Shown: one piece after another, positions 1 through 64,000 of the stretch | Numbering within the stretch: the stretch's first letter is position 1 | Layout: every line of letters starts with the position of its first letter | Assembly: GCA_964036195.1 (NCBI GenBank) | Contig: CAXIWS010000001.1 | Span: 62,001 to 126,000 of the forward strand | From: Sphaerolaimus hirsutus | Taxonomy: Eukaryota > Nematoda > Chromadorea > Monhysterida > Sphaerolaimidae | DNA: 64,000 nucleotides | Reading direction: 5' to 3' | Translations under genes and position numbers: made by a program | The notes under the pieces: model-generated | The model's input: the letters and a program-made list of their open reading frames with translations, nothing else | Told to the model about the DNA's origin: nothing | Database searches by the model: none

Positions 1-1259
1 TTAAAAATTACTGCGATAAAAATTCTGACGAAGTGCGTTCCGCCATACAAATTAATACAAACTAAAAAATATCATTATCCTATTTTGTCGCTAAAAAAGA
101 ATTGAAGTTGCATTTGGCAATTCGCCATGAACATGTTCTGTATTTCAGGTCAAAATTCGGCCTTGAAAAGCAGGATTTTAGTTGAGTATCACTTGCAGTC
201 AGACTTGAGTGATCAGCCAAAAAGAATTTAAAAAAATATATGGGCCATTTACACGGCCCAAGGTGGGTTCCAGCGGGGGGTGCCCATATACTTTTTTAGG
301 CAAATGTTTGAACTTTATTTTTCATATAACAGACCTGGCCGAAATGCTTTAGTTCTGGGGTGGTGAATAATTTTCTAAAAAAAATCGCTCATGGTCGGAT
401 GTGAGTGATCAGTCCTGTATGTAGCTGTGGACATGAAGAGCCCTGGACATTTGAAAGCCCCTATTGGCACTTTACATGCACAGGGGTAACAGGTGGGGTA
501 AATTTGACTATCGATATCGAAAAGTCATATCGCCCCAACCGTAGTAACATAAAGTCGGCAGACGTATCGCCCTACAAACATTTGCGTCAGTCTCTCCAGT
601 GGAGAGTGCATGTCGTCATTATTGTGACGCAATATTTTAATGATTGGAATGGATCGGGTCACGTATGAAAACTTGGCTCCTATCCCAGTTTCCAGTTGCG
701 TATTATACAAATGCGAGTGAAAAGTCAAAGTTAGCTGAAAATCGTTCAAAGTTGCTCCACTTTTGCTCCAATTTCCACCTTTATAATCGCTATTTTGTTT
801 ATATACATGGTTATATAGTTAGTGTTATCCTTTTTTATTCACATTTATAGCGGATTTCGCAATTTTGGCTGGCTGCCAAGTTCTCATATGGGGAGCCAAC
901 GAATGAAAAATTAACAAAAACGGTAAGAGGGTCATTTAAACACTCAAATCTTTTCGCTTCCAACGGACAACGTTGAAACGAAACGTCGAAGCCGGCGGCG
1001 TGCACGCACGGACACGGCGAAGCGTCCATTTCGCTTTAAATATTTTTTTCTTTTTCAATTCCGAGCGTCCGGGTGGGACCCAAGTTTTGGGTTCGCTCTA
1101 TTCGCGAGCGAATCCAACTCTCCGATTTTGTAGGGTGAAATGTCCGCCGACTTTACCTATGTTTACCAAGCGGTCACAAATGCCCAGAGACCGTGGAAGT
1201 CCAGAGGTTATTCACGTTTTTTTTACAAAACACATTTTTTTAACTTAAAACGTTTTTTT
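1..1259. other. Region without recognisable feature
   Basis: The open frames here are short, lack a codon pattern or splice-flanked structure, and none resembles a protein family I know. The stretch is mixed-composition intergenic DNA. The short inverted words near 240-300 (GGGCC / GGCCC) are too small to call an element. Confidence 0.5.
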
Positions 1260-2150
1260 AAAAGCTCCCAGATATGGTTATGGGTCAACATATACAGGTA
1301 TATCAAACAATTGCTAGTACTTTGTGATGTTATATATAGACACAGAATGGCTGTGGATAGCATTAAAAGTGGTGATTTCTGTCAAAAATATCCATTTTTG
1401 TTGACTTGTTACGTATATTGCCTTTTGTCGAATGTTCGTGACTTCAAGTCAAGTTTTGCATGGAATAGCACTTACCGTATTTGCTTGAATAATTCCCCCC
1501 TCGAATAATTCCCCCCTCGAATAATCCCCCCGTGTAAGACGAGTGAGGAAAGAATAATTCCCCCCCCCCTCGAATAATTCCCCCCTTTAAAGATTTGATA
1601 AGTTGTTTGTGCCCAATATTAACAAAAATGGCACGTTCTTGTGTAAATAAAGCTTATTTCATCAAATGTGTTGATAGAAACATGCTTGAAAATTTTGACG
1701 AAACAATAATTCCCCCCCCCCCGAATAATTCCCCCCTTGAATAGTTCCCCCCTCAAAAAAGTCTGACGAAATAATAATCCCCCAGGGGGATTATTCAAGC
1801 AAATACGGTATATAATTTTATAATATAAGGCTAATCCATGACAGTGATGAATCACACTGTATGTGTATGTGGGAGCACATTGGCTGGATATTATATGCTA
1901 CACTAAGATATCACAACTGATAATGACACAATAGCATGAACAAATGGAAGCTTTCACACTAAAAATGCCTCAAAACCAATTAAAACAATCACCAATGGTA
2001 AAGTGTATGTGAAATAGCGCGCTTGACGCAAAAAATTGCAAAATAACTAGTACAAAGTACAAAAAATTTTGGCTGATGTTTTAAAAAAAAACCCGGTTTC
2101 GATGCCTTTATTCGGGGGTGCTATTCAAGGGGATCAGTTTAAAGGATATT
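1260..2150. repeat. Diverged duplicate segment, copy 1
   Basis: Stretches of this segment recur in the same order at about 4390-5575. Shared landmarks are the region around GGTGATTTC, the stretch around GACTTCAAGT and CATGGAATAG, and a block with GGGAGCACATTGG followed by ATGGAAGCTTT. The copies differ by many substitutions and by different insertions: copy 1 carries a family A element at 1475-1808, copy 2 carries other material at about 4510-5125. Copy 2 therefore serves as the empty-site reference for the family A insertion. Confidence 0.7.
1475..1808. mobile_element. Family A MITE with TA target duplication
   Basis: The ends are CCGTATTTGCTTGAA and its inverted complement TTCAAGCAAATACGG, each flanked by TA. 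The body is a series of C or G runs joined by TCGAATAATT words in both orientations. The related segment near 5190 lacks the insert, which supports mobility. TA flanks are typical of Tc1/mariner-like elements; the family is not otherwise identified and no transposase is present. Confidence 0.75.
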
Positions 2151-2504
2151 GGGTAAATAAAAAGTGATGTGATGGAGCACGTTTTTTACTCCGATCTGAT
2201 AAGCATTCTAAAAATGAATGTCAGAAAAATAAATGTGATATTATATTTATGATAGATAGAATGTAAATAAAGTGTATATTCAGCATGCCATATAAGGCAG
2301 TTTTATTCTGAATGCAGAAAGTTTCTGTAGGTTACTCTTTTCAAGTAAGTGAAGTTGTGCTAGGTATTTATATTTATATCAATGAAATTTGGATGTTTGA
2401 ACCATAATTTTTAGGTGATGGAAAAATTGGATGGAAGAAAAAACAATCATCTCATATTTTGATGGCATAATTGATGCCACCTATCGAAATCGTACACAGA
2501 TATT

Positions 2505-2651
2505 ATGGCGCTTTTTTGGCGCTTTTCAAAGTGTGAGCGCCAAGCGCCAATGGCGCCACGGCATTATAGCGCCAAGCGCCAAAAGCGCCATGGCGCTTTT
2601 TGGTGTGGCGCTAGCGCCAGGCGCCAGCGCCATGGCGCTTTCACATCACTA
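2505..2651. repeat. Family B GGCGCC word array
   Basis: Dense AGCGCCA / TGGCGCT words in both orientations, with the palindrome GCGCCATGGCGC, ending at the family B terminus CATCACTA. The left terminus is not clear. The array can fold almost completely on itself. Confidence 0.6.
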
Positions 2652-2698
2652 GGTTTCATGTACCCAAAACTGGTAATAAAGATGCCAGCAAAATTTGA

Positions 2699-3310
2699 GT
2701 GGGGATAATTCGAGGGGGGGGGGGGGGGTTTATTCGAGCGGGGGGTCTATTCTTTCGCCGGAAGTTTTCGGAAATTCCCCTATACGCAGACGTAGAAAAA
2801 TCGAACAATTACATAGATGTTTATGTGTTTATAGGCATATATAACTGTATATACCGTATTACCTCGAAATACCCCCAGGGGGTTTATTATTTCGCCAGCA
2901 AAATTTGAGGGGGGGATAATTCGAGGGGGGGGGGGTTTATTCGAGGGGGGGTCTATTATTTCGCCAGAAATTCTCGGAAATTCCCCATATGCAGACGTAG
3001 AAAAATCGAACAATTACATAGATTTGTACGTGTTTGAAGGCATATCAAACTGTATTTACACATAAACCCTTCCCTAACGTCACTTAATCATCAGTTTTAA
3101 CGTGTTTTCTGCATTGTACAAATCACAAACTGCGGTATTTGTCATGTACGTTCACGTTACACTCAATTTTAGGGGGGGTATTTCGAGGGGGGGGGTTAAT
3201 TCAAGGGGGGGGGGGTTAATTCGAGGTAATACGGTACACATAAAACCTTCCCTAACGTCACTTTATCATCAGTCTTAACGTGTATTCTACATTGTACAGA
3301 TCACTACAGT
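2699..3310. mobile_element. Family A composite (two or more partial copies)
   Basis: A complete TIR pair runs from 2854 (CCGTATTACCTCGAA) to 3234 (inverted complement, then TA). Part of another copy precedes it. An internal segment containing TTCGCCAGAAATT and GCAGACGTAGAAAAATCG is present twice (about 2750-2830 and 2950-3030), and a segment with CTTCCCTAACGTCACTT also recurs (about 3060 and 3240). This indicates tandem or nested insertion. Confidence 0.6.
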
Positions 3311-3699
3311 GCGCGCAGATATTTTGCTTTGCATGCGGCGGTCGGCGCAAGCTCCGCCCACTTTCGTGTAAATGCCCACTAGCGCTAAGCCCAAAAATCA
3401 CGAACGTTCAGTCAGGCTCGCTTTTTTTTGTGTTTGAGCTCAATAACGACAGTTAAATTTCTACGATTCCTTACATTTGACAGAGAACGCACATAATTTT
3501 AGCCTCCTGTGCGTACGCTCGACCCACAATTCCCATTTTTAAGCGCGTGGTGGGCCTCGAAAGGTTCGTAAAAATCACAAGTTTGTATAGGGAAAACGAC
3601 ACGCCCAGCCGAGCAAAATTCACGTGCAGTTTTAAGATGTAGGCTGGCGTGAGTGCACGGAGTAACAAACAGTGGCACTTGCGTCGGTGACGTGGAAAA
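3311..3699. other. Region without recognisable feature
   Basis: No supported exon, RNA gene or repeat family. The minus-strand frames here lack recognisable protein features. Two or three family C words (TTGACGTGAAAAGATT) follow at 3700-3760. Confidence 0.4.
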
Positions 3700-3908
3700 A
3701 TCCGACGACATCTTGACGTGAAAAGATTTGATGATATGTTGACGTAAAAAGATTCAACAATGGGAACACACACTGAAACCGAACATTTCCGACAAACCAA
3801 CGACACTAAACGTTTTCAACTACCCAATTTGAACTGGAAAATTGCTGTTCGAACAGTTTTTCAAACTGTTCAAACAGTTCGAACTGTTCAGCATTTTATG
3901 GCCCAGAC

Positions 3909-4214
3909 TAGTGATGGAAAAGCGCCATGCCGCTGGCGCCTGGTGCTAGTGCCAAAGCAAAAAGCACCATGGCGCTTTTGGTGCTTGGCGCTATATTGCT
4001 CTGGCGCCATTGGTGCTTGTCGGGGTTAGGATAAGCGCAATGGCCATTTTGGCACTTGGCGCTATTTTTGTGTGGCGCCAGGAACAAAACGCGTGGCGCT
4101 GGCGCTTGGCGCCATATTTCTCTGGCACCATTGGTGCTTGGCGCTGGGGTTTGAAAAAGCGCCATGGCGCTTTTGGCGCTTGGTGCCAAAGTCCAGGCAC
4201 TTTTTGCATCACTA
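3909..4214. mobile_element. Family B element with near-perfect 8-bp target duplication
   Basis: Begins TAGTGATGGAAAAGCGCC and ends with the inverse (TGCATCACTA). Flanks are GCCCAGAC (3901-3908) and GCCTAGAC (4215-4222), matching at 7 of 8 positions. The body is an array of GGCGCCA/TGGCGCC words in both orientations. It has no coding capacity. An 8-bp duplication fits hAT-type transposition. Confidence 0.75.
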
Positions 4215-4389
4215 GCCTAGACGTTCAGCAGGAGTCAGTGCACCAGCCTCGGTGTCCAGAAGTAATTGTCAGGTAGTTTCTTAGTGTCTGCACATTCTTT
4301 ACTGCAATATTTACATGAAATCTCTACAGATTTTTATGGTTGAGCACTTAAAATGATCAGAATGATGTGCCGATCCGTTTATTGAAGTG

Positions 4390-5575
4390 ATTAGAATGAT
4401 TATACAGGTATATCTGACAAGTGGCGATACCTTGTTATGTTATTATACAGCCATAGAGTCGACGTGGAGCCACAGGATAGCATTATAAGTGGTGATTTCA
4501 GTTGCAGGGGTTCACATATAGGTGTTTTCAAGGTGTATAAGGAAGAAAATGGGGAAAATCGCTAAAAGTAGGTGAAAAATGGCTAGAAAAATGTAAAGTA
4601 ATTATTTTTTACTTTTACCCATGACCATGAGTAAATGTGAGTAAATCACTATTGTCCCAGGAAAAAGTAAAAGTGGGCATTTTGAGAAATTTTGCCAATG
4701 TTTTCACTCAAAATCACTAATTTTCAAACTATTTCACCATCAAATTCACTAGTGAGTGTGTTGTTGTCTATTTTATGCTATTTTGCCCCTATTTTTAGCC
4801 TTTCTCTTCTTTTTTTCCTTGATGCTTTGAAAAACCCTATAAACAATACTTTTAAAAAGTATGTGGGTAAGTGAGTACCGGTATTTTTTCAAGGGGGGAC
4901 GGAAATGTAAATGTATTTATGCAGTACTTGAGTATCCGTATTTATTGAGTAACAATTAGTTTTAACAATTATGGTATATCTTCCAGGGGTCTCCAAGATT
5001 TGGCTCTTGCGGGGGGTGGGGGGGCTTGCGGGGGCTTTTTCAGTGCATAGAATGCAGAAATGGAAAAATCACTCAAAACAGGTTATAAGTCAGGGGGGGC
5101 AGTCCCCACCAGCCAGGAGACCACTGATATCACATTTTGTTGAATGTTCTTGACTTCAAGTAAAATTTGGCATGGAATAGTGCTTTAATAAGGTTAAAAT
5201 GGAGGGCTAATACATTGACCATGATGTTTCACACTGTAGAAGTATGTGGGAGCACATTGGTGGGATATCGTATACTACATAAATATATCATGGCTTAGTA
5301 TTATACAAAAGCATTAACAAATGGAAGCTTTACACTATAAATGCCTCAAAAGCAATGAAAACAACCACCACTGGCAATGGGTATGTTCAATTGCAAGTAT
5401 GCACGCAAAAAAATGCAAAATTTCTAGTGCTGTTAAAAAAATGGTTTTCAATGCTTCCATTAAAAAAAAATGTTATTTTTCACATATTACATGTTTTACT
5501 ATGATGAAATATGATTATATTCTCTGTAAAACATCAACTATGGTCAGTAAACAATGGTGACTGTGTGTAATGGGG
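4390..5575. repeat. Diverged duplicate segment, copy 2
   Basis: Partner of 1260-2150. It is interrupted at about 4510-5125 by family F-like words (GTAAATGTGAGTAAATCAC) and by a G-rich piece resembling family S ends. It lacks the family A insertion seen in copy 1. Confidence 0.65.
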
Positions 5576-5688
5576 GCTTCAGTGTAGGGATGGCAGGGTT
5601 TTTTAAAAATGTTTAAAAAAGGTGTTAGAAGGTTTGAAAAAACACTTTTTTAAGAACCTCAGCCAAAACGTTTAGTACTTAAACACTA

Positions 5689-6149
5689 CCGTATTTCCTC
5701 GAAATAACCCCCCTTGAAATACCCCTCTCTCGAGACCACTATGAAACAATCACCCCCCCCTCGAAATACCCCCCAGATTGAGTTCAAAGAGAACGTACAT
5801 GACAAATACTACAGTTTGTGTTCTGCGTAGTGCAGAACACATGTTAAAACAATGTCGTAATCATGTTAGAACAGTGTTTATACCATCTACATACTACTAT
5901 TAGTCTACAAGAGTCTATACATGTCAGTTATTGATGCATTTTTCTACCCCAGTGTACATCACAAACAACAATTTTGTACTAGGATTTGAAAAAATTTCTG
6001 GTGAAATAATAACCCCCCCCTCGAAATACCCCCCCCCCCCCTCTCGAAATACCCCCCCCCCTCGAAATACCCCCCTCGTTTAACCCCCCCCCCCCCTCTC
6101 GGGACCACGATGAAACAATCACCCCCTGGGGGTATTTGAGGAAATACAG
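5689..6149. mobile_element. Family A MITE
   Basis: Left end CCGTATTTCCTCGAAATA preceded by TA; right end TATTTGAGGAAATACAG followed by TA. Inside are long C runs separated by TCGAAATA words and an internal segment with ACGTACATGACAAATAC that is shared, inverted, with the copy at 21919-22383. No coding content. Confidence 0.75.
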
Positions 6150-6345
6150 TAGTTATTTTGCAATTTTTTGTATGCAAGCATGCATTTTCATTAGTTTTGA
6201 GACATTCTTAATATAAAACATCCATACATTACAATGACTGTACATTACAATGACTGTACATTACAATGACTGTACATTACATTAGAACAGTATTTATACC
6301 ATCTACATACTACCTGTATTTCCTCAAAATACCCCCAGGGGAGGG

Positions 6346-6770
6346 CTGTATTCAGGGGGGGAGCTGCAGCTCCCCTTTCCCGGGGTGAGACCTGAAAACC
6401 CCTGGAAAATACAACTCTTGTAATGTGTGTGAAGATTTTGTGCGCAAGCGCGCAATTATACCCTATACACTTAGTATTTTCTACATAAATATCAATCCCA
6501 TAAATGCAATTCTCCGAGCAAGCACTCTATTTTGTCCCTGTCGCTGTATATGTACGTATATTTACATAAATACATATACAGCGGTCCCTGGTGCTGGCGC
6601 CAATGCCAACGGCACCATGGCATGGTGCCTATGAGTGGCACCAGTGCCACAGCGCCATTCCATCACTCTGTAGGGAAAAATTTTAGGGGGGCTGAGACCC
6701 CCCCCCCCCACTCTCGCCGAGCTCTGTTAACAAACAGCCCCCCCCCCCCGCTCAAAAATCCTGAATATGT
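6346..6770. mobile_element. Family S composite element, copy 1
   Basis: Starts near GCTGTATTCAGGGGGG and ends with CTCAAAAATCCTGAATATG, approximate inverse termini. It has the same internal order as copies at 32365-32766 and 37171-37614: a GCGCAAGCGCGC palindrome, a TACATA tract, a short family B GGCGCC array, and a G/C run around GGGGCTGAGACCCC. The family B block may be an old insertion now carried along. Confidence 0.6.
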
Positions 6771-7139
6771 CTCTGGTTTATTTTTCAGAGTGGAAATTTG
6801 GCAGGGGTATTTCAAGGGGGGTTATTATTTTGCCAGAAATTTTCAGTAAGGATTGTAGTAAAGAGTGGCGTTTTGCATGCCCAAAACTAAGGATATATTA
6901 AGACATCCATGTATAAGTAGATGTGTACTTGTCTGTGTTACTGCAATGCAAATTGACATCAATCAATTCATCATGTTCATTACATATTTAAGTGATGTAC
7001 ATCAAAACATCATGTTCCAGATGGGGGTAAATCAGGGAGGGTATTTTTCCTCTGCTTGAAAACACTTGGAGACTCAACTGTGAGTAAAAATAAATACTTA
7101 ACATTTATGTTTACTTTCAAAAAAGTTCAGTACAGGGGT

Positions 7140-7625
7140 ATTCTAGATTTCAGCCATCCGGGGTTTGGATAGATAATAAATAGCTTTTCTGGAGGGATAG
7201 ATAGCTGAAAAATTTTCTGGGGGGTTGGGTAGGGGGGAGTTTGGGGGGGGGGGTTCGCGGGGGTTCAATATATAGGCATAGAAGAGAAAAAAATAAGAAA
7301 AATTGCTAAAAGTATGTGAAAAATGGCTAAAAATGGGTATATAAGGACATATAGTACTAAAAATAGCTGAAAATAGGCAGTTAGATGCATGAACTAGTGA
7401 TTTTGGAGGTGAAAATCTATATAAAGGTATTAAAAATAACGATCTTGAGTGAAAATTGGGGCATAGTTTCTCAAAAATCACTCCAGATAGATAGATAGAT
7501 AGCTGGCTGATTTGGGGGGGGGGTGGTTTAGGGGATAGTAGCCCAAAATTTTGCCTCCAGGATAGATAGATAGCTGGGCGGTTTGAGGGGGAGGTAAATC
7601 CACCCCCAACCCCCACTTTCCTACC
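7140..7625. repeat. GATA microsatellite and C/G-run repeat
   Basis: Three blocks of (GATA)n joined to GCTGGCTGATTTGGGG-like G runs surround a family F-like middle (TCACTC, GAAAATTGGGG). Frames through it are low complexity. No gene is supported. Confidence 0.5.
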
Positions 7626-8027
7626 CCTGGTTCAGTACTCTTCACAACCCTGTGATATACACCAGAGTAAAACTTGGGTGAAATACACAAGAGTGAAAAT
7701 TGGGGCAAAATGGGTGATATACGAAAGAGTGAAAATTTGGGCAAAATTCTCAAAAATACCTACTCTTACATTTTACTGGAACAAAAGTGATATACTCACA
7801 TTTAAAAGTTAAAATAAATACTTTACATTTACATTTACTTATTAAAAAAACAGTATAAAAGGTTACATTTCTAAAAAAATTGTATTCAAGTCATAAAAGT
7901 ACATTATCAATTGTATTTGAATCAGAAAAGTACATAAAAAATTGAATTTATATCAAAAAATAACTGAAATTTTTATTTATTTCATAAAATTACTTTGCAT
8001 CTTTTCACGTCGACGATTGCATGCAAT

Positions 8028-8617
8028 TAGGGTGTCAACAAAAACTTTTTGGCGGAAAACGGAAACGGAAACGGAAAAAATTTTACACTTGCCGGAAAAC
8101 GGAAACGGAAACGGAAAAAAATTTGCACCTGCCGGAAAACGGAAAACGGAAAAATGAAAGGCCGGAAAATGGAAACGGAAACGGAAAAATTTGCCGAAAT
8201 TATGCTGGAAACGGAAAAAATTTGCTGAAGTTATGCTGGAAACGGAAAAAATTTGCTGAAATTTTGCCGGAAATGGAAAAAAAATTGCAGAAATTTATCC
8301 AGAAATACAAAAATTTGCAGAAATCTTGCTAGAAATAGAAACAATTCACATAATTGAGAACCTGCATGCATGTTTACCAGTTTGGCTGAAACAGAAAACA
8401 GAGAATTGAGTCAGAAAATGGAAAAAAGTTGGAAAAACAGACAATTGAGCCGGAAAACGGAAAAAAGGCGGAAAAACTGAAATTTTAGCCGGAAAACGGA
8501 AAATGAGCCGGAAAAACGGAAACGGAAACGGAAAAAAAAATTTGCAGCCGGAAAACGGAAACGGAAACGGAAAAAAATTTGCCTGCGGAAAACGGAAAAC
8601 GGAAAGTTGACACCCTA
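8028..8617. mobile_element. Family E element with perfect 8-bp target duplication
   Basis: Begins TAGGGTGTCAAC and ends GTTGACACCCTA, with the 8-bp direct repeat CATGCAAT at 8020-8027 and 8618-8625. The body is an array of CGGAAAACGGAAA words, switching to TTGAGCCGGAAAA words in the right half. The target is a family C element; an uninterrupted relative of this target is at about 23884 (ATTGCATGCAATAGTCGAA). Length 590 bp, no transposase. 8-bp duplication suggests hAT-type mobilisation. Confidence 0.9.
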
Positions 8618-8629
8618 CATGCAATAGTT

Positions 8630-8795
8630 CAACATGAAATGATTCGACGTAAAAAGATTTTAAAATATTTTTACGTCAAATCATTTCACGTCAACATTTT
8701 ACGTCAAATGCAAAAATGACATTTTTCAGTGACGTAAAATGTTTGACGTAAAATGTTTGACATAAAATGTTCGATGTAAAATGTTTGATGACTTT
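8630..8795. repeat. Family C word array
   Basis: Repeated words TTTTACGTCAA, TTTCACGTCAA and the inverse TTGACGTAAAATG. With about 8000-8027 it forms the family C element split by the family E insertion at 8028-8617. Confidence 0.7.
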
Positions 8796-8799
8796 GATC

Positions 8800-9425
8800 A
8801 GTCCTTTCTGGGCCGATTTGGATTGTGCAACACTTAAAATGATCAGGGTAACCATAAGATTCAATTTTTGTGGTCGGATTAGTGATGTCTTTATTCCGTA
8901 TGCCAATCTGACCCACTTTTTAACATGAAGAATAGTCATAATAATAATTCTTCAAGCCGTTTTTTTTGAACATTCTATCATACACTATAGATGAAAAGAA
9001 GTAATCTGGCCAGAAAATTATTACAATATCGTGTTCCAGTCAAAAGACAGCGCACCAGAAGCAGCGTGCCAGGTGCCATGGGCACCAAGGGAAAATGGCA
9101 CAAGCGCCAAGGGCGCCATGGCGCCATCTGAAAGAAGAGCGCCAGGCATCAATGGCGCTTCAGGAAAAAGGTGCAAGCGCCAATGGTGCCATGGCGTGGC
9201 AGCCCTTAGCGCCCTCAAATGGTGCCAGCGGCGTGGCGCCATTCCATCACTATATGACAGCATGTTCAAAAAAATTTTTTTTTTCATGTCTAAAAACTGG
9301 GTGAAGCCGGCATACGGAATTTACGGCATATGGCATACATCACTACTACAACCACAAAAATTGAATCTGCAGGCTGTCCTGATCATTTTAAGTGTTGAAC
9401 GATCCAAATCGGCCTAGAAATGCAT
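8800..9425. repeat. Foldback element with a family B insertion in its loop
   Basis: The segment 8811-8935 (GGGCCGATTTGGAT, AACACTTAAAATGATCAGG, TTCAATTTTTGTGG) recurs inverted at about 9282-9420. The loop between holds a family B array (9040-9250) ending in GGCGCCATTCCATCACTA. No coding content. Confidence 0.65.
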
Positions 9426-9789
9426 GAGTTATTAAGCTTCAAAGTCAATGTGCAGATTGGCTATTCAAAATTACCTCCCTTTTATAGACCCCCATTATCT
9501 AGGGACTGGGGGATTATTCGAACAAACCAAGACAATTTGTTATAGACCAGACCCCAAACCCCAACATACTTGAATGACATCAAAATTGGCCAATGTACAC
9601 CAGAATGGGATGCAGGAATGTGCATTTCTATGAAATCACAAATAAACATATGTGCACTAATTAGTTTACATGAAAGTTACATGAAAAGTTGCAAATAAAT
9701 ACAAAATAAATAATATACACACTTAAAAATCACTTTTACCATTCATTTCACATAAAAATATATATTACACATTCATTTCAAGTCACACA
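9426..9789. other. Region without recognisable feature
   Basis: AT-rich intergenic DNA. No exon-like frame or repeat family recognised. Confidence 0.4.
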
Positions 9790-10200
9790 TAAAATTGTAA
9801 TTACAGCTTGACGTGAAATGTTTTTGACGTAAAATGTTTATCAGTAAACATCTTTTCACATCAACACTCTGACGTGAAAAGATTTGACGACTTACATTTC
9901 ATGTCAACATTTTATGTGACGTGAAATATTGCTGACATGAAAAGTTGCTGACGTGAAATATTTGACAGGAAATGTCGACGTGAAAAGATGCAATTTTGAC
10001 GTACAATTAATAACACATTAATTACTTAATATTTTTCAAATCTTTTTTGGGACATTATACACAATTACCAGAACAATCTTATTCTGAAATTACAAGACCG
10101 TATCTTTGTCCGTTCTCATGTAATTAATTTCACAACATCATTTCACGTCATCATTTCACGTCAAATCGACGCTGAGCTCTAATTCCCGCTTAAGGGATGT
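9790..10200. mobile_element. Family C element, orientation 1
   Basis: Array of TTGACGTGAAATG words followed by a unique segment (ACATTAATTACTTAATATTTT, TTACAAGACCGTATCTTTGTCC) and an end GAGCTCTAATTCCCGCTT. The whole block recurs inverted at 20545-20960, so it is one discrete element. Overall divergence looks low to moderate. Confidence 0.75.
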
Positions 10201-10460
10201 TTTAGCCTGACCGCATTTTCATACTGACCAGTCAGTGTGTGCACAAGAATCAGCAAAAAATATGCAATTACTTTAAATTTATAAATATACAATTACTTTA
10301 AAAGTTCAAATAATGCATATTATTCACCTGCGAAATTAATATGCCGGTTTGGACGGGGATCCAGATGCAATGAAATCAGACACGGGTGAAACAATATTTT
10401 TAATTGAAAAAAAACATATTTTGAGCAAACTTCTGCATTTTTATTTGCTGAATATTCACA
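10200..10460. repeat. Dispersed repeat shared with 42060-42285
   Basis: Landmarks CAGTCAGTGTGTGCACAAGA, then GAAATCAGACACGGGTGAAA and TGCATTTTTATTTG, occur in the same order near 42095-42285. Function is unknown. Confidence 0.55.
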
Positions 10461-10469
10461 GCAAAAAAT

Positions 10470-10752
10470 GCACTGGTGACCTGCCGTGATCCGCGGTGAA
10501 GTGGCTTCACGCAGACACTTGCAGGCACTTCAACGCACTTCACAAATTTCTGATTTTTTTTTTTCTGTAAACAATTTACCTTGTAAAAAACTGTGTGAAG
10601 TGTCGGTGAAGTGCATTCCGTTGGTGATCAGGCATGATCAGGCGCTGAAGTGTGATCACGGGCGGTGATGTGCCTGGTGATCAGGCGTGATCAGGCTCTG
10701 AAGTGTGATCACAAGGGGCACTTCAGACCACTTCAGTGCACTTCACGAGCAC
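10470..10752. repeat. Family G GTGAAGTG word array
   Basis: Repeated GTGAAGTG, GGCACTTCA and GTGATCAGGC words in both orientations. Related arrays occur at 11480-11600, 49387-49645 and 62150-62860. Confidence 0.65.
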
Positions 10753-10958
10753 ATTATTTGCTGTGATTGAACCACCCATATTGAATATTTAATATTTGCT
10801 GAATATTAGTGGCTAGGACCACCCACCCTGGGCTAGGAAGTATTCATCCACCCATAATAAATACATGAAATTTTCCAGTGACAGTTTTATCTATCCATGT
10901 TCTGGGACCAAGATTCGTTTTTAACTCTCACTTGACTTCTCACATCTCATTTCACTTA

Positions 10959-11388
10959 GGCGGCGTTTACACGGATTTTCTGTGACGACAAAAAAAATGC
11001 AATTTTTCAACTGTTCTTGTGGAATCAATGTGAAATATATTACATGTGTGATACCTCAATTGATCCTGATTGTGCCAGCTTCACTGCCTGGGGCAACGAT
11101 CAACTTCCATAATTTCCCTAATCACGCATACTAGATCACACTTTTTTCTTGTTGTCGTAGGTTCTTGTGAACAAACCCTCCGACAAACCTATGACAACAA
11201 GAAAAATACATCATCTCCTGTGCATTATTGCGTAATCTATGAACATTAATTATTGTTCCATGTAATGGGGTCGATCAAAAAATGATTTATTGAGGCGTCC
11301 GATCTATCCACTTATTGGTTTTCATCCCAAAATATGGTTGACAAAATCACAATTTTTTTCGTCACAACGAATCCGTGTGAACACCGCC
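10959..11388. mobile_element. PIF/Harbinger-like MITE
   Basis: Ends are GGCGGCGTTTACACGGAT and ATCCGTGTGAACACCGCC, flanked by TTA on both sides (10956-10958 and 11389-11391). The interior has an inner hairpin of TTGTTGTC arms. It sits in an older TTCACTTCTCA word array. A 3-bp TTA duplication is typical of PIF/Harbinger elements. No transposase is present. Confidence 0.75.
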
Positions 11389-11394
11389 TTAGCT

Positions 11395-11610
11395 TTTACT
11401 TTTACTAACCATTTCACTTCTCACTTCCCAAATGTTTTTTTTACTTGTCCACTTTCGGAAAAAATGGGTGTGCGGATGCGCGGGGACACTTCACGCCGAC
11501 ACTTCCCGACGCTTCACCAACATGCAGGCGCTTCCACACGCATCACGAAAATCTGCGTGAAGGCACGTGAAGTCAAAAGTAAAGTACTTGTCCAGTTGCG
11601 TGAATGTCCC
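11395..11610. repeat. TTCACTTCTCA and GTGAAG words
   Basis: Continuation of the target array of the preceding MITE, with family G-like words (CACTTCACGCCGACACTTC). No gene is supported. Confidence 0.45.
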
Positions 11611-11661
11611 CTGGGCCCTGGTAAACAGAACATCCGATACACATCTTTGGAATGTTTTCAG

Positions 11662-11731
11662 TTGACAGAGTGTGCAATTTGCATGAGTTCATTGATAAGT
11701 TTAAATGGCATGTTTATTACAACAAGCGGAG
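11662..11731 (+). CDS. Possible exon with RING-like Cys pair
   Basis: A short frame follows an acceptor-like TGTTTTCAG and stops at a donor-like GAG/GTAACC. It reads LTECAICMSSLISLNG, which resembles the start of a RING finger (C-x2-C after an acidic residue). No following exon with the remaining Cys/His ligands was found before the receptor gene at 11800. It may be a gene remnant or chance. Confidence 0.22.
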
Positions 11732-11799
11732 GTAACCAGTGAAAAAAACGTGTTAATATTTACACAAATAGGTAACTGTATTGCAGAATCTTAAAATGA

Positions 11800-14700
11800 A
11801 TGGCCGCTAATGAAATCCTAAAGTCATATCTAACAATGGCAGAGCTATCAACATATGTCAATGTACACAACAAATTACCCTCACTGACAATTTATATATT
11901 AAAATTCTTGCAGATAAATTTGCTGAATCCCCCAATAAATCGCAGAAATTTCGGAAAGTGGGAATGCATAAAGCTGCCAATTTTCCTGATAATACAAACT
12001 GCAGCCATTATAAGTACGTGGTTTTTACATTAGGTAGTCTGTAAACGTAAACCTGAAACCAGTATATCCATGAATGTCCATCCTTGAATAAATCCTGTCA
12101 ATTTGAAGAATTTGCTGGTGGCTAACGATGGCAAACAAAATTCGAAAATTCGAAAACATTTTCGTATTTTTGAATTATTATTGGACTTTTCTTTTCACCG
12201 AAATCATTTTTTCTAGAAAAATTCGAAAATTCAAAAACCATATTAAAAAATTTGAAATCTATTTTTGAAAAATTCGAAATCCAAAAAGTTGTTTTAGACA
12301 AAACACTTAAAAATTAAAAAAAAGTTTGCGAAGGGTTTGCCATCGTTACTGGTGTGTATGATGGCTGATAATGGCACCCTGAAAATTCTGAGATTCTCAA
12401 CCCAACTGCAAGGTATAGAAAAGGGTATTAGCAGTCAGTATTAAGTGTCAGTCAGCTCTAGGTAGTGGTGGAAAAGCGCCAGAAAAAAGGGCGCCAGGCG
12501 CCAAAGGCGCCGCGGAAAAAGGGCGCCAAGCGCCAAGGGCGCCCTGGCGCGGCGCCCTTTAGCGCCCTCAAATAGCGCCAGCGCCATGGCACCATTCCAT
12601 CACTAGCTCTAGGGTGTCAAATAATTGTTTATGGAAAACGGAATTTTTTTGCGCTTGCTGGAAAACAGAAATGGATAAATTGTTTGGCACTTCGCAGAAA
12701 ACGGAAACGGAAAAAACATTCAGCGGCGGAAAACGGAACGGAAAACATTAAAAATGTGCCTGCGGAAAACGAAAAATGGAAATGAGTCGCTCTAGTCAGT
12801 ACTTAGCCTTTGCATGGTTAAAAAATAGGTGCCACACACACATCAAAAATGTTCAAGTCTTCCGACAAGCGTAGATCCAGTCATAAATGTTCAACTGTTC
12901 AAAATGGTACGCAGGCGGTACATACTACGTTGCATGTTCAATCAGAAGCATGTTTGCTAAAATACAGATTGATTTCAACAATTTAGTGTTCGATTTGGCT
13001 ATTTCAATCAATGGGCTTGAGTTGACGGTTTTCCTCCTGTTGTGTATCTTCACCACCAGCATTTCTAGCAATTTGCACAAATTTTTGGTAAAGTGCTCTG
13101 CCTCCAGCAATGTGCACTTGAAGGGACAAACACATGTAAAATGTACACTGTATTTGATTATCACGTTGTTTACTGTTTTTTGGAATTTTTATAATACGAT
13201 GGCAGCTGAATATGAATATCAATTCGATAAAAATTGTCTAGACCACTTTGGCATAGCATCTAACACCAGTATTTACCATGGGATAAATATTGGAGGAAAT
13301 ATTATCAATATATATGAGGGGATCACTAGGGCAAGAATTTTTTTCAATTTTTATAGTGTGTTTGTTGTCTGTTTGATTCACATATTTCTCAGCTCATGCT
13401 TGCAAGTACTGGATGACAGCATCAAAATAATGCAGGACACTTTTTTCATCAGCACTCAACAAGTGCCATTAAATAAAACAGCTCTACAAGAGCTTTTAAA
13501 AAAATTCATGGATTTGGAAGACCTGACACAACTGGCCAATGGAATATGTGCCCCATACATTTTTCTTATAATTCTTCTTGACTTTCCACTTCTCACATTT
13601 GGGGTGTTCTTTTTGCTGCAAAGTCATAATCAATGGGAAGATGTAATCCTGTTCTTACAATTTTTATTAAAGAGCCTCCCGATGCTTTGGGCAGCTGCCA
13701 ATTTAACTGAACAGGTTTGTAAAAAGATATTTGTGCATTTGACCACACAAAGTGTCGCTACCGATGACTTGGGGTGAGTGAATACCAAGTGGGTATCCGA
13801 AAAATGTCGCTGAGAGCATAGTTGTTAAAACGTATTTACTTTTACTCGATAAATACGTATACTCGAGTACAGAGTAAATACGTTTACGTTTGCTCCGAAA
13901 AAAGTTCTGGTACTCGCTTTTACGTATACTTTTTGAAAGTACTTGAGTACAGAAAACGTATTTTAGATAGCCTTTTATATAGGTTTTTAAAGGCATAGAA
14001 GGGAAAAACGGAGAAAATTAGCTAAAAACATATGAAACTAGTCGAAACTTGGTATAGAACCAAAAATATAGTCAAAAATTGCGTAAAATAGGCAAAAAGT
14101 TATGAAAATAGCTAATTTTGAGCGACATTTCTCAAAAATTTTGACGACATTTCTCAAAAGTACTCACGTTTACGTTTTCTGGGAGGAAAAGTATGTTTAC
14201 TCACGTTTACTCATGAGTAAAAGTAAAAAAATTTACTTTGCGTTTTCTGTACTCAAGGGGTGAGTAAAAAATAAATACTTTACGTTTACGTATACTGTGA
14301 AAAAAGTTCGGTACTTTTAACAACTCTGGCTGAGAGTTACCGTATTACCTCGACTTATCCCCCCCTCGAATTAACCCCCCCCCCCCCTCAAAATGGGCTG
14401 GGGAAATAATAACCCCCCCCCCCTCGAAATACCCCCCCCCCTTCGGAATGATGTACATCATGTACATAATAAATACGTCATGTACGCAATGTACATGATG
14501 TATATTACTGCTAATTTGCATTGCAGCTACACATATAGTAGTTTGTGTAGCTATCTACGCAGAGTTGGAAAAACGTATTTATGTTAACCCGAAATACCCG
14601 GTTATTCGGGTATTTATACTTACGTCTACGTTTACGTTTTCCAAAAATACCATTACGTTTTGTTACGTTTTCCTGACCAAAATACCCGGGTACTAGGCAA

Positions 14701-17700
14701 AACGTAAAAAACTTGTGATTGTTCACATGTGCACATGTTCAAATGGGGTGCACCACCTGCAGCCGCATAAATGTAACATGTATACATACAAAAATGTAGT
14801 GTATGAAAAAAGTGACTGCATGGTTGCACTTATGTACACATGGAATACTGGGTACATATTCGTAAATGTGTTCAAAAGCTGAACACAAAAACCTTTTTGT
14901 TTGTTTCTGGAGCGTTGCATTTATAATTTTTTTGTGGTGAATTCCGACGACGCCACTAGCAACAACTGTGAGTAGTACATGTTCCGAAACTGGCAGGGTG
15001 AGTGCAAGCTCTGGTGCCAATCCCAGAAACTGTAGGATGCCCTGTAAAATGTAAAATTTCATGCAAATGTCAAAACTCATGTAAAATGCCCAGCAAAATG
15101 GCAAAGATTTGCCACCTTCCAGGGCACTTTGCAAGACTTTAGACACTTTGCATGCCATTTGACATTTTACAAGGCATTTTACAGGGTCTGGGACTCCCCC
15201 AGAATCACCAGCGTTAGTTGGATATGGATTTAGCCACACTTACTACAGAAAGTGGTGCAGATGGAATGATTGACCCATCTGAAGGTGAAAATAATGGTAT
15301 ATTCCAAAGCACAATGGCAATAATGGTGTGTAAAAATGTTTACGTTTACGTTCTTTTACGTATTCCTTGGTATTTTAAAAATACCTTACGTTTTAGTATT
15401 TATACTTTTTATTTGGAAAACGTATTTACGTTCACGTTTACGTTTTTCAAAAATACCAGTATTTGCACAACTCTGTATCTACGTTTTTATGTCCAAATAT
15501 ATCCTGTTTGGACAGATTTATTACCTATTTTGGGTACGCAAATGCCTACTATTTACTACGATCCTTACAAAAATTTCTGACGAAAAACCCCCCCCCCCTC
15601 GAATAAACCCCCCTCAAATTTTGCTGGCGAAATAATAAACCCCCATGGGGGTATTTCGAGGTAATACGGTAGTTGATTTTGAAAGAATTCACTGCGAAAA
15701 ATCTCTCTTAAAGATTTGTACGCCTATGCTTGTTTTTACACTTTCCCAGGTATTTTAAAAAGACCTTACGCTTCAGTATCCATACTCAAAATTTGGAAAG
15801 TGTATTTACACTTACACCTATGCTTTCTAAAAATACAGGTATTTTTACAACTCTGCTCAAAACCTTCTTTAATCGGGTGGGCGCGCCAGCGCCATCCCTC
15901 GCTGCCGAGGGAGGGCGCAAGCGACCCACCCATAATATGGTCAGACACACCAAAACGCGGAAATCGCAAATTTAAAATCGCAATAACTTCGGAACGCAAT
16001 GCGCTAGTGCAGAACCGACCGCACCATTAAAAAGCCCGTGTCGGAAAGTACCAAATGCAAATTTTCACATACAACGGTTGAGTTCGGAGGAAGTTATTAC
16101 GGATTTTCTTTTTCAAGTAGTGTTGTTGTCGTTGTTCTTGTTGTTCTTGTTGTTCTTGTTCTTCTTGTTCTCCCGACAATCTTCAAACTGCAATAACTTC
16201 CTTGAAACACGACCGATTTTCATGGTTGATGGCTCATATGAAAGAGCATATGATGCCATTTCTTATTTTCGGAAATTTTTGTCACAGGCTCCGCCCACTT
16301 TGGGACGGGATCTGTTTGAAATTTTCAAACCTCGATAAATTTAAAATTTGAATACAAATGCGGCAATAAAAAAAATTTGTTGGTGTGCGCCATGACTAGA
16401 GCTTTCGAATGAGCTAATTTTTGGCGATTTTGGTACAGATTTACAAAAGTTATTCAAGTTTGCTTATTTTCTGTAATATGCGCAAACATGCCTGAACTAC
16501 TGCTTGATGTGATACTGAGCATGTGACCTTGCATGGTGATTACTATCAGGTCATAAATGTCTAGTGGTTAATGTCAAGTCAAATGTCAAGTTATAAATGT
16601 CAAGTCAAATGTCAAGTGATAAATGTCAAGCAATAAATGTCAGGCAAAATGTCAAGTGATAAATGTCAAATGATAGATGTCAAGTGATAAAATATTAAGT
16701 GATAAAATATCAAGTCAAATATCAAGTAATAAATGTTAAGTGGTAGATTTCAAGTGAAATGTCAAGTGAAAAATGTCAAATTATAGATGTCAAGTGATAA
16801 ATGTCAAGTTAAATGTCAATTTCAATGTCAAGTGATAAATGTCAAGACAAATGTCAATTGATAAATGTCAATTGATAAATGTCAAGTGATAAATGTCAAG
16901 TGATAGATGTGAAGTTATAAAATATCAAGTGATAAAATATCAAGTCAAATTTCAAGTGATAACTGTCAAGTCAAATGTCAACTGATAAATTTCAATTGAA
17001 ATGTCAAGTTTAATGTCAAGTGATAAATGTCATGTCAAATGTCAAGTCAAATGTAAAGTGATAAATTTTAAGTGAAATGTCATGTCAAATGTCAAGTCAA
17101 ATGTCAAATGTCAAGTGACAAATTTCAAGTGAAATGTCAAGTGTAATGTCAACTCATAAATGTCAAGTCAATTATCAATTCATATGTCAAGTCAAATTTC
17201 AAGTGATAAATGTCAAGTCAAATGTCAAGTGATAAATGTCAAGCAATAAATGTCAGGCAAAATGTCAAGTGATAAATGTCAAATGATAGATGTCAAGTGA
17301 TAAAATATTAAGTGATCGGGTGGGCGCGCCAGCGCCATCCCTCGCTGCCGAGGGAGGGCGCAAGCGACCCACCCATAATATGGTCGGACACACCAAAATG
17401 CGGAAATCGCAAATTTGAAATCGCAATTACTTCGGAACGCAATGCGCTAGTGCAGAACCGACTGCACCATTAAAAAGCCCGTGTCGAAAAGTACCACCAT
17501 GCAAATTTTCACATACAACGGTTGAGTTCGGAGGAAGTTATTACGGATTTTCTTTTTCAAGTAGTGTTGTTGTCGTTGTTCTTGTTGTTCTTGTTGTTCT
17601 TGTTCTTCTTGTTCTCCCGACAATCTTCAAACTGCAATAACTTCCTTGAAACACGACCGATTTTCATGGTTGATGGCTCATATGAAAGAGCATATGATGC

Positions 17701-20700
17701 CATTTCTTATTTTCGGGAATTTTTATCACAGGCTCCGCCCACTTTGGGACGGGATCTGTTTGAAATTTTCAATCCTCGATAATATTAAAATTTGAATACA
17801 AATGCGGCAATAAAAAAAATTTGTTGGTGTGCGCCATGACTAGAGCTTTCGAATGAGCTAATTTTTGGCGATTTTGGTACAGATTTACAAAAGTTATTCA
17901 AGTTTGCTTATTTTGTGTAATATGCGCAAACATGCCTGAACTACTGCTTGATGTGATACTGAGCATGTGACCTTGCATGGTGATTACTATCAGGTCATAA
18001 ATGTCTAGTGGTTAATGTCAAGTCAAATGTCAAGTTATAAATGTCAAGTTAAATGTCAAGTGATAAATGTCAAGCAATAAATGTCAGGCAAAATGTCAAG
18101 TGATAAATGTCAAATGATAGATGTCAAGTGATAAAATATTAAGTGATAAAATATCAAGTCAAATATCAAGTAATAAATGTTAAGTGGTAGATTTCAAGTG
18201 AAATGTCAAGTGAAAAATGTCAAATTATAGATGTCAAGTGATAAATGTCAAGTTAAATGTCAAGTTCAATGTCAAGTGATAAATGTCAAGACAAATGTCA
18301 ATTGATAAATGTCAATTGATAAATGTCAAGTGATAAATGTCAAGTGATAGATGTGAAGTTATAAAATATCAAGTGATAAAATATCAAGTCAAATTTCAAG
18401 TGATAACTGTCAAGTCAAATGTCAACTGATAAATTTCAATTGAAATGTCAAGTTTAATGTCAAGTGATAAATGTCATGTCAAATGTCAAGTCAAATGTAA
18501 AGTGATAAATTTTAAGTGAAATGTCATGTCAAATGTCAAGTCAAATGTCAAATGTCAAGTGACAAATTTCAAGTGAAATGTCAAGTGTAATGTCAACTCA
18601 TAAATGTCAAGTAAAATATCAAGTCATATGTCAAGTCAAATTTCAAGTGATAAATGTCATGTCAAATGTCAAGTTTAACGTCAAGTGATAAATTTCAAGT
18701 GAAATGTCAAGTGATAAATGTCATGTCAAATGTCAAGTCAAATGTCAAGTTTAATGTCAACTGATAAATGTCAAGTGATAAATATCAAGTGATAAATGTC
18801 AAGTGATAGATATCAAGTTATAAAATATCAAGTGATAAAATATCAAGTCAAATATCAAGTGATAACTTTCAAGTCAAATGTCAACTGGTAAATTTCAACT
18901 GAAATGTCAAGTTTAATGTCAAGTGATAAATGTCATGTCAAATGTCAAGTCAAATGTCAAGTGAAAAATTTCAAGTGAAATGTCAAGTAATAAATTTCAA
19001 GTCAAATGTCAAGTTAAATGTCAAGCTTAATGTCAAGTGATAAATGTTTTTTCAAATGTCAAGTCTAACGTCAAGTGATAAATTTCAAGTGAAATGTCAA
19101 GTTTAATGTCAAGTGATAAATGTCATGTCAAATGTCAAGTTATAAATGTCAAGTCAAATGTCAAGTTGTAAATGTCAAGTCTAAAGTCAAGTCAAGTCAA
19201 ATGTCAAGTGATAATGTCAAGGTGAATATAAAGTGATAACTTTCAAGTGAAATGTCTAAGTCAAATGCCAAGTGAATAATTTCAAGTGAAATGTCAAGTA
19301 ATAAATTTCAAGTGAAATGTCAAGTCAAATGTCAAGTTAAATGTCAAGCTTAATGTCAAGTGATAAATGTCATGTCAAATGTCAAGTTTAATGTCAAGTG
19401 ATAAATTTCAAGTGAAATGTCAAGTTAATTGTCAAGTAATAAATGTCATGTCAAATGTCAAGTTTAATGTCAACTGATCAATGTCATGTCAAAAGTCAAA
19501 TAACAAGTCATATGTCAAGTCAAATTTCAAGTGGTAAATGTCAAGTCAATTGTCAAGTTAAATGTCAAGTGATCAAATATCAAGTCAAATGTCAAGTTAT
19601 AAATGTCAAGTCTAAAGTGGCAAGTCAAATGGCAAGTAAAAAGAGAAGTGAGAAGTGAATTGCAAAGAAAATTGGCAAAAGTCAAATGAGAAGTGAAATG
19701 GCAAGTAAAAAATTAAATTGAAAAACTTTGATAAATGGATACTGAACTGTGATCAATATTTCTAGTTAATTTTTTTTGGTGAACAATCACATTATGCTAT
19801 TGTCACAAATATGAGTTGTACATAGAATTATGATACACTCCTTAACTCTTAATGGTGGACCAATTTCGTTTAAGAGACATTTCTCAATGAGTTTTGGATA
19901 TGTCATTTAACACATAGCATATGCAAATATCATTGGCACATGCTGGCACGATGCCAGCCAATATTTGTAGGATGAAATTCACCCTGTCACATATAAACTT
20001 GGCCCTCATCCAAGTTATGGGTTGCATATTTTTGATCAAAATATACTGCTGTTTGATGTGATACTGCCACTATATGGGTCTTCAATGGTTATAATTTCAA
20101 ATTGTGCAATTTTATGGAGTGGTGCCATCTATACCAAAATGGTGCCATTTTCATGGAGTGGCGCCAACTACTCCAAAGCGGCATCATTTTCATGGATGGC
20201 GCCATCTACTCCAAAACAGCAGTGCCATCTACTCCAAAATGGTGCCATTTTTGTGGAGTAGCACCATCTACTCGCCAGCATATTTATATATTGTTCAGCA
20301 AGACACCTACTGGGTGTCATTCGGGGAAGCCTGGGCCACTGGCCACACAAAAGAAGTATATCAGTAAAAAAATGGCTAACGCCAAACAAAAAGTGGACGC
20401 TGCCTCCACAGCAAATAGAGATGAAGTGTGTCTCTCAAATGGACATGAAGTGTGTCTCTCAAATGGACATTAATATATATTGGATGCACAAAAGTAATGT
20501 ATCATTGCTTAGAAAATGGCATACACTTCACTGATAACACACTTTAAGCGGGAATTAGAGCTCAGCGTCGATTCGACGCGAAATGATGACGTGGAAAGAT
20601 GTCGAAAAATTAATTACATGAGAACGGACAAAGATACGGTCTTGTAATTTCAGAATAAGATTGTCCTGGTAATTGTTTATAATGTCCCAAAAAAGATTTG

Positions 20701-23700
20701 AAAAATATTGAGTAATTAATGTGTTATTAATTGTACGTCAAAATTGCATCTTTTCACGTCATCATTTCCCGTCAAACATTTCACGTCAGCAACTTTTCAC
20801 GTCAGCAACATTTCACGTCACATGAAATGTTGACGTGAAATGTAAGTTGTCGAATCTTTTCACGTCAGAGTGTTGACGTGAAAAGATGTTTACTGATAAA
20901 CATTTTGCGTCAAAAACATTCTACGTCAAGCTGTAATTAGAATTTTATTTCTGACGTGAAATGAATGAGTGAAGAGTGTGTAGTAGGGTTCAACCGGGAC
21001 CACTTTTCGGGATGGGGAACGTGGCCGGGACCATAAATTCTTCAATGTCAGGACCGGGACCAAAATGTAGGGACAGGGACCGGGACCAGGACTGGAGGAT
21101 CGTTACCGGTACCAGGAATTTTCGAATGTCGGGACCGGGACCGGGACTGTGGTGTCGGTACTGTTGGTACGGGTACTGGGAGTTGTCGGTACATCAGAAA
21201 TGAATTTTTTTCGGGGAAATGAACACTTAATATGCTATCTATAACATCATAAAGTACTACTGCTGGTCTCGTGTCTACCTGTATCTGTTGTCTTGCGACT
21301 ATATTTAGGAACGTGGGAAAAATTTTGTAGAAAGGATTGAAAAAAGACACTGTGAACTTCAGGCACCGTGACCGTGAGCGGGAGTGGATTTTTTCTATCC
21401 GGGATCGGGACTGCGGCGTAGGTAAGTGTACCGGGACTGTGTCGTCGGGACTGGGACCTGGACCGCCCAGTGCAGACTTTTTGTCGAACCAGGTAGCGGA
21501 ATCTCAGTCCCGTTTGAACCCTAGTGGATACGTAGACTATGCGATGATTATGCGATGACTAAAATGCAAGCTATGCGAGCGATTAAATTTTTTTGATGAC
21601 CTACCCAACATTCCTTGTTAGACGACTCCAGTAGAATAGTGTGAACCACGTTTTATGATGAATACGCGTTGTTGGTCGGACGACCACAGGATATAATTGT
21701 CAATTAGCTAATTTCATACGTTACTTTACTTTGTTATGTTATTTTATGTTACGTTTTTATTGTTAATTTGTTAATGAAAGTTAATGTATTTATGTAAACA
21801 TTGTGCACGTCACAAAAAAATTTATCTATCGTTTTATATATATATTCATTCAATCTATCAATGAATTAATGCATTGAATATTCCATAAACATTTTCAAAT
21901 AATTCCCAGGGAGATATACCGTATTTCCTCGAAATACCCCCCGGGGGGTGATTGTTTCATAGTGGTCCCGAGAGGGGGGGGGGGGGGGGGTCAAACGAGG
22001 GGGGGGGGTTTTCGAGGGGGGGGGTGGTATTATTTCACAAGAAAATTTTTGACAACCAAGTACGAAATTGTCGTCTGAAATGTACGCAGACGTCGAAAAA
22101 TGCAACAAAAACCGCCATTTATAAGGTTCTGTAGACTAATATTAGTATGTAGATGGTATGTACACTGTTCTAACGTGATTCCGACATTGTTTTTAACGTG
22201 TGTTCTGCACTACGCAGAACACAAACTGCCATATTTGTGATGTACGTTCTCTTTACACTCAATTTGGGGGGGGGGGTATTTCGAGGGGGGGTGATTGTTT
22301 CATAGTGGTCTCGAGAGGGGGGGGGGGGTGGTCAAACGAGGGGGGGGTATTTCGAGGGGGGGGGGTATTTCGAGGAAATACGGTATTTTGAAATGTTAAA
22401 TTTTTGGAAATCAGTGGGAGTTGATGGAGGGGGGAAGTTATTTGTTTCTCTGTCATCTAACAGGGGGAAATTATTCGATTATTTACGCTAGTATAAAGAA
22501 ACCGTTAAAATTAAGGATTACATTGCATTTAAATGCAAACAATATGCCGTAAATCATAAAATGTAAATTGTAAATACTTATTCGAGGATATAGCGTATAT
22601 ATTTTTATGTAGCACACATACCGCAACTGGCTCTACAAGTGATGGGTACAATATAAGAGCGAAAGAATAAAAAAGAAATCTAGTTGGATAGTAATAATTG
22701 AATAGATGATACAGTCAGTATATAAGGCATGGGAATGATTAATACTTACTTACTTACTTACTTACTTACTTATTTATTTACGGACCTGAACATTTCTATC
22801 AGACACGCATAATTTTCAATCAGCTAAGCGAAATATGCATATGCGAGGTAAAAGAAAAATTCGTAAATGTTGTACAAAGAGATACCTAATACCGTAGTAA
22901 AGAAATGTACAGAAATTACAATACACTACAACAAGTGGAGATATTATACATGAGTGACATAGATTTTTAAAGCACCAAAATGCGGAGATTTCAATTTGAG
23001 GGATTATGATGGCGAATGTTAAAAAATTTATAACTACTTTTAAACGAATAAACCATATTCAAAAACAAAGCATACATAGAAAAACATAAAAATCATTTGC
23101 AAAAACGAAACAAAGTATCAAACACATTTTTCCACTCCACTCTGTGATTCAGTGACTATTTCTTTTTTCTCTTTTGCGGCAGCGTCTTCTTTTTCTGTAA
23201 GATAAATTCAAATTTAATCTTTTGGTAAATACTCAAATACATTTTATTACTTCCAATCTAAATAACATATTAGAAATAATTCAACCTTCAAATTTTTCGT
23301 TCGAATTATATGATATGCCACAATATATTAGAGGAAACACCACAAATGTATAATGTTTAAAACCAGTACAAAGTAAGGTGTAACATATTTGGTAATGTTA
23401 CATCAATATTTATATTTAATTCATAACATAACAGAATGTATACTAACAAGTTTTTTTTCCATAAATTTCAAAGCAACGTCTGCTTTGCTCACTGCACCGC
23501 GTTTCTTCGTTATCACTGTCTTGTCACTTCGTTTGACGAGTGGACCAAACACGTTAACACGCGGCATCGCAGGAACAACCATAGGAGGTCTCGTTTGTAT
23601 TCCATCCTGAAAACATTGTATTATTAAAAACTTTTATGATCTCAATAATTATATTGTCACTTCAGGCATGGTACTACTAACTAATAATTTAATAAAAACG

Positions 23701-26700
23701 TACGTCTAAACATTAAAAATTTCACGACAAACATTCAACGTCAAACATTCCCCGTCAAACATTCCACGTCAACGGTTAAAAAATTCAAACATGTAATTTT
23801 TGCATTTGACGCAGAATGTCGACGTGAAATGTTTCGACGTGAAAAGATTTTAAAATCTTTTCACGTCGAAACTTTTTGCGTCAAACTATTGCATGCAATA
23901 GTCGAACGTGAAATGTTTCGACGTAGATTCTTGATATATACTATTTTTATGTATTTTTATGATGTAAACATAAGTGTATTATTAGATTTTACAATTTTAA
24001 TGCACATTTCTTTATTTTTTTAAGAGAAAATGTACATTTCATTATTAAAAATTTAAAAGTGTAACCTTTTCATAGATGACTATTTTCGTCCTTGATTCCA
24101 CACATGAATCTTTGACCGCGCCGACCTTGGCAGCAGTTTTCGCGGCGCCCACATTTGTAGAAGTTTTTAAGTCTGTTTTGTTGACGCCGAGTTGATCGCA
24201 AACCTCGCCAACGTCGACACTGTCACATGAATCTGCGATTGTAGGTAAAATAAATGAAACGTTAAATATAAAACAGACTAAGTAAGTACTTGTACATATT
24301 TAAATAAATAATTATGAAATGTTACTGTACACTTTATAAATATTTTTAAGCAATTTAAGACTACAATAAAGTTTATTGGTGTACACTAATATATGAAATT
24401 ACCTTTATTGTTGGAATCCGCAGCGCCTGAAATCTCTAAACGAGACGCAATGTCATCTGGATTTTGGATTTGTGCTGATGTCGGACGCTCAGAAACAATA
24501 TGTGACGCCGGCTCTTTTCCATTTGACATTGGGCGTTTGTCGGCAGCAGACAGATTCGGTTCTTGAGCCATTTGCGGAACAGTGGCACTCGTGGTAGTTA
24601 CCTAAAAATGTGATTAGCTAGTCATTCAGGGACATATCCTGGATTTTTGAGCGGGGGGGGGGGGGCGCTTGTTTACGGATACCCCGTGTGGAGGTGGGTG
24701 TCTGGTCTGAGCCCCCTCCCTAAAATTTTGCCTGCACAGTAAATGAATGGCGTCATAGGGCTAGGGTTAAAACGGGATCCCGATCCCGATACCGGATCCT
24801 GTGAAATTCCGGGATTTAGCAGTCCCGATCCGAATCCCGAGAAACTCCAAAGTCCGGGATCCCGATCTCGGAAAAATTAGTGGAAATTATAAAAAGTGAA
24901 ATAATGACGTTTTTGCATGTAAAAATGTGAACGCAAACCCCCAGCGTCCATTTTATCCCACGTTTCTGACATCCAACAGTTTTTTGAGATCTTTATGAAC
25001 AAGTGTGTATGCCAGAACATTGGCCAAAATCTCTATCCAAAGACCCCAATCCCGATCCCAAAAAAATGTCAATACCGATCCCAGTCCCGTGACCCCAATC
25101 CCGGCCAATCCCGATCCCGATCCCGAAATATCAAAAAACCAATTGCAATCCCAATCCCGTGACACCAATCCCGGCCAATCCCGATCCCGATCCCGAAATA
25201 TCACGAAACGTCAATTCCGATAATAATTCAAAAATATAGTTGAAAAGTTGCATTTCCAGGGATTTTTCAGGTCTCACCCAGGAATAAATACCGTGCGCCC
25301 GTCGTGCGCCACCCGGTATAAAGTGTCACATAATATTTACACATATTAACCCACCTCATTGCAATTTTCTGCAGGACAACTTTCAGCTGTGCACACTGGT
25401 CCTGGCGAATGTCGCTGCTGCTGGATAATCTCGTCACCATCGTCATCAGATATTTCAACAGTCATGTCGGAAATCTATAAATACATGAAAATATAACATT
25501 TCATTCATATATATATTGAATATAAATGCAATTGAATGTGATTTAAATTAGAATGAAATGTTCTTTACAGTTCAATGAAATACATCAGACAGGTATATTT
25601 TTAACCGGTGTGGTTTTGTCCATAAAACTGGTCGGGGGTTGGATACAAAAGATACATCATTTTCGTTGTGGGGATGGGGCACACACGGGGTGTGTATACA
25701 ATATATTTGATCGTGTGTGTTGTTTGTTTATTAAGCCTGGCGAAAATGGTATCAGGCACAAAACAACTTGAAACTGTGTCTACAGTTACGGAATGGCACC
25801 TAGGGTTCAAACGGGATCCCGATCCCCCCGATCCCGGATCCCGTCAAATTCCGGGATTTAGCAGTCCCGATCCCGATCCCGAAAATTTTCAAATCCCGAT
25901 CCCTATCCCGAGAAACTCCAAAGTCCGGGATCCCGATCACGGAAAAATTAGTCGAAATTACAAAACATAAAAAAAGACATTTTTTGTATGCAAAAATGTC
26001 AACGCAAACCCCCAGCGTCCATTTTATGCCACTTTTCTGGCATCCAACAGTGTTTTGAGACCTTTATAAACAACTGTGAATGCCAGAACATTGGCCAAAA
26101 TCTCTATCCCTAGAACCCAATCCCGATCCCGGAAAAACGTCAATCCCAATCCCGATCCCGTGACCCCAATCCCGGCCAATCCCGATCCCGATCCCGAAAT
26201 CTCAAAATACTAATCCCGATCCCGATCCCGAAATCTCAAAATACTAATCCCGATCCCTATCCCGAAAAGTCAATCCCGTTTGAAACCCTAAATGGCACCA
26301 TGGTACATGGCGCCTAGGTTTCAAACGGGATTGACTTTTCGGGATAGGGATCGGGATCGGGATTCACTTTTTGAGATTTCGGGATCGGGATCGGGATCGG
26401 GATTGGGGTTTCGGGATCGGGATCGGGATCGGGATTGGTAATTTGAGATTTCGGGATCGGGATCGGGATTGGCCGGGATTGGGGTCACGGGATCGGGATC
26501 GGGATTGGGATAGGCATTTAACCGGGATCGGGATTGGGTTCTAGGGATATGGATTTTGGCCATTTTTCTGGCATTCACAGTTGTTCATAAAGGTCTCAAA
26601 ACACTGTTGGATGCCAGAAAAGTGGCATAAAATGGACGCTGTGGGTTTGCGTTCACATTTTTGCATGCAAAAACGTCATTATTTCACTTTTTATAATTTC

Positions 26701-29700
26701 CACTAATTTTTCCGGGATCGGGATCCCGGACTTGGGAGTTTCTCGGGATCGGGATCGGGATTTGAAAACTTTCGGGATCGGGATCGGGATTGGTATTTTT
26801 GAGATTTCTGGATCGGGATCGGGATTGGGGATTCGGGATCGGGATCGGGACTGGTAAATCCCAGAATTTCACGGGATCCGGGATCGGGATCGGGATCCCG
26901 TTTGAACCCTAATGGCGCCTGCGAAATTCATATTCGCCACGCCACGGCGCCATGTCTGGCGCCAGCAACCGCTGTCGATGTATGTATTTTTGCCAGTATA
27001 TACATGAATAACTACTATTATAATGTATACAAACATACTTTTTTTGTCAGTCATAAAATTGAAATAAAATATAAAATATAAATTATTACCTGATACTTTT
27101 TCATGCGTGAATCTTTATTTCTCGTCGGATACTGTTCTCTGTCACAATTTGCGGCGATCTCTGAGCTAGGATGATATCTCCAATTACTATCACCCTCCCT
27201 GTCAGGTGATGATCGTGCACCACGGTCGTTGTGAACGGTCGAATCGGAATTCTGAAAAGCAATGTCACATTGTTCTCGATCTCAATAGATATACATTTTT
27301 CATGGCATTTACCGATGTACTACTGTTACTAAAAGTAGTCTTCAAAATGTCCGAAATTTTTTACAATTTATTTTACTGACCAGCCCAATTCACTGTATAG
27401 GTACAGATAATGTTCTCACGAAATGAGTCTGCCTTACCCCATTAATTAATCGGGCTCTCTCAATAAGCAATTAAACATGCACAAAAAATGGTTATAATTC
27501 ATTTTTTTATGTTTCAATGTGATCAAACTAACTTTTTCCAAATCATTGCTCAAACGTGACCATAATGACAACGTTTTCCTTTTCCGCTGGGATGATGTAC
27601 AGGTTGAATCAGTTCTGTCATCATGTCTTTCCATCGATCCATCGGACATGCCCGTTGGAACGTCATTGTACATGTTCTCATGTACGGGCTGAAAATGATA
27701 AACATAGCATACATAAATACATACATACATACATATAAACAAACAATCACAAAAAGGCCAGTCCCGGTAGGTACCTGTGTACCTGTCCCTACCACTTATT
27801 CCCGGTCCCGATCCCGAAAATTTTAATTTGTCCTTATAATTTGGGCAAAATGTCATTTAAATGTAGCATTGATGGGTTTGGCTTTATTATTTTCCCAGCC
27901 AATTTTTAGGTGGGGGTTAATTAGAGGCTAATAAATTAGGTTAATTAGAGGTATAATTCAAGGCTAGTATAATTGAAATAATATGTTTGTATATATTAAT
28001 ATTAAATTTACATTTAAAATATTAAATTAAATAAATAAAGCACTTACACTCGTTTCCGGCTGCATTACCTCATCGCAACATCTCGGCAAATTCGGCGACT
28101 GCGATGTCCGCGACGGCGATGGCGACTGCAATGTCGCCGACAGCGACGGCGAGCAAATATTGTCAGCATTTTGCGATTCGTCATTATTGTAAAATTCCAG
28201 ATTTTGCACATCATAATCTTCAAAGCATCCCAATTTGTCCAATTTGTTGTTTGGACGTATTGAATCTGAATCTGAATCTGACGGAGCAATCTGAAAATAT
28301 TTATAAAATTAAAAAAAATATATAATACAACAAAATAAAATAAATTATACATTTATTTCTGATTTGTAGTGCAACCCCGTAACCCCGTATCATATTGCAG
28401 CAAGGTATTAAGAATTTTTTTGGCGGGTGGTGGGCCAAAATTTGTCCCATCGTAGGAACAAGTGGAAATTTGTTTTGGCTCTGGCGCCAGCCAACACAAA
28501 TGCGTTATTGGCGTAGGCGCCAGCACCAAGAACCAATTTTATGTATAGAAGTCTGCATACGTATACAGCAAAATTCGAAAGTATGTGTAACTGCATAGGT
28601 ACACACACACATACATACATACATACATACATACATACATACACACACAAACGGAATGGTTGTGATTTGGTGTGTGTTTTTGTTATCATTGATATGAAAA
28701 TATTTAGTATATTTTGTAGGGTGTGTCAACAAAAACTTTTTGGCGGAAAACGGAAAGGTAAACGGAAAAAAAATTGCACTTGCCGGAAAACGGAAACGGG
28801 AAAAAATTTGCACCTGCCGGAAAACGGAAAAATGAAAGGCCGGAAAACGGAAACGGAAACGGCAAAAATTTGCTGAAATTATGCCGGAAACGGAAAAAAT
28901 TTGCTGAAATTATGCCGGAAACGGAAAAAATTTCAGAAATCTTACTAGAAATAGAAACAATTAACATAATTGTGAACCTGCATGCATTGTTTACCAGTTT
29001 GGCTGAAACAGAAAACAGAGAATTGAGCCAGAAAATGAAAAAAAAATTGGAAAAACAGACAATTGAGCCGGAAAACGGAAAAAAGGCGGAAAAACTGAAA
29101 TTTTAGCCGGAAAACGGAAATTGGGCCGGAAAAACGGAAATGGAAAAAAATTTGGAGCCGGAAAACGGAAACGGAAAAGGAAAAAACGGAAAACGGAAAG
29201 TTGACACCCTAATATTTTGTGACTGCAATCATCGCAGTTGCGCAAATTTCTTATCTGAAATGCATAAAACACAATTTACTGAATCTTACTTCCTAATATA
29301 TTTTTTTATGAGCCTTGTGAAAGGGAGAGTGGTGTGTTGGCCCCGCCAACCGCCCCCCACCCCCGGCCAAGTAATTGGCTTAAACTACAAACATAAAAGT
29401 GAATTTATCAAAAAAATGTTTATACAAAAAAAATTACCTGTACAGCTCTCTCTTCGGCAACATCGTTCCCTCCAGCCCTCAACTTTTGCACTTTCGTTTC
29501 TCCACACTCAATTGCGCGACTGATTTGAGACACAATTATCTTCTGATAGTCTGGCTCTGTTATGTTAGAGAGCGAGTGCTCGTATTTGGCCAATGCATTG
29601 ATAGCATATTTGGGCAGACTGTGACATCTGTCGCAATCTTGAACAAATACAGATTCATTCGATTTTGCCAAATTTTGACCGGCGACAGCACTGGTAACAA

Positions 29701-32700
29701 CTGCTGCTAATTCTTGCACTTTGACAAGATCTTTTCCAGCCAGCTGAAAAAATGAAAGAACATTTCACGTCAAATCAAACAATACACGTGAAAAGTTTAC
29801 GTCGAACTTTCCACGCCAAAGTTATCAAGACAAATTTTTCACTCCAAACTTTCCACGACAAAGTTATCAAGTCAAACTTTCCGCGCCAAACTTTCCACGC
29901 CAAATTACCCACGTGAACTATTTTACGTAAAACTTTCCACGTGTAAGTTATCAAGTCAAATTTTTCACTCCAAACTTTCCACGACACAGTTATCAAGTCA
30001 AACTCTCCACGCCAAACTTTCCACGCCAAATTACCGACGCCAAACTTTCCACGCCAAACTTGAAATTTTTCACTCCAAACTTTCCACGACAAAGTTATCA
30101 AGTCAAATTTTTCACTCCAAACTTTCCACGCCAAATAACCCAAGTGAAATATTTTACGTAAAACTTTCCACGTCTAAAATTTTAAAGTCAAATTATTCAA
30201 ATACGCACCCCAAACGCTAATACCGCTAATCAAATAAATATCAACTTACTGTCGACTTTTGTCGAATCGCCTCCGCTTTTTTCACGACAATTTTTAATAT
30301 ATCATTGTTCGGTCGTCGCGCGATGATTTCTATGTACATGATAAAGTAATTTTACAATGTAAAATAAAAATAAACATACAAGTAAAGATTAATTTAAAAA
30401 AAAATCGGATCGGCCGAAATTTTTAGTACTAAGCACTACACTAGGTATTTTGCAAAAGATTTGCGAGCATGCATACGCGCAATTACGTAATTATACATAC
30501 AGTAAAAAAAACTGACTTTTTGCGGCAAGTTCACTTGCAGCTTTAGCCTCCTTCTGTGATTTGACACAATCGTCCACCATGACTGCCACATGCTGTGAAT
30601 TTCGTCTCTCTTCTTGGTCATTTGAATCGCCATCCATGGTGTACGGCGACATCACTTCTGTACGCTGGAGGCACTCCCACACCCTGTAAAAACTGGTGTA
30701 AAATGTCAAATGATATGGAAATTGTAAAAAGTCATTCATTGAATATAGGGTTCAAACGGGATTGACTTTTCGGGATCGGGATCGGGATCGGGATTCACTT
30801 TTTGAGATTTCGGGATCGGGATCGGGATCGGGATTCGGGTTTCGGGATTCACTTTTTGAGATTTCGGGATCGGGATTGGGATCGGGATTCGGGTTTCTGG
30901 ATCGGGATCGGGACTGGTAAATCCCGGAACTTCACGGGATCCGGGATCGGGATCGGGATCCCGTTTGAACCCTAATTGAATATGACTTGCAAAATTTATA
31001 ACTGAGAGCTAAATTTGTCTAGTTATTTTTTCCATGACTTTTGACATTTTACAAGACTTTTTACAGGGTGTGGGAGTGGCACCCGCAGTTCATTTGGACC
31101 GCTACTAGAGAGGCCACTTTGAATACTTCTGGTGACTACAGTTTCACCGCGAATTTCGCCTCTGTCACTTTCGTTGCATGATTGATCTCGCTTTCTCTTT
31201 TTAGGCGGCGATTGTTTTTCACTCTTTTTTTGCGGCGAACTTTTTCCACTGCCCCTCTTGGCCACTTTGCCTTCTCCTCGGAGCACTGGTTTTTGCACTG
31301 CATATGAAATATACATGATTAATAATGATTAAGTTGTTATACAATGGAAAACTCATATAAATGAATAAATTTTATTATAACAACACATCAGCAATATTTT
31401 GGAGTGTGTAGTAAATGGAGGGAAATTTTTTACTTATTTGAGTGAGTATTTATATTACATTATTTAAGAATGAAAATAAACGAATATTTTCAAAAAAAAC
31501 TAACCATTTGCCGTCAGAACTGGAGCTAACAGTGGCCACGGCAACTTTTTAATTGTTTTTTCCCTTTCACAAACTTTCTGCAAATAATCTGTGTAATCAT
31601 TGAACTCGTTTTCGGCGTCATCCTGTTCATTTCGTTTTCCAGTTTCATTTCTCATTTTCCACCAAGTGTTCACTTGTCTCTGGAAAAAAGTGTAAAAACA
31701 TTTTGCCACGAGAATGGTGAGGTAATTATAATCCATATACCGAATACACAAAAATTGTGATTTTTTTTACCGATATCGAATTAAAAATCAACCCAACATG
31801 AAAAAAACGCAATCCCAATAGCAATCCCGTAATGTTGCATATTCCAATTAGGGTTCAAACGGGATCCCGATCCCGGATCCCGTGAAATTCCGGGATTTAC
31901 CAGTCCCGATCCCGATCCCGAAACCCCAATTCCGATTCCGATCCCGATCCCGAAATCTCAAAAATACCAATCCCGATCCCGATCCCGATCCCGAAAGTTT
32001 TCAAATCCCGATCCCGATCCCGGAAAAATTGGTGGAAATTATAAAAAGTGAAATAATGACGTTTTTGCATGCAAAAAAAGTGGATGCAAACCCCCAGCGT
32101 CAATTTTATGCCACTTTTCTGTCATCCAACAGTGTTTTGACACCTTTATGAACAACTGTGAATGCCAGAAAAATGGCCAAAATCTCTATCCCTAGAACCC
32201 AATCCCGATCCCGGAAAAATGCCAATCCCGATCCCATGACCCCAATCACGGCAAATCCCGATCCCGAAATCTCAAAAAACCAATCCCGATCCCGAAAAGT
32301 CAATCCCGTTTGAACCCTACCCCCGGGATCTTTTTTGTATATATTCGTACGATTGCGATAGGGGAGTATCCAGGATTTTGGAGTGGGGGGGCTGCTTGTT
32401 TACGGGGGCCGGCGAATGGGGGGCCCCCTAAAATTTTTCCCTCTATAGAGACGGAAAAGCGTTTTTGCGCTAGCGCCATATAAAGGCGCCATTGGCGTTG
32501 GCGTCATCGCCAGGAACCGCTTTATATGTATGTAAATAGGCATACATATACACGAAATGCGCAAAAAATGTGTTCTTTTCCAAGGATTTTGGTTTAAAGG
32601 AGCTGATACGCTGAAAATACAATGCATGGGGAAGAAATTGCGCGCTTGCGCGCAAAATTTTTAGGAAACATCGAAAATATTTAGGAAAATTTGCATTTTC

Positions 32701-35700
32701 CGGGACTTTTTTGATCTCACCCCGGGAAGGAGGGGGGCTGCAGCCCCCCCCCCCCCTGGATACGTCCTTGGATTGAGATTGTAATTTTTTTGTTATTTCG
32801 GAATATGAAATTGGGCAACACACGGGATCGGGATTTTGGTATAGGGATGGTTATTGCAGACTTTCTTGCAATAACCATGCGTAAATGTAAACAGTTTTGG
32901 ATGGATGCGAGAAAAGTGACATGGAAAATATTCGGAATATGGTCACATTATCGTGATATTTATTTAAAAATTTTGATTTTGCAATTGTTATTTCAGATTG
33001 TTAGCCGGCGATTGCATGGCCGGGTGTACCAAATTCGATTCGAATTCTGCAGCCCTCTGCACAAGCATTTCGAAGATGAATACGGTCGGTGTGCCGGAAC
33101 AATGGTGGGTGAATTTAAATTATTTTAACTCTGGTGCATGCAGTGTAAAATCTCTTAAATTTAAAACCACTTTTACTGTCTAGGATGGAATCTAAATACT
33201 TTTCACATCTAAATTTTCATGTAGAATTTGTCTTGTCAACATTTCACGTCACTCACGTGAAACTTTTTACATCAATAATTTAATACGCAGATATATTTTC
33301 GCAACGAGTCGGCGTCATTGCCGATAAAGACCTTCGACACGGCCCACTTCGTGCAACCAGGTGGCACTCCCAAACCCTCCACAGTGTGTAGTGTAAATTG
33401 GAAAGGAAAATTCAAAGTAAACTGTCATTTGTCAAAAATTTCCAGATATTGTTCAAATTTTTTTTTCAATATTTTAATTTTATGGACAGTTTACTTTGCA
33501 TTACACTTGCAATTTACACCTTACCTTACAATTCAGAGGGTTTGGGATTGCCACTAGGCGTTTTGTGGATCAAATTGTGCACCGAATGTGACAAAAGTGG
33601 ATATCGATGCGGTACGATGGAACAACTCGAAATGATGGAACACTTTTCGTTCTATGCGCCCATCCCGGAAGGATATGAGGTTATTTACATTTGTAATTTT
33701 TTATGAATTTATTTTTTTTCTAACATTATATACCGAAGTATGTTGCTTTTTGGCGTTAAATATTTTAGTAATATGTAATATTATAAAATAAATTATAAAT
33801 ATGTTCACAATTTTTTTTTCTGTCTGAATTCCGGACTTGGGGAAACAATACCGAAATTGAGAGCAGATACTTGGGAGTATTTTGGGATAGGGATATGGGA
33901 TTAAATGTTTTCTTGATCTGGTTTTTTTATTTTTAGAGTGCGGTGTCCCATTTTGTTTTTCGGGAGGTATCGTGTCTGTCAACTGCCGGAATTTCTCTGA
34001 ATCACGGATACTAGTATAGATCTATGTTTAAGATATGTTACTTTACATTACGATAATCTCATTCATTTATAGGTGACAATTTACGCGGATAGATCGACGG
34101 AATTCGTGTCGAAGGACGTCGTCAAGAAAGTCGTAGACACCGCGTACCGGCTTTGGAACACGGGCAAATTGAAGAAATTAACGTTTTTCGGCTGTGGAAC
34201 TTTCGAAGACTTGAAGGCTTTCTGCGAGGTATGTTTAACGTTCAAATGTGCAAAACCAAGATTACACAATTGTACATCTTCCATGTGAAAATTTTTACGT
34301 AAAATGTTTGGCGTAAAAAAATGTATGGTTGTTTGGCATGTTTGGGGGGTTGGGAAGTTTGGCGAGAAAAATTTGACTTGAAAAGTTTAACGTGGAAAGT
34401 TTGGCGTGAAAAATCTGACGTGGAAAGTTTGGCGTGGAAAGTTTGGCGTGAAATATTTGACTTGAAAATGTGACGTGGAAAGTTTGGCGTGAAAAATTAG
34501 AATTGAAAGCCAAACTATTCACGTCGGATATTTTACATAATCGGTTTGCGCCATCATTTTACGCTGATATGTATTTTCACGGTATGAATTTACATTTATA
34601 TTTCATAATCTTAATTCGAGGGAGAATTTTACATAATCGGTTTGCGCCATCATTTTACGCTGATATGTATTTTCACAATATAAATTTACATTTACAATTT
34701 ATCATCTTAACTCGAGGGAGGTAGTTCATTTTTCGTCACTTTTTCTAGGTAGTAGTTGTTCAAGGGTGGGGTACAAATATGTCGAATGTTCCCCCCCCCC
34801 CCCTAAAATGTTTAGGAAAATGTAACTTCACGGGCACTTATTCGAGTATTTACTGTATACATGCCATGTATATATTTATTTACTTTTTTAGTTCAACGTT
34901 TACAATTTACAGCCGCTGGACATTGATAACAAGCACTTATATCGCAACGAATTGGATCGGATGCACGGGGAGCACTTCATCGGCAAGGTGGATTGTCAAA
35001 AGTTGTGCGAAATCGAGAACATCGATCAATCGTTTTGTTCACACTGCATGGACGATGCATTGCCGCTGTTCCCGTCGTTGCGCCAAAGAGGCCGCCACAT
35101 TAGGTTAATGGATGAATATCATGAATATGGTATTCACAGTAAAGGGAAGCAGGAAGGGCACGTGGAAATTGATTATGATGATAGTGGAAAGCGTTCGTTT
35201 AAGGCAATTTTGTGATTGATTGATTGATTGATTGATTTAATTGTTTCTGTTCGGTAGTACGGTTCAAACGGCATCAGGAGTGTTATTTTGAACTTTCTAA
35301 ATCGGTATTGGCGTTCCTGGATCTGTATTGCCTTGTTGACTTTTCAGGGAAGATATTACAAGATTAGGAGAGATACCGTTTGAATCCGTATTCACAGATA
35401 GGGTGTCAAATTTCCGTTTTCCGCAGTCAATTTTATTAAGTTCCGTTTTCCGGCTGCTGAAATTATTTTTCCGTTTTCCGGCCACCCACTAAATTTTACG
35501 TTTCCGGCGTATTTTTAGGTTTTCCGTAGTTTTACCGTTCTCCGGCTCAATTTCCACTTTTCAAAAATTTTTCCCATTTTCAATCTTTATTTTATATGTT
35601 TCGCCTCATTTTAACTTTTTCTGGCTCAACTTTATGATTTTTGTGAAGCCAAAATTGTGAACATTAATGCAGATCAACTATGTGAATTTTATCTGTATCC

Positions 35701-36759
35701 AGCAAAATTCAAAAAAATTTAAACTTGCTTCAAAATTTCAGCAAATTTATTCCATTTTCCAGGTAATTTTCGCAAAAAATTACATCTATCCGTTTCCGTT
35801 TTTCCGGCCCCTTTTTACTTTTTCCTGCCGCGGATAATTTTCCCCCCCTTTTCCGTTTTCCGCCAGTGCAATTTTATTTCCCGTTTTCCATGTCCCTTTT
35901 CCGTAAAATTTTTTTTTGACGCCCTAATCACAGGTAGCAATCCCAAGTAAATAGGTTCAAACGATATCGATATAGATAATTGATATTTTTTCAAAATTTT
36001 CGATATCGATATCGATATTTGATTTGATATGGAACATATCTATATTCGCTATTAAAATATGGTCTATATTCGATACTACAAATTTGTCGATATTCCATAT
36101 ATATATATTTCAATATTTTCGATATTTTGCTTTTGGTATAGCCTAGCAAAGCTGCATATTTTATTGAGATAATATATATGGATGTACAAGTGATTTTAAC
36201 CAGCAGTATTTGATATCGTTTGAACCGTAGTCTCAAGCCCTTTCAAGTGCAAAGTAATGTGTCACATGTAAAGTCAAATGAAAAGTCAACTGTCAATTGT
36301 CATGCAAATTTCAGTAATAAAATATTTTTTTTTGTTTTCATTGACACTTTACTTTGCATGTGACTTTACATTTGACACTTACTTTACCGTTCGCCATTTA
36401 CCGTATTCACTGCGCGTGCCCCCAAATATGTCGAAATATCTTGTCATTTTCTATTGTTTTCAGTTTATTCATTAATGCCGTTAAGTTAATAATGATTGTC
36501 GTTATATTAAATTTCTTAAATTTGTTTGTTTTAGCGTAATCGCCCTACACACACTACTTTTCACCGTGATCGATGTGAAAACTGAAATGGCGACATGGCT
36601 CCATCCAGCCTACTCTTTTTGTATCTATGCTATATGTGCTTTAGTTTTCTAATTTACAAAGTCTTACTTTCATTAATTTAAACTCAAATTAAATTTAAAT
36701 AAAATCGTTCAACCGTGTTCTTTCATTTACATGTCTTCACACAAAGCCTCGGTTAAAAA

Positions 36760-36801
<42 letters not shown>

Positions 36802-37372
36802 GCAAAATATTTTAATAACCTCATTCAAAAAATTAGTTGTACTCACTGCTGTATTTTCTCTCCCTGGGGGTGATTGCTTCATATTGCTCCCGAGAGGGGG
36901 AGTTAAATGAGGGGAGGGGGTCATTATTTCGGTAGAAATTTTTTGAAATGCTTCTACAAAATCGTTAAAATACACGAAAAAGTTATAGTTAATATTTTGT
37001 AGTAATTACACAAATATTTTATGTACCGTAGTTCATCCAGATACACTCAGGGGGTTCATTTTTACACACTGAAAATTTAAGGGGGTATAACTTTCTGCAT
37101 TGTACGTATAAGAACCCAAAACCATTTTTATTTACATTATCTATTACACTACATCTAGGGAGAGGGCACGGCTGTATCCAGGGGGGTGGGGGCGGGCGAT
37201 ACAAGAAAGTGACCGAAAAATGCGACTTTTTCAATGTCAGCGTAAAAAAATAATTCGCGCAGGCGCGCATTATTCAGCAGACATAAGGTATTATCATCAG
37301 ATTTGCTCCATGTGGCCGCCGCAAATCTTTATAAATACACACAATGTTTTGCTCTTCGCTTCTTTGTATGTA

Positions 37373-37406
<34 letters not shown>

Positions 37407-40084
37407 GGTACATACATACATACATAGGTACATACATACATATACCGCGTTCCATGGCGCTGGCGCCAACGCCCATGGCGCCATGGCATGGCGCCTACTA
37501 ATGGCGCCAGCGCCATTAAGCCACTATGTAGCTTCAATTGTAGGGGGGGCTGAGCCCCCTCCCTTGCCGCCTCCGTAAAAAAGCATACCCCCGCTCAAAA
37601 ATCCTGGATACGTACCTCAGGGGGGGGGGGTATTTAGCGTGGTGCTTTATAAGTTCATAGCTGAGAGCGGACAGTATTTCTAAGATATACGGCGCAAATA
37701 GATTGAAATGGAATGTAAACTGTCTATTGTCATCGAGGTGGCAATCCCAAGCCCAGTAAAGTGCCAAATGTAAAGTCAAATGCAAATATAACTGTATGAT
37801 AACTTTACTAATAAAATCATATTTTTTCGTTTTTATTACAATACTTTGCATTCGACTATACATTTAACAGTTTACTTTACACATTACAGGTCTTGGGACT
37901 GCCCCCGGGGGAAACGTTTTTTCATGTATTACGTTGTAAATATGTTCTTTCGTTTATTTCCGATGTCGTTATTTTTTCTGTAACATATTTCAAAATTAAA
38001 ATGTAAATATGTTCTTTCGTTTATTTTCGATGTCGTTTTTTTCCTGTCAGATATTTAAAAATTACATTGTAAATGATCATTTTCACTACTTCATTTTGTA
38101 AGTAAATAATGATTTCAATTTTTTTCAGTAAGATAATCAGATATTTCAAAATAAAAATGTAAATAATCACTTTCACCACTTCATTTTGTAACTATTTAAG
38201 ATTTTTTCCGTTCCATAATGTGCTATTTTTTTCTAAACATTTCTTTCTTTTTTTGTAACAATATGTTTAATTAATAAAACGTAGCAGTTGATTTGTCATA
38301 ATAAATTACAAATAATATAATAGCTATTGGCAAATAATTAGTAAAAATTAAAGTAAAACAATGAATAAGACCCTTGAATAAGACCCCAGGGGCGTTATTA
38401 TTTCGTATGACGTTTTGGAGGGGACTTATTCAAGGGGGGTACCATTCAAGGGGGGGGACTTATTTTTTCCTCAGAACGTCCAGGAAAAATTTCACTTTAT
38501 TCATTGTTTGTATGCATTCCGTCAACACATCTAATGCAGAAAATGACCAGTTCAACAAGAACAAAAACAACGTATCCATCCTAAAATTCGTGTTCATCAG
38601 CATGGTAGGTATGCATACGCTGCGTACACAAAATGTATCTGCTGTGCCGTCTCGGCCGTCGGCTAACATTCTTTTGTATTTTTCGTTTCACACACCAAAC
38701 CCCATTTGCATTCGATGAATCAGCCCAGACATAGCTTTCTTTTTCTGTTTGTCTCGTTTTCATTTTCGTCTGTTGCTGATCGTTTTACCAAGAGGGGGGA
38801 CTTATTCAAGGGGGCGGGTATTTTTCGAGGGGGGTATTACTCAAGGATATACGGTATATACAAATCTCATATCGAAAAATTTTTCCTTGCTGAAAAAAAC
38901 AACAACTGAACGGAATGGACAGACAACTGCTATGCTCTGGCTGACATTTTGGTTTGATGGTGCTTTCGAGATGAAAAAAACAACAAAACAAAACAAAGAA
39001 ACATTTACAGTATAGTGTATTAATTATTTTCTATCTATCATATCATCATTTTCCATCTTGTCCAATCTTTTCACGTCACAAGTCGTTTAGTCGTCGAATC
39101 TTTTCACGTCACAAGTCGTTTCGTCATCGAATCTTTTCACGTCACAAGTCGTTTCGTCGTCAAATCGTTTCCTTCAATCTTTTCACGTCAAGATGTCGTC
39201 GGATCTTTCCACGTCACCATGTCGTCGGATCTTTCTGCGTCAGATAGCTGTAATTCAAAAATCTTTCCACGTCAAAACTTTTTGCGTCAAACATTCCACG
39301 TCATCATTTCACGTTACATGCTCGAGCTCTAATTCCGGCTTTACTGTGGTTACATATCCCACCTGAATAAAGAAACTATTTGTATTACATTACAAGAGTT
39401 ACATGTATTGACTGTTAAATGCACAAAAGCAATATATCATTACATCTGCATTGTGAGAAATGTCTCACATGGAACCCAGACTTTTACTTATTCAATAGTT
39501 TTCAAGGCAGATTACAGTGTTAGACGTACACATCCATGTAAAAAAAGTTTCACACCCTTCAACTATCTGAGACAAAAAGGAAAAAAATTCACTCAAGTTT
39601 ATCATAGCAGCGTGAGCTTTTTGGTTTTAAACACACACATAGCACAGCTCACGCAGCTGTGATAAACTTGAGTGAATTTACTTACTTTTGTGCATCCAAT
39701 ATATATTAATGTCCATTTGAGAGACGCACTTCATGTCCATTTGAGAGACACACTTCATCTCTATTTGCTGTGGAGGCAGCGTCCACTTTTTGTTTGGCGT
39801 TAGCCATTTTTTTACTGTAACATTTATGCCCAACTTAACTTCAAGTCACAAATAGTGATGGCAATCAACAAGAAACAACAAGAAATTGACAACTTCTTGT
39901 AATTCTTGCACATTCTCTTGTCAAATGACATTGTGTGGGATTGGCTCCAGGTTGTGACAAAGAAGCCACGAAACTGATCCGGGAATATTTAATGCAACTG
40001 GACCACGGCTACAAAGGATTCGAGTGTCATGGCTTCTTCACGGTTTCCAGGGCTTTTCTTATCACCGTGGGTACCTATGAGTAA
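11800..40084 (+). CDS. Gustatory-receptor-like 7TM chemoreceptor
   Basis: Exons: 11800-12013, 12915-13773 and probably 39951-40084, about 400 residues, the usual length for the insect-type gustatory receptor family of plasma-membrane chemoreceptors. Exon 1 carries the N-terminus and start of TM1 (LPIFLIIQTAAII); exon 2 has the next hydrophobic segments (ELTVFLLLCIFTTS, LYLIITLFTVFWNF, FYSVFVVCLIHIFL) and a typical TM6 region (LANGICAPYIFLIILLDFPL). The 39.95-kb exon reads CHGFFTVSRAFLITVGTY, matching the family's conserved C-terminus up to the TY pair; the usual QF end is missing. Exon 1-2 phases agree (S codon split). Exon 2 ends at G4/TGAGTG in phase 2 while the last exon needs phase 1; one G fewer would fix it. 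The 26-kb intron would enclose two other genes. Joining to the third exon is inference; it could belong to another receptor. Confidence 0.6.
12123..12348. mobile_element. Family R element (TTCGAA words) in receptor intron 1
   Basis: Ends TAACGATGGCAAAC and GTTTGCC...CATCGTTA are inverse. The body is AATTCGAAAATTCGAAAA words. Flanks CTGGTGGC and CTGGTGTG match at 6 of 8 positions. A related copy lies near 42968-43150. Confidence 0.7.
12463..12605. mobile_element. Family B element with perfect 8-bp target duplication
   Basis: Begins TAGTGGTGGAAAAGCGCC and ends CCATTCCATCACTA. The 8-bp direct repeat GCTCTAGG lies at 12455-12462 and 12606-12613. The right copy overlaps the terminus (TAGGGTGTCAA) of a family E element that continues to about 12785, so family B inserted at the very end of family E. 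Confidence 0.88.
12610..12785. mobile_element. Family E element, partial
   Basis: Starts TAGGGTGTCAAA and carries CGGAAAACGGAA words; the right terminus is not recognisable. It lies in intron 1 of the receptor gene. Confidence 0.6.
13817..14328. mobile_element. Family F element with perfect 8-bp target duplication
   Basis: Begins CATAGTTGTTAAAACGTA and ends TACTTTTAACAACTCTG, flanked by GCTGAGAG at 13809-13816 and 14329-14336. The body has CGTTTACG, TACTCGAGTA and GAGTAAA words in both orientations. It starts 43 bp after exon 2 of the receptor. 8-bp duplication fits hAT-type mobilisation. No transposase. Confidence 0.88.
14340..15669. mobile_element. Family A ends enclosing family F-like and family I-like pieces
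   Basis: A left family A end (CCGTATTACCTCGACTTA, after TTA) stands at 14340 and a right end (GAGGTAATACGG, then TA) at 15669. Between them lie family F-like words at 14560-14720 and 15333-15480 and a family I-like element at 15014-15202. Whether the two ends belong to one 1.33-kb nested element or two truncated ones is not decidable by eye. Another family F-like piece follows at 15710-15860. Confidence 0.5.
15014..15202 (+). mobile_element. Family I (introner-like) element outside a confirmed gene
   Basis: Starts GTGCCAATCCCAGAAAC and ends GGGTCTGGGACTCCCCCAG; inner arms contain TGTAAAATGC and TTTACAGGG. In the plus orientation it begins GT and ends AG like the gene-borne copies. Flanking frames are open only over short distances; a candidate exon (ATG at 15224, reading MDLATLTTESGADGMID) follows, so a gene here cannot be excluded. 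Confidence 0.65.
15872..17314. repeat. 1.44-kb tandem unit, copy 1
   Basis: About 675 bp of unique-looking core followed by family H satellite, then repeated almost exactly from 17315. The core opens with a GC-rich hairpin (GGGTGGGC pairs with GACCCACCC; inner stem TCCCTCG/CGAGGGA). It contains TTGTTCTTG repeats and an 86-codon frame (16078-16338) that is nearly identical in copy 2. That frame starts at a non-ATG codon, has a low-complexity Leu/Phe run and is probably not a gene. Confidence 0.85.
16555..19720. repeat. Satellite H (AATGTCAAGTCA / GATAAATGTCAAGT words)
   Basis: About 3 kb of 10-14 bp words around the core TGTCAAGT, interrupted at 17315-17990 by the second tandem core. Word order is irregular (AAATGTCAAGTC, GTGATAAATGTCAAG, AATTTCAAGTG). 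The same core word appears in the arms of family I introners, for example in 60142-60336. Confidence 0.85.
17315..18757. repeat. 1.44-kb tandem unit, copy 2
   Basis: Repeat of 15872-17314 with few substitutions and small indels, implying a recent unequal exchange or slippage. The satellite tail runs on past the unit length to about 19720 without a third core. Confidence 0.85.
19721..20107. other. Region without recognisable feature
   Basis: AT-rich DNA between satellite H and the next repeats. No exon-like frame or RNA gene seen. Confidence 0.4.
20108..20275. repeat. Array of TCTACTCCAAAATGGTGCC words
   Basis: Five or so copies of a roughly 30-bp phrase (TGGTGCCATCTACTCCAAAA and variants, some with TGGCGCC). 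It may be a diverged relative of family B. Frames through it are repetitive and not taken as genes. Confidence 0.6.
20372..20473 (+). CDS. 33-codon ORF carried in a dispersed repeat (copy 1)
   Basis: ATG to TAA, reading MANAKQKVDAASTANRDEV, then two copies of CLSNGH with flanking residues. An equally long frame with the same start, stop and nearly the same sequence lies inverted at 39706-39807. The surrounding sequence is also shared. It could be the first exon of a lost autonomous element, a short peptide, or chance preservation in a recent repeat. Confidence 0.3.
   Translation: MANAKQKVDAASTANRDEVCLSNGHEVCLSNGH
20545..20960. mobile_element. Family C element, orientation 2
   Basis: Inverted copy of 9790-10200: starts AAGCGGGAATTAGAGCTC, continues with GGACAAAGATACGGTCTTG and ends in TTTCACGTCA words. 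With the block at 20340-20500 it has a counterpart at 39060-39830, so a larger composite unit may exist. Confidence 0.75.
20984..21523. mobile_element. Family D variant with GGGACC words
   Basis: Begins TAGGGTTCAACCGGGACC and ends CCCGTTTGAACCCTA. It has the same termini as the CGGGAT-word copies, but the body word is CCGGGACCGGGA. Target duplication is not clean. Confidence 0.7.
21919..22383. mobile_element. Family A MITE
   Basis: CCGTATTTCCTCGAAATA at the left, preceded by TA; GAGGAAATACGG at the right, followed by TA. Contains CGAGAGGGG and TTTCGAGGGG words in G runs. The middle shares ATGTACGTTCTCT and AGTATGTAGATGGTAT with the copy at 5689-6149 in inverse orientation. Confidence 0.78.
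22384..23155. other. AT-rich intergenic stretch with (TTAC)n
   Basis: Only a short (TTAC)n microsatellite near 22746-22777 stands out. It lies just downstream of the stop codon of the minus-strand gene ending at 23156, so its 3' UTR should fall here. Confidence 0.45.
23156..31736 (-). CDS. Multi-exon nuclear-type protein, about 740 residues, family unknown
   Basis: Exons in gene order: 31505-31736 (or acceptor at 31680), 31083-31297, 30517-30664, 30250-30329, 29438-29743, 28048-28290, 27533-27688, 27090-27251, 25355-25474, 24403-24601, 24066-24232, 23448-23606, 23156-23194. Every junction agrees in phase. About residues 20-77 are helical and Trp-rich (RQVNTWWKMRNETGKRN). Exon 2 is basic with a nuclear signal (PPKKRKRD). 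Exons 3-5 are Ala/Lys-rich helical with DCDRCHSLPKY. Exon 6 has DSDSDS and Ser-Pro repeats. The C-terminus is KKKTLPQKRKKK. A nuclear or chromatin role is inferred from composition only. The first intron after exon 2 is a family I introner. Start codon is uncertain: ATG at 31736 reads through, or an upstream exon exists. Confidence 0.72.
23700..23940. repeat. Family C array with uninterrupted target of family E
   Basis: TTTCACGTC words in both orientations inside an intron of the minus-strand gene (23607-24065). It contains ATTGCATGCAATAGTCGAA, the empty-site relative of the family E target at 8020-8027/8618-8625. Confidence 0.75.
24762..25221. mobile_element. Family D element, decayed right end
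   Basis: Starts TAGGGTTAAAACGGGATCCC. Shares the interior landmark CCCCCAGCGTCCATTTTAT with the other family D copies. Lies in an intron of the minus-strand gene. Confidence 0.7.
25801..26290. mobile_element. Family D element with 9-bp direct repeat
   Basis: TAGGGTTCAAACGGGAT to ATCCCGTTTGAAACCCTA. Flanks are AATGGCACC at 25792-25800 and 26291-26299 (8 or 9 bp of duplication). The body is CCGATCCCGATCCCG words around a unique centre (AACAGTGTTTTGAG). It lies in an intron. Confidence 0.85.
26315..26911. mobile_element. Family D element, inverted, perfect 8-bp target duplication
   Basis: TAGGTTTCAAACGGGATTG to CCCGTTTGAACCCTA, flanked by ATGGCGCC at 26307-26314 and 26912-26919. It lies 24 bp from the preceding copy in opposite orientation. 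The targets of both copies are pieces of one family B-like GGCGCC array (26291-26314 and 26912-26965), giving a B-then-D nesting. Confidence 0.88.
28475..28660. repeat. Family B fragment plus (CATA)n microsatellite
   Basis: TGGCGCCAGCC and AGGCGCCAGC words followed by (ACAT)n at about 28605-28645, the same order as in family S elements. Intronic. Confidence 0.55.
28717..29211. mobile_element. Family E element with perfect 8-bp target duplication
   Basis: TAGGGTGTGTCAAC to GTTGACACCCTA, flanked by ATATTTTG at 28709-28716 and 29212-29219. The body resembles 8028-8617 (CGGAAAACGG words, then a centre with GAACCTGCATGCAT, then TTGAGCCGGAAAA words). It lies in the 28291-29437 intron. Confidence 0.9.
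29757..30180. repeat. Array of AACTTTCCACGCCAAA words
   Basis: About 20 variants of CAAACTTTCCACGCCAA and TTATCAAGTCAAA fill most of the 29744-30249 intron. The words are related to family C. Open frames through it are repetitive and are not genes. Confidence 0.75.
30665..31082 (-). mobile_element. Introner (family I) forming a complete intron
   Basis: On the minus strand the intron starts GTGCCACTCCCACACCC and ends GGGTGTGGGAGTGCCTCC then AG. These ends are inverse of each other and next to TGTAAAA/TTTACA arms. Exons on both sides join in phase 0 (ACTGCGG to CGTACAG). It is lengthened by a nested family D element at 30746-30974. Confidence 0.88.
30746..30974. mobile_element. Family D element nested in an introner
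   Basis: TAGGGTTCAAACGGGATTG to CCCGTTTGAACCCTA, flanked by a perfect 8-bp repeat ATTGAATA at 30738-30745 and 30975-30982. It postdates the introner it sits in. Confidence 0.9.
31849..32319. mobile_element. Family D element
   Basis: TAGGGTTCAAACGGGATCCC to CCCGTTTGAACCCTA with CCCGAT words and the family centre (CATCCAACAGTGTTTTGA). No clean target duplication is seen. It lies just upstream of the start of the 31.7-kb minus-strand gene. Confidence 0.8.
32365..32766. mobile_element. Family S composite element, copy 2
   Basis: Begins GTATCCAGGATTTTGGAG and ends CCCCCTGGATACG. Contains a family B block (32455-32515), TATATGTATG tract and GCGCGCTTGCGCGC palindrome in the family order. Confidence 0.65.
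32997..35215 (+). CDS. Unidentified protein, 3' part, 252 residues
   Basis: Exons 32997-33104, 33291-33360, 33558-33679, 34073-34228, 34913-35215; all junctions agree in phase and end at TGA. The N-terminal exon was not found. The sequence alternates short strand-like and helical stretches (VTIYADRSTEF, then KLKKLTFFGCGTFED), with Cys-rich patches (KLCTECDKSGYRC, KLCEIENIDQSFCSHC) and a charged C-terminus. The strand-plus-helix middle resembles substrate-binding parts of some F-box-type proteins, but I see no F-box and do not name a family. Intron 2 is a family I introner; a TTGATTGATTGA tract follows the stop. It would lie inside the long receptor intron, on the same strand. Confidence 0.65.
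33361..33557 (+). mobile_element. Introner (family I) forming a complete intron
   Basis: Starts GTGGCACTCCCAAACCC and ends GGGTTTGGGATTGCCACTAG: almost perfect inverse ends that are also the splice sites. Arms contain TGTAAATTG / CAATTTACA and an AGTAAACTG / CAGTTTACT pair. Flanking exons join in phase 1 (CCA G / GC GTT) to give FVQPGVLWIKLC. 197 bp. Confidence 0.92.
34295..34560. repeat. Array of GGAAAGTTTGGCGTG words
   Basis: Family C-related words (GACGTGGAAAGTTTGGCG) in the 34229-34912 intron, followed by a duplicated segment (ATTTTACATAATCGG at about 34537 and 34627). Confidence 0.65.
35399..35925. mobile_element. Family E element
   Basis: TAGGGTGTCAAATTTCCG to TTTTTGACGCCCTA, CCGTTTTCCG words in inverse orientation to the copies at 8 and 28.7 kb. 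Flanks TTCACAGA and ATCACAGG match at 6 of 8 positions, so it is older. Just before it (35262-35390) is a decayed family D-like pair, GGTTCAAACGG...CCGTTTGAATCC. Confidence 0.75.
35934..36420 (+). mobile_element. Family I element split by a family D variant
   Basis: A family I left end (GTAGCAATCCCAAG) is interrupted at 35952 and resumes at about 36231 (CTCAAGCCCTTTCAAGTGC), with the usual arms (GTAAAGTCAAATG, ACTTTACATTTGACAC) and a right end near GCGTGCCCCC. No gene is evident around it. Confidence 0.6.
35952..36229. mobile_element. Family D variant with GATATC words
   Basis: Begins TAGGTTCAAACGATATCG and ends GATATCGTTTGAACCGTA. The body consists of CGATATCGATAT and TTCGATATT words. Same terminal TTCAAACG as family D, different body word. 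Confidence 0.75.
36764..36800. repeat. (GT)n microsatellite
   Basis: About 18 GT units. A partial family A piece (TGATTGCTTCATA, CCCGAGAGGG) follows at 36838-36935. No gene is supported between 36430 and 37170. Confidence 0.8.
37171..37614. mobile_element. Family S composite element, copy 3
   Basis: From GCTGTATCCAGGGGGG to CTCAAAAATCCTGGATACG, with the GCGCAGGCGCGC palindrome, (CATA)n tract at 37375-37443 and a family B block (37455-37522). Confidence 0.65.
37738..37907 (+). mobile_element. Family I element, 3' AG altered
   Basis: GTGGCAATCCCAAGCCC at the left; GGTCTTGGGACTGCCCCCGG at the right, so the terminal AG of the spliced copies is GG here. Arms carry TGTAAAGTCAAATG and its inverse. 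No flanking exon was recognised. Confidence 0.7.
37908..38363. other. AT-rich stretch with short direct repeats
   Basis: ATATGTTCTTTCGTTTATTT and TTTTGTAAGTAAATAATGA-like phrases recur two or three times. No gene is supported. Confidence 0.45.
38364..38854. mobile_element. Family A-like element with TTCAAGG words
   Basis: Contains GACTTATTCAAGGGGG and inverse words and ends ACTCAAGGATATACGG followed by TA. The left terminus is indistinct (GAATAAGACCC). Frames inside are low complexity and rejected. Confidence 0.5.
39056..39345. repeat. Family C array
   Basis: TCTTTTCACGTCACAAGTCG phrase repeated three times, then TTTCCACGTCA words, ending CGAGCTCTAATTCCGGCTTTA, the family C end. Between this and the ORF copy at 39706 lies a hairpin of CACTCAAGTTTATCA / TGATAAACTTGAGTG arms (39590-39677). 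Confidence 0.7.
39706..39807 (-). CDS. 33-codon ORF carried in a dispersed repeat (copy 2)
   Basis: Inverted counterpart of 20372-20473 with the same start, stop and length; I see one substitution changing a codon (TGT to CGT in the second CLSNGH-type repeat). Preservation of the frame in both copies is suggestive, but both may simply be recent. Confidence 0.3.
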   Translation of the reverse strand: MANAKQKVDAASTANRDEVCLSNGHEVRLSNGH

Positions 40085-40302
40085 ATTGTGATTCAGTAGT
40101 TCCATAAACATGGATGGATGGGGTCATAAACAATAAATACTGTATTTTTTCAAATTATCCCCCATTTGAATTGACCCCCTCCACGCCCCCTCGAAATACC
40201 CAGATCTGCAATAATTTACATCATGTATGCACTGTACATGGTATATTAATTGCTGCCAATTAGCATCGCAGCTACACATAGACTAGTTTGTCTAGCTACC
40301 TA

Positions 40303-40740
40303 CCGTCTCTCCTCGAAATACCTCCCCCCGTGCTGATTGTTTCAGAGTGAGAATTTTGAGGGGGGGGGGGGGTTAATCGCGGAGGGGTATTGCGAGTGGG
40401 GGTATTTCTAGGGGGGGTATTTCGAGGGGAGAAGGCTCATTATTTCGCCAGAATTTTTTGAAGTACCAGTACCGAACTGTCATCTGTAACGTACGCACAT
40501 GTAGTAAAATAAAACAATAACCGCAATATGGACTTATATAAGTAAGTAGATGGTATAAACACTGTTCGTTGCTTTTAACGTGTGTTTTGCATTGCCCGAA
40601 TCACAAACCGCTGTTTGGTCATGTACGTTCTCTGTACACTCAATTTTGGGTGGGGGGGGGGTGTTTCGAGGGGGGCTAATAAATTCATAGTGGCCATTTT
40701 GAGGGGGGTATTTCGAGGGGGGTATTTCAAGGAAATACGG
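40303..40740. mobile_element. Family A MITE
   Basis: CCGTCTCTCCTCGAAATA at the left after TA; TTTCAAGGAAATACGG then TA at the right. The middle shares TGTACGTTCTCT and the GTAGATGGTATA region with other family A copies. Just upstream (40140-40200) is another degraded family A end. Confidence 0.72.
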
Positions 40741-40834
40741 TATCTAAACTGGTATGACCAAATTTGTCCTCCTTAATGATACAGCAATGTGTTTATTTTC
40801 TAAACTTTTTTGTGAACATATGCATGCTGAAGTT

Positions 40835-41466
40835 GGAACTGGGACCAGAGGACACTGATACAATTCCATCCTTTGCAGCTTTTTACGGGGGCAGGCAGTC
40901 TGCTAGTGATAATGTTGCAGAGCAAATGACTGAACAAATGATACATGGATACTTCGGCGATATATTTATTGATAACGTAAATTCTCTAATAATACAACAG
41001 TCGTGCTGTATTTGTTATCTTTGTGTTTTCAGCACATTTTTAGGGGTCGCACTGCACTATTGGAGATGTCACATTGGCGCTACACACACTGGATGTCAAC
41101 TGTTTCGGTGTCTACTCCATTTTTGGTTGCATTTAGGTAGCAGGGCAATTTTGAAGGACGCATGCGGCAATGTCAACGAGGAATTTATATTGCCATTGGA
41201 CACGGTTTCGCAGCCCATAAACTAAAATTTTTTGAAAAACTGTCGGCCCAGTTGACAGGATGTCAACTGGGCCAACAGTTTTTCATAAATTTTTAGTTTA
41301 TGGGCCGCGAAACCGTGTTCAAATGCACATGGCAATATAAATTCCTCTTCGACATTGCCGCATGTGCCTTTAAGAACTGTCCTGCAAGCTACAGTTTCAT
41401 GAAATCGAGTTGACACTGAAACAGTTGACATCCAGTGTGTGTGGCACCAATATTGGAGAGTGGCGC
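40835..41466. pseudogene. Gene fragment duplicated into an inverted repeat
   Basis: A plus-strand frame from about 40828 (PEDTDTIPSFAAFYGGRQ) ends at a donor-like GATAAC/GTAAATTC, and another exon-like piece starts after TGTGTTTTCAG at 41032. From about 41044 to 41257 the sequence recurs inverted at 41261-41466, with centre CAGTTGACAGGATGTCAACTG. The right arm, read on the minus strand, keeps a longer frame (CGNVEEEFILP, then HGFAAHKLKIYEKLLAQ) than the left arm, which has a stop and deletions. I do not recognise the protein. Confidence 0.5.
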
Positions 41467-42639
41467 ATTTTGGTAAAAGGATAGGAAATATTACTGTGAA
41501 TTTGACATTTCCAGTTTTACAGTATATGGCGATGGCACCTGTCGTATTTACCTATGCTTAGGGGTTCGCATGTCTTCATGTATCGTATTGTAAATATTTG
41601 AACTGGGGTGGTACCTTTGATGTTAATAAAAGAAAAGAAAAGTGTGTTAGAAAAAGATGAATAAAAGGGTGAAGTATGCAATAATCATGATTTACTGGAC
41701 TTTTTCTCTGTGAAATTAGCCATCTTTGTCAAGTAAGAGAAAACGAAATATGTTGCAATTTGTGATGTAATTGCGGTTCCACCACTTCCCCTATGTGGTC
41801 GGAGGGGTAAACTGAGCTGCGAGTGAACAAACAATCCGACAAAATCACTTTATTTCAACGGGGAAAGGAAACATTTTTCCAAACACCCCTAATTTTCCAC
41901 TGTCCAATGAAATGCATTGCTGTGAACAATAATAGACAGGAAAATCTGTCTAGGTAATCTGGTTAGGAAACCCCTACTCACGTCATTTTCTACTTACATT
42001 ATCCCCAACTCCTACATTCAAACAACACTATCCTCCCCTATATTTTGGTATTTATAAAAGATACAGGATATTTTTACCTGACTGAATTTTGAGACTGGGC
42101 AGTCAGTGTGTGCACAAGAATCATATTCTTCAAATTGTCGGTCAAGATTAAATATCATTGGGAACTTAAATACTGAATATCAAGTTCTGATGCTGATGGA
42201 TTTAAATGAAATTAGACACAGGTCAAACAATATTTTCAATTGAAATAGCATACAGCAAACAAGCGCCTGCATTTTTATTTGTTGAATTCAGGGACAAATG
42301 GTTTTTTGGTCTATTGTACATGAAACACGAATTACAGAATGTAGAGACACGAAATCTTCCAGATGTCACAAGTATTACTGTTTGTTACATTGTAATGCAG
42401 AAAAAACTATTGGCATCATTTATGATAAACAATTGTTCCTTTTGGCACAAAAAAAGAAGTGGTAGCCAAGCCTAATTATGGTAAATGAACATAAGTACAA
42501 AAATTTGAAGATCTTTTTAAAACATTCTTGATTTGAAGGTCTTTATTTATTTGATCATTTTTTATGTGAGAAATGCAAAGTATTATACATGTCACACCAC
42601 TCTGGTTGTTCACAAAATTGTATATGATGTTGGTGAATC
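41467..42639. other. Mixed repeats, no gene supported
   Basis: 42060-42285 repeats 10200-10460. A frame at 42206-42475 runs through this repeat and beyond it; it lacks splice or family support. 41600-42050 shows nothing recognisable. Confidence 0.45.
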
Positions 42640-42967
42640 AGGCAAAATTGGTTCCATTGTATAATAGTTTGAGAAATTCTCCCAAATACACCCCCATAAT
42701 AAACACCTTCCCGGACAAGTTCACCACCCATTTTTTTATTTCACTTCGAACGCAATATCTCCGTCCATGGGGGTGTTATAAGGCTGAAACTTTGTATATA
42801 TAAAGTTGTAAGACCCCCTTACTCCCCAACAATGGGGGGAGGTGCGGCGACTCACTACAGGGTGGGTCGCCCTATATGCAACAATTTTTGTGGCGTTTTT
42901 GGTGTCCCAAGCAAGTTCACCACCCACTTGATTAGCTACACTTTGAAGGCTATATCTCCAGCTGTGA
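42640..42967. repeat. Pair of related half-units
   Basis: ACAAGTTCACCACCCATTT followed by a CAATATCTCC region recurs as GCAAGTTCACCACCCACTT and CTATATCTCC within 300 bp. Between them is a GC-rich piece with CCCCAACAATGGGGGG. Origin unknown. Confidence 0.55.
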
Positions 42968-43150
42968 GTAACGATGGCCAAAAAAGATTCAAAAATTCGA
43001 AAACATTTTCGAATTTTCGAATTTTTTTCGGAATTTTCGAATTTTTATGTCACCCCTAGAAAAAACACTTAAAAATCGATTTATTTTTCAAAAAATTCGA
43101 AAATTCGAAAATTCGAAAATTCGAAAATAGTTTTCGAATTTTTCAGGCAA
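42968..43150. mobile_element. Family R-like TTCGAA array
   Basis: Starts GTAACGATGGCC and contains AAAATTCGAAAATTCGAAAA words, as in 12123-12348. The right terminus is unclear. Confidence 0.6.
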
Positions 43151-43299
43151 TTCAAGGCAACAAAACACATTCTTAAGTTCAACGTGCCAAATAAAGCGAT
43201 AATTGATATGTGGCGCGTATGAAAAAGCGAAACGTAACAAAAAAAATTGAAATGTCATCCGCGGCGGAAGAGACAGACTTTGACACATCCGTTTTTATA

Positions 43300-43605
43300 C
43301 CGTATTTCCTTGAAATATCCCCTCCCATCAAAATACCCCCCTCAATATTTGCCCCATGAATTTATAACCTCCCTCGAAATACCGCCCCCAAATTTGGTGT
43401 ATAGAGAACGTTTGTGTGGTTTGTTATCTGGGAAACACGTTAAAAACAATGACTGTGTTGCGTTAGAACAGTGTTTGTACCGTCTACGTACTTATATAAG
43501 TCTATAGAGTCTTATAAATGGCGGTTTTTGTTGCCTTTTTTACATCTGTGTTACTTACAAAAAAAACAATTTAGCACTGGGATTTCAGAAAAATTTCTGG
43601 CAAAG
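43300..43605. mobile_element. Family A MITE, truncated right side
   Basis: CCGTATTTCCTTGAAATA after TA, C-run words, and the family centre (GAACAGTGTTTGTACC, TATAAATGGCGGTTTTTG). The right end is replaced by the foldback at 43614. Confidence 0.6.
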
Positions 43606-43613
43606 TAGTAGTG

Positions 43614-43868
43614 GGAGTGGGGATTATTTTTTGTCATGCCCTGTCATGACATAGAGAAATTTATACTCAGACAAGAACCCTCTAGCGCAAAGTCTACACT
43701 GAAATATTACACCCACCGCAATTTACTGAAGGTCGTTTCGCTTTCGCTCAACGACCTTCAGTTGCGGTGGGTGTAATATTTCAGTGTAGACTTTGCGCTA
43801 GAGGGTTCTTGTCTGAGTATAAATTTCTCTATGTCATGACAGGGCATGACAAAAAATAATCCCCACTC
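43614..43868. repeat. Near-perfect foldback, arms about 120 bp
   Basis: From GGAGTGGGGATTATTTTTTG to its inverse ending AATAATCCCCACTCC. The centre is CTGAAGGTCGTT, a short loop, AACGACCTTCAG. The only arm difference I see is an extra TTTA in the left arm (GCAATTTACTGAAGG versus GCAACTGAAGG). Arms this alike imply a very recent origin or ongoing correction. Confidence 0.9.
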
Positions 43869-44089
43869 CTGTCATTTTACCCCCACCACGTTTTACTGAA
43901 GGTCCTTTTTAAATATTGTAGATGTATTCATAGGAATATGAATACGTTCCAAAAGTTGTTCATGATCAGGGCTCAACACAAAGCATAGATGCATAAGACT
44001 GGAACAGGTAACTGAAACGTGAAAAATACGGGTTGAGTGTTTTTGTTTTTGCAAAGAGCAAATTGAATGAGCGAAATGAACCCGCAAAG

Positions 44090-44560
44090 TTCATGTCTCG
44101 GGCACGTTTGACACTACTTCATTTCCCTTTGAGCTCGTTTTCTTTTTTTCATTCGTTTTAAGTGTAAATGAATTTAAATTTCTGACCGGATACCAAAAAT
44201 GGTAACCTTTTATAGGAATTTGGTTAATGTCCATTTGTGCATGTGAAAGAATATGTGTGTCGCGCTTGTCTGCATGTCCTTTTCAAATGCGTTGGTGTCA
44301 TACACATTGGCACACTGCTGTCATACACATTTGCGTATATGAAAAATGTGTGTGCGGTGTGTCAATGTGCATGTGCATTTGAAAGGCACGTGCACACAAG
44401 CGTGGGAAATCTTAGAAATTCCACCTGTAAAATTCATGTTTCAGACACTTTTGACATCAATCTATTTGTCTTTGTGTATGTTTGCTCTTTTTGACTCGTT
44501 TCAGGTACGAACGAACTTAATTTCTGACTGGTTACCAAAAATGGTAACCTAAACGTTTAA
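44090..44560. repeat. Direct repeat flanking a GTGCATTTG word array
   Basis: A block with CAAAGTTCATG, TTTGACA, CTCGTTT and ACCAAAAATGGTAACC occurs at about 44090-44215 and again, diverged, at 44425-44552. Between them is an array of CATACACATTTG, ATGTGCATTTG and GCACGTGCAC words. Confidence 0.6.
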
Positions 44561-45484
44561 AATATGTGAGCAAACTCATATATAGAATCCTCTAGCGATC
44601 ACTGAACTGTACAATAAGATGCCTACCACAACGGATAAAATTTGATCCAGTAAAGTGAAACATAGGAAGATAACACTCACCACTGCCAATCGAAATTCGA
44701 AAACCCGCAATGTTTTTGTTTCAAGGGTCTTTCATGTATCTCTGTATTGTTTGATTAGATGCGCTCTATTGTGTAGTAATCCAAATGTCCTCCTAGCGAG
44801 GAACAACAATATTTGATTGGGTGGTATTTAACCTATACCACCCTGCATTTCTTTTTATGATCCAGCATATCAGGGAGCCTTCACGTGGCCTGGATTGAAC
44901 ATTTTGTTAACTTAGCAAAAGTTAGCAACATGACCGATGCCCTGATTCCACCTTCCACAGTGAAAATATTTCAACCCGCAAAATTCATGTTTCAATGACT
45001 TTTGAGACCCCTCAAACAAAGACACAGTCAGATTTGTACATATTCCCATTTGTACAGTATTTATTATACTCCAGAAGGGATATGGCACCCACCTCGAGTT
45101 TGAAGGCCACCCTTCAGTATTCGAGGTCATATTTAGAGGGGGTTTTTTAATTGAAAAGCCCCACTTCTTGATAGTGAGATTTCATTTCTGAACAATTGGG
45201 GGGTATTCTTTTTAAGAGGGGTTCCAATGAAAACCGCTCCTTTTACTCCACAAGCATTAGGTCATAAACCAGAACTCCATTTTGATTGTTTTTGATAGCG
45301 TTTTATATCCTAATGTGTGTGTTTAGTAGGTTTTAGGTTTTAGGTTTCGACGAGACAAGTTATTTTAACCTTTATGTTATTTAAACATTGAAAATCTGAA
45401 AATGGTCAGTGTTATGAATTGGCGTCAAACAGAAATTCGTGGTATTTTAATTTCACTTTTCTTATTTTTTGTTATAGACATGAT
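44561..45484. other. Intergenic, no feature except a weak repeat echo
   Basis: AACCCGCAAAATTCATGTTTC near 44971 echoes the repeat at 44.1/44.4 kb. The promoter of the gene starting at 45485 should be in the right part; no specific element is recognised. Confidence 0.4.
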
Positions 45485-46143
45485 ATGGTGAAAATATTTG
45501 AAGGTGAAATTTACCCACCACATGGGGCGTTGGACGGTGTCTATTTTTATGAATGGAAATTTCGTGGGGTTTGGTTTGAGCATTCAATTTTGATGTCTGT
45601 TACACTTATACCTGGACAAACGATACCGATGGGGTCATGCATCAAAGTTCGGCTGCAAATGGTAAATTTTGGGTGTGATGAGAGTTGTATGCTCTGAGGT
45701 GGTAGGTATTAGTGTTGTATAAAGTAAAATCTCAAGAGTGAAACTAAATTGACACAAAAATTTTACATTTGACATATGGTTGAGGGTTTCACATATTTCC
45801 CATATTTGATATATTACAGAATGCCGCAAATGGTCCAATAATTGAATTGGGTCCGATGACACATTTGAATATGATATCAATGCCTATCGATTGCGCACAT
45901 TTGGGGAATTTGAAGCCATATCAATCCAGCCTGTTTTATGTCGGAAAGGTCATGAAATGCGGTATTTTGGTTGGTATAACCAATGAAAGCGAAGATGGTA
46001 AAATGTTACATTTCGCAGCTGGTGCACACCTGCGAGATAATATGATTGTAGTCCCATTTAAATTTAACAGTCTTCAGTCTCATTGTGAACGCCTGGATGA
46101 AACTTTATGCCATCGAAAATTGAAACGCCGTTTTTCGGTTTAG
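45485..46143 (+). CDS. Small paralogous protein P1, 166 residues
   Basis: Exons 45485-45661 and 45820-46143, phase 0 junction, TAG stop. A TTGTTATAG acceptor just before the ATG suggests a 5' UTR exon. Sequence looks beta-rich: an N-terminal half with a W-x-F-x-G-like pattern (YEWKFRGVWFEHSILMSVTL, then IPGQTIPMG) and a C-terminal half around CGILVGITNESEDGK. The same two-part layout is seen in the next genes (46370, 47168/48038 and minus 49911), so this is a local tandem family. I considered galectin-like folds because of the beta pattern, but the usual sugar-binding motif is absent. No signal peptide. Function unknown. Confidence 0.65.
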
Positions 46144-46369
46144 TATGTTTGGGTACGTCATAAAATTGGAACGTCTCGTTTATGTTTAGGACGTTTTACA
46201 CACATTTTGTTTTATGTTTTGAAAAAATTTAAGTGTCAATACACTATTATATATAGAGTATTTTACGTTTTGATAAGCTTGTGTTCGGTTGTTATGGTTC
46301 TATGTTCCAAACGCGCCAAAAAATTCCCATAGTTACAAGTAAAATTTTTTGTGAGAAAGAAAAATCTTC

Positions 46370-47002
46370 ATGATGTCAGAAAGTAATATTCAACAAGTTA
46401 CGGCTTCATCATTCGATAAAGTGACAGGGGTATGGCGTTTCTTTGGGAAACTGAATGGTTTTTATGTGCATATAGTTCTCCAGTCGATACCGCAAATTGG
46501 ATTTAATAAAGAAATGATTGGGCGTATAACCACGGTATGCATCCTTAATTTTTGGTTAGAAAAATTATATAAATATGTAAAAAAATTTGCGTAGAGTCGT
46601 TCTGGAGATTGCATGTTAACAGTCAGTGTGTTGCCATTTGATGTTGGAGCGGTGAAAAGTGCCAATTTGGAACTTTTGGGTGAAATTAGTGATGAATTGC
46701 CACTCACTTTCGGCTTGGGGGAACTGGACAATGCAAAAATAGTAGTGATGATTGAATCTATAAAACCTGGAGCATCAATTAAGTTTAGGGGTATTGTTAA
46801 TTATCGTGTGGGAGATTCATTTTTGGCAATTATGATGCAGTTTGGAAATAGACAAAGCATTCAAGATTCAACTATTGACTTAGGTAACTTGCCAATGCAC
46901 CCAGAAATACTGTCTGTTGTATCTGATTTGGTTGATAAAGTTGTGGATTCACAAAAAATGCCTTTTGCGACTGTTTACGTAAGGGATGTGTTAAATTCCT
47001 AG
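46370..47002 (+). CDS. Small paralogous protein P2, 190 residues
   Basis: Exons 46370-46534 and 46595-47002, joined in phase 0 by a 60-bp intron (donor GTATGC, acceptor TTTGCGTAG). The N-terminal half reads VWRFFGKLNGFYVHIVLQSI followed by a Pro and a Gly-x-I-T-T end, aligning with P1 and P3. The C-terminal half NAKIVVMIESIKPGASIKF aligns with P1 and P4. It lies 226 bp after P1 on the same strand. Cytosolic by appearance: no signal peptide or membrane segment. Family unknown. Confidence 0.7.
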
Positions 47003-47167
47003 ATTTATTGGTTCCTTAGAAACACTAGTTCCTCTGCTATCAGGTTGAAAGACATTTACGAGTTTTTCATATCGAAATATTTGGCCCTATTTTATTTCAA
47101 AATGAAAAGTGTTTTCTGAGAAAAAGTGCGAAAAATATATAGACAACTAAATTCTAAAAATATAATA

Positions 47168-47851
47168 ATGGGTGAAAAAGGTATGGCATCTGGAGTGGGG
47201 TTCAAGCGAATTGCACATTATCCATTTAGCATTGGTGAGTATCTACCGTATTTCCTCGAAATACTTCTGGAGAGATGAATTTGTCTTAGTGTTTTCAGAT
47301 TGGGTAATAAATAGGGGTTATTAGTTCGCCAGAAATTTTACTTTTTCTCTTTTATACTCAATTTGGAGTGTTATTTTGAGGTGGGAGTGTTTCATAGTGA
47401 TCTCGAGAGGGGTGCGACATTGGGGGGTTTCCAGGGTATTTCGAGGAAATTCGATGGTGGGGTATTTTTTGTCTTTTTTGATGTAATTTCTGCTGTTATT
47501 ATTTTAGACGGCGAATTTCGATACAGTGGTGAATTTCTTGGGGTTCATTTGACAATCGATCTGAAAGCAATCCCACCCCTTCCTGGGAATGATCCACGGA
47601 AACGTTTTCATGGTACAATAATTACAGTCAGTTATTTGTTCGATGTTTTATTGTCTATCAAAGATTGAAACAAGTACTATATATATATATATATAGCATT
47701 TTGGCAGGGTCCGAATGGCTTGTTTCACATAGGAATTTATGATGGGTTAGGTAATCGCCCAGGAAGGATTTATGCTTCAAATATTCTTCTCTCTGGAGAG
47801 CTTTCACACCATGTGCCCTGCTGCTACAGTGTTGCACAGATTAATTTGTAA
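47168..47851 (+). CDS. Small paralogous protein P3, 109 residues (N-terminal half only)
   Basis: Exons 47168-47234, 47508-47626, 47708-47851; phases agree (1, then 0). Reads FRYSGEFLGVHLTIDLKAIP and GLFHIGIYDGLGNRPG. Intron 1 contains a family A fragment (47245-47460). Compared with P1 and P2 it lacks the C-terminal half, which appears as a separate frame at 48038-48325. A donor-like GTAATTTTT overlaps the stop (ATT AAT TT/GTAATT), so P3 and P4 may be one gene whose last acceptor is non-canonical or damaged. Confidence 0.6.
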
Positions 47852-48037
47852 TTTTTATCAAAAATTTACATATTGGGGATGTCTAAGGACATAACGGATC
47901 TACATTATATATTTTGTGGAACTGTATTTTTGGTATTTTGTGCAATTGTAATTTTTATCAAGAATTTATATATTGGGGATAGCTTAGGATACAGTCAATT
48001 TCAATTATATATGTTTGATAAATTTTTATGAATTATT

Positions 48038-48325
48038 TTGTGCAATATTTTCGGCATTGCCAATATTGGTGGATCGAAAATTTTATTGGGAATATCTGTG
48101 AATGGAGATCAATATCTTTATATGAAAGGTATTACTGAGAAAAGTGAAAGTGGAATGATTAATCATTCCATTCGCTTTAAAGTGAAAGAGGCAGAACCTG
48201 GTGATTCTAAGGAAGTGCAAGTAGTTGATAAGGCGATGACATTTTTATATGGTGGAAGTTCTTCAACTGGCTTCAACTGGCCAAATCTTCCATCAGATAG
48301 TAAGGCTAGTTCGTCTTTGCCCTAA
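48038..48325 (+). CDS. P4: C-terminal half of a P-family protein, probable last exon of P3
   Basis: Open from 48032 to TAA, with GGSKILLGISVNGDQYLYMK matching the C-terminal halves of P1 and P2, and a Ser-rich tail (SDSKASSSLP). There is no ATG near the start and no AG acceptor in the expected place; TATTTTCG/GC stands where TTTTCAG would be expected. The intervening 47852-48030 holds a 98-bp tandem repeat (TTTTTATCAAAAATTTACAT type). AATAAA follows at about 48419. Alternatives: pseudogene, or an exon with non-AG splicing. Confidence 0.5.
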   Translation: MCNIFGIANIGGSKILLGISVNGDQYLYMKGITEKSESGMINHSIRFKVKEAEPGDSKEVQVVDKAMTFLYGGSSSTGFNWPNLPSDSKASSSLP

Positions 48326-48448
48326 GAACCATATTTTATATTATATTTTATATTATATTATTTAGTATTATTAGTATTTATTTTATTAAAATGGTGGTAT
48401 TAATTTTTATCACTGAATTAATAAAAAATCTGGGCGAAATAAGAAAAA

Positions 48449-49911
48449 TCATCCAACCAATTTAATGACAATTTGAATACCTTCATTTTTTATCACATTT
48501 TGGAGCACAGATACAGACATCCTATCATTACTGTAATTTGTCAAGCACCAAGCAATATTTAATCCGCCAATTTTTCCAATGTCCATTGTGCGACCAATTC
48601 CCGGTTCCAAATGATTGATAGAATGTTGAGTGGTGCCAGATACAGGTGTCGGAAAAGGTTGAAACACATCGCACCATACAATTCCGTAGTCACTGTGAAC
48701 CTATAAAAAAGTTTTCGTCAAAGTTTTAATTTCATTGTTTAATTAGCAATATTTATATATATTTAAGGGTGTCAACCTTCTATTTTCCATTTTTCGCTTT
48801 CCGTTAGCAATTTTTTCCAATTTTCTGACAACTCCAAAAAGTTTTTCTGTTTTTATTTTCGTTTTTCCTCCAAGTGCAAAACGTTTCCGCTTTTCTACAA
48901 GTAAAAATATTGCTATTTTCCTCGTTCCACGGGCAAATTTTCTCCATGTTTTCACAGCAAAATAATGGGTGTGTGATGCGGCGAGATCTCGGCTGTAAAG
49001 TAAACCCGGCCGTAAAGTAAATCCGGCCGTAATGCATAGTTGCACTAACGTATTTAGGTTTACTTGATAAATACGTTTACGTTTCCTCCCCGAAAAAATA
49101 CCGGTTCTCAGTTACTCTCGTACTTTTTGAAAGTACGCGAGTACAGAAAACGAGTATTTACATATTTTCGTTTACTCCCCTTTTACACAGCGTAAAAGTA
49201 GTAAATTTTTACTTTACGTTTTCTGTATTCAGGTGTGACTGAAAATAAAATAATTTACGTTTACGTTTACTTTGAAAAACGTTCAGTACTTTAAACAACT
49301 CTGTCATAATGATGCCCGGCCTAAAATAGCACCCTCTACTTTACGGCCGGGTTTACTTTACGGCCGGACCATCCCCGTGTGATGCGCGGTGAAGTGTCCT
49401 GAAGTGACTTCACACAGACGCGTAATGTCGGTGTGACGACACTTCACTGCATTCCAGATGATTCATGACACTTCACAAACCATGCAAAGTATGCTGCAAA
49501 CATTCACGAAGTGCACATCACGAATTTCGGTCTTCGTGAAGCTAGGTGAAGTGAGTGGAAGACACTTCACCGAAAACTTCGTGAAGTGTGTGGAAGTGAG
49601 TGTAAGTGTCTTCACAGAGCGCACTTCCACACACTTCACGAACCCATTTTTTGCTGTTTTCCATTTTCCGTAAAAATATGTTGAACCCTTAGACATACCC
49701 GATTAAATTCAACTGTAGGGAAATATTCCGCCATTTTTACTGGTCCTGTTTGGTTGGAGAAAAGTATTTTGAACATTATAACACCCCATCCTAATGAACC
49801 ATTGTATGAATAATTTTTTGGATTTGGCAATAAAGTATCTATAAGGTAAAAAATTAATATTATATTTAAAAATTGTTTTTGAAATTTTTTATTTGACTTA
49901 CTTCCAGCCAT
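48449..49911 (-). CDS. Small paralogous protein M2, 133 residues
   Basis: Exons in gene order 49902-49911, 49699-49838, 48449-48700; junctions in phase 1 and 0, stop TGA. A 3.3-codon first exon (ATG GCT GGA A) ends at GTAAGT. The sequence looks like the P family in layout: SLGWGVIMFKILF in the first half, GGLNIAWCLTNYSNDRMSV in the second. It converges on P4 with 123 bp between stops; TTTATT on the plus strand near 48378 could be its poly(A) signal. Intron 2 (48701-49698) is built of nested word-array repeats. Function unknown. Confidence 0.65.
48768..49386. repeat. Nested families E, F and a CGGCCGTAAAGTAAA array in one intron
   Basis: A partial family E (AGGGTGTCAACC, 48768-48900) is followed by CGGCCGTAAAGTAAA words (48988-49035), which are interrupted by a family F element (CATAGTTGCAC at about 49034 to AACAACTCTG at about 49304). 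The CGGCCG words then resume in inverse orientation (TTTACGGCCGG, to 49370). Flanks of F (CCGTAATG, TCATAATG) match at 6 of 8 positions. Confidence 0.65.
49387..49645. repeat. Family G array
   Basis: GTGAAGTGTCC, GACTTCACACAGACGCG and ACACTTCAC words in both orientations; same phrase set as 62150-62860. Lies in intron 2 of M2. Confidence 0.7.
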
Positions 49912-50111
49912 TTTTCCTGTTTTGTATATTTTTGCTCGAGAAAAGTTTGGCTATTGAAATGATGAAATGCTATATAAAGTTATATAAATTTTATATATCG
50001 CTATAAACTCACACGTTCACGTTCACAGCACAGCGGAATTTAATGTTGTTTACAGAGCACATTAGATGTTTAGTGGGTAAACTGTATTTTGTAAGGGAAA
50101 ATGGACGAACC

Positions 50112-52703
50112 TTAGTACCAGTCCCTTGTTATACCTTCTTCATTGCTGGTTTTATCAATATCCAATTTACCCAAAATTAATTTAGTGTTTCGTAGATTTT
50201 GGGGTGGGAACCGGACATTTTCCATTTCACCACAAGTTAGACATCTTAAAACTAGGATGTGTCTTCGCGGTTCCATGCATTGTCCATGACACCTGGGCAT
50301 GACATACTACGATCTATTCAGTTATTCACTTTTATGATTGTAAAAAAATTACCGTAAATGAAAGAATTTTCCATCAGAAACCGGATAAAGTATTTGAAGT
50401 TTTTGTTTTTGGACAGCTGTTCGACATCTTTCTTGTGGAGATAGACAATTCATTCCATTTTGAATTGATGTGTGAATGTGAACAAACCGGCCTTCTGGAA
50501 TTTTGTCTGGAAGGTAATATAAAACATGTATTTATTTATGTATTTTTTAATTATTTTAGCTCAAATTACCTTCCATAATTGCGTGGTTTTCCAACTCTTC
50601 AGTTTTTTCTTCAATTGCTTGCTTATCGCACCCTAGACGAATTCGATTTTTGAGAGCGCCACCGTCAAGTTCACTGTGGCTCTAGAGGAGTATTTTTAAA
50701 AATTATTTGAGTATTTTATGTTAGTATTTATTCTAAAAATGTTTACCACTATGTGCATGGGCGGGAAATGATTTCGCTCGGCCAAAAAAATGTTATAACA
50801 GAAATTGCACGAATGTGTTGCATTGATGCCCATGCCACCCAATTCATTAAAGTGATCATGTGCCATTAGCGGATTTGATTTGGCTTTATGCATTTCGTTT
50901 TCAGTGTTTCTTCCAGTATTTCTTTCGACAGGTTCTCCATATATTCTGGCATCTACATATTCTGTGTCGTAGAAATACAAAATGTTTATATAGAGATAAA
51001 TATTCTTCGAACATTCATATATAGTGTAATTCTACATGCCTGGTTCTGCAGGTGCATAGAAATCTTGTTTAGCTGCAATGACAAAGTTTGCATCTATCTG
51101 AGGTGTGGGATGGGAAGTTGAAATGTGTACCCTTCGACCAATTTTGATATTTGACTCCCAAATTGCCAACATCCCTGCAGAGAAAGAGATAATAAATTCA
51201 ATAGTATATCTAAAATAAAAATAATTTTACCTGTTGGATTTACAGTGCTAATGATTATAGGCACTGTTAAGGGAATAGTTGGTGTAAAATCAGTCTCTTC
51301 AGCCCGAAATGTTGGGTACCATGACATTGATTCATTGTTTTCGAGTTTTTTCCCATCTAGACATTCTTCACTATTTTCCCCATTTTTTCCACTTGGGCAT
51401 TTTGTGTCATTCATATGAGTGTGGGGGGTATTTTCTGATTCTAGGGGGTTGACTGAGTTATTTGTTATTTTGAAGCCATTCTCATTTTTCTGTAACAAGA
51501 TTAAAGTTTGAGGTAGTTTGATCATTGAATAAAATTAAAATATTATAACCTCATTCAATTCATTTGCGAGTTGTGTCGAATCTACATTTGGATCATCTTC
51601 AGAGAATGGAGATAGCTGAGGTGTGTTTGTTGTAATTGCTTGTCTTTTTGGAGGCATTGGTATTTTTTTGTGTGATCCTATAAATAGGTATTTTGATTTA
51701 AAAATAAATATCTAGTAAAAAAGTATATAAGCGTGAAAAAGTGAATATCTTTAACCATTTCCATTGTGAGTAATTCCGAGAGTCGCTTTCAGCTCCTCCA
51801 AAGAATTTTTATTTGATGCGATTTGTTGAGGTTTTGACATGCCATCGTCTGAATTACTTTTGTGGGAATTCGATTGGACACCAATTTTCCATAACTCATT
51901 GCAGACATACCCACCCCCATTCAAATTTTCTGGAATCGAATGTGGGAATCCATGTTCAGTCAAAATCGGTGTTGTGGGTGGTGGAGGTAGCACACCAATG
52001 GCTGGATACCGCTATAATGTTGATTTTAAGCGATTTTCATTGATATATGTAAGTATACAAGAAAAAATTTCAGACCCCGTTATTTGCGAAGGAGTTTTCA
52101 TTTTCATCTGGGTTTTCAACATCCACGAATTCCTGAAATTTAGGTAGACAATTTACTTTAAGAAATTTATTTAAAAGTATTTTTTTCATTTTTTACCAAC
52201 TTCAGTTGCATTGTCATTCATTTCATTGTTCAAATGTTCCTGAGCACGAATGATTTCTTCCATATTTGCAGCAAGAATTAATGCATTCTCATTCTCTGTA
52301 AGTGCCACTCCATTTTCAGATTTTGTAATCAAATCCAAGGCTACATTAGCCACTTTATAACATTCTAAAGCATTTTCAGCCTTTCTTCCAGCTTTATTTG
52401 CTTTTTTATTATTTGTTTTTTCATATTTTGAATTTTTCTGGTAAGTTTTTAATGCGCGGCTTTTTATTTTTCCAAAATGTTGTTTCAGCTCGATTAGAGC
52501 TGAAAAGGTTTTATTATTATTTTATAAAAATAAACCAAAATAAAATAGTTAAACTAAACTTACTTTTTTCGGATTCATGCCTAGTCGGTGTCAATAGCAC
52601 CCCGGCAAACCTAAATGTATAGAACATTTAAAAAAATTTAAATGTATAAAACATTTTTCTTTCAAAAATACCTTTCTGATTCTTGTGGTGTCTGAGAGGA
52701 CAT
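50112..52703 (-). CDS. 624-residue protein with C-terminal Cys pairs, family uncertain
   Basis: Exons in gene order: 52672-52703, 52564-52610, 52201-52499, 52076-52132, 51756-52011, 51550-51677, 51231-51489, 51040-51174, 50747-50961, 50570-50681, 50353-50506, 50112-50292. All phases agree and sum to 1875 nt. Residues 27-126 are Lys/Ala-rich helical; 140-360 low-complexity, Pro/Asn/Ser-rich; 360-624 look folded, with THSCNFC, NCLSPQERC, LRCHGQCMEPRRHILVL and RCLTCG. Spaced Cys suggest a zinc site. C-x3-C followed by RR-x-IL, with an upstream C...ERC, loosely recalls the zinc loops of the p53-type DNA-binding domain, but the later hallmark of that domain is missing; this is a weak hypothesis. 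The junction at 51040 needs a GC donor (CCAG/GCATGT). The first residues MSSQTPQESER have no signal peptide. Confidence 0.72.
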
Positions 52704-52844
52704 TGCTTTCCTTTTTTCACTTATTGCCTTTGGAATGAACTTGCTGAGGAGAAAACTTGCTTTTATACCAAAAGCTTTTTCATTGTTTTAAGATTTATGA
52801 TTATACTTTATTCTATAAAAAGTTTTATCATGCAAGAGGACTTA

Positions 52845-53690
52845 TGATGTCAGGGAACAAAGTAGCACCTAGACAGTCTGTGTGTCATCAACTAGGACCA
52901 AAGTAGTATATGAGATAAAATATTTTATACTCTGACAGGTATCTTCTGGTACAACTTTCCACAGACTGTCTCAGTGTCAGGCATTGAAGCAGTACCTAGA
53001 CAGTTTGTGTGCTGTTCTGCTATCTAGCACCAAAATGTGAGGTAATAAAGTAATACGCAGCCAGTCTGTGGCTGGTTGTACCAAGAGGTGGTGGTCAAGT
53101 TATAAAATATTTTATAACCTGAGAGGTACCTTCTGGTAGAACCGCCCACAGACAGTCTGACTGTTACTTTATTACCTCACATTTTGCTGCTAGCTAGCAG
53201 AACAGCACACAAACTGTCTAGGTACTGCTTCAATGCTTGAACTTCATCCACATCCATGATGAAAAATGAGCGTCTCTATCAATTAATTATGGTGTGTGCT
53301 CTGCTACTATGTAAGACCAAAAATGTGAGGTAATAAACTAACACTCAGACAGTCTGTGGGATGTTGTACCAAGAGCTACCTCTCAGGTTATAAAATATTT
53401 TATCACCTTATTACCTCAGATTTTTTGAGGGTCAGGCATTGAAGCAGTATCTAGACAGTCTGTGTGCTATTCTGTTAGCTAGCACCAAAATGTGAGGTAA
53501 TAAAGTAACACTCAGACAGTCTGTGGGGGTTGTACTAGGAGCTACCTTGCACATGAAGGTTGTACCAGAAGGTACCTGTCAGGCTATAAAATATTTTATT
53601 TCATATATCACTTTGGTGCTAGTTGGTGAGACACAGACTGTCTAGGTGCAACCTAACACCTGACACTGAGACATGTTTGGTTGCAGTTTT
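52845..53690. repeat. Family L cluster of inverted repeats (CAGACAGTCTG words)
   Basis: The phrases CTAGACAGTCTGTGTG, AGCACCAAAATGTGAGGTAATAAAGT and ATAAAATATTTTATAACCTGA recur at least four times in alternating orientation. Several long hairpins can form. No coding content. It separates the 52.7-kb and 53.9-kb genes. Confidence 0.8.
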
Positions 53691-53911
53691 ATTATGTACT
53701 TATATATTTTTATTTTTAAATTCTTTTTAAAACCGTAGAAAACATTGCGCGGGCTGTTAATAACGTTAGTGATAACGCTACTTAAATATAATGTTAAATA
53801 CAGAAAAACAACATTATAGGTGTTTTATAATTTCTGAGACATTGTTTACTTTTTTGAAATATATAAATGGGGGTGTTTTTGTAAATGTTAAATATTTTAA
53901 CTTAACTAAAA

Positions 53912-54147
53912 ATGGCTAGTGGAAAAATGAACTATTTGGATTTCAAAAAGCAAAAGGCAATACCAATGGTTTGAAATTATATTGAATTTCATCAGTAAAT
54001 AGATTACATTGAAAAAAGGTATATTTATAGGTAAATGGGCTTACCGGCACATACATTCTAAATCCATATAGTTCTCGAGATGTGGATCGAATTGCCCTAG
54101 CTTATTGTCCAGAGTTATTCAAGGATTTTGAAGATGAACAGATTTAA
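53912..54147 (+). CDS. Small two-exon protein, 57 residues
   Basis: Exon 53912-53968 (ATG) joins exon 54031-54147 (TAA) in phase 0 through a 62-bp intron (donor GTTTGA, acceptor TATTTATAG). It reads MASGKMNYLDFKKQKAIPM then VNGLTGTYILNPYSSRDVDR and an acidic end (FEDEQI). No signal peptide or membrane segment. Too short to place in a family. The clean splice frame supports it; expression data would settle it. Confidence 0.5.
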
Positions 54148-54310
54148 CTAAGAAATGTTTATATTTTTAAATTTCCTTTAGGTGTCTCATTAATTATTGA
54201 ACATGCAATTTCTTGTGAATTTTTTTACGATTTGTGTTCTCTGTTCACTACATGTGTTTCTCAAAATATATAATTACTATAAAATAAAATTGTTAGACTG
54301 ATGAAAAAAG

Positions 54311-56147
54311 ATGTCGGAATTTTTTAGTTTACTTCTATTTACTCTTATTTTGGATCCAGTAAATTCGGGGTGTTCCAAAATTGGGCTCTTTTGTTGTCTA
54401 GAAGCTCATGATTTTAGTGAAGGGTATTGCGATGAGAATGAGCTTATTTGGCCAGATAATTCTAGCTATACCAGTCCCGAGTTGACAAAAATTGATTTAT
54501 ATGGATGCACAGAGTTGAACTGCAGTGGAATTGAATTGGCGTTTCCAAATTTGGAACAAGTGCTTTATGAAAGACCAGGTAGTGATCGCAAACTCTGTAA
54601 AATGCTCATGTAAAATGCTGCACATCTCAAAATTTCTCAAATATTTTGTATAATTTTTTGATAAATTGCTAGATACTCGCCATTCTACAGGCATTTTACA
54701 GAGTTTGTGATTAATCAGATTGCCCGTGTGTGATCCTATGTGGAAAACCGTTGATTATTACAGGCGCCGAAATTTGTAGTAAGTTTATTTGGACACTTTA
54801 TAAAGTGCCTGTCATGTACAGGCTTTGTCTTGATCAGATTCTTGTGTCTTATCCCGGGTCACACATAGATTTTGATCGCGGTATACCCTGTAAAATATCA
54901 TCTAAAATGACTTACAGTCCATTTTACAGGGTCTACCGGGACTAAAATCTACATGACTAGTCTCATACTAGTCGGTTCCACTCACTGTAAATCCACTGTA
55001 AGATACACAGGGACTGGATGTTACAGTGGATTTAGAGAGCTGGAACAAACTGGTACGGGACTACTCACGTAGATTTTAGTCGCGGTACACCCTGTAAAAT
55101 GGACTGTAAATCATTTTACATGAAGTTTTACAAGGTGTAGGATGACTAAAATCTACACGACTATTCCCTACGAGTCGGTTCCAGTCCCTGTAAATGCACT
55201 GTAAAGTAAAGATTTAGTCCCTGTAAATGCACTTTAACACACACAGTGACTGGACGTTTACACTGGATTTAGATGGACTGGAACCAACTCGTACGGGACT
55301 ATTTACGTAGATTTTAGTTGCTGTATACCCTCCAAAATATCATGTGAAATAGTTTACAGTCTATTTTACAGGGTCTACCACGATCAAAATCTACGTGAGT
55401 AGTTCCGTACGAGTCGGTTGTTCCAGTCCCTCTAAATCCAGTGTAAACGTCCAGTCCCTGTGTGTGTTACAGTGCATTTATAGAGAAAAAAGGTTTACTT
55501 TACAGTCCATTTACAGGGACAGGGACTGGAACCGCCTCGTACGGGAATGATTTACAGTCCATTTTACTTTACACTCCATAGTATATTCTATCTTGTTTTA
55601 TATCGAAGCGACAACAACTATCGTTCCAACGTCAACAGAAGTTCCGAGCAATGGGCAATTTGTTACTCGCGGGAATACTTTGGGTATTACTCTGGGAATT
55701 TTGGGAGGCTGCATTGGCATTATTGGCCTGGCTTTTGGAATTTTTTATTGGAAAAGGTATAAAATTTATATATGGTACTTTTTTACTCCAAATCTTCCAA
55801 ATCTTCAAACATCAAATTTCAATTTATCACCCTCTGCAAAAAATATAAATAACTTCTTGAAAAAATTTCGATCAAAATGTTATATTTTTGGCTTCAAAAA
55901 ATAGTCAAAACTGACATTTCAGATGCCGTGCCTCGGAATGGCGTCTGTGCTTTCAAAGGCGGGGACATCAGATGGAGGCAGTTGAGAATCCGGTTTTTGG
56001 TGCCGGGCAATTGCACGATGCAGAGTTTGATGAAAATTGTTTGTTTCGCAAACTAAAAATACTTTCATATTTCAACAAATGTCGTTTGCAGTCGTTTTTA
56101 CGCAGGAGGAACGAAACCTTTTGGACACCTACTTTGAATTTCGATAA
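54311..56147 (+). CDS. Single-pass membrane protein with Cys-rich ectodomain, 215 residues
   Basis: Exons 54311-54578, 54719-54778, 55609-55756, 55923-56038, 56092-56147; phases 1, 1, 2, 1 all agree (648 nt). Residues 1-20 are a signal peptide (MSEFFSLLLFTLILD). The ectodomain has paired Cys (GLFCC, YGCTELNC, DCPCVILCG) and a short LRR-like phrase (LTKIDLYGCTELNCSG, then AFPNLEQV), one N-x-S site, and a Thr-rich stalk (TTTTIVPTSTEV). The TM segment is TLGITLGILGGCIGIIGLAF, followed by KR and a cytoplasmic tail with acidic/aromatic ends (EERNLLDTYFEFR). Intron 1 is an introner; intron 4 is only 53 bp. The exon 3 acceptor (TATCGAAG) is poor but fixed by phase. A cell-surface role is inferred. 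Confidence 0.78.
54579..54718 (+). mobile_element. Introner (family I subtype) forming a complete intron
   Basis: Starts GTAGTGATCGCAAACTCTG and ends CAGAGTTTGTGATTAATCAG. Inner arms are TGTAAAATGC/GCATTTTACA. Exons join in phase 1 to read YERPDCPCVILCG. Its outer 12 bp differ from the main type, but the inner TGTAAAATG arm is shared. Confidence 0.85.
54779..55608. repeat. Intron filled with inverted repeats (GTCCCTGTAAATCCA words)
   Basis: Repeated GATTTTAGTCGCGGTACACC, CCCTGTAAAATGGACTGTAAA, CGTACGAGTCGGTTCCAG and their inverses, in at least four alternating blocks. It makes the second intron of the membrane-protein gene 830 bp long. Confidence 0.75.
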
Positions 56148-56336
56148 ATGAGATTTTTAGTTACTTTTTTTCTTGTGACAACTGTTTAAGTAATTCAACT
56201 GTCCCTTAGTATGTTTTCTCTAATTATATTTTCTACAAGTGGTGCATAACTTTTTATGTACTTATCTCTTTGGATTTTCATAATTCGTAATTTTGTTTAA
56301 TTAAAAAGAAAAAATTTCGAAATTGCACTTGCAGAA

Positions 56337-56431
56337 ATGAAGGTACTAATTACTATTTTCTGGGTGTTTATTCGCTTTTCGAATTGTAATGAAGAATGCA
56401 GTGTGTTTTGGAGCGACGAGCATAGCGGCCC
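56337..56431 (+). CDS. Signal-peptide exon, probable first exon of the glycoprotein gene
   Basis: ATG after TTGCAGAA; reads MKVLITIFWVFIRFSNCNE, a signal-peptide-like hydrophobic stretch, then ECSVFWSDEHSGP up to a donor CC/GTGAGC (phase 2). An acceptor at 58182 (CCCCAAG) would continue in frame as FDPAQVFLTTERPSD. This would put the family K cluster in intron 1. The link is inferred from phase only. Confidence 0.45.
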
Positions 56432-56929
56432 GTGAGCTTTTTAATAGCGAATTTATTATTTGGCACTCTGCCCAAATTTGAATAAATTGTAGATCTTGGG
56501 GAAAATAAGTTTATATCAAATTACATTGAAAAATTCTCTAAATAAATAAATACAATTGAGAACCAAATACATTTTATAGTTGTTTTCCGGAAATAAACAT
56601 GTTTAAACATATCTGAAATTTAGGCTCCGCCCATATTTGAAAATAGTGGGTTTTTATCGCAGAATTGCCTATTGTCCGACACTCCCGACAGATTTTGGGG
56701 ACTTGCGCCGAAATTTGGTGTTTGTAAAGGTCGCAATTGACGGCTGCATTCCACATGAAATCGGCGAGTCGTTTCTGCATGGCATTTGAACGGCGAATCC
56801 CCGCTTGGGAATCAACAATATTGAGATTTCTTTATGCGGGTCGACTGAAGGAAGTGGTTTTCAAGTAACACAGGTGCTTTTTATTTACATTTTGTGATTA
56901 GTGTTTGAATGGATGAGTATTTGAAGAGA

Positions 56930-58010
56930 CTATGGCGCTGGGGTTATTTTTTCCGCTATTTTTATCGGCGTCGGGGCGGGACCATGACCTATTATATCGC
57001 ATTGACAAAAAATTGTGCTCCAGTAATCTTAGTAGTGATATAATAGCTCGTGGCGCCGACGGGAGTAAAAAATGACGCAAAAAATGACCCCAGAAAAAAT
57101 GATCCCCAAAAATAAGCCATTATATCGCTTACTCGGGCGACAAAATTGCGTCGCAGTGACTTTAATACTGGGGCCGTGAAGCTGACGTTATTTTTTCCTA
57201 TCTACTCAAATGTAGTGAAAAAATGACGTCAGCTTCACGGTCCCAGTATTAAAGTCACTGCGACGCAATTTTGTCGCCGAGTAAGCGATATAATGGGTTA
57301 TTTTTGGGGTCATTTTTTCTGTTTAGTGAAAAAATGACGTTAGAGACATGGACCCAGTATAAATCTCACTGCGACGCAATTTTGTCGCCAAGTAAGCGAT
57401 ATAATAGCTTATTTTTGGGGTCATTTTTTCTGGGGTCATTTTTGCGACATTTTTACTGGCGTTGGCGCCACGATCTATTATATCACTACTAGGAACAATG
57501 GGACGCAATTTTTGTCGTCGAATTAGCGATATAATGAGGGGGTCATTTTTGCGCCATTTTTACTGACGTCGACCCCACCACCAATTATTTAACTGTTAGT
57601 ATCACTGGGACACAATTTTTTCTCGCCGAATTATTTATATAATGAGTTATGTGACTGGGACCATTTTTCAGACTCTATGACTAGCACAAAAATGGTCCCA
57701 GTGCCATAACTCATTATATCGCTAATTCGGGGACAAAATTGCATCCCATGGGGTCATTTTTGCGCCATTTTTACTGGCCTCGGGGCCACAACCTATTATT
57801 TCACTAGTATCCAATTTTTCTCGCCGAATTATTGATATAATGAGTTATGGCGCTGCGACCATTTTTCACACTCTATCACTAGTGCAAAACATGGTTCCAG
57901 CACCTTAACTCATTATATCGATAATTCGGCGACAAAAATTGGGTACTAGTGAAATAATGGGTTGTGGCGCCCACCCCAGTAAAAAATAGCGCAAAAATGA
58001 CAACAGTCAA
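56930..58010. repeat. Family K cluster of inverted repeats (ATTATATCGC words)
   Basis: At least eight blocks of GCGATATAAT, GACAAAATTGCGTCGC, AAAAATGACG and GGGTCATTTTT in alternating orientation. The longest hairpin pairs about 57111-57195 with 57215-57300 (AATACTGGGGCCGTGAAGC / GCTTCACGGTCCCAGTATT). A family A fragment follows (58016-58104). Confidence 0.8.
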
Positions 58011-58171
58011 TCTGGGGTGGTATTTTGAGGGAGGAGTGTTTCATAGTGATCTTTGAGAGCGAGCTCAACAGCGGGGGGTTAGAGGGGTATTTCGAGGAAA
58101 ATCGATGTGGGGTATTCTCACTGTGTTCTGTTTAAATTCCAATTTTTATTCCTGTTTTTTTTGCATTCTAG

Positions 58172-61100
58172 CCCGCCCCAAGATTTGACCCGGCCCAAGT
58201 TTTTTTGACAACAGAACGACCATCTGACATTTCTGAAGTGCCAATCAACGATGAAAATGTTTTTCATGATGCGCCATCCATTAGCGAAACGCCCAGACAC
58301 CCAGAACATCAGGTAATCAAGGTTTATTCAGTTTTGACTGATTTGCCACAAGCTTTGATGTCTATTGGAACTGAAGAGATGGTGTGTCTATTGAAGATTT
58401 ACATAGAGTTGTTAAAGGAAATTATAATATAAATTTTTTTGCAGTTGATTCCAAGCGTACGGCATTTGATCCAATGTGAAAAAATATATTTCCAAAACAG
58501 AGATTGTCAAGTTTATTATGCTCAAAATAAACTTTATCAAGAGTGCTAGTTTGAAAATTTTTTAAAAATATTTATTTATATTTTCTTCAAAACTTGAAAA
58601 AAATAGAATAAATTTAATAAAAAGATTTGGAATAAATATATATATAGATAAATATTTTCAATGTTTTTCTACTGGTATGTTATTGCTAAAGCAAGATTCT
58701 ATGATCAAATTCTACTTTTTCTAGACAACCAGCGGACCGTCACTGAGTAGTGTGATTTCTCAAATACCAACTACTTACCTGAGTGAAATTAATTATTCTC
58801 TTGAATTGAATCAATGTGAAAGCAGGAAATTGTTGCTGTGGGGAAATTATCTCAAATTGAATTCTACTGTGCAAAATTTGCATTTGGAAATTGCACAAAT
58901 CAATACCTCATATCAAACCTGTTTGCAAACTGCCAATTCAAAAGATACAGGTCAATTTATTTATTTATATGATATATATATATATATATTATATATATTA
59001 TGCAAAAATTTCAGATTTGCGCAATTTGAATGCGAGTTTAACTGCCTGTAATACTAATCTCCCTTTGTTCACTGCCAAAATTAATATGGGGAAATATAAC
59101 CTATCTCGGTGCTTGGATGAGAAACAAATATTAACAGCTAACATTACCCATATTTATAATCAATACAAATTAACACTGGAGGCTAATGATGGGTTGAATC
59201 ACTCAATAATTCACTGCACAGAGGAAATGGGAGATTATAAAAAAGGTGTTATGAATTTTAAATATTCTCTGAGAATTTTAATCCACTCGTTTTCCAACTC
59301 TTTCAGAATATGTGATGGCAAAAAATGTGTTGCAAATTTGTATCGGAAATTTGACTAATTCGCAACAATTGTTGGAGATGCTGAATCTGAATCTCAGCTC
59401 ATGTGTGACGGAAAATCAAAAGTTGAAATATTTAGATGATATATTGAATAGTACAAAAGAGGAACTAAAGTCTTGTTTGACAACGACTCAAACATTAAAT
59501 GTTCTAAATGCTACTAAGCAACAATGTCTTACAGAAATCAACTTATGCAATGAAGGTAATTCTACCCCTTTTTATAATATTATTCAAAATAACTGTATTT
59601 CAAAAATATGAATATTCTCAGATTTAGGAGAAGTGAAATTGCTCTTGGAGGGATGCAAAAGAAATGTGCGCCAGTGCTCTGGTGCCAGTTCAAACACTAT
59701 AGAAAGTGGGAATATTAATTCTCAATTGGGTTAAAATGACATGGTGGGTATAGAGTTCATTTTTACTTGAGAAAAAATGAGGTCTACTCTATGACTACAA
59801 TCTCATTTTAATCTAGTTGACAATTAATTTTGTCAGTTCTATACTGTTGAACTGTCTCCTGGTGAGCTGGAAAATGAGAGAAAAAATTACACTAGATGTG
59901 AAAATGAAAAGGCCATTTTCTGGGCTAATTTATCACACTTTTATCCACAGTACAAGCAGCTGCTTATTCAAGTTCTTGAATATAAACTGAATATTACTTA
60001 TTGTCAAAATAAATTGAGGGAATTTGAAATAGCTGGGAACACACAGAGCATCCAGTATTCAGAAATGGTTGAAATCCACAATGGAACCCTAAATAGCTGT
60101 TTTTCCGAAAAAGCTACTGCTGAAGCCCAGTTAATTGCCTGGTGACTGTCCCAAGCCCTGTAAAGTGTAAAGTAAAATGTCAAGTGTTAAGTCAAATGCA
60201 AAATAAACTCTCAATTGAGATGCAAATTTTAGTAATAAAATATTTTCTTTTTTGTCTTGATTGGCACTTACTTTGCATTTGACTTTACATTTGACACTTT
60301 TACTTTACATTTTACAGGGCTTGGGAGTGCCCCCAGTACTGCAAATTTATCTTTGGGATTTTCAAATTTTTCAAATCTCTCAAATTTTTGGGAACAAAAA
60401 TGGTTATTATTGAATGATTCAACTCTCACCTCCGACATAATTAATTGCACGGTGTGTCGTTACACTATTTTTCATTTTTTTCTGTTCTTTTAATCAACTA
60501 ACAATTTTTCAGCAAGTAGAAAGTGATTATTGGTTTGGCCCCATTAAAATGGAATTGAGATGGGAGAAGATGCCAGGTAAATACAAAGTTTTCATACACA
60601 ATTTCATGTAACTGATAAAATGAAATGTTTATTAAAATAAATAATATTTTTTATTTATGTATTACAGATTTTATCCTCCGGCTGATTGGCATATTATGGG
60701 TGATTACAGCTCTGATTCTAAATCCGGCTATCAAAGTGTGTGATGAAACACTTCAGAAAACGTCCTTAAACGACTCCCGGATTCAGAAAACTTTCCACAG
60801 TTTTGGAGAACTAAGTTTGAGCAGACTTATTGAAAATGCAATTGTTGGTTTATACAAAGTTTTTTATTTTCGATAGAAAAACTTCTAAAATAATATTTTG
60901 TGAAATTTTATTTTAATCGATTTCTATCAACATGATATATAGAAAAATGTTCGATGTTAATAAAAAAGAATTTTTCAAGACTCCCCCAGGGTCCTATTTC
61001 AAAGTAAAAATATCGTAAATACCTTATTTCAGGTGACTACAATTTTGAACGTTGGTCATTGGGTGGGAAAGAGATGCAAAAAGTCAGAACAGAGAAATTT

Positions 61101-61363
61101 GGTTGATTTTGAAAATGCAGTTTCGACCCCAACATCTGAAAATCAACCAGGGGGAGAAATTTTCCAAGAAATGATGGGGCTGTCGACTATTTTTCCGACC
61201 ACATCAACCAATTTTCCAGCTCACTCTACTCCAAGTAAAATATTGACTTAGATTTTGGGGTAAATTTTTACGTATAGTTCTAATCTTTACATATATTTCA
61301 GATGTGCCTACAAGCTCAAAAAAAATCTGTTTTGGGCGGAGTGTTTCATTTTCTGATGCCTGA
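58172..61363 (+). CDS. Secreted or membrane N-glycosylated Cys-rich coiled-coil protein
   Basis: Exons 58172 (or 58183)-58312, 58445-58549, 58725-58950, 59015-59245, 59307-59555, 59622-59729, 59837-60141, 60337-60451, 60513-60576, 60668-60843, 61033-61234, 61302-61363. Most junctions agree in phase. Two do not resolve: exon 58445-58549 runs into TAG unless it splices earlier or is skipped, and 59729/59837 shifts frame. The central part has many N-x-S/T sites (NLNASL, LTANIT, GNLTN, LNATK) and single Cys spaced 15-45 residues apart in helical sequence (CLDEKQILTANITH), as in extracellular disulphide-linked coiled coils. A hydrophobic stretch (FILRLIGILWVITALILN) near 60.7 kb may be a membrane segment, and a Ser/Thr/Pro tail follows (STIFPTTSTNFPAHSTPS). 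An introner forms intron 60142-60336. No known family recognised. Confidence 0.6.
60142..60336 (+). mobile_element. Introner (family I) forming a complete intron
   Basis: Starts GTGACTGTCCCAAGCCC and ends GGGCTTGGGAGTGCCCCCAG. Arms pair over about 60 bp with few mismatches (TGTAAAGTGTAAAGTAAAAT against inverse) and contain ATGTCAAGTGTTAAGTCAAA, the satellite H word. Exons join in phase 2 (GCC TG / T ACT) to read LIACTANLSLG. 195 bp. Confidence 0.93.
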
Positions 61364-61389
61364 TTAATACTTTTATGTTTATCGGCGAT

Positions 61390-61535
61390 AACTGTATTTT
61401 CCTTGAAATACCCCCCTTGAAACGGTCAAAATCTACATGAATTTGTGGTCTGTTGGGAAATGCATAACAGACATTCAAAACACTTACAAAAAATTGCACT
61501 CTGAAAAATTGACCCCGGGTAATTCGAGGAAATAT
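61390..61535. mobile_element. Family A fragment
   Basis: CTGTATTTTCCTTGAAATAC at the left and TAATTCGAGGAAATATG at the right, decayed inverse ends around a short body. Lies just after the stop of the glycoprotein gene. The following 61536-61950 shows no feature. Confidence 0.55.
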
Positions 61536-61953
61536 GATAACTTTTTTATTTTCCTTGAATATCCGAGTTTTAATCGATTTATTTAATTCTTAAAAAATAT
61601 TTATCTAAAAATTGTGAGTTTCAACATTTTACATTCACATGCATTTAACGTTCAGATTAAGAATTGGCGGAGTATTGTCAAATTGATATTCCTTGAATAA
61701 ATTCTTTGTGGTTATTTTCAATGAAAATATTGTGAATGAGGATGTGCATGTAAAATGTAGTTTTACTAAAGTTTACTTATTCAGTGGGTTTTAATATTGA
61801 GTCTACTTATCCAGTGGGTTTTATGGTAAATCCGAGCGTAATGTATAATGCTAGAAGCGTATTTACATTTACTTTACGATTGGTACATCCCAGATTTTAA
61901 TATCGAGTAAAATACATCAAATACAAATCTGCAGAATAAAGAAATTTATCAAA

Positions 61954-63432
61954 CTAGGCAAATGAAATGTCTAAAGTATATGCATTTTCTAAGCTTTCGA
62001 TCAAAAACAACACACGTGCATTGGGAAGTTGGTTAGCGTTGAGGCAGAGTCCAACATGTATTTCTGGAGCAAAAGTAATATCGGGGATGTCGGGGTTCGG
62101 AGTTTCATCAATTTCCTTATTTCCTGGCAAATTTTCTTCCTGCAATGAGATAAAATGGTGTCTGATGTGTGATTAAGTCACGCAGACGCATAATCTCAAC
62201 TTAAAGACACTTCACTAGACACAGATGTTTCACAAAATTCCACGAACTTTTTGAAGGATACTTTGTATAGTTAGTGGAATGTCGTGAAACATCTGGGATT
62301 AGTAAAGTGTCTTTAAGCTGACATCTGCGTGAAGGGATTTAAATACTTTAAAAAACCGCTTACTGGAATCTGCTATCACAGAAAAAATAGGTCTGTGATG
62401 CGCAATGAAGTGTCCTGAAAGTTCCTTCACGCAGAGGCGCAATGTCAGCGTGAAGACACCTTCGCTAGACCCCAAATGCTTCACGACACTCCATGAAGGT
62501 TTGCAGGATACTTTGTATGGTTTGTAAAGTGTTCTGAAGCATCTGGGTCTAGTGAAAGTCCCTTCACGCTGACATTACACATCTCCGTGAAGTGGCGCGC
62601 GGGGCGTGAAGGTATTGAAGTGTGATGAAGTGTTCTGAAGTCCCTTCACCTAGACGCGCAATGTCAGCGTGAAGGCACTTCACTAGACCCCAAATGGTTC
62701 GCGACACACCATGAATTGGGGGTCTAGTGAAGTGCCTTCACGCTGACATTGCGCGTCTCCGTGAAGAATTGGGGGTCTAGTGAAGTCCCTTCACGCTGAC
62801 ATTGCGCGTCTCCGTGAAGTGACTTCAGAACACTTCATCACGCATCACACATCTATTTTTTCTGTATACCTCATAAACCACTCAAAACCCCCAGGAGTGA
62901 TAAATCATACCAAAATTTCCGGTAATTGTTCCTGAGAGCAATGAATCTTGCATTGAGCATGGGAGACAAGTTCGATTTCAACTCTGGAGGAAATTCCACT
63001 CTTTGAAAACGAGAAAATGTGGTTTCTGTATAGAAGGTAATGATAGATAAGAATAAATATTCTGTAATTTAGTGTTCTTTCGTGTAAAATTTTGGCTCAC
63101 CGTGGGGATTTTAGATGGAGTTCATTAATTTCGCCAATTTGATTTACAGTTTCGGCAACGTTCAAATCATGTACTCCCAAAGCATGTCAAATTCACTTTA
63201 AAATATAAAAAATGTCGTAAATACAATGACTTTTTATATTTATGGTATTTTTTATATCTTATAGTGTATTTTTACAGGTTTTGGGATTGACACCTGCTGT
63301 AGAAAAATGTAGAACAATATTTTTTAAACTGGGATAACGGCGTAAGACTATTTCTTTTGTTAATATGAAGTCACCATAAAAACGAATAATTGCACAATGG
63401 GAAAAAATTGTCTCTGAAGTTGAGGGATCCAT
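61954..63432 (-). CDS. 170-residue LRR-like protein
   Basis: Exons in gene order 63294-63432, 63101-63173, 62911-63025, 61954-62139; phases 1, 2, 0 all agree (513 nt). ATG in MDPSTSETIFSHCAIIRF, TAG stop. Short strand-turn repeats resemble irregular leucine-rich repeats: YPSLKNIVLHFS, INELHLKSP, RVEIELVSHAQCKIH, IHVGLCLNANQLPNARVL. An acidic linker (NKEIDETPNPDIPDI) separates the last part. No F-box or signal peptide seen. Intron 1 is an introner; intron 3 (62140-62910) holds a family G array. LRR assignment is tentative. Confidence 0.65.
62150..62865. repeat. Family G array inside an intron
   Basis: Phrases GTGAAGTGTCC, CTTCACGCAGACGCGCAATG, TCAGCGTGAAGACACTTCAC and CTAGACCCCAAATG recur six or more times in both orientations, with an almost exact 50-bp local duplication near 62715-62815. 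Confidence 0.8.
63174..63293 (-). mobile_element. Introner (family I, worn) forming a complete intron
   Basis: On the minus strand starts GTGTCAATCCCAAAACCTG and ends GACATGCTTTGGGAG. The last CCCCAG of other copies is missing; splicing at TTTGGGAG/TA restores phase 1 and reads HFSTAVHDLNVAE. 120 bp, AT-rich centre. It suggests the terminal AG can shift inward within the TIR. Confidence 0.75.
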
Positions 63433-64000
63433 TTTTCAATATTTTTCATAAATTTCAAGAGTGATCAATAATCTATAAGCGTTAACTTTTTTCCTACAGA
63501 ATTCCTAATAGAATTACATGCATCCAAAAAATTAATGATGCGTCAATAATGACCATAGGTGTATGCATCATAAATATTTTTCAAGACTTTTGGCTTGTTT
63601 TTATGTTTTTGTATACACCAAAAAATTTCACTCCTGGGGGACTTATTCAAGTAGATCGAACTCGATTTATCACGGGATATGAAATTTTATTTATCTGGGG
63701 GACACTCTCAATTTTTTAAATCTCAGTTTTTGTCAATTGAGATAAACATGGAAACTGCTTGGAGTTTTTATTGGTGACATCCTCAGACCCTTTAACATAT
63801 TATCCATAACATTTTGACATTGGAAAGGGACTGAGAGCGTTACCAGACAGAATTCACTCTCATATCCCGTGAAACTCTCACCACTCTCACTCAACCGCTG
63901 TATTAAATGCCATCACAATACTTTGGGCTTTATCTGATAGGGGATAATCAAAAGTTGAATGTTTTTGAAGTCATTTTTTCTGTGAAGTAACAACCTGGAA
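63433..64000. other. Region without recognisable feature
   Basis: 5' flank of the minus-strand gene starting at 63432. A weak C/G-run phrase (CCTGGGGGACTTATTCAAG, near 63635) echoes family A. No exon or RNA gene is supported. Confidence 0.4.

Follow-up and report, generated by a model that had tools for sequence, protein, structure and literature searches.

Five inverted repeats separate open frames in the window, the 64,000-nt stretch of Sphaerolaimus hirsutus DNA analysed here, which is part of a 158-kb scaffold in a genome of 348 Mb (762 contigs) and has a GC content of 37%. We refer to these segments as A–E and list them together with two features that lie within A.

30665..31082, minus strand: intron A, a MITE of the main clan (GTGCCACTCCC...GGGAGTGCCTC); phase 0; joined frame of 82 + 57 codons
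30665-30667, minus strand: the 3' target-duplication CAG of intron A
about 30747-30973: a nested, unrelated repeat that enlarges intron A
33361..33557, plus strand: candidate intron B, GTGGCACTCCC...GGGATTGCCAC followed by TAG (a decayed CAG); phase 1; 27 + 49 codons; coding status putative
54579..54718, plus strand: intron C, a MITE of a related family (GTAGTGATCGCAAACTCTG...CAGAGTTTGTGATTAAT) followed by CAG; phase 1; CAG/CAG duplication; 91 + 75 codons
60142..60336, plus strand: intron D, a MITE (GTGACTGTCCCAAGCCCTG...CAGGGCTTGGGAGTGCCCC) followed by CAG; left flank CTG; phase 2; 104 + 52 codons
63174..63293, minus strand: candidate intron E, a decayed copy; phase 1; 47 + 25 codons

All five segments start with GT, end with AG and are inverted repeats exactly where the initial annotation had placed them (5/5), and their removal joins open frames in the phases it had given (0, 1, 1, 2 and 1 for A to E). 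It had also located the 3' AG at or within the right terminal repeat. This holds for E, in which the AG is inside the decayed right end (GGGAG|TACATG); otherwise, the AG belongs to a 3-bp CWG target duplication. Just ahead of its left CAG, E has a stretch that resembles a 3' splice site. Segment C, which had been described as related but distinct, does form a family of its own with a clean CAG/CAG duplication, and it is the sole match in a strict scan of the window for CAG-GT...CAG inverted repeats. Rfam searches of the whole window at gathering thresholds gave no match. When three of the introns were folded as RNA and compared with dinucleotide shuffles, the z scores were -14.1 (D), -8.0 (C) and -7.5 (E).

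As a benchmark for the open frames, flanks were paired at random, and the 95% quantile of the shorter side was 48 codons. The shorter open side exceeds this value in A (57), C (75) and D (52), whereas B (27) and E (25) stay below it. The segment of B resembles a decayed repeat and recurs at six further places (L002-L007); since these near-identical copies have the flanks of B in common, they represent duplicated segments and do not indicate separate insertions. B and E stand as candidate, unproven introns.

Three additional copies are dispersed in the window.

15014..15202, plus strand: GTGCCAATCCC...GGGACTCCCC; left flank CTG; gene context putative at most
35934..36420, plus strand: a copy with a nested AT-rich repeat; profile match at about 36228-36391
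37738..37910, plus strand: GTGGCAATCCC...GGGACTGCCCC; flanks GAG and CGG, so that the right end has no AG

A clan of MITEs with CWG target duplications

The main family has ends of the form GTGGCARTCCC...GGGAYTGCCCC, generates 3-bp CWG target duplications and prefers CCWGG. The family extends well beyond the window: an exact 26-nt end occurs in the 348-Mb genome 707 times preceded by CAG and 727 times preceded by CTG, i.e., about equally often, and the reversed-pattern control has 0 matches. The consensus is 192 bp long, and 42 standard-length copies (of 82 in the fetched loci) have a mean identity to it of 92.8%. In 60 of 75 copy placements, one end is GT and the other CC, and the element is thus directional although nearly palindromic. 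Being short and non-coding, with terminal inverted repeats, a target duplication and a high copy number, these elements are MITEs.

Flanks were compared in 52 copy placements. The C and G of CWG are present on the left in 51 and 50 placements and on the right in 49 and 46, respectively; the extended site, CCWGG, has its leading C in 32/52 and its trailing G in 30/52. For each flank class, 30 loci were taken, of which 4 (CAG) and 2 (CTG) were dropped, having no recognisable right end. Copies chosen by a left CAG (n = 26) have CAG on the right in 16 cases and CTG in 4, and those chosen by a left CTG (n = 28) have CTG in 20 cases and CAG in 4. In 50 of 80 copies the two flanking 3-mers agree, compared with an average of 33.1 after shuffling, and 1 of 10,000 shuffles reached the observed value; in the other 30 copies they are unlike, and 18 of these pair a CAG with a CTG.

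The empty counterparts of two insertions (L059 and L062) contain a single CAG, which rules out a CWGCWG target that is entered without duplication. The empty-site alignment of L059 has a one-base gap beside the CAG.

Flanks vary between copies L008-L062, most of which have CWG on both sides. The introns A, D, L054 (see below) and L096 have arms and ends of one clan in common, but their flanks are unlike. Similar introns are therefore found in unrelated genes, with a likeness that extends up to both splice boundaries.

Uninterrupted and interrupted paralogs

The gene of C has a paralog at C347:10582-10884 (62% identity, query 9-110), which is contiguous over the junction and contains no stop. 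Eight further paralogs (64-66%, query 1-100) are unbroken at residue 89/90. For D, the alignment is unbroken at 98/99 in seven paralogs (54% identity, query 8-112), of which one contains a TGA, and in a C347 paralog (47%, one TAA; query 13-123). The gap is kept in three near-identical copies each of C and of D, situated in the window, C2 and C9. Both genes lie inside a dispersed multi-gene repeat and thus may not be ordinary host genes.

Scanning C1 copies in order led to L054 (C1, 14067.2-14067.4 kb), whose element interrupts one open frame. When the element is taken out together with one CAG, the frame runs from M to stop over 340 aa, and the spliced protein has about seven hydrophobic peaks, the seventh helix being presumably GPCR-like by its motif. 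Pfam yields a sub-threshold match to DUF508 only and the PDB no match; 'GPCR-like' is thus used as a descriptive label for the predicted protein, without library support. Protein searches with this spliced sequence, and with an exon resembling a gustatory receptor, had no hits either. Compared with the genome, the protein has 43 matches, 20 of which are uninterrupted over the junction; 15 of these 20 are stop-free and 5 contain stops.

Seven members, L054 among them, are split near the junction, and a MITE is present in 7/7, at three sites. One of the seven MITEs is known by its ends only, and the count leaves aside two matches (C14:21655762 and C1:28598778) with a start or an end close to the junction. 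L054 has a main-family element at IA|RKQ. L094, L095 and L096 carry elements of the GTGCCAGTCCCAG, GTGCCAGTTCCGC and GTGCCACTCCCAG types, respectively, at a common codon, RP|GFWF, each starting with GT and having CAG before and CAG after. L097 is interrupted at RP|GFWF as well, with CTG on both sides, and so has no AG. A single insertion at LQ|TV is common to L093 and L098/L099; since it starts with GG and not GT, it needs another donor.

The codon RP|GFWF thus holds four elements from at least two families. The element of L095 plainly belongs to a different family, and the insertions in L094, L096 and L097 appear to be independent. The arms are highly complementary (62 identities and 4 mismatches in L094; 135 and 18 in L096) and the GPCR-like proteins are about 40% identical, so we take the insertions to be younger than the duplications.

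The state of the frames differs between members. There is no stop in L054, in the matched part of L094 (to residue 264, where the match ends) or in the matched parts of L093 and L098/L099. The reading frame breaks near residue 212 in the L095 gene (CAG/CAG) and near residue 160 in the L097 gene (CTG/CTG), and the L096 match includes one in-frame TGA. Some of the interrupted set may therefore be decaying, and not all of its members look like working genes. L097 was considered as a clean negative control to the intact CAG copies; this was ruled out, as L095 is also frame-broken and L096 has the TGA.

In element-free homologues of L054, D and C, the intron is absent and the coding sequence is unbroken; by family membership, the same would apply to L094-L096. 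Judged from the sequence comparisons, introns were gained precisely at C and D (two of the five window introns) and at L054. The initial reading of the segments as introners is thus upheld by contiguous paralogs at C and D, and at L054 elsewhere; A, with its good frame, is a putative case, and B and E are left unproven.

Origin of the introns

We propose, with good though not full confidence, that a clan of MITEs inserting at CCWGG-like sites creates spliceosomal introns where the target is CAG. The proposal builds on the anatomy of the segments, the target duplication, the empty sites, the contiguous paralogs and the repeated insertions in one gene family, all of which are directly observed. 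The MITEs, which are non-autonomous and consist mostly of inverted repeat (main-family length, about 192 bp), would insert at CCWGG-like sites and duplicate the central CWG. If the transcribed strand carries CAG, the product would be exon-CAG | GTGGCA...GCCCC-CAG | exon, in which the end of the element would supply the 5' splice site (GT) and the target duplication would lend the 3' AG. Excision of the element plus one CAG, most likely by the spliceosome, would restore the original frame exactly, and since the intron is just the element and one duplication, any codon phase works. The hairpin would draw both splice sites together. Two points count against the proposal: judged from sequence, GTGGCA makes a poor 5' splice site, and a pyrimidine tract is missing at the 3' end.

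Copies at CTG or outside exons would be ordinary MITEs, apparently the majority. A genome-wide excess at exon junctions, which the introner reading had led one to look for, did not appear in a crude open-frame test: flanks open for at least 20 codons on each side occurred in 13/26 CAG copies and 11/28 CTG copies, compared with 43% when flanks were paired at random. Introns apparently account for a minority of copies, those that would have entered exons at CAG, and most of the copies sampled look like plain MITEs.

The insertions might instead break genes, the elements being retained and the hosts being dying paralogs or transposon genes. The frame breaks of the L095 and L097 genes and the TGA in the L096 match would be expected in this case, as would the decayed look of the B segment, and the stops in 5/20 contiguous GPCR-like matches indicate that decay is common in the family. 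However, L054 shows no defect over the 340 aa of its two exons, nor does L094 in its matched parts, open frames are kept on both sides in C and D, and the 3' AG persists throughout A-D, including copies whose left flank has drifted to CGG or CTG, so that we regard gene breakage as unlikely. An origin of the introns before the elements, with ordinary MITEs landing in them and creating none, is a distinctly poorer prospect. The element and one CAG make up the whole interval between the exons in C, D, L054 and L094-L096, paralogs are contiguous at those junctions, which already disfavours this explanation, and unlike elements occupy one codon; in its favour are the position of E beside a stretch like a 3' splice site and the fact that most sampled copies are not between clear open frames.

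Splicing could also use the inner GTAAAG of the left arm and TTTACAG of the right arm, with the outer arms becoming new exon sequence. By our judgement from the sequence, these inner sites are nearer to the splice consensus, and an inner donor paired with the outer acceptor would lengthen the frame of L093 and L098 by six codons. Use of the inner pair, however, leaves 37 nt behind and puts A, D, L054 and L096 out of frame, which makes such splicing very improbable. Finally, the introns could resemble each other only through duplication of genes that already contained them. This does hold for B together with its six co-duplicates, for the near-identical copies bearing introns C and D, and for L093 with L098/L099, but given the varying flanks of L008-L062, with CWG on both sides in most, and the unlike element families at unlike sites in GPCR-like paralogs, it is scarcely credible and already excluded for the family overall.

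The proposed creation of introns by the MITEs themselves bears on the long-standing question of how introns originate and why they are placed at CAG|G: the target rule of a transposon alone would yield canonical GT-AG introns, CAG|G junctions and every codon phase. A wider reading, which we find almost evenly balanced and leaning slightly to doubt, is that the CCWGG/CWG preference matches the proto-splice site (CAG|G), so that the whole clan, with its distinct MITE families, works as an intron factory and related genes gain introns in parallel at one codon. If this is true, conserved intron positions and the exon-junction consensus could reflect insertion preference and not shared ancestry. 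As one gene family combines at least two element families at one codon with uninterrupted members, parallel gain is directly testable; if real, it would mislead analyses that read a shared intron position as shared descent.

Related transposons and introners

The transposon group that fits best is NuwaI, of the PHIS (PIF/Harbinger) superfamily, on account of its CWG duplications, its occurrence in animals and, at one end, its GGG-type termini. According to passages of its description, NuwaI has CWG target duplications and terminal inverted repeats of 12-61 bp that usually start with GGG, and is reported only from animals (PMC4482050). The elements described here likewise have CWG target duplications, confirmed at empty sites, but one of their ends is GGGG and the other GTGG, and their inverted repeat is longer; those passages make no mention of introns, whereas a link to introns is proposed here (PMC4482050). 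By analogy, a PIF/Harbinger (NuwaI-type) transposase would move the elements. The genome has 163 DDE_Tnp_4 matches, and among the copies checked no transposase linked to the elements was found; 13 C1 copies of the abundant DDE_Tnp_4 type have no listed element end within 5 kb. Membership in NuwaI is thus not claimed. The abundant type extends about 192 nt beyond what the profile needs and was considered as introner-bearing; the candidate was rejected, the one copy read (L100) having ordinary introns.

The non-canonical introns of larvaceans reportedly have a link to MITEs. Relevant excerpts describe introns of Fritillaria and other larvaceans as animal introns possibly spread by transposons, as proposed here, but those introns are mostly non-GT-AG, unlike the GT-AG introns of this genome (PMC13326754, PMC7789003). 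The introner elements of the dinoflagellate Amoebophrya, in the part of the report drawn on here, also have inverted repeats with direct repeats of 3-5 nt at the exon boundaries and hairpins that bring exon ends together; they differ in forming mostly non-canonical introns and in having no family-specific repeat motif, whereas the introns here are GT-AG and obey one target rule (PMC7789003). One fungal paper names PIF/Harbinger among the transposons in gained introns.

A close precedent is found in passages and legends of Gozashti et al. 2022, where introners are copies of transposons that occupy entire introns. Many of those families have terminal inverted repeats and/or target duplications, and Fig. 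2B and 2C show cases in which one of the two splice sites comes from the element and the other from the target duplication (PMC9860276). In both respects, whole introns filled by elements and a splice site from the target duplication, the present elements are alike. Here, however, a 3-bp CWG duplication gives both the 3' AG and the CAG of the upstream exon, and the inverted repeat is near full length; in the 2C example the duplications are 4 bp long and inverted repeats are absent, and the 2B example has the reverse arrangement (PMC9860276). As excerpted, that survey reports introners in two animal groups only and an enrichment in genes, in contrast to the few copies here that are clearly in coding exons (PMC9860276). 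Introners as such are known, and the CWG-duplicating, inverted-repeat version described here looks like a new variant of them.

Genes C and D across the genome

The two MITE-hosting genes C and D lie together in the window at 54300-61350, and the pair recurs at C2:23.23 Mb and C9:1.83 Mb and on contigs C347, C740, C14, C15 and C16. The spacing between gene C and gene D is approximately 5-8 kb at many scattered places that the two share, and 18 kb at C347. Since the two genes co-occur at so many scattered places, both are parts of a dispersed multi-gene repeat (a large transposon or an integrated virus-like unit). Three near-identical copies carry both intron gaps, and the copies of 47-66% identity align without them.

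Flanks and ends of the MITE insertions

Among 80 MITE copies (L008-L092), the flanking 3-mers are unequal in 30, and 18 of these pair a CAG flank with a CTG flank, a mismatch that is odd under simple target duplication. The insertion shared by loci L093 and L098/L099, whose hosts are two GPCR-like paralogs, starts with GG rather than GT. The matched exons of both paralogs contain no stop, and splicing from an inner donor would keep the frame and lengthen the product by six residues (GPIPNP).

PIF/Harbinger-type transposase genes (G000) are high-copy, occurring at more than 100 places (e.g., C15:4254207-4254839), with near-equal scores; the single copy read has ordinary introns.

Other features of the window

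12887-13777 (plus), open frame weakly matching 7tm_7 chemosensory receptor (E 1.3e-4, under the Pfam cut-off)
16500-19770, long array of diverged short TGTCAAGTGATAAA-like repeats, in steps of 12, 14 or 19 nt
24800-26910 and 30747-32300, CGGGATC-rich repeat family with ends AGGGTTCAAACGGGAT
43614-43869, inverted repeat with 108-nt arms, 100% complementary, separated by 40 nt

The hairpin element at 43614-43869 is either very young or conserved. One CGGGATC-rich copy is nested within the MITE-filled intron A. The array includes a duplication of approximately 1444 bp, and its words are similar to the MITE arms.
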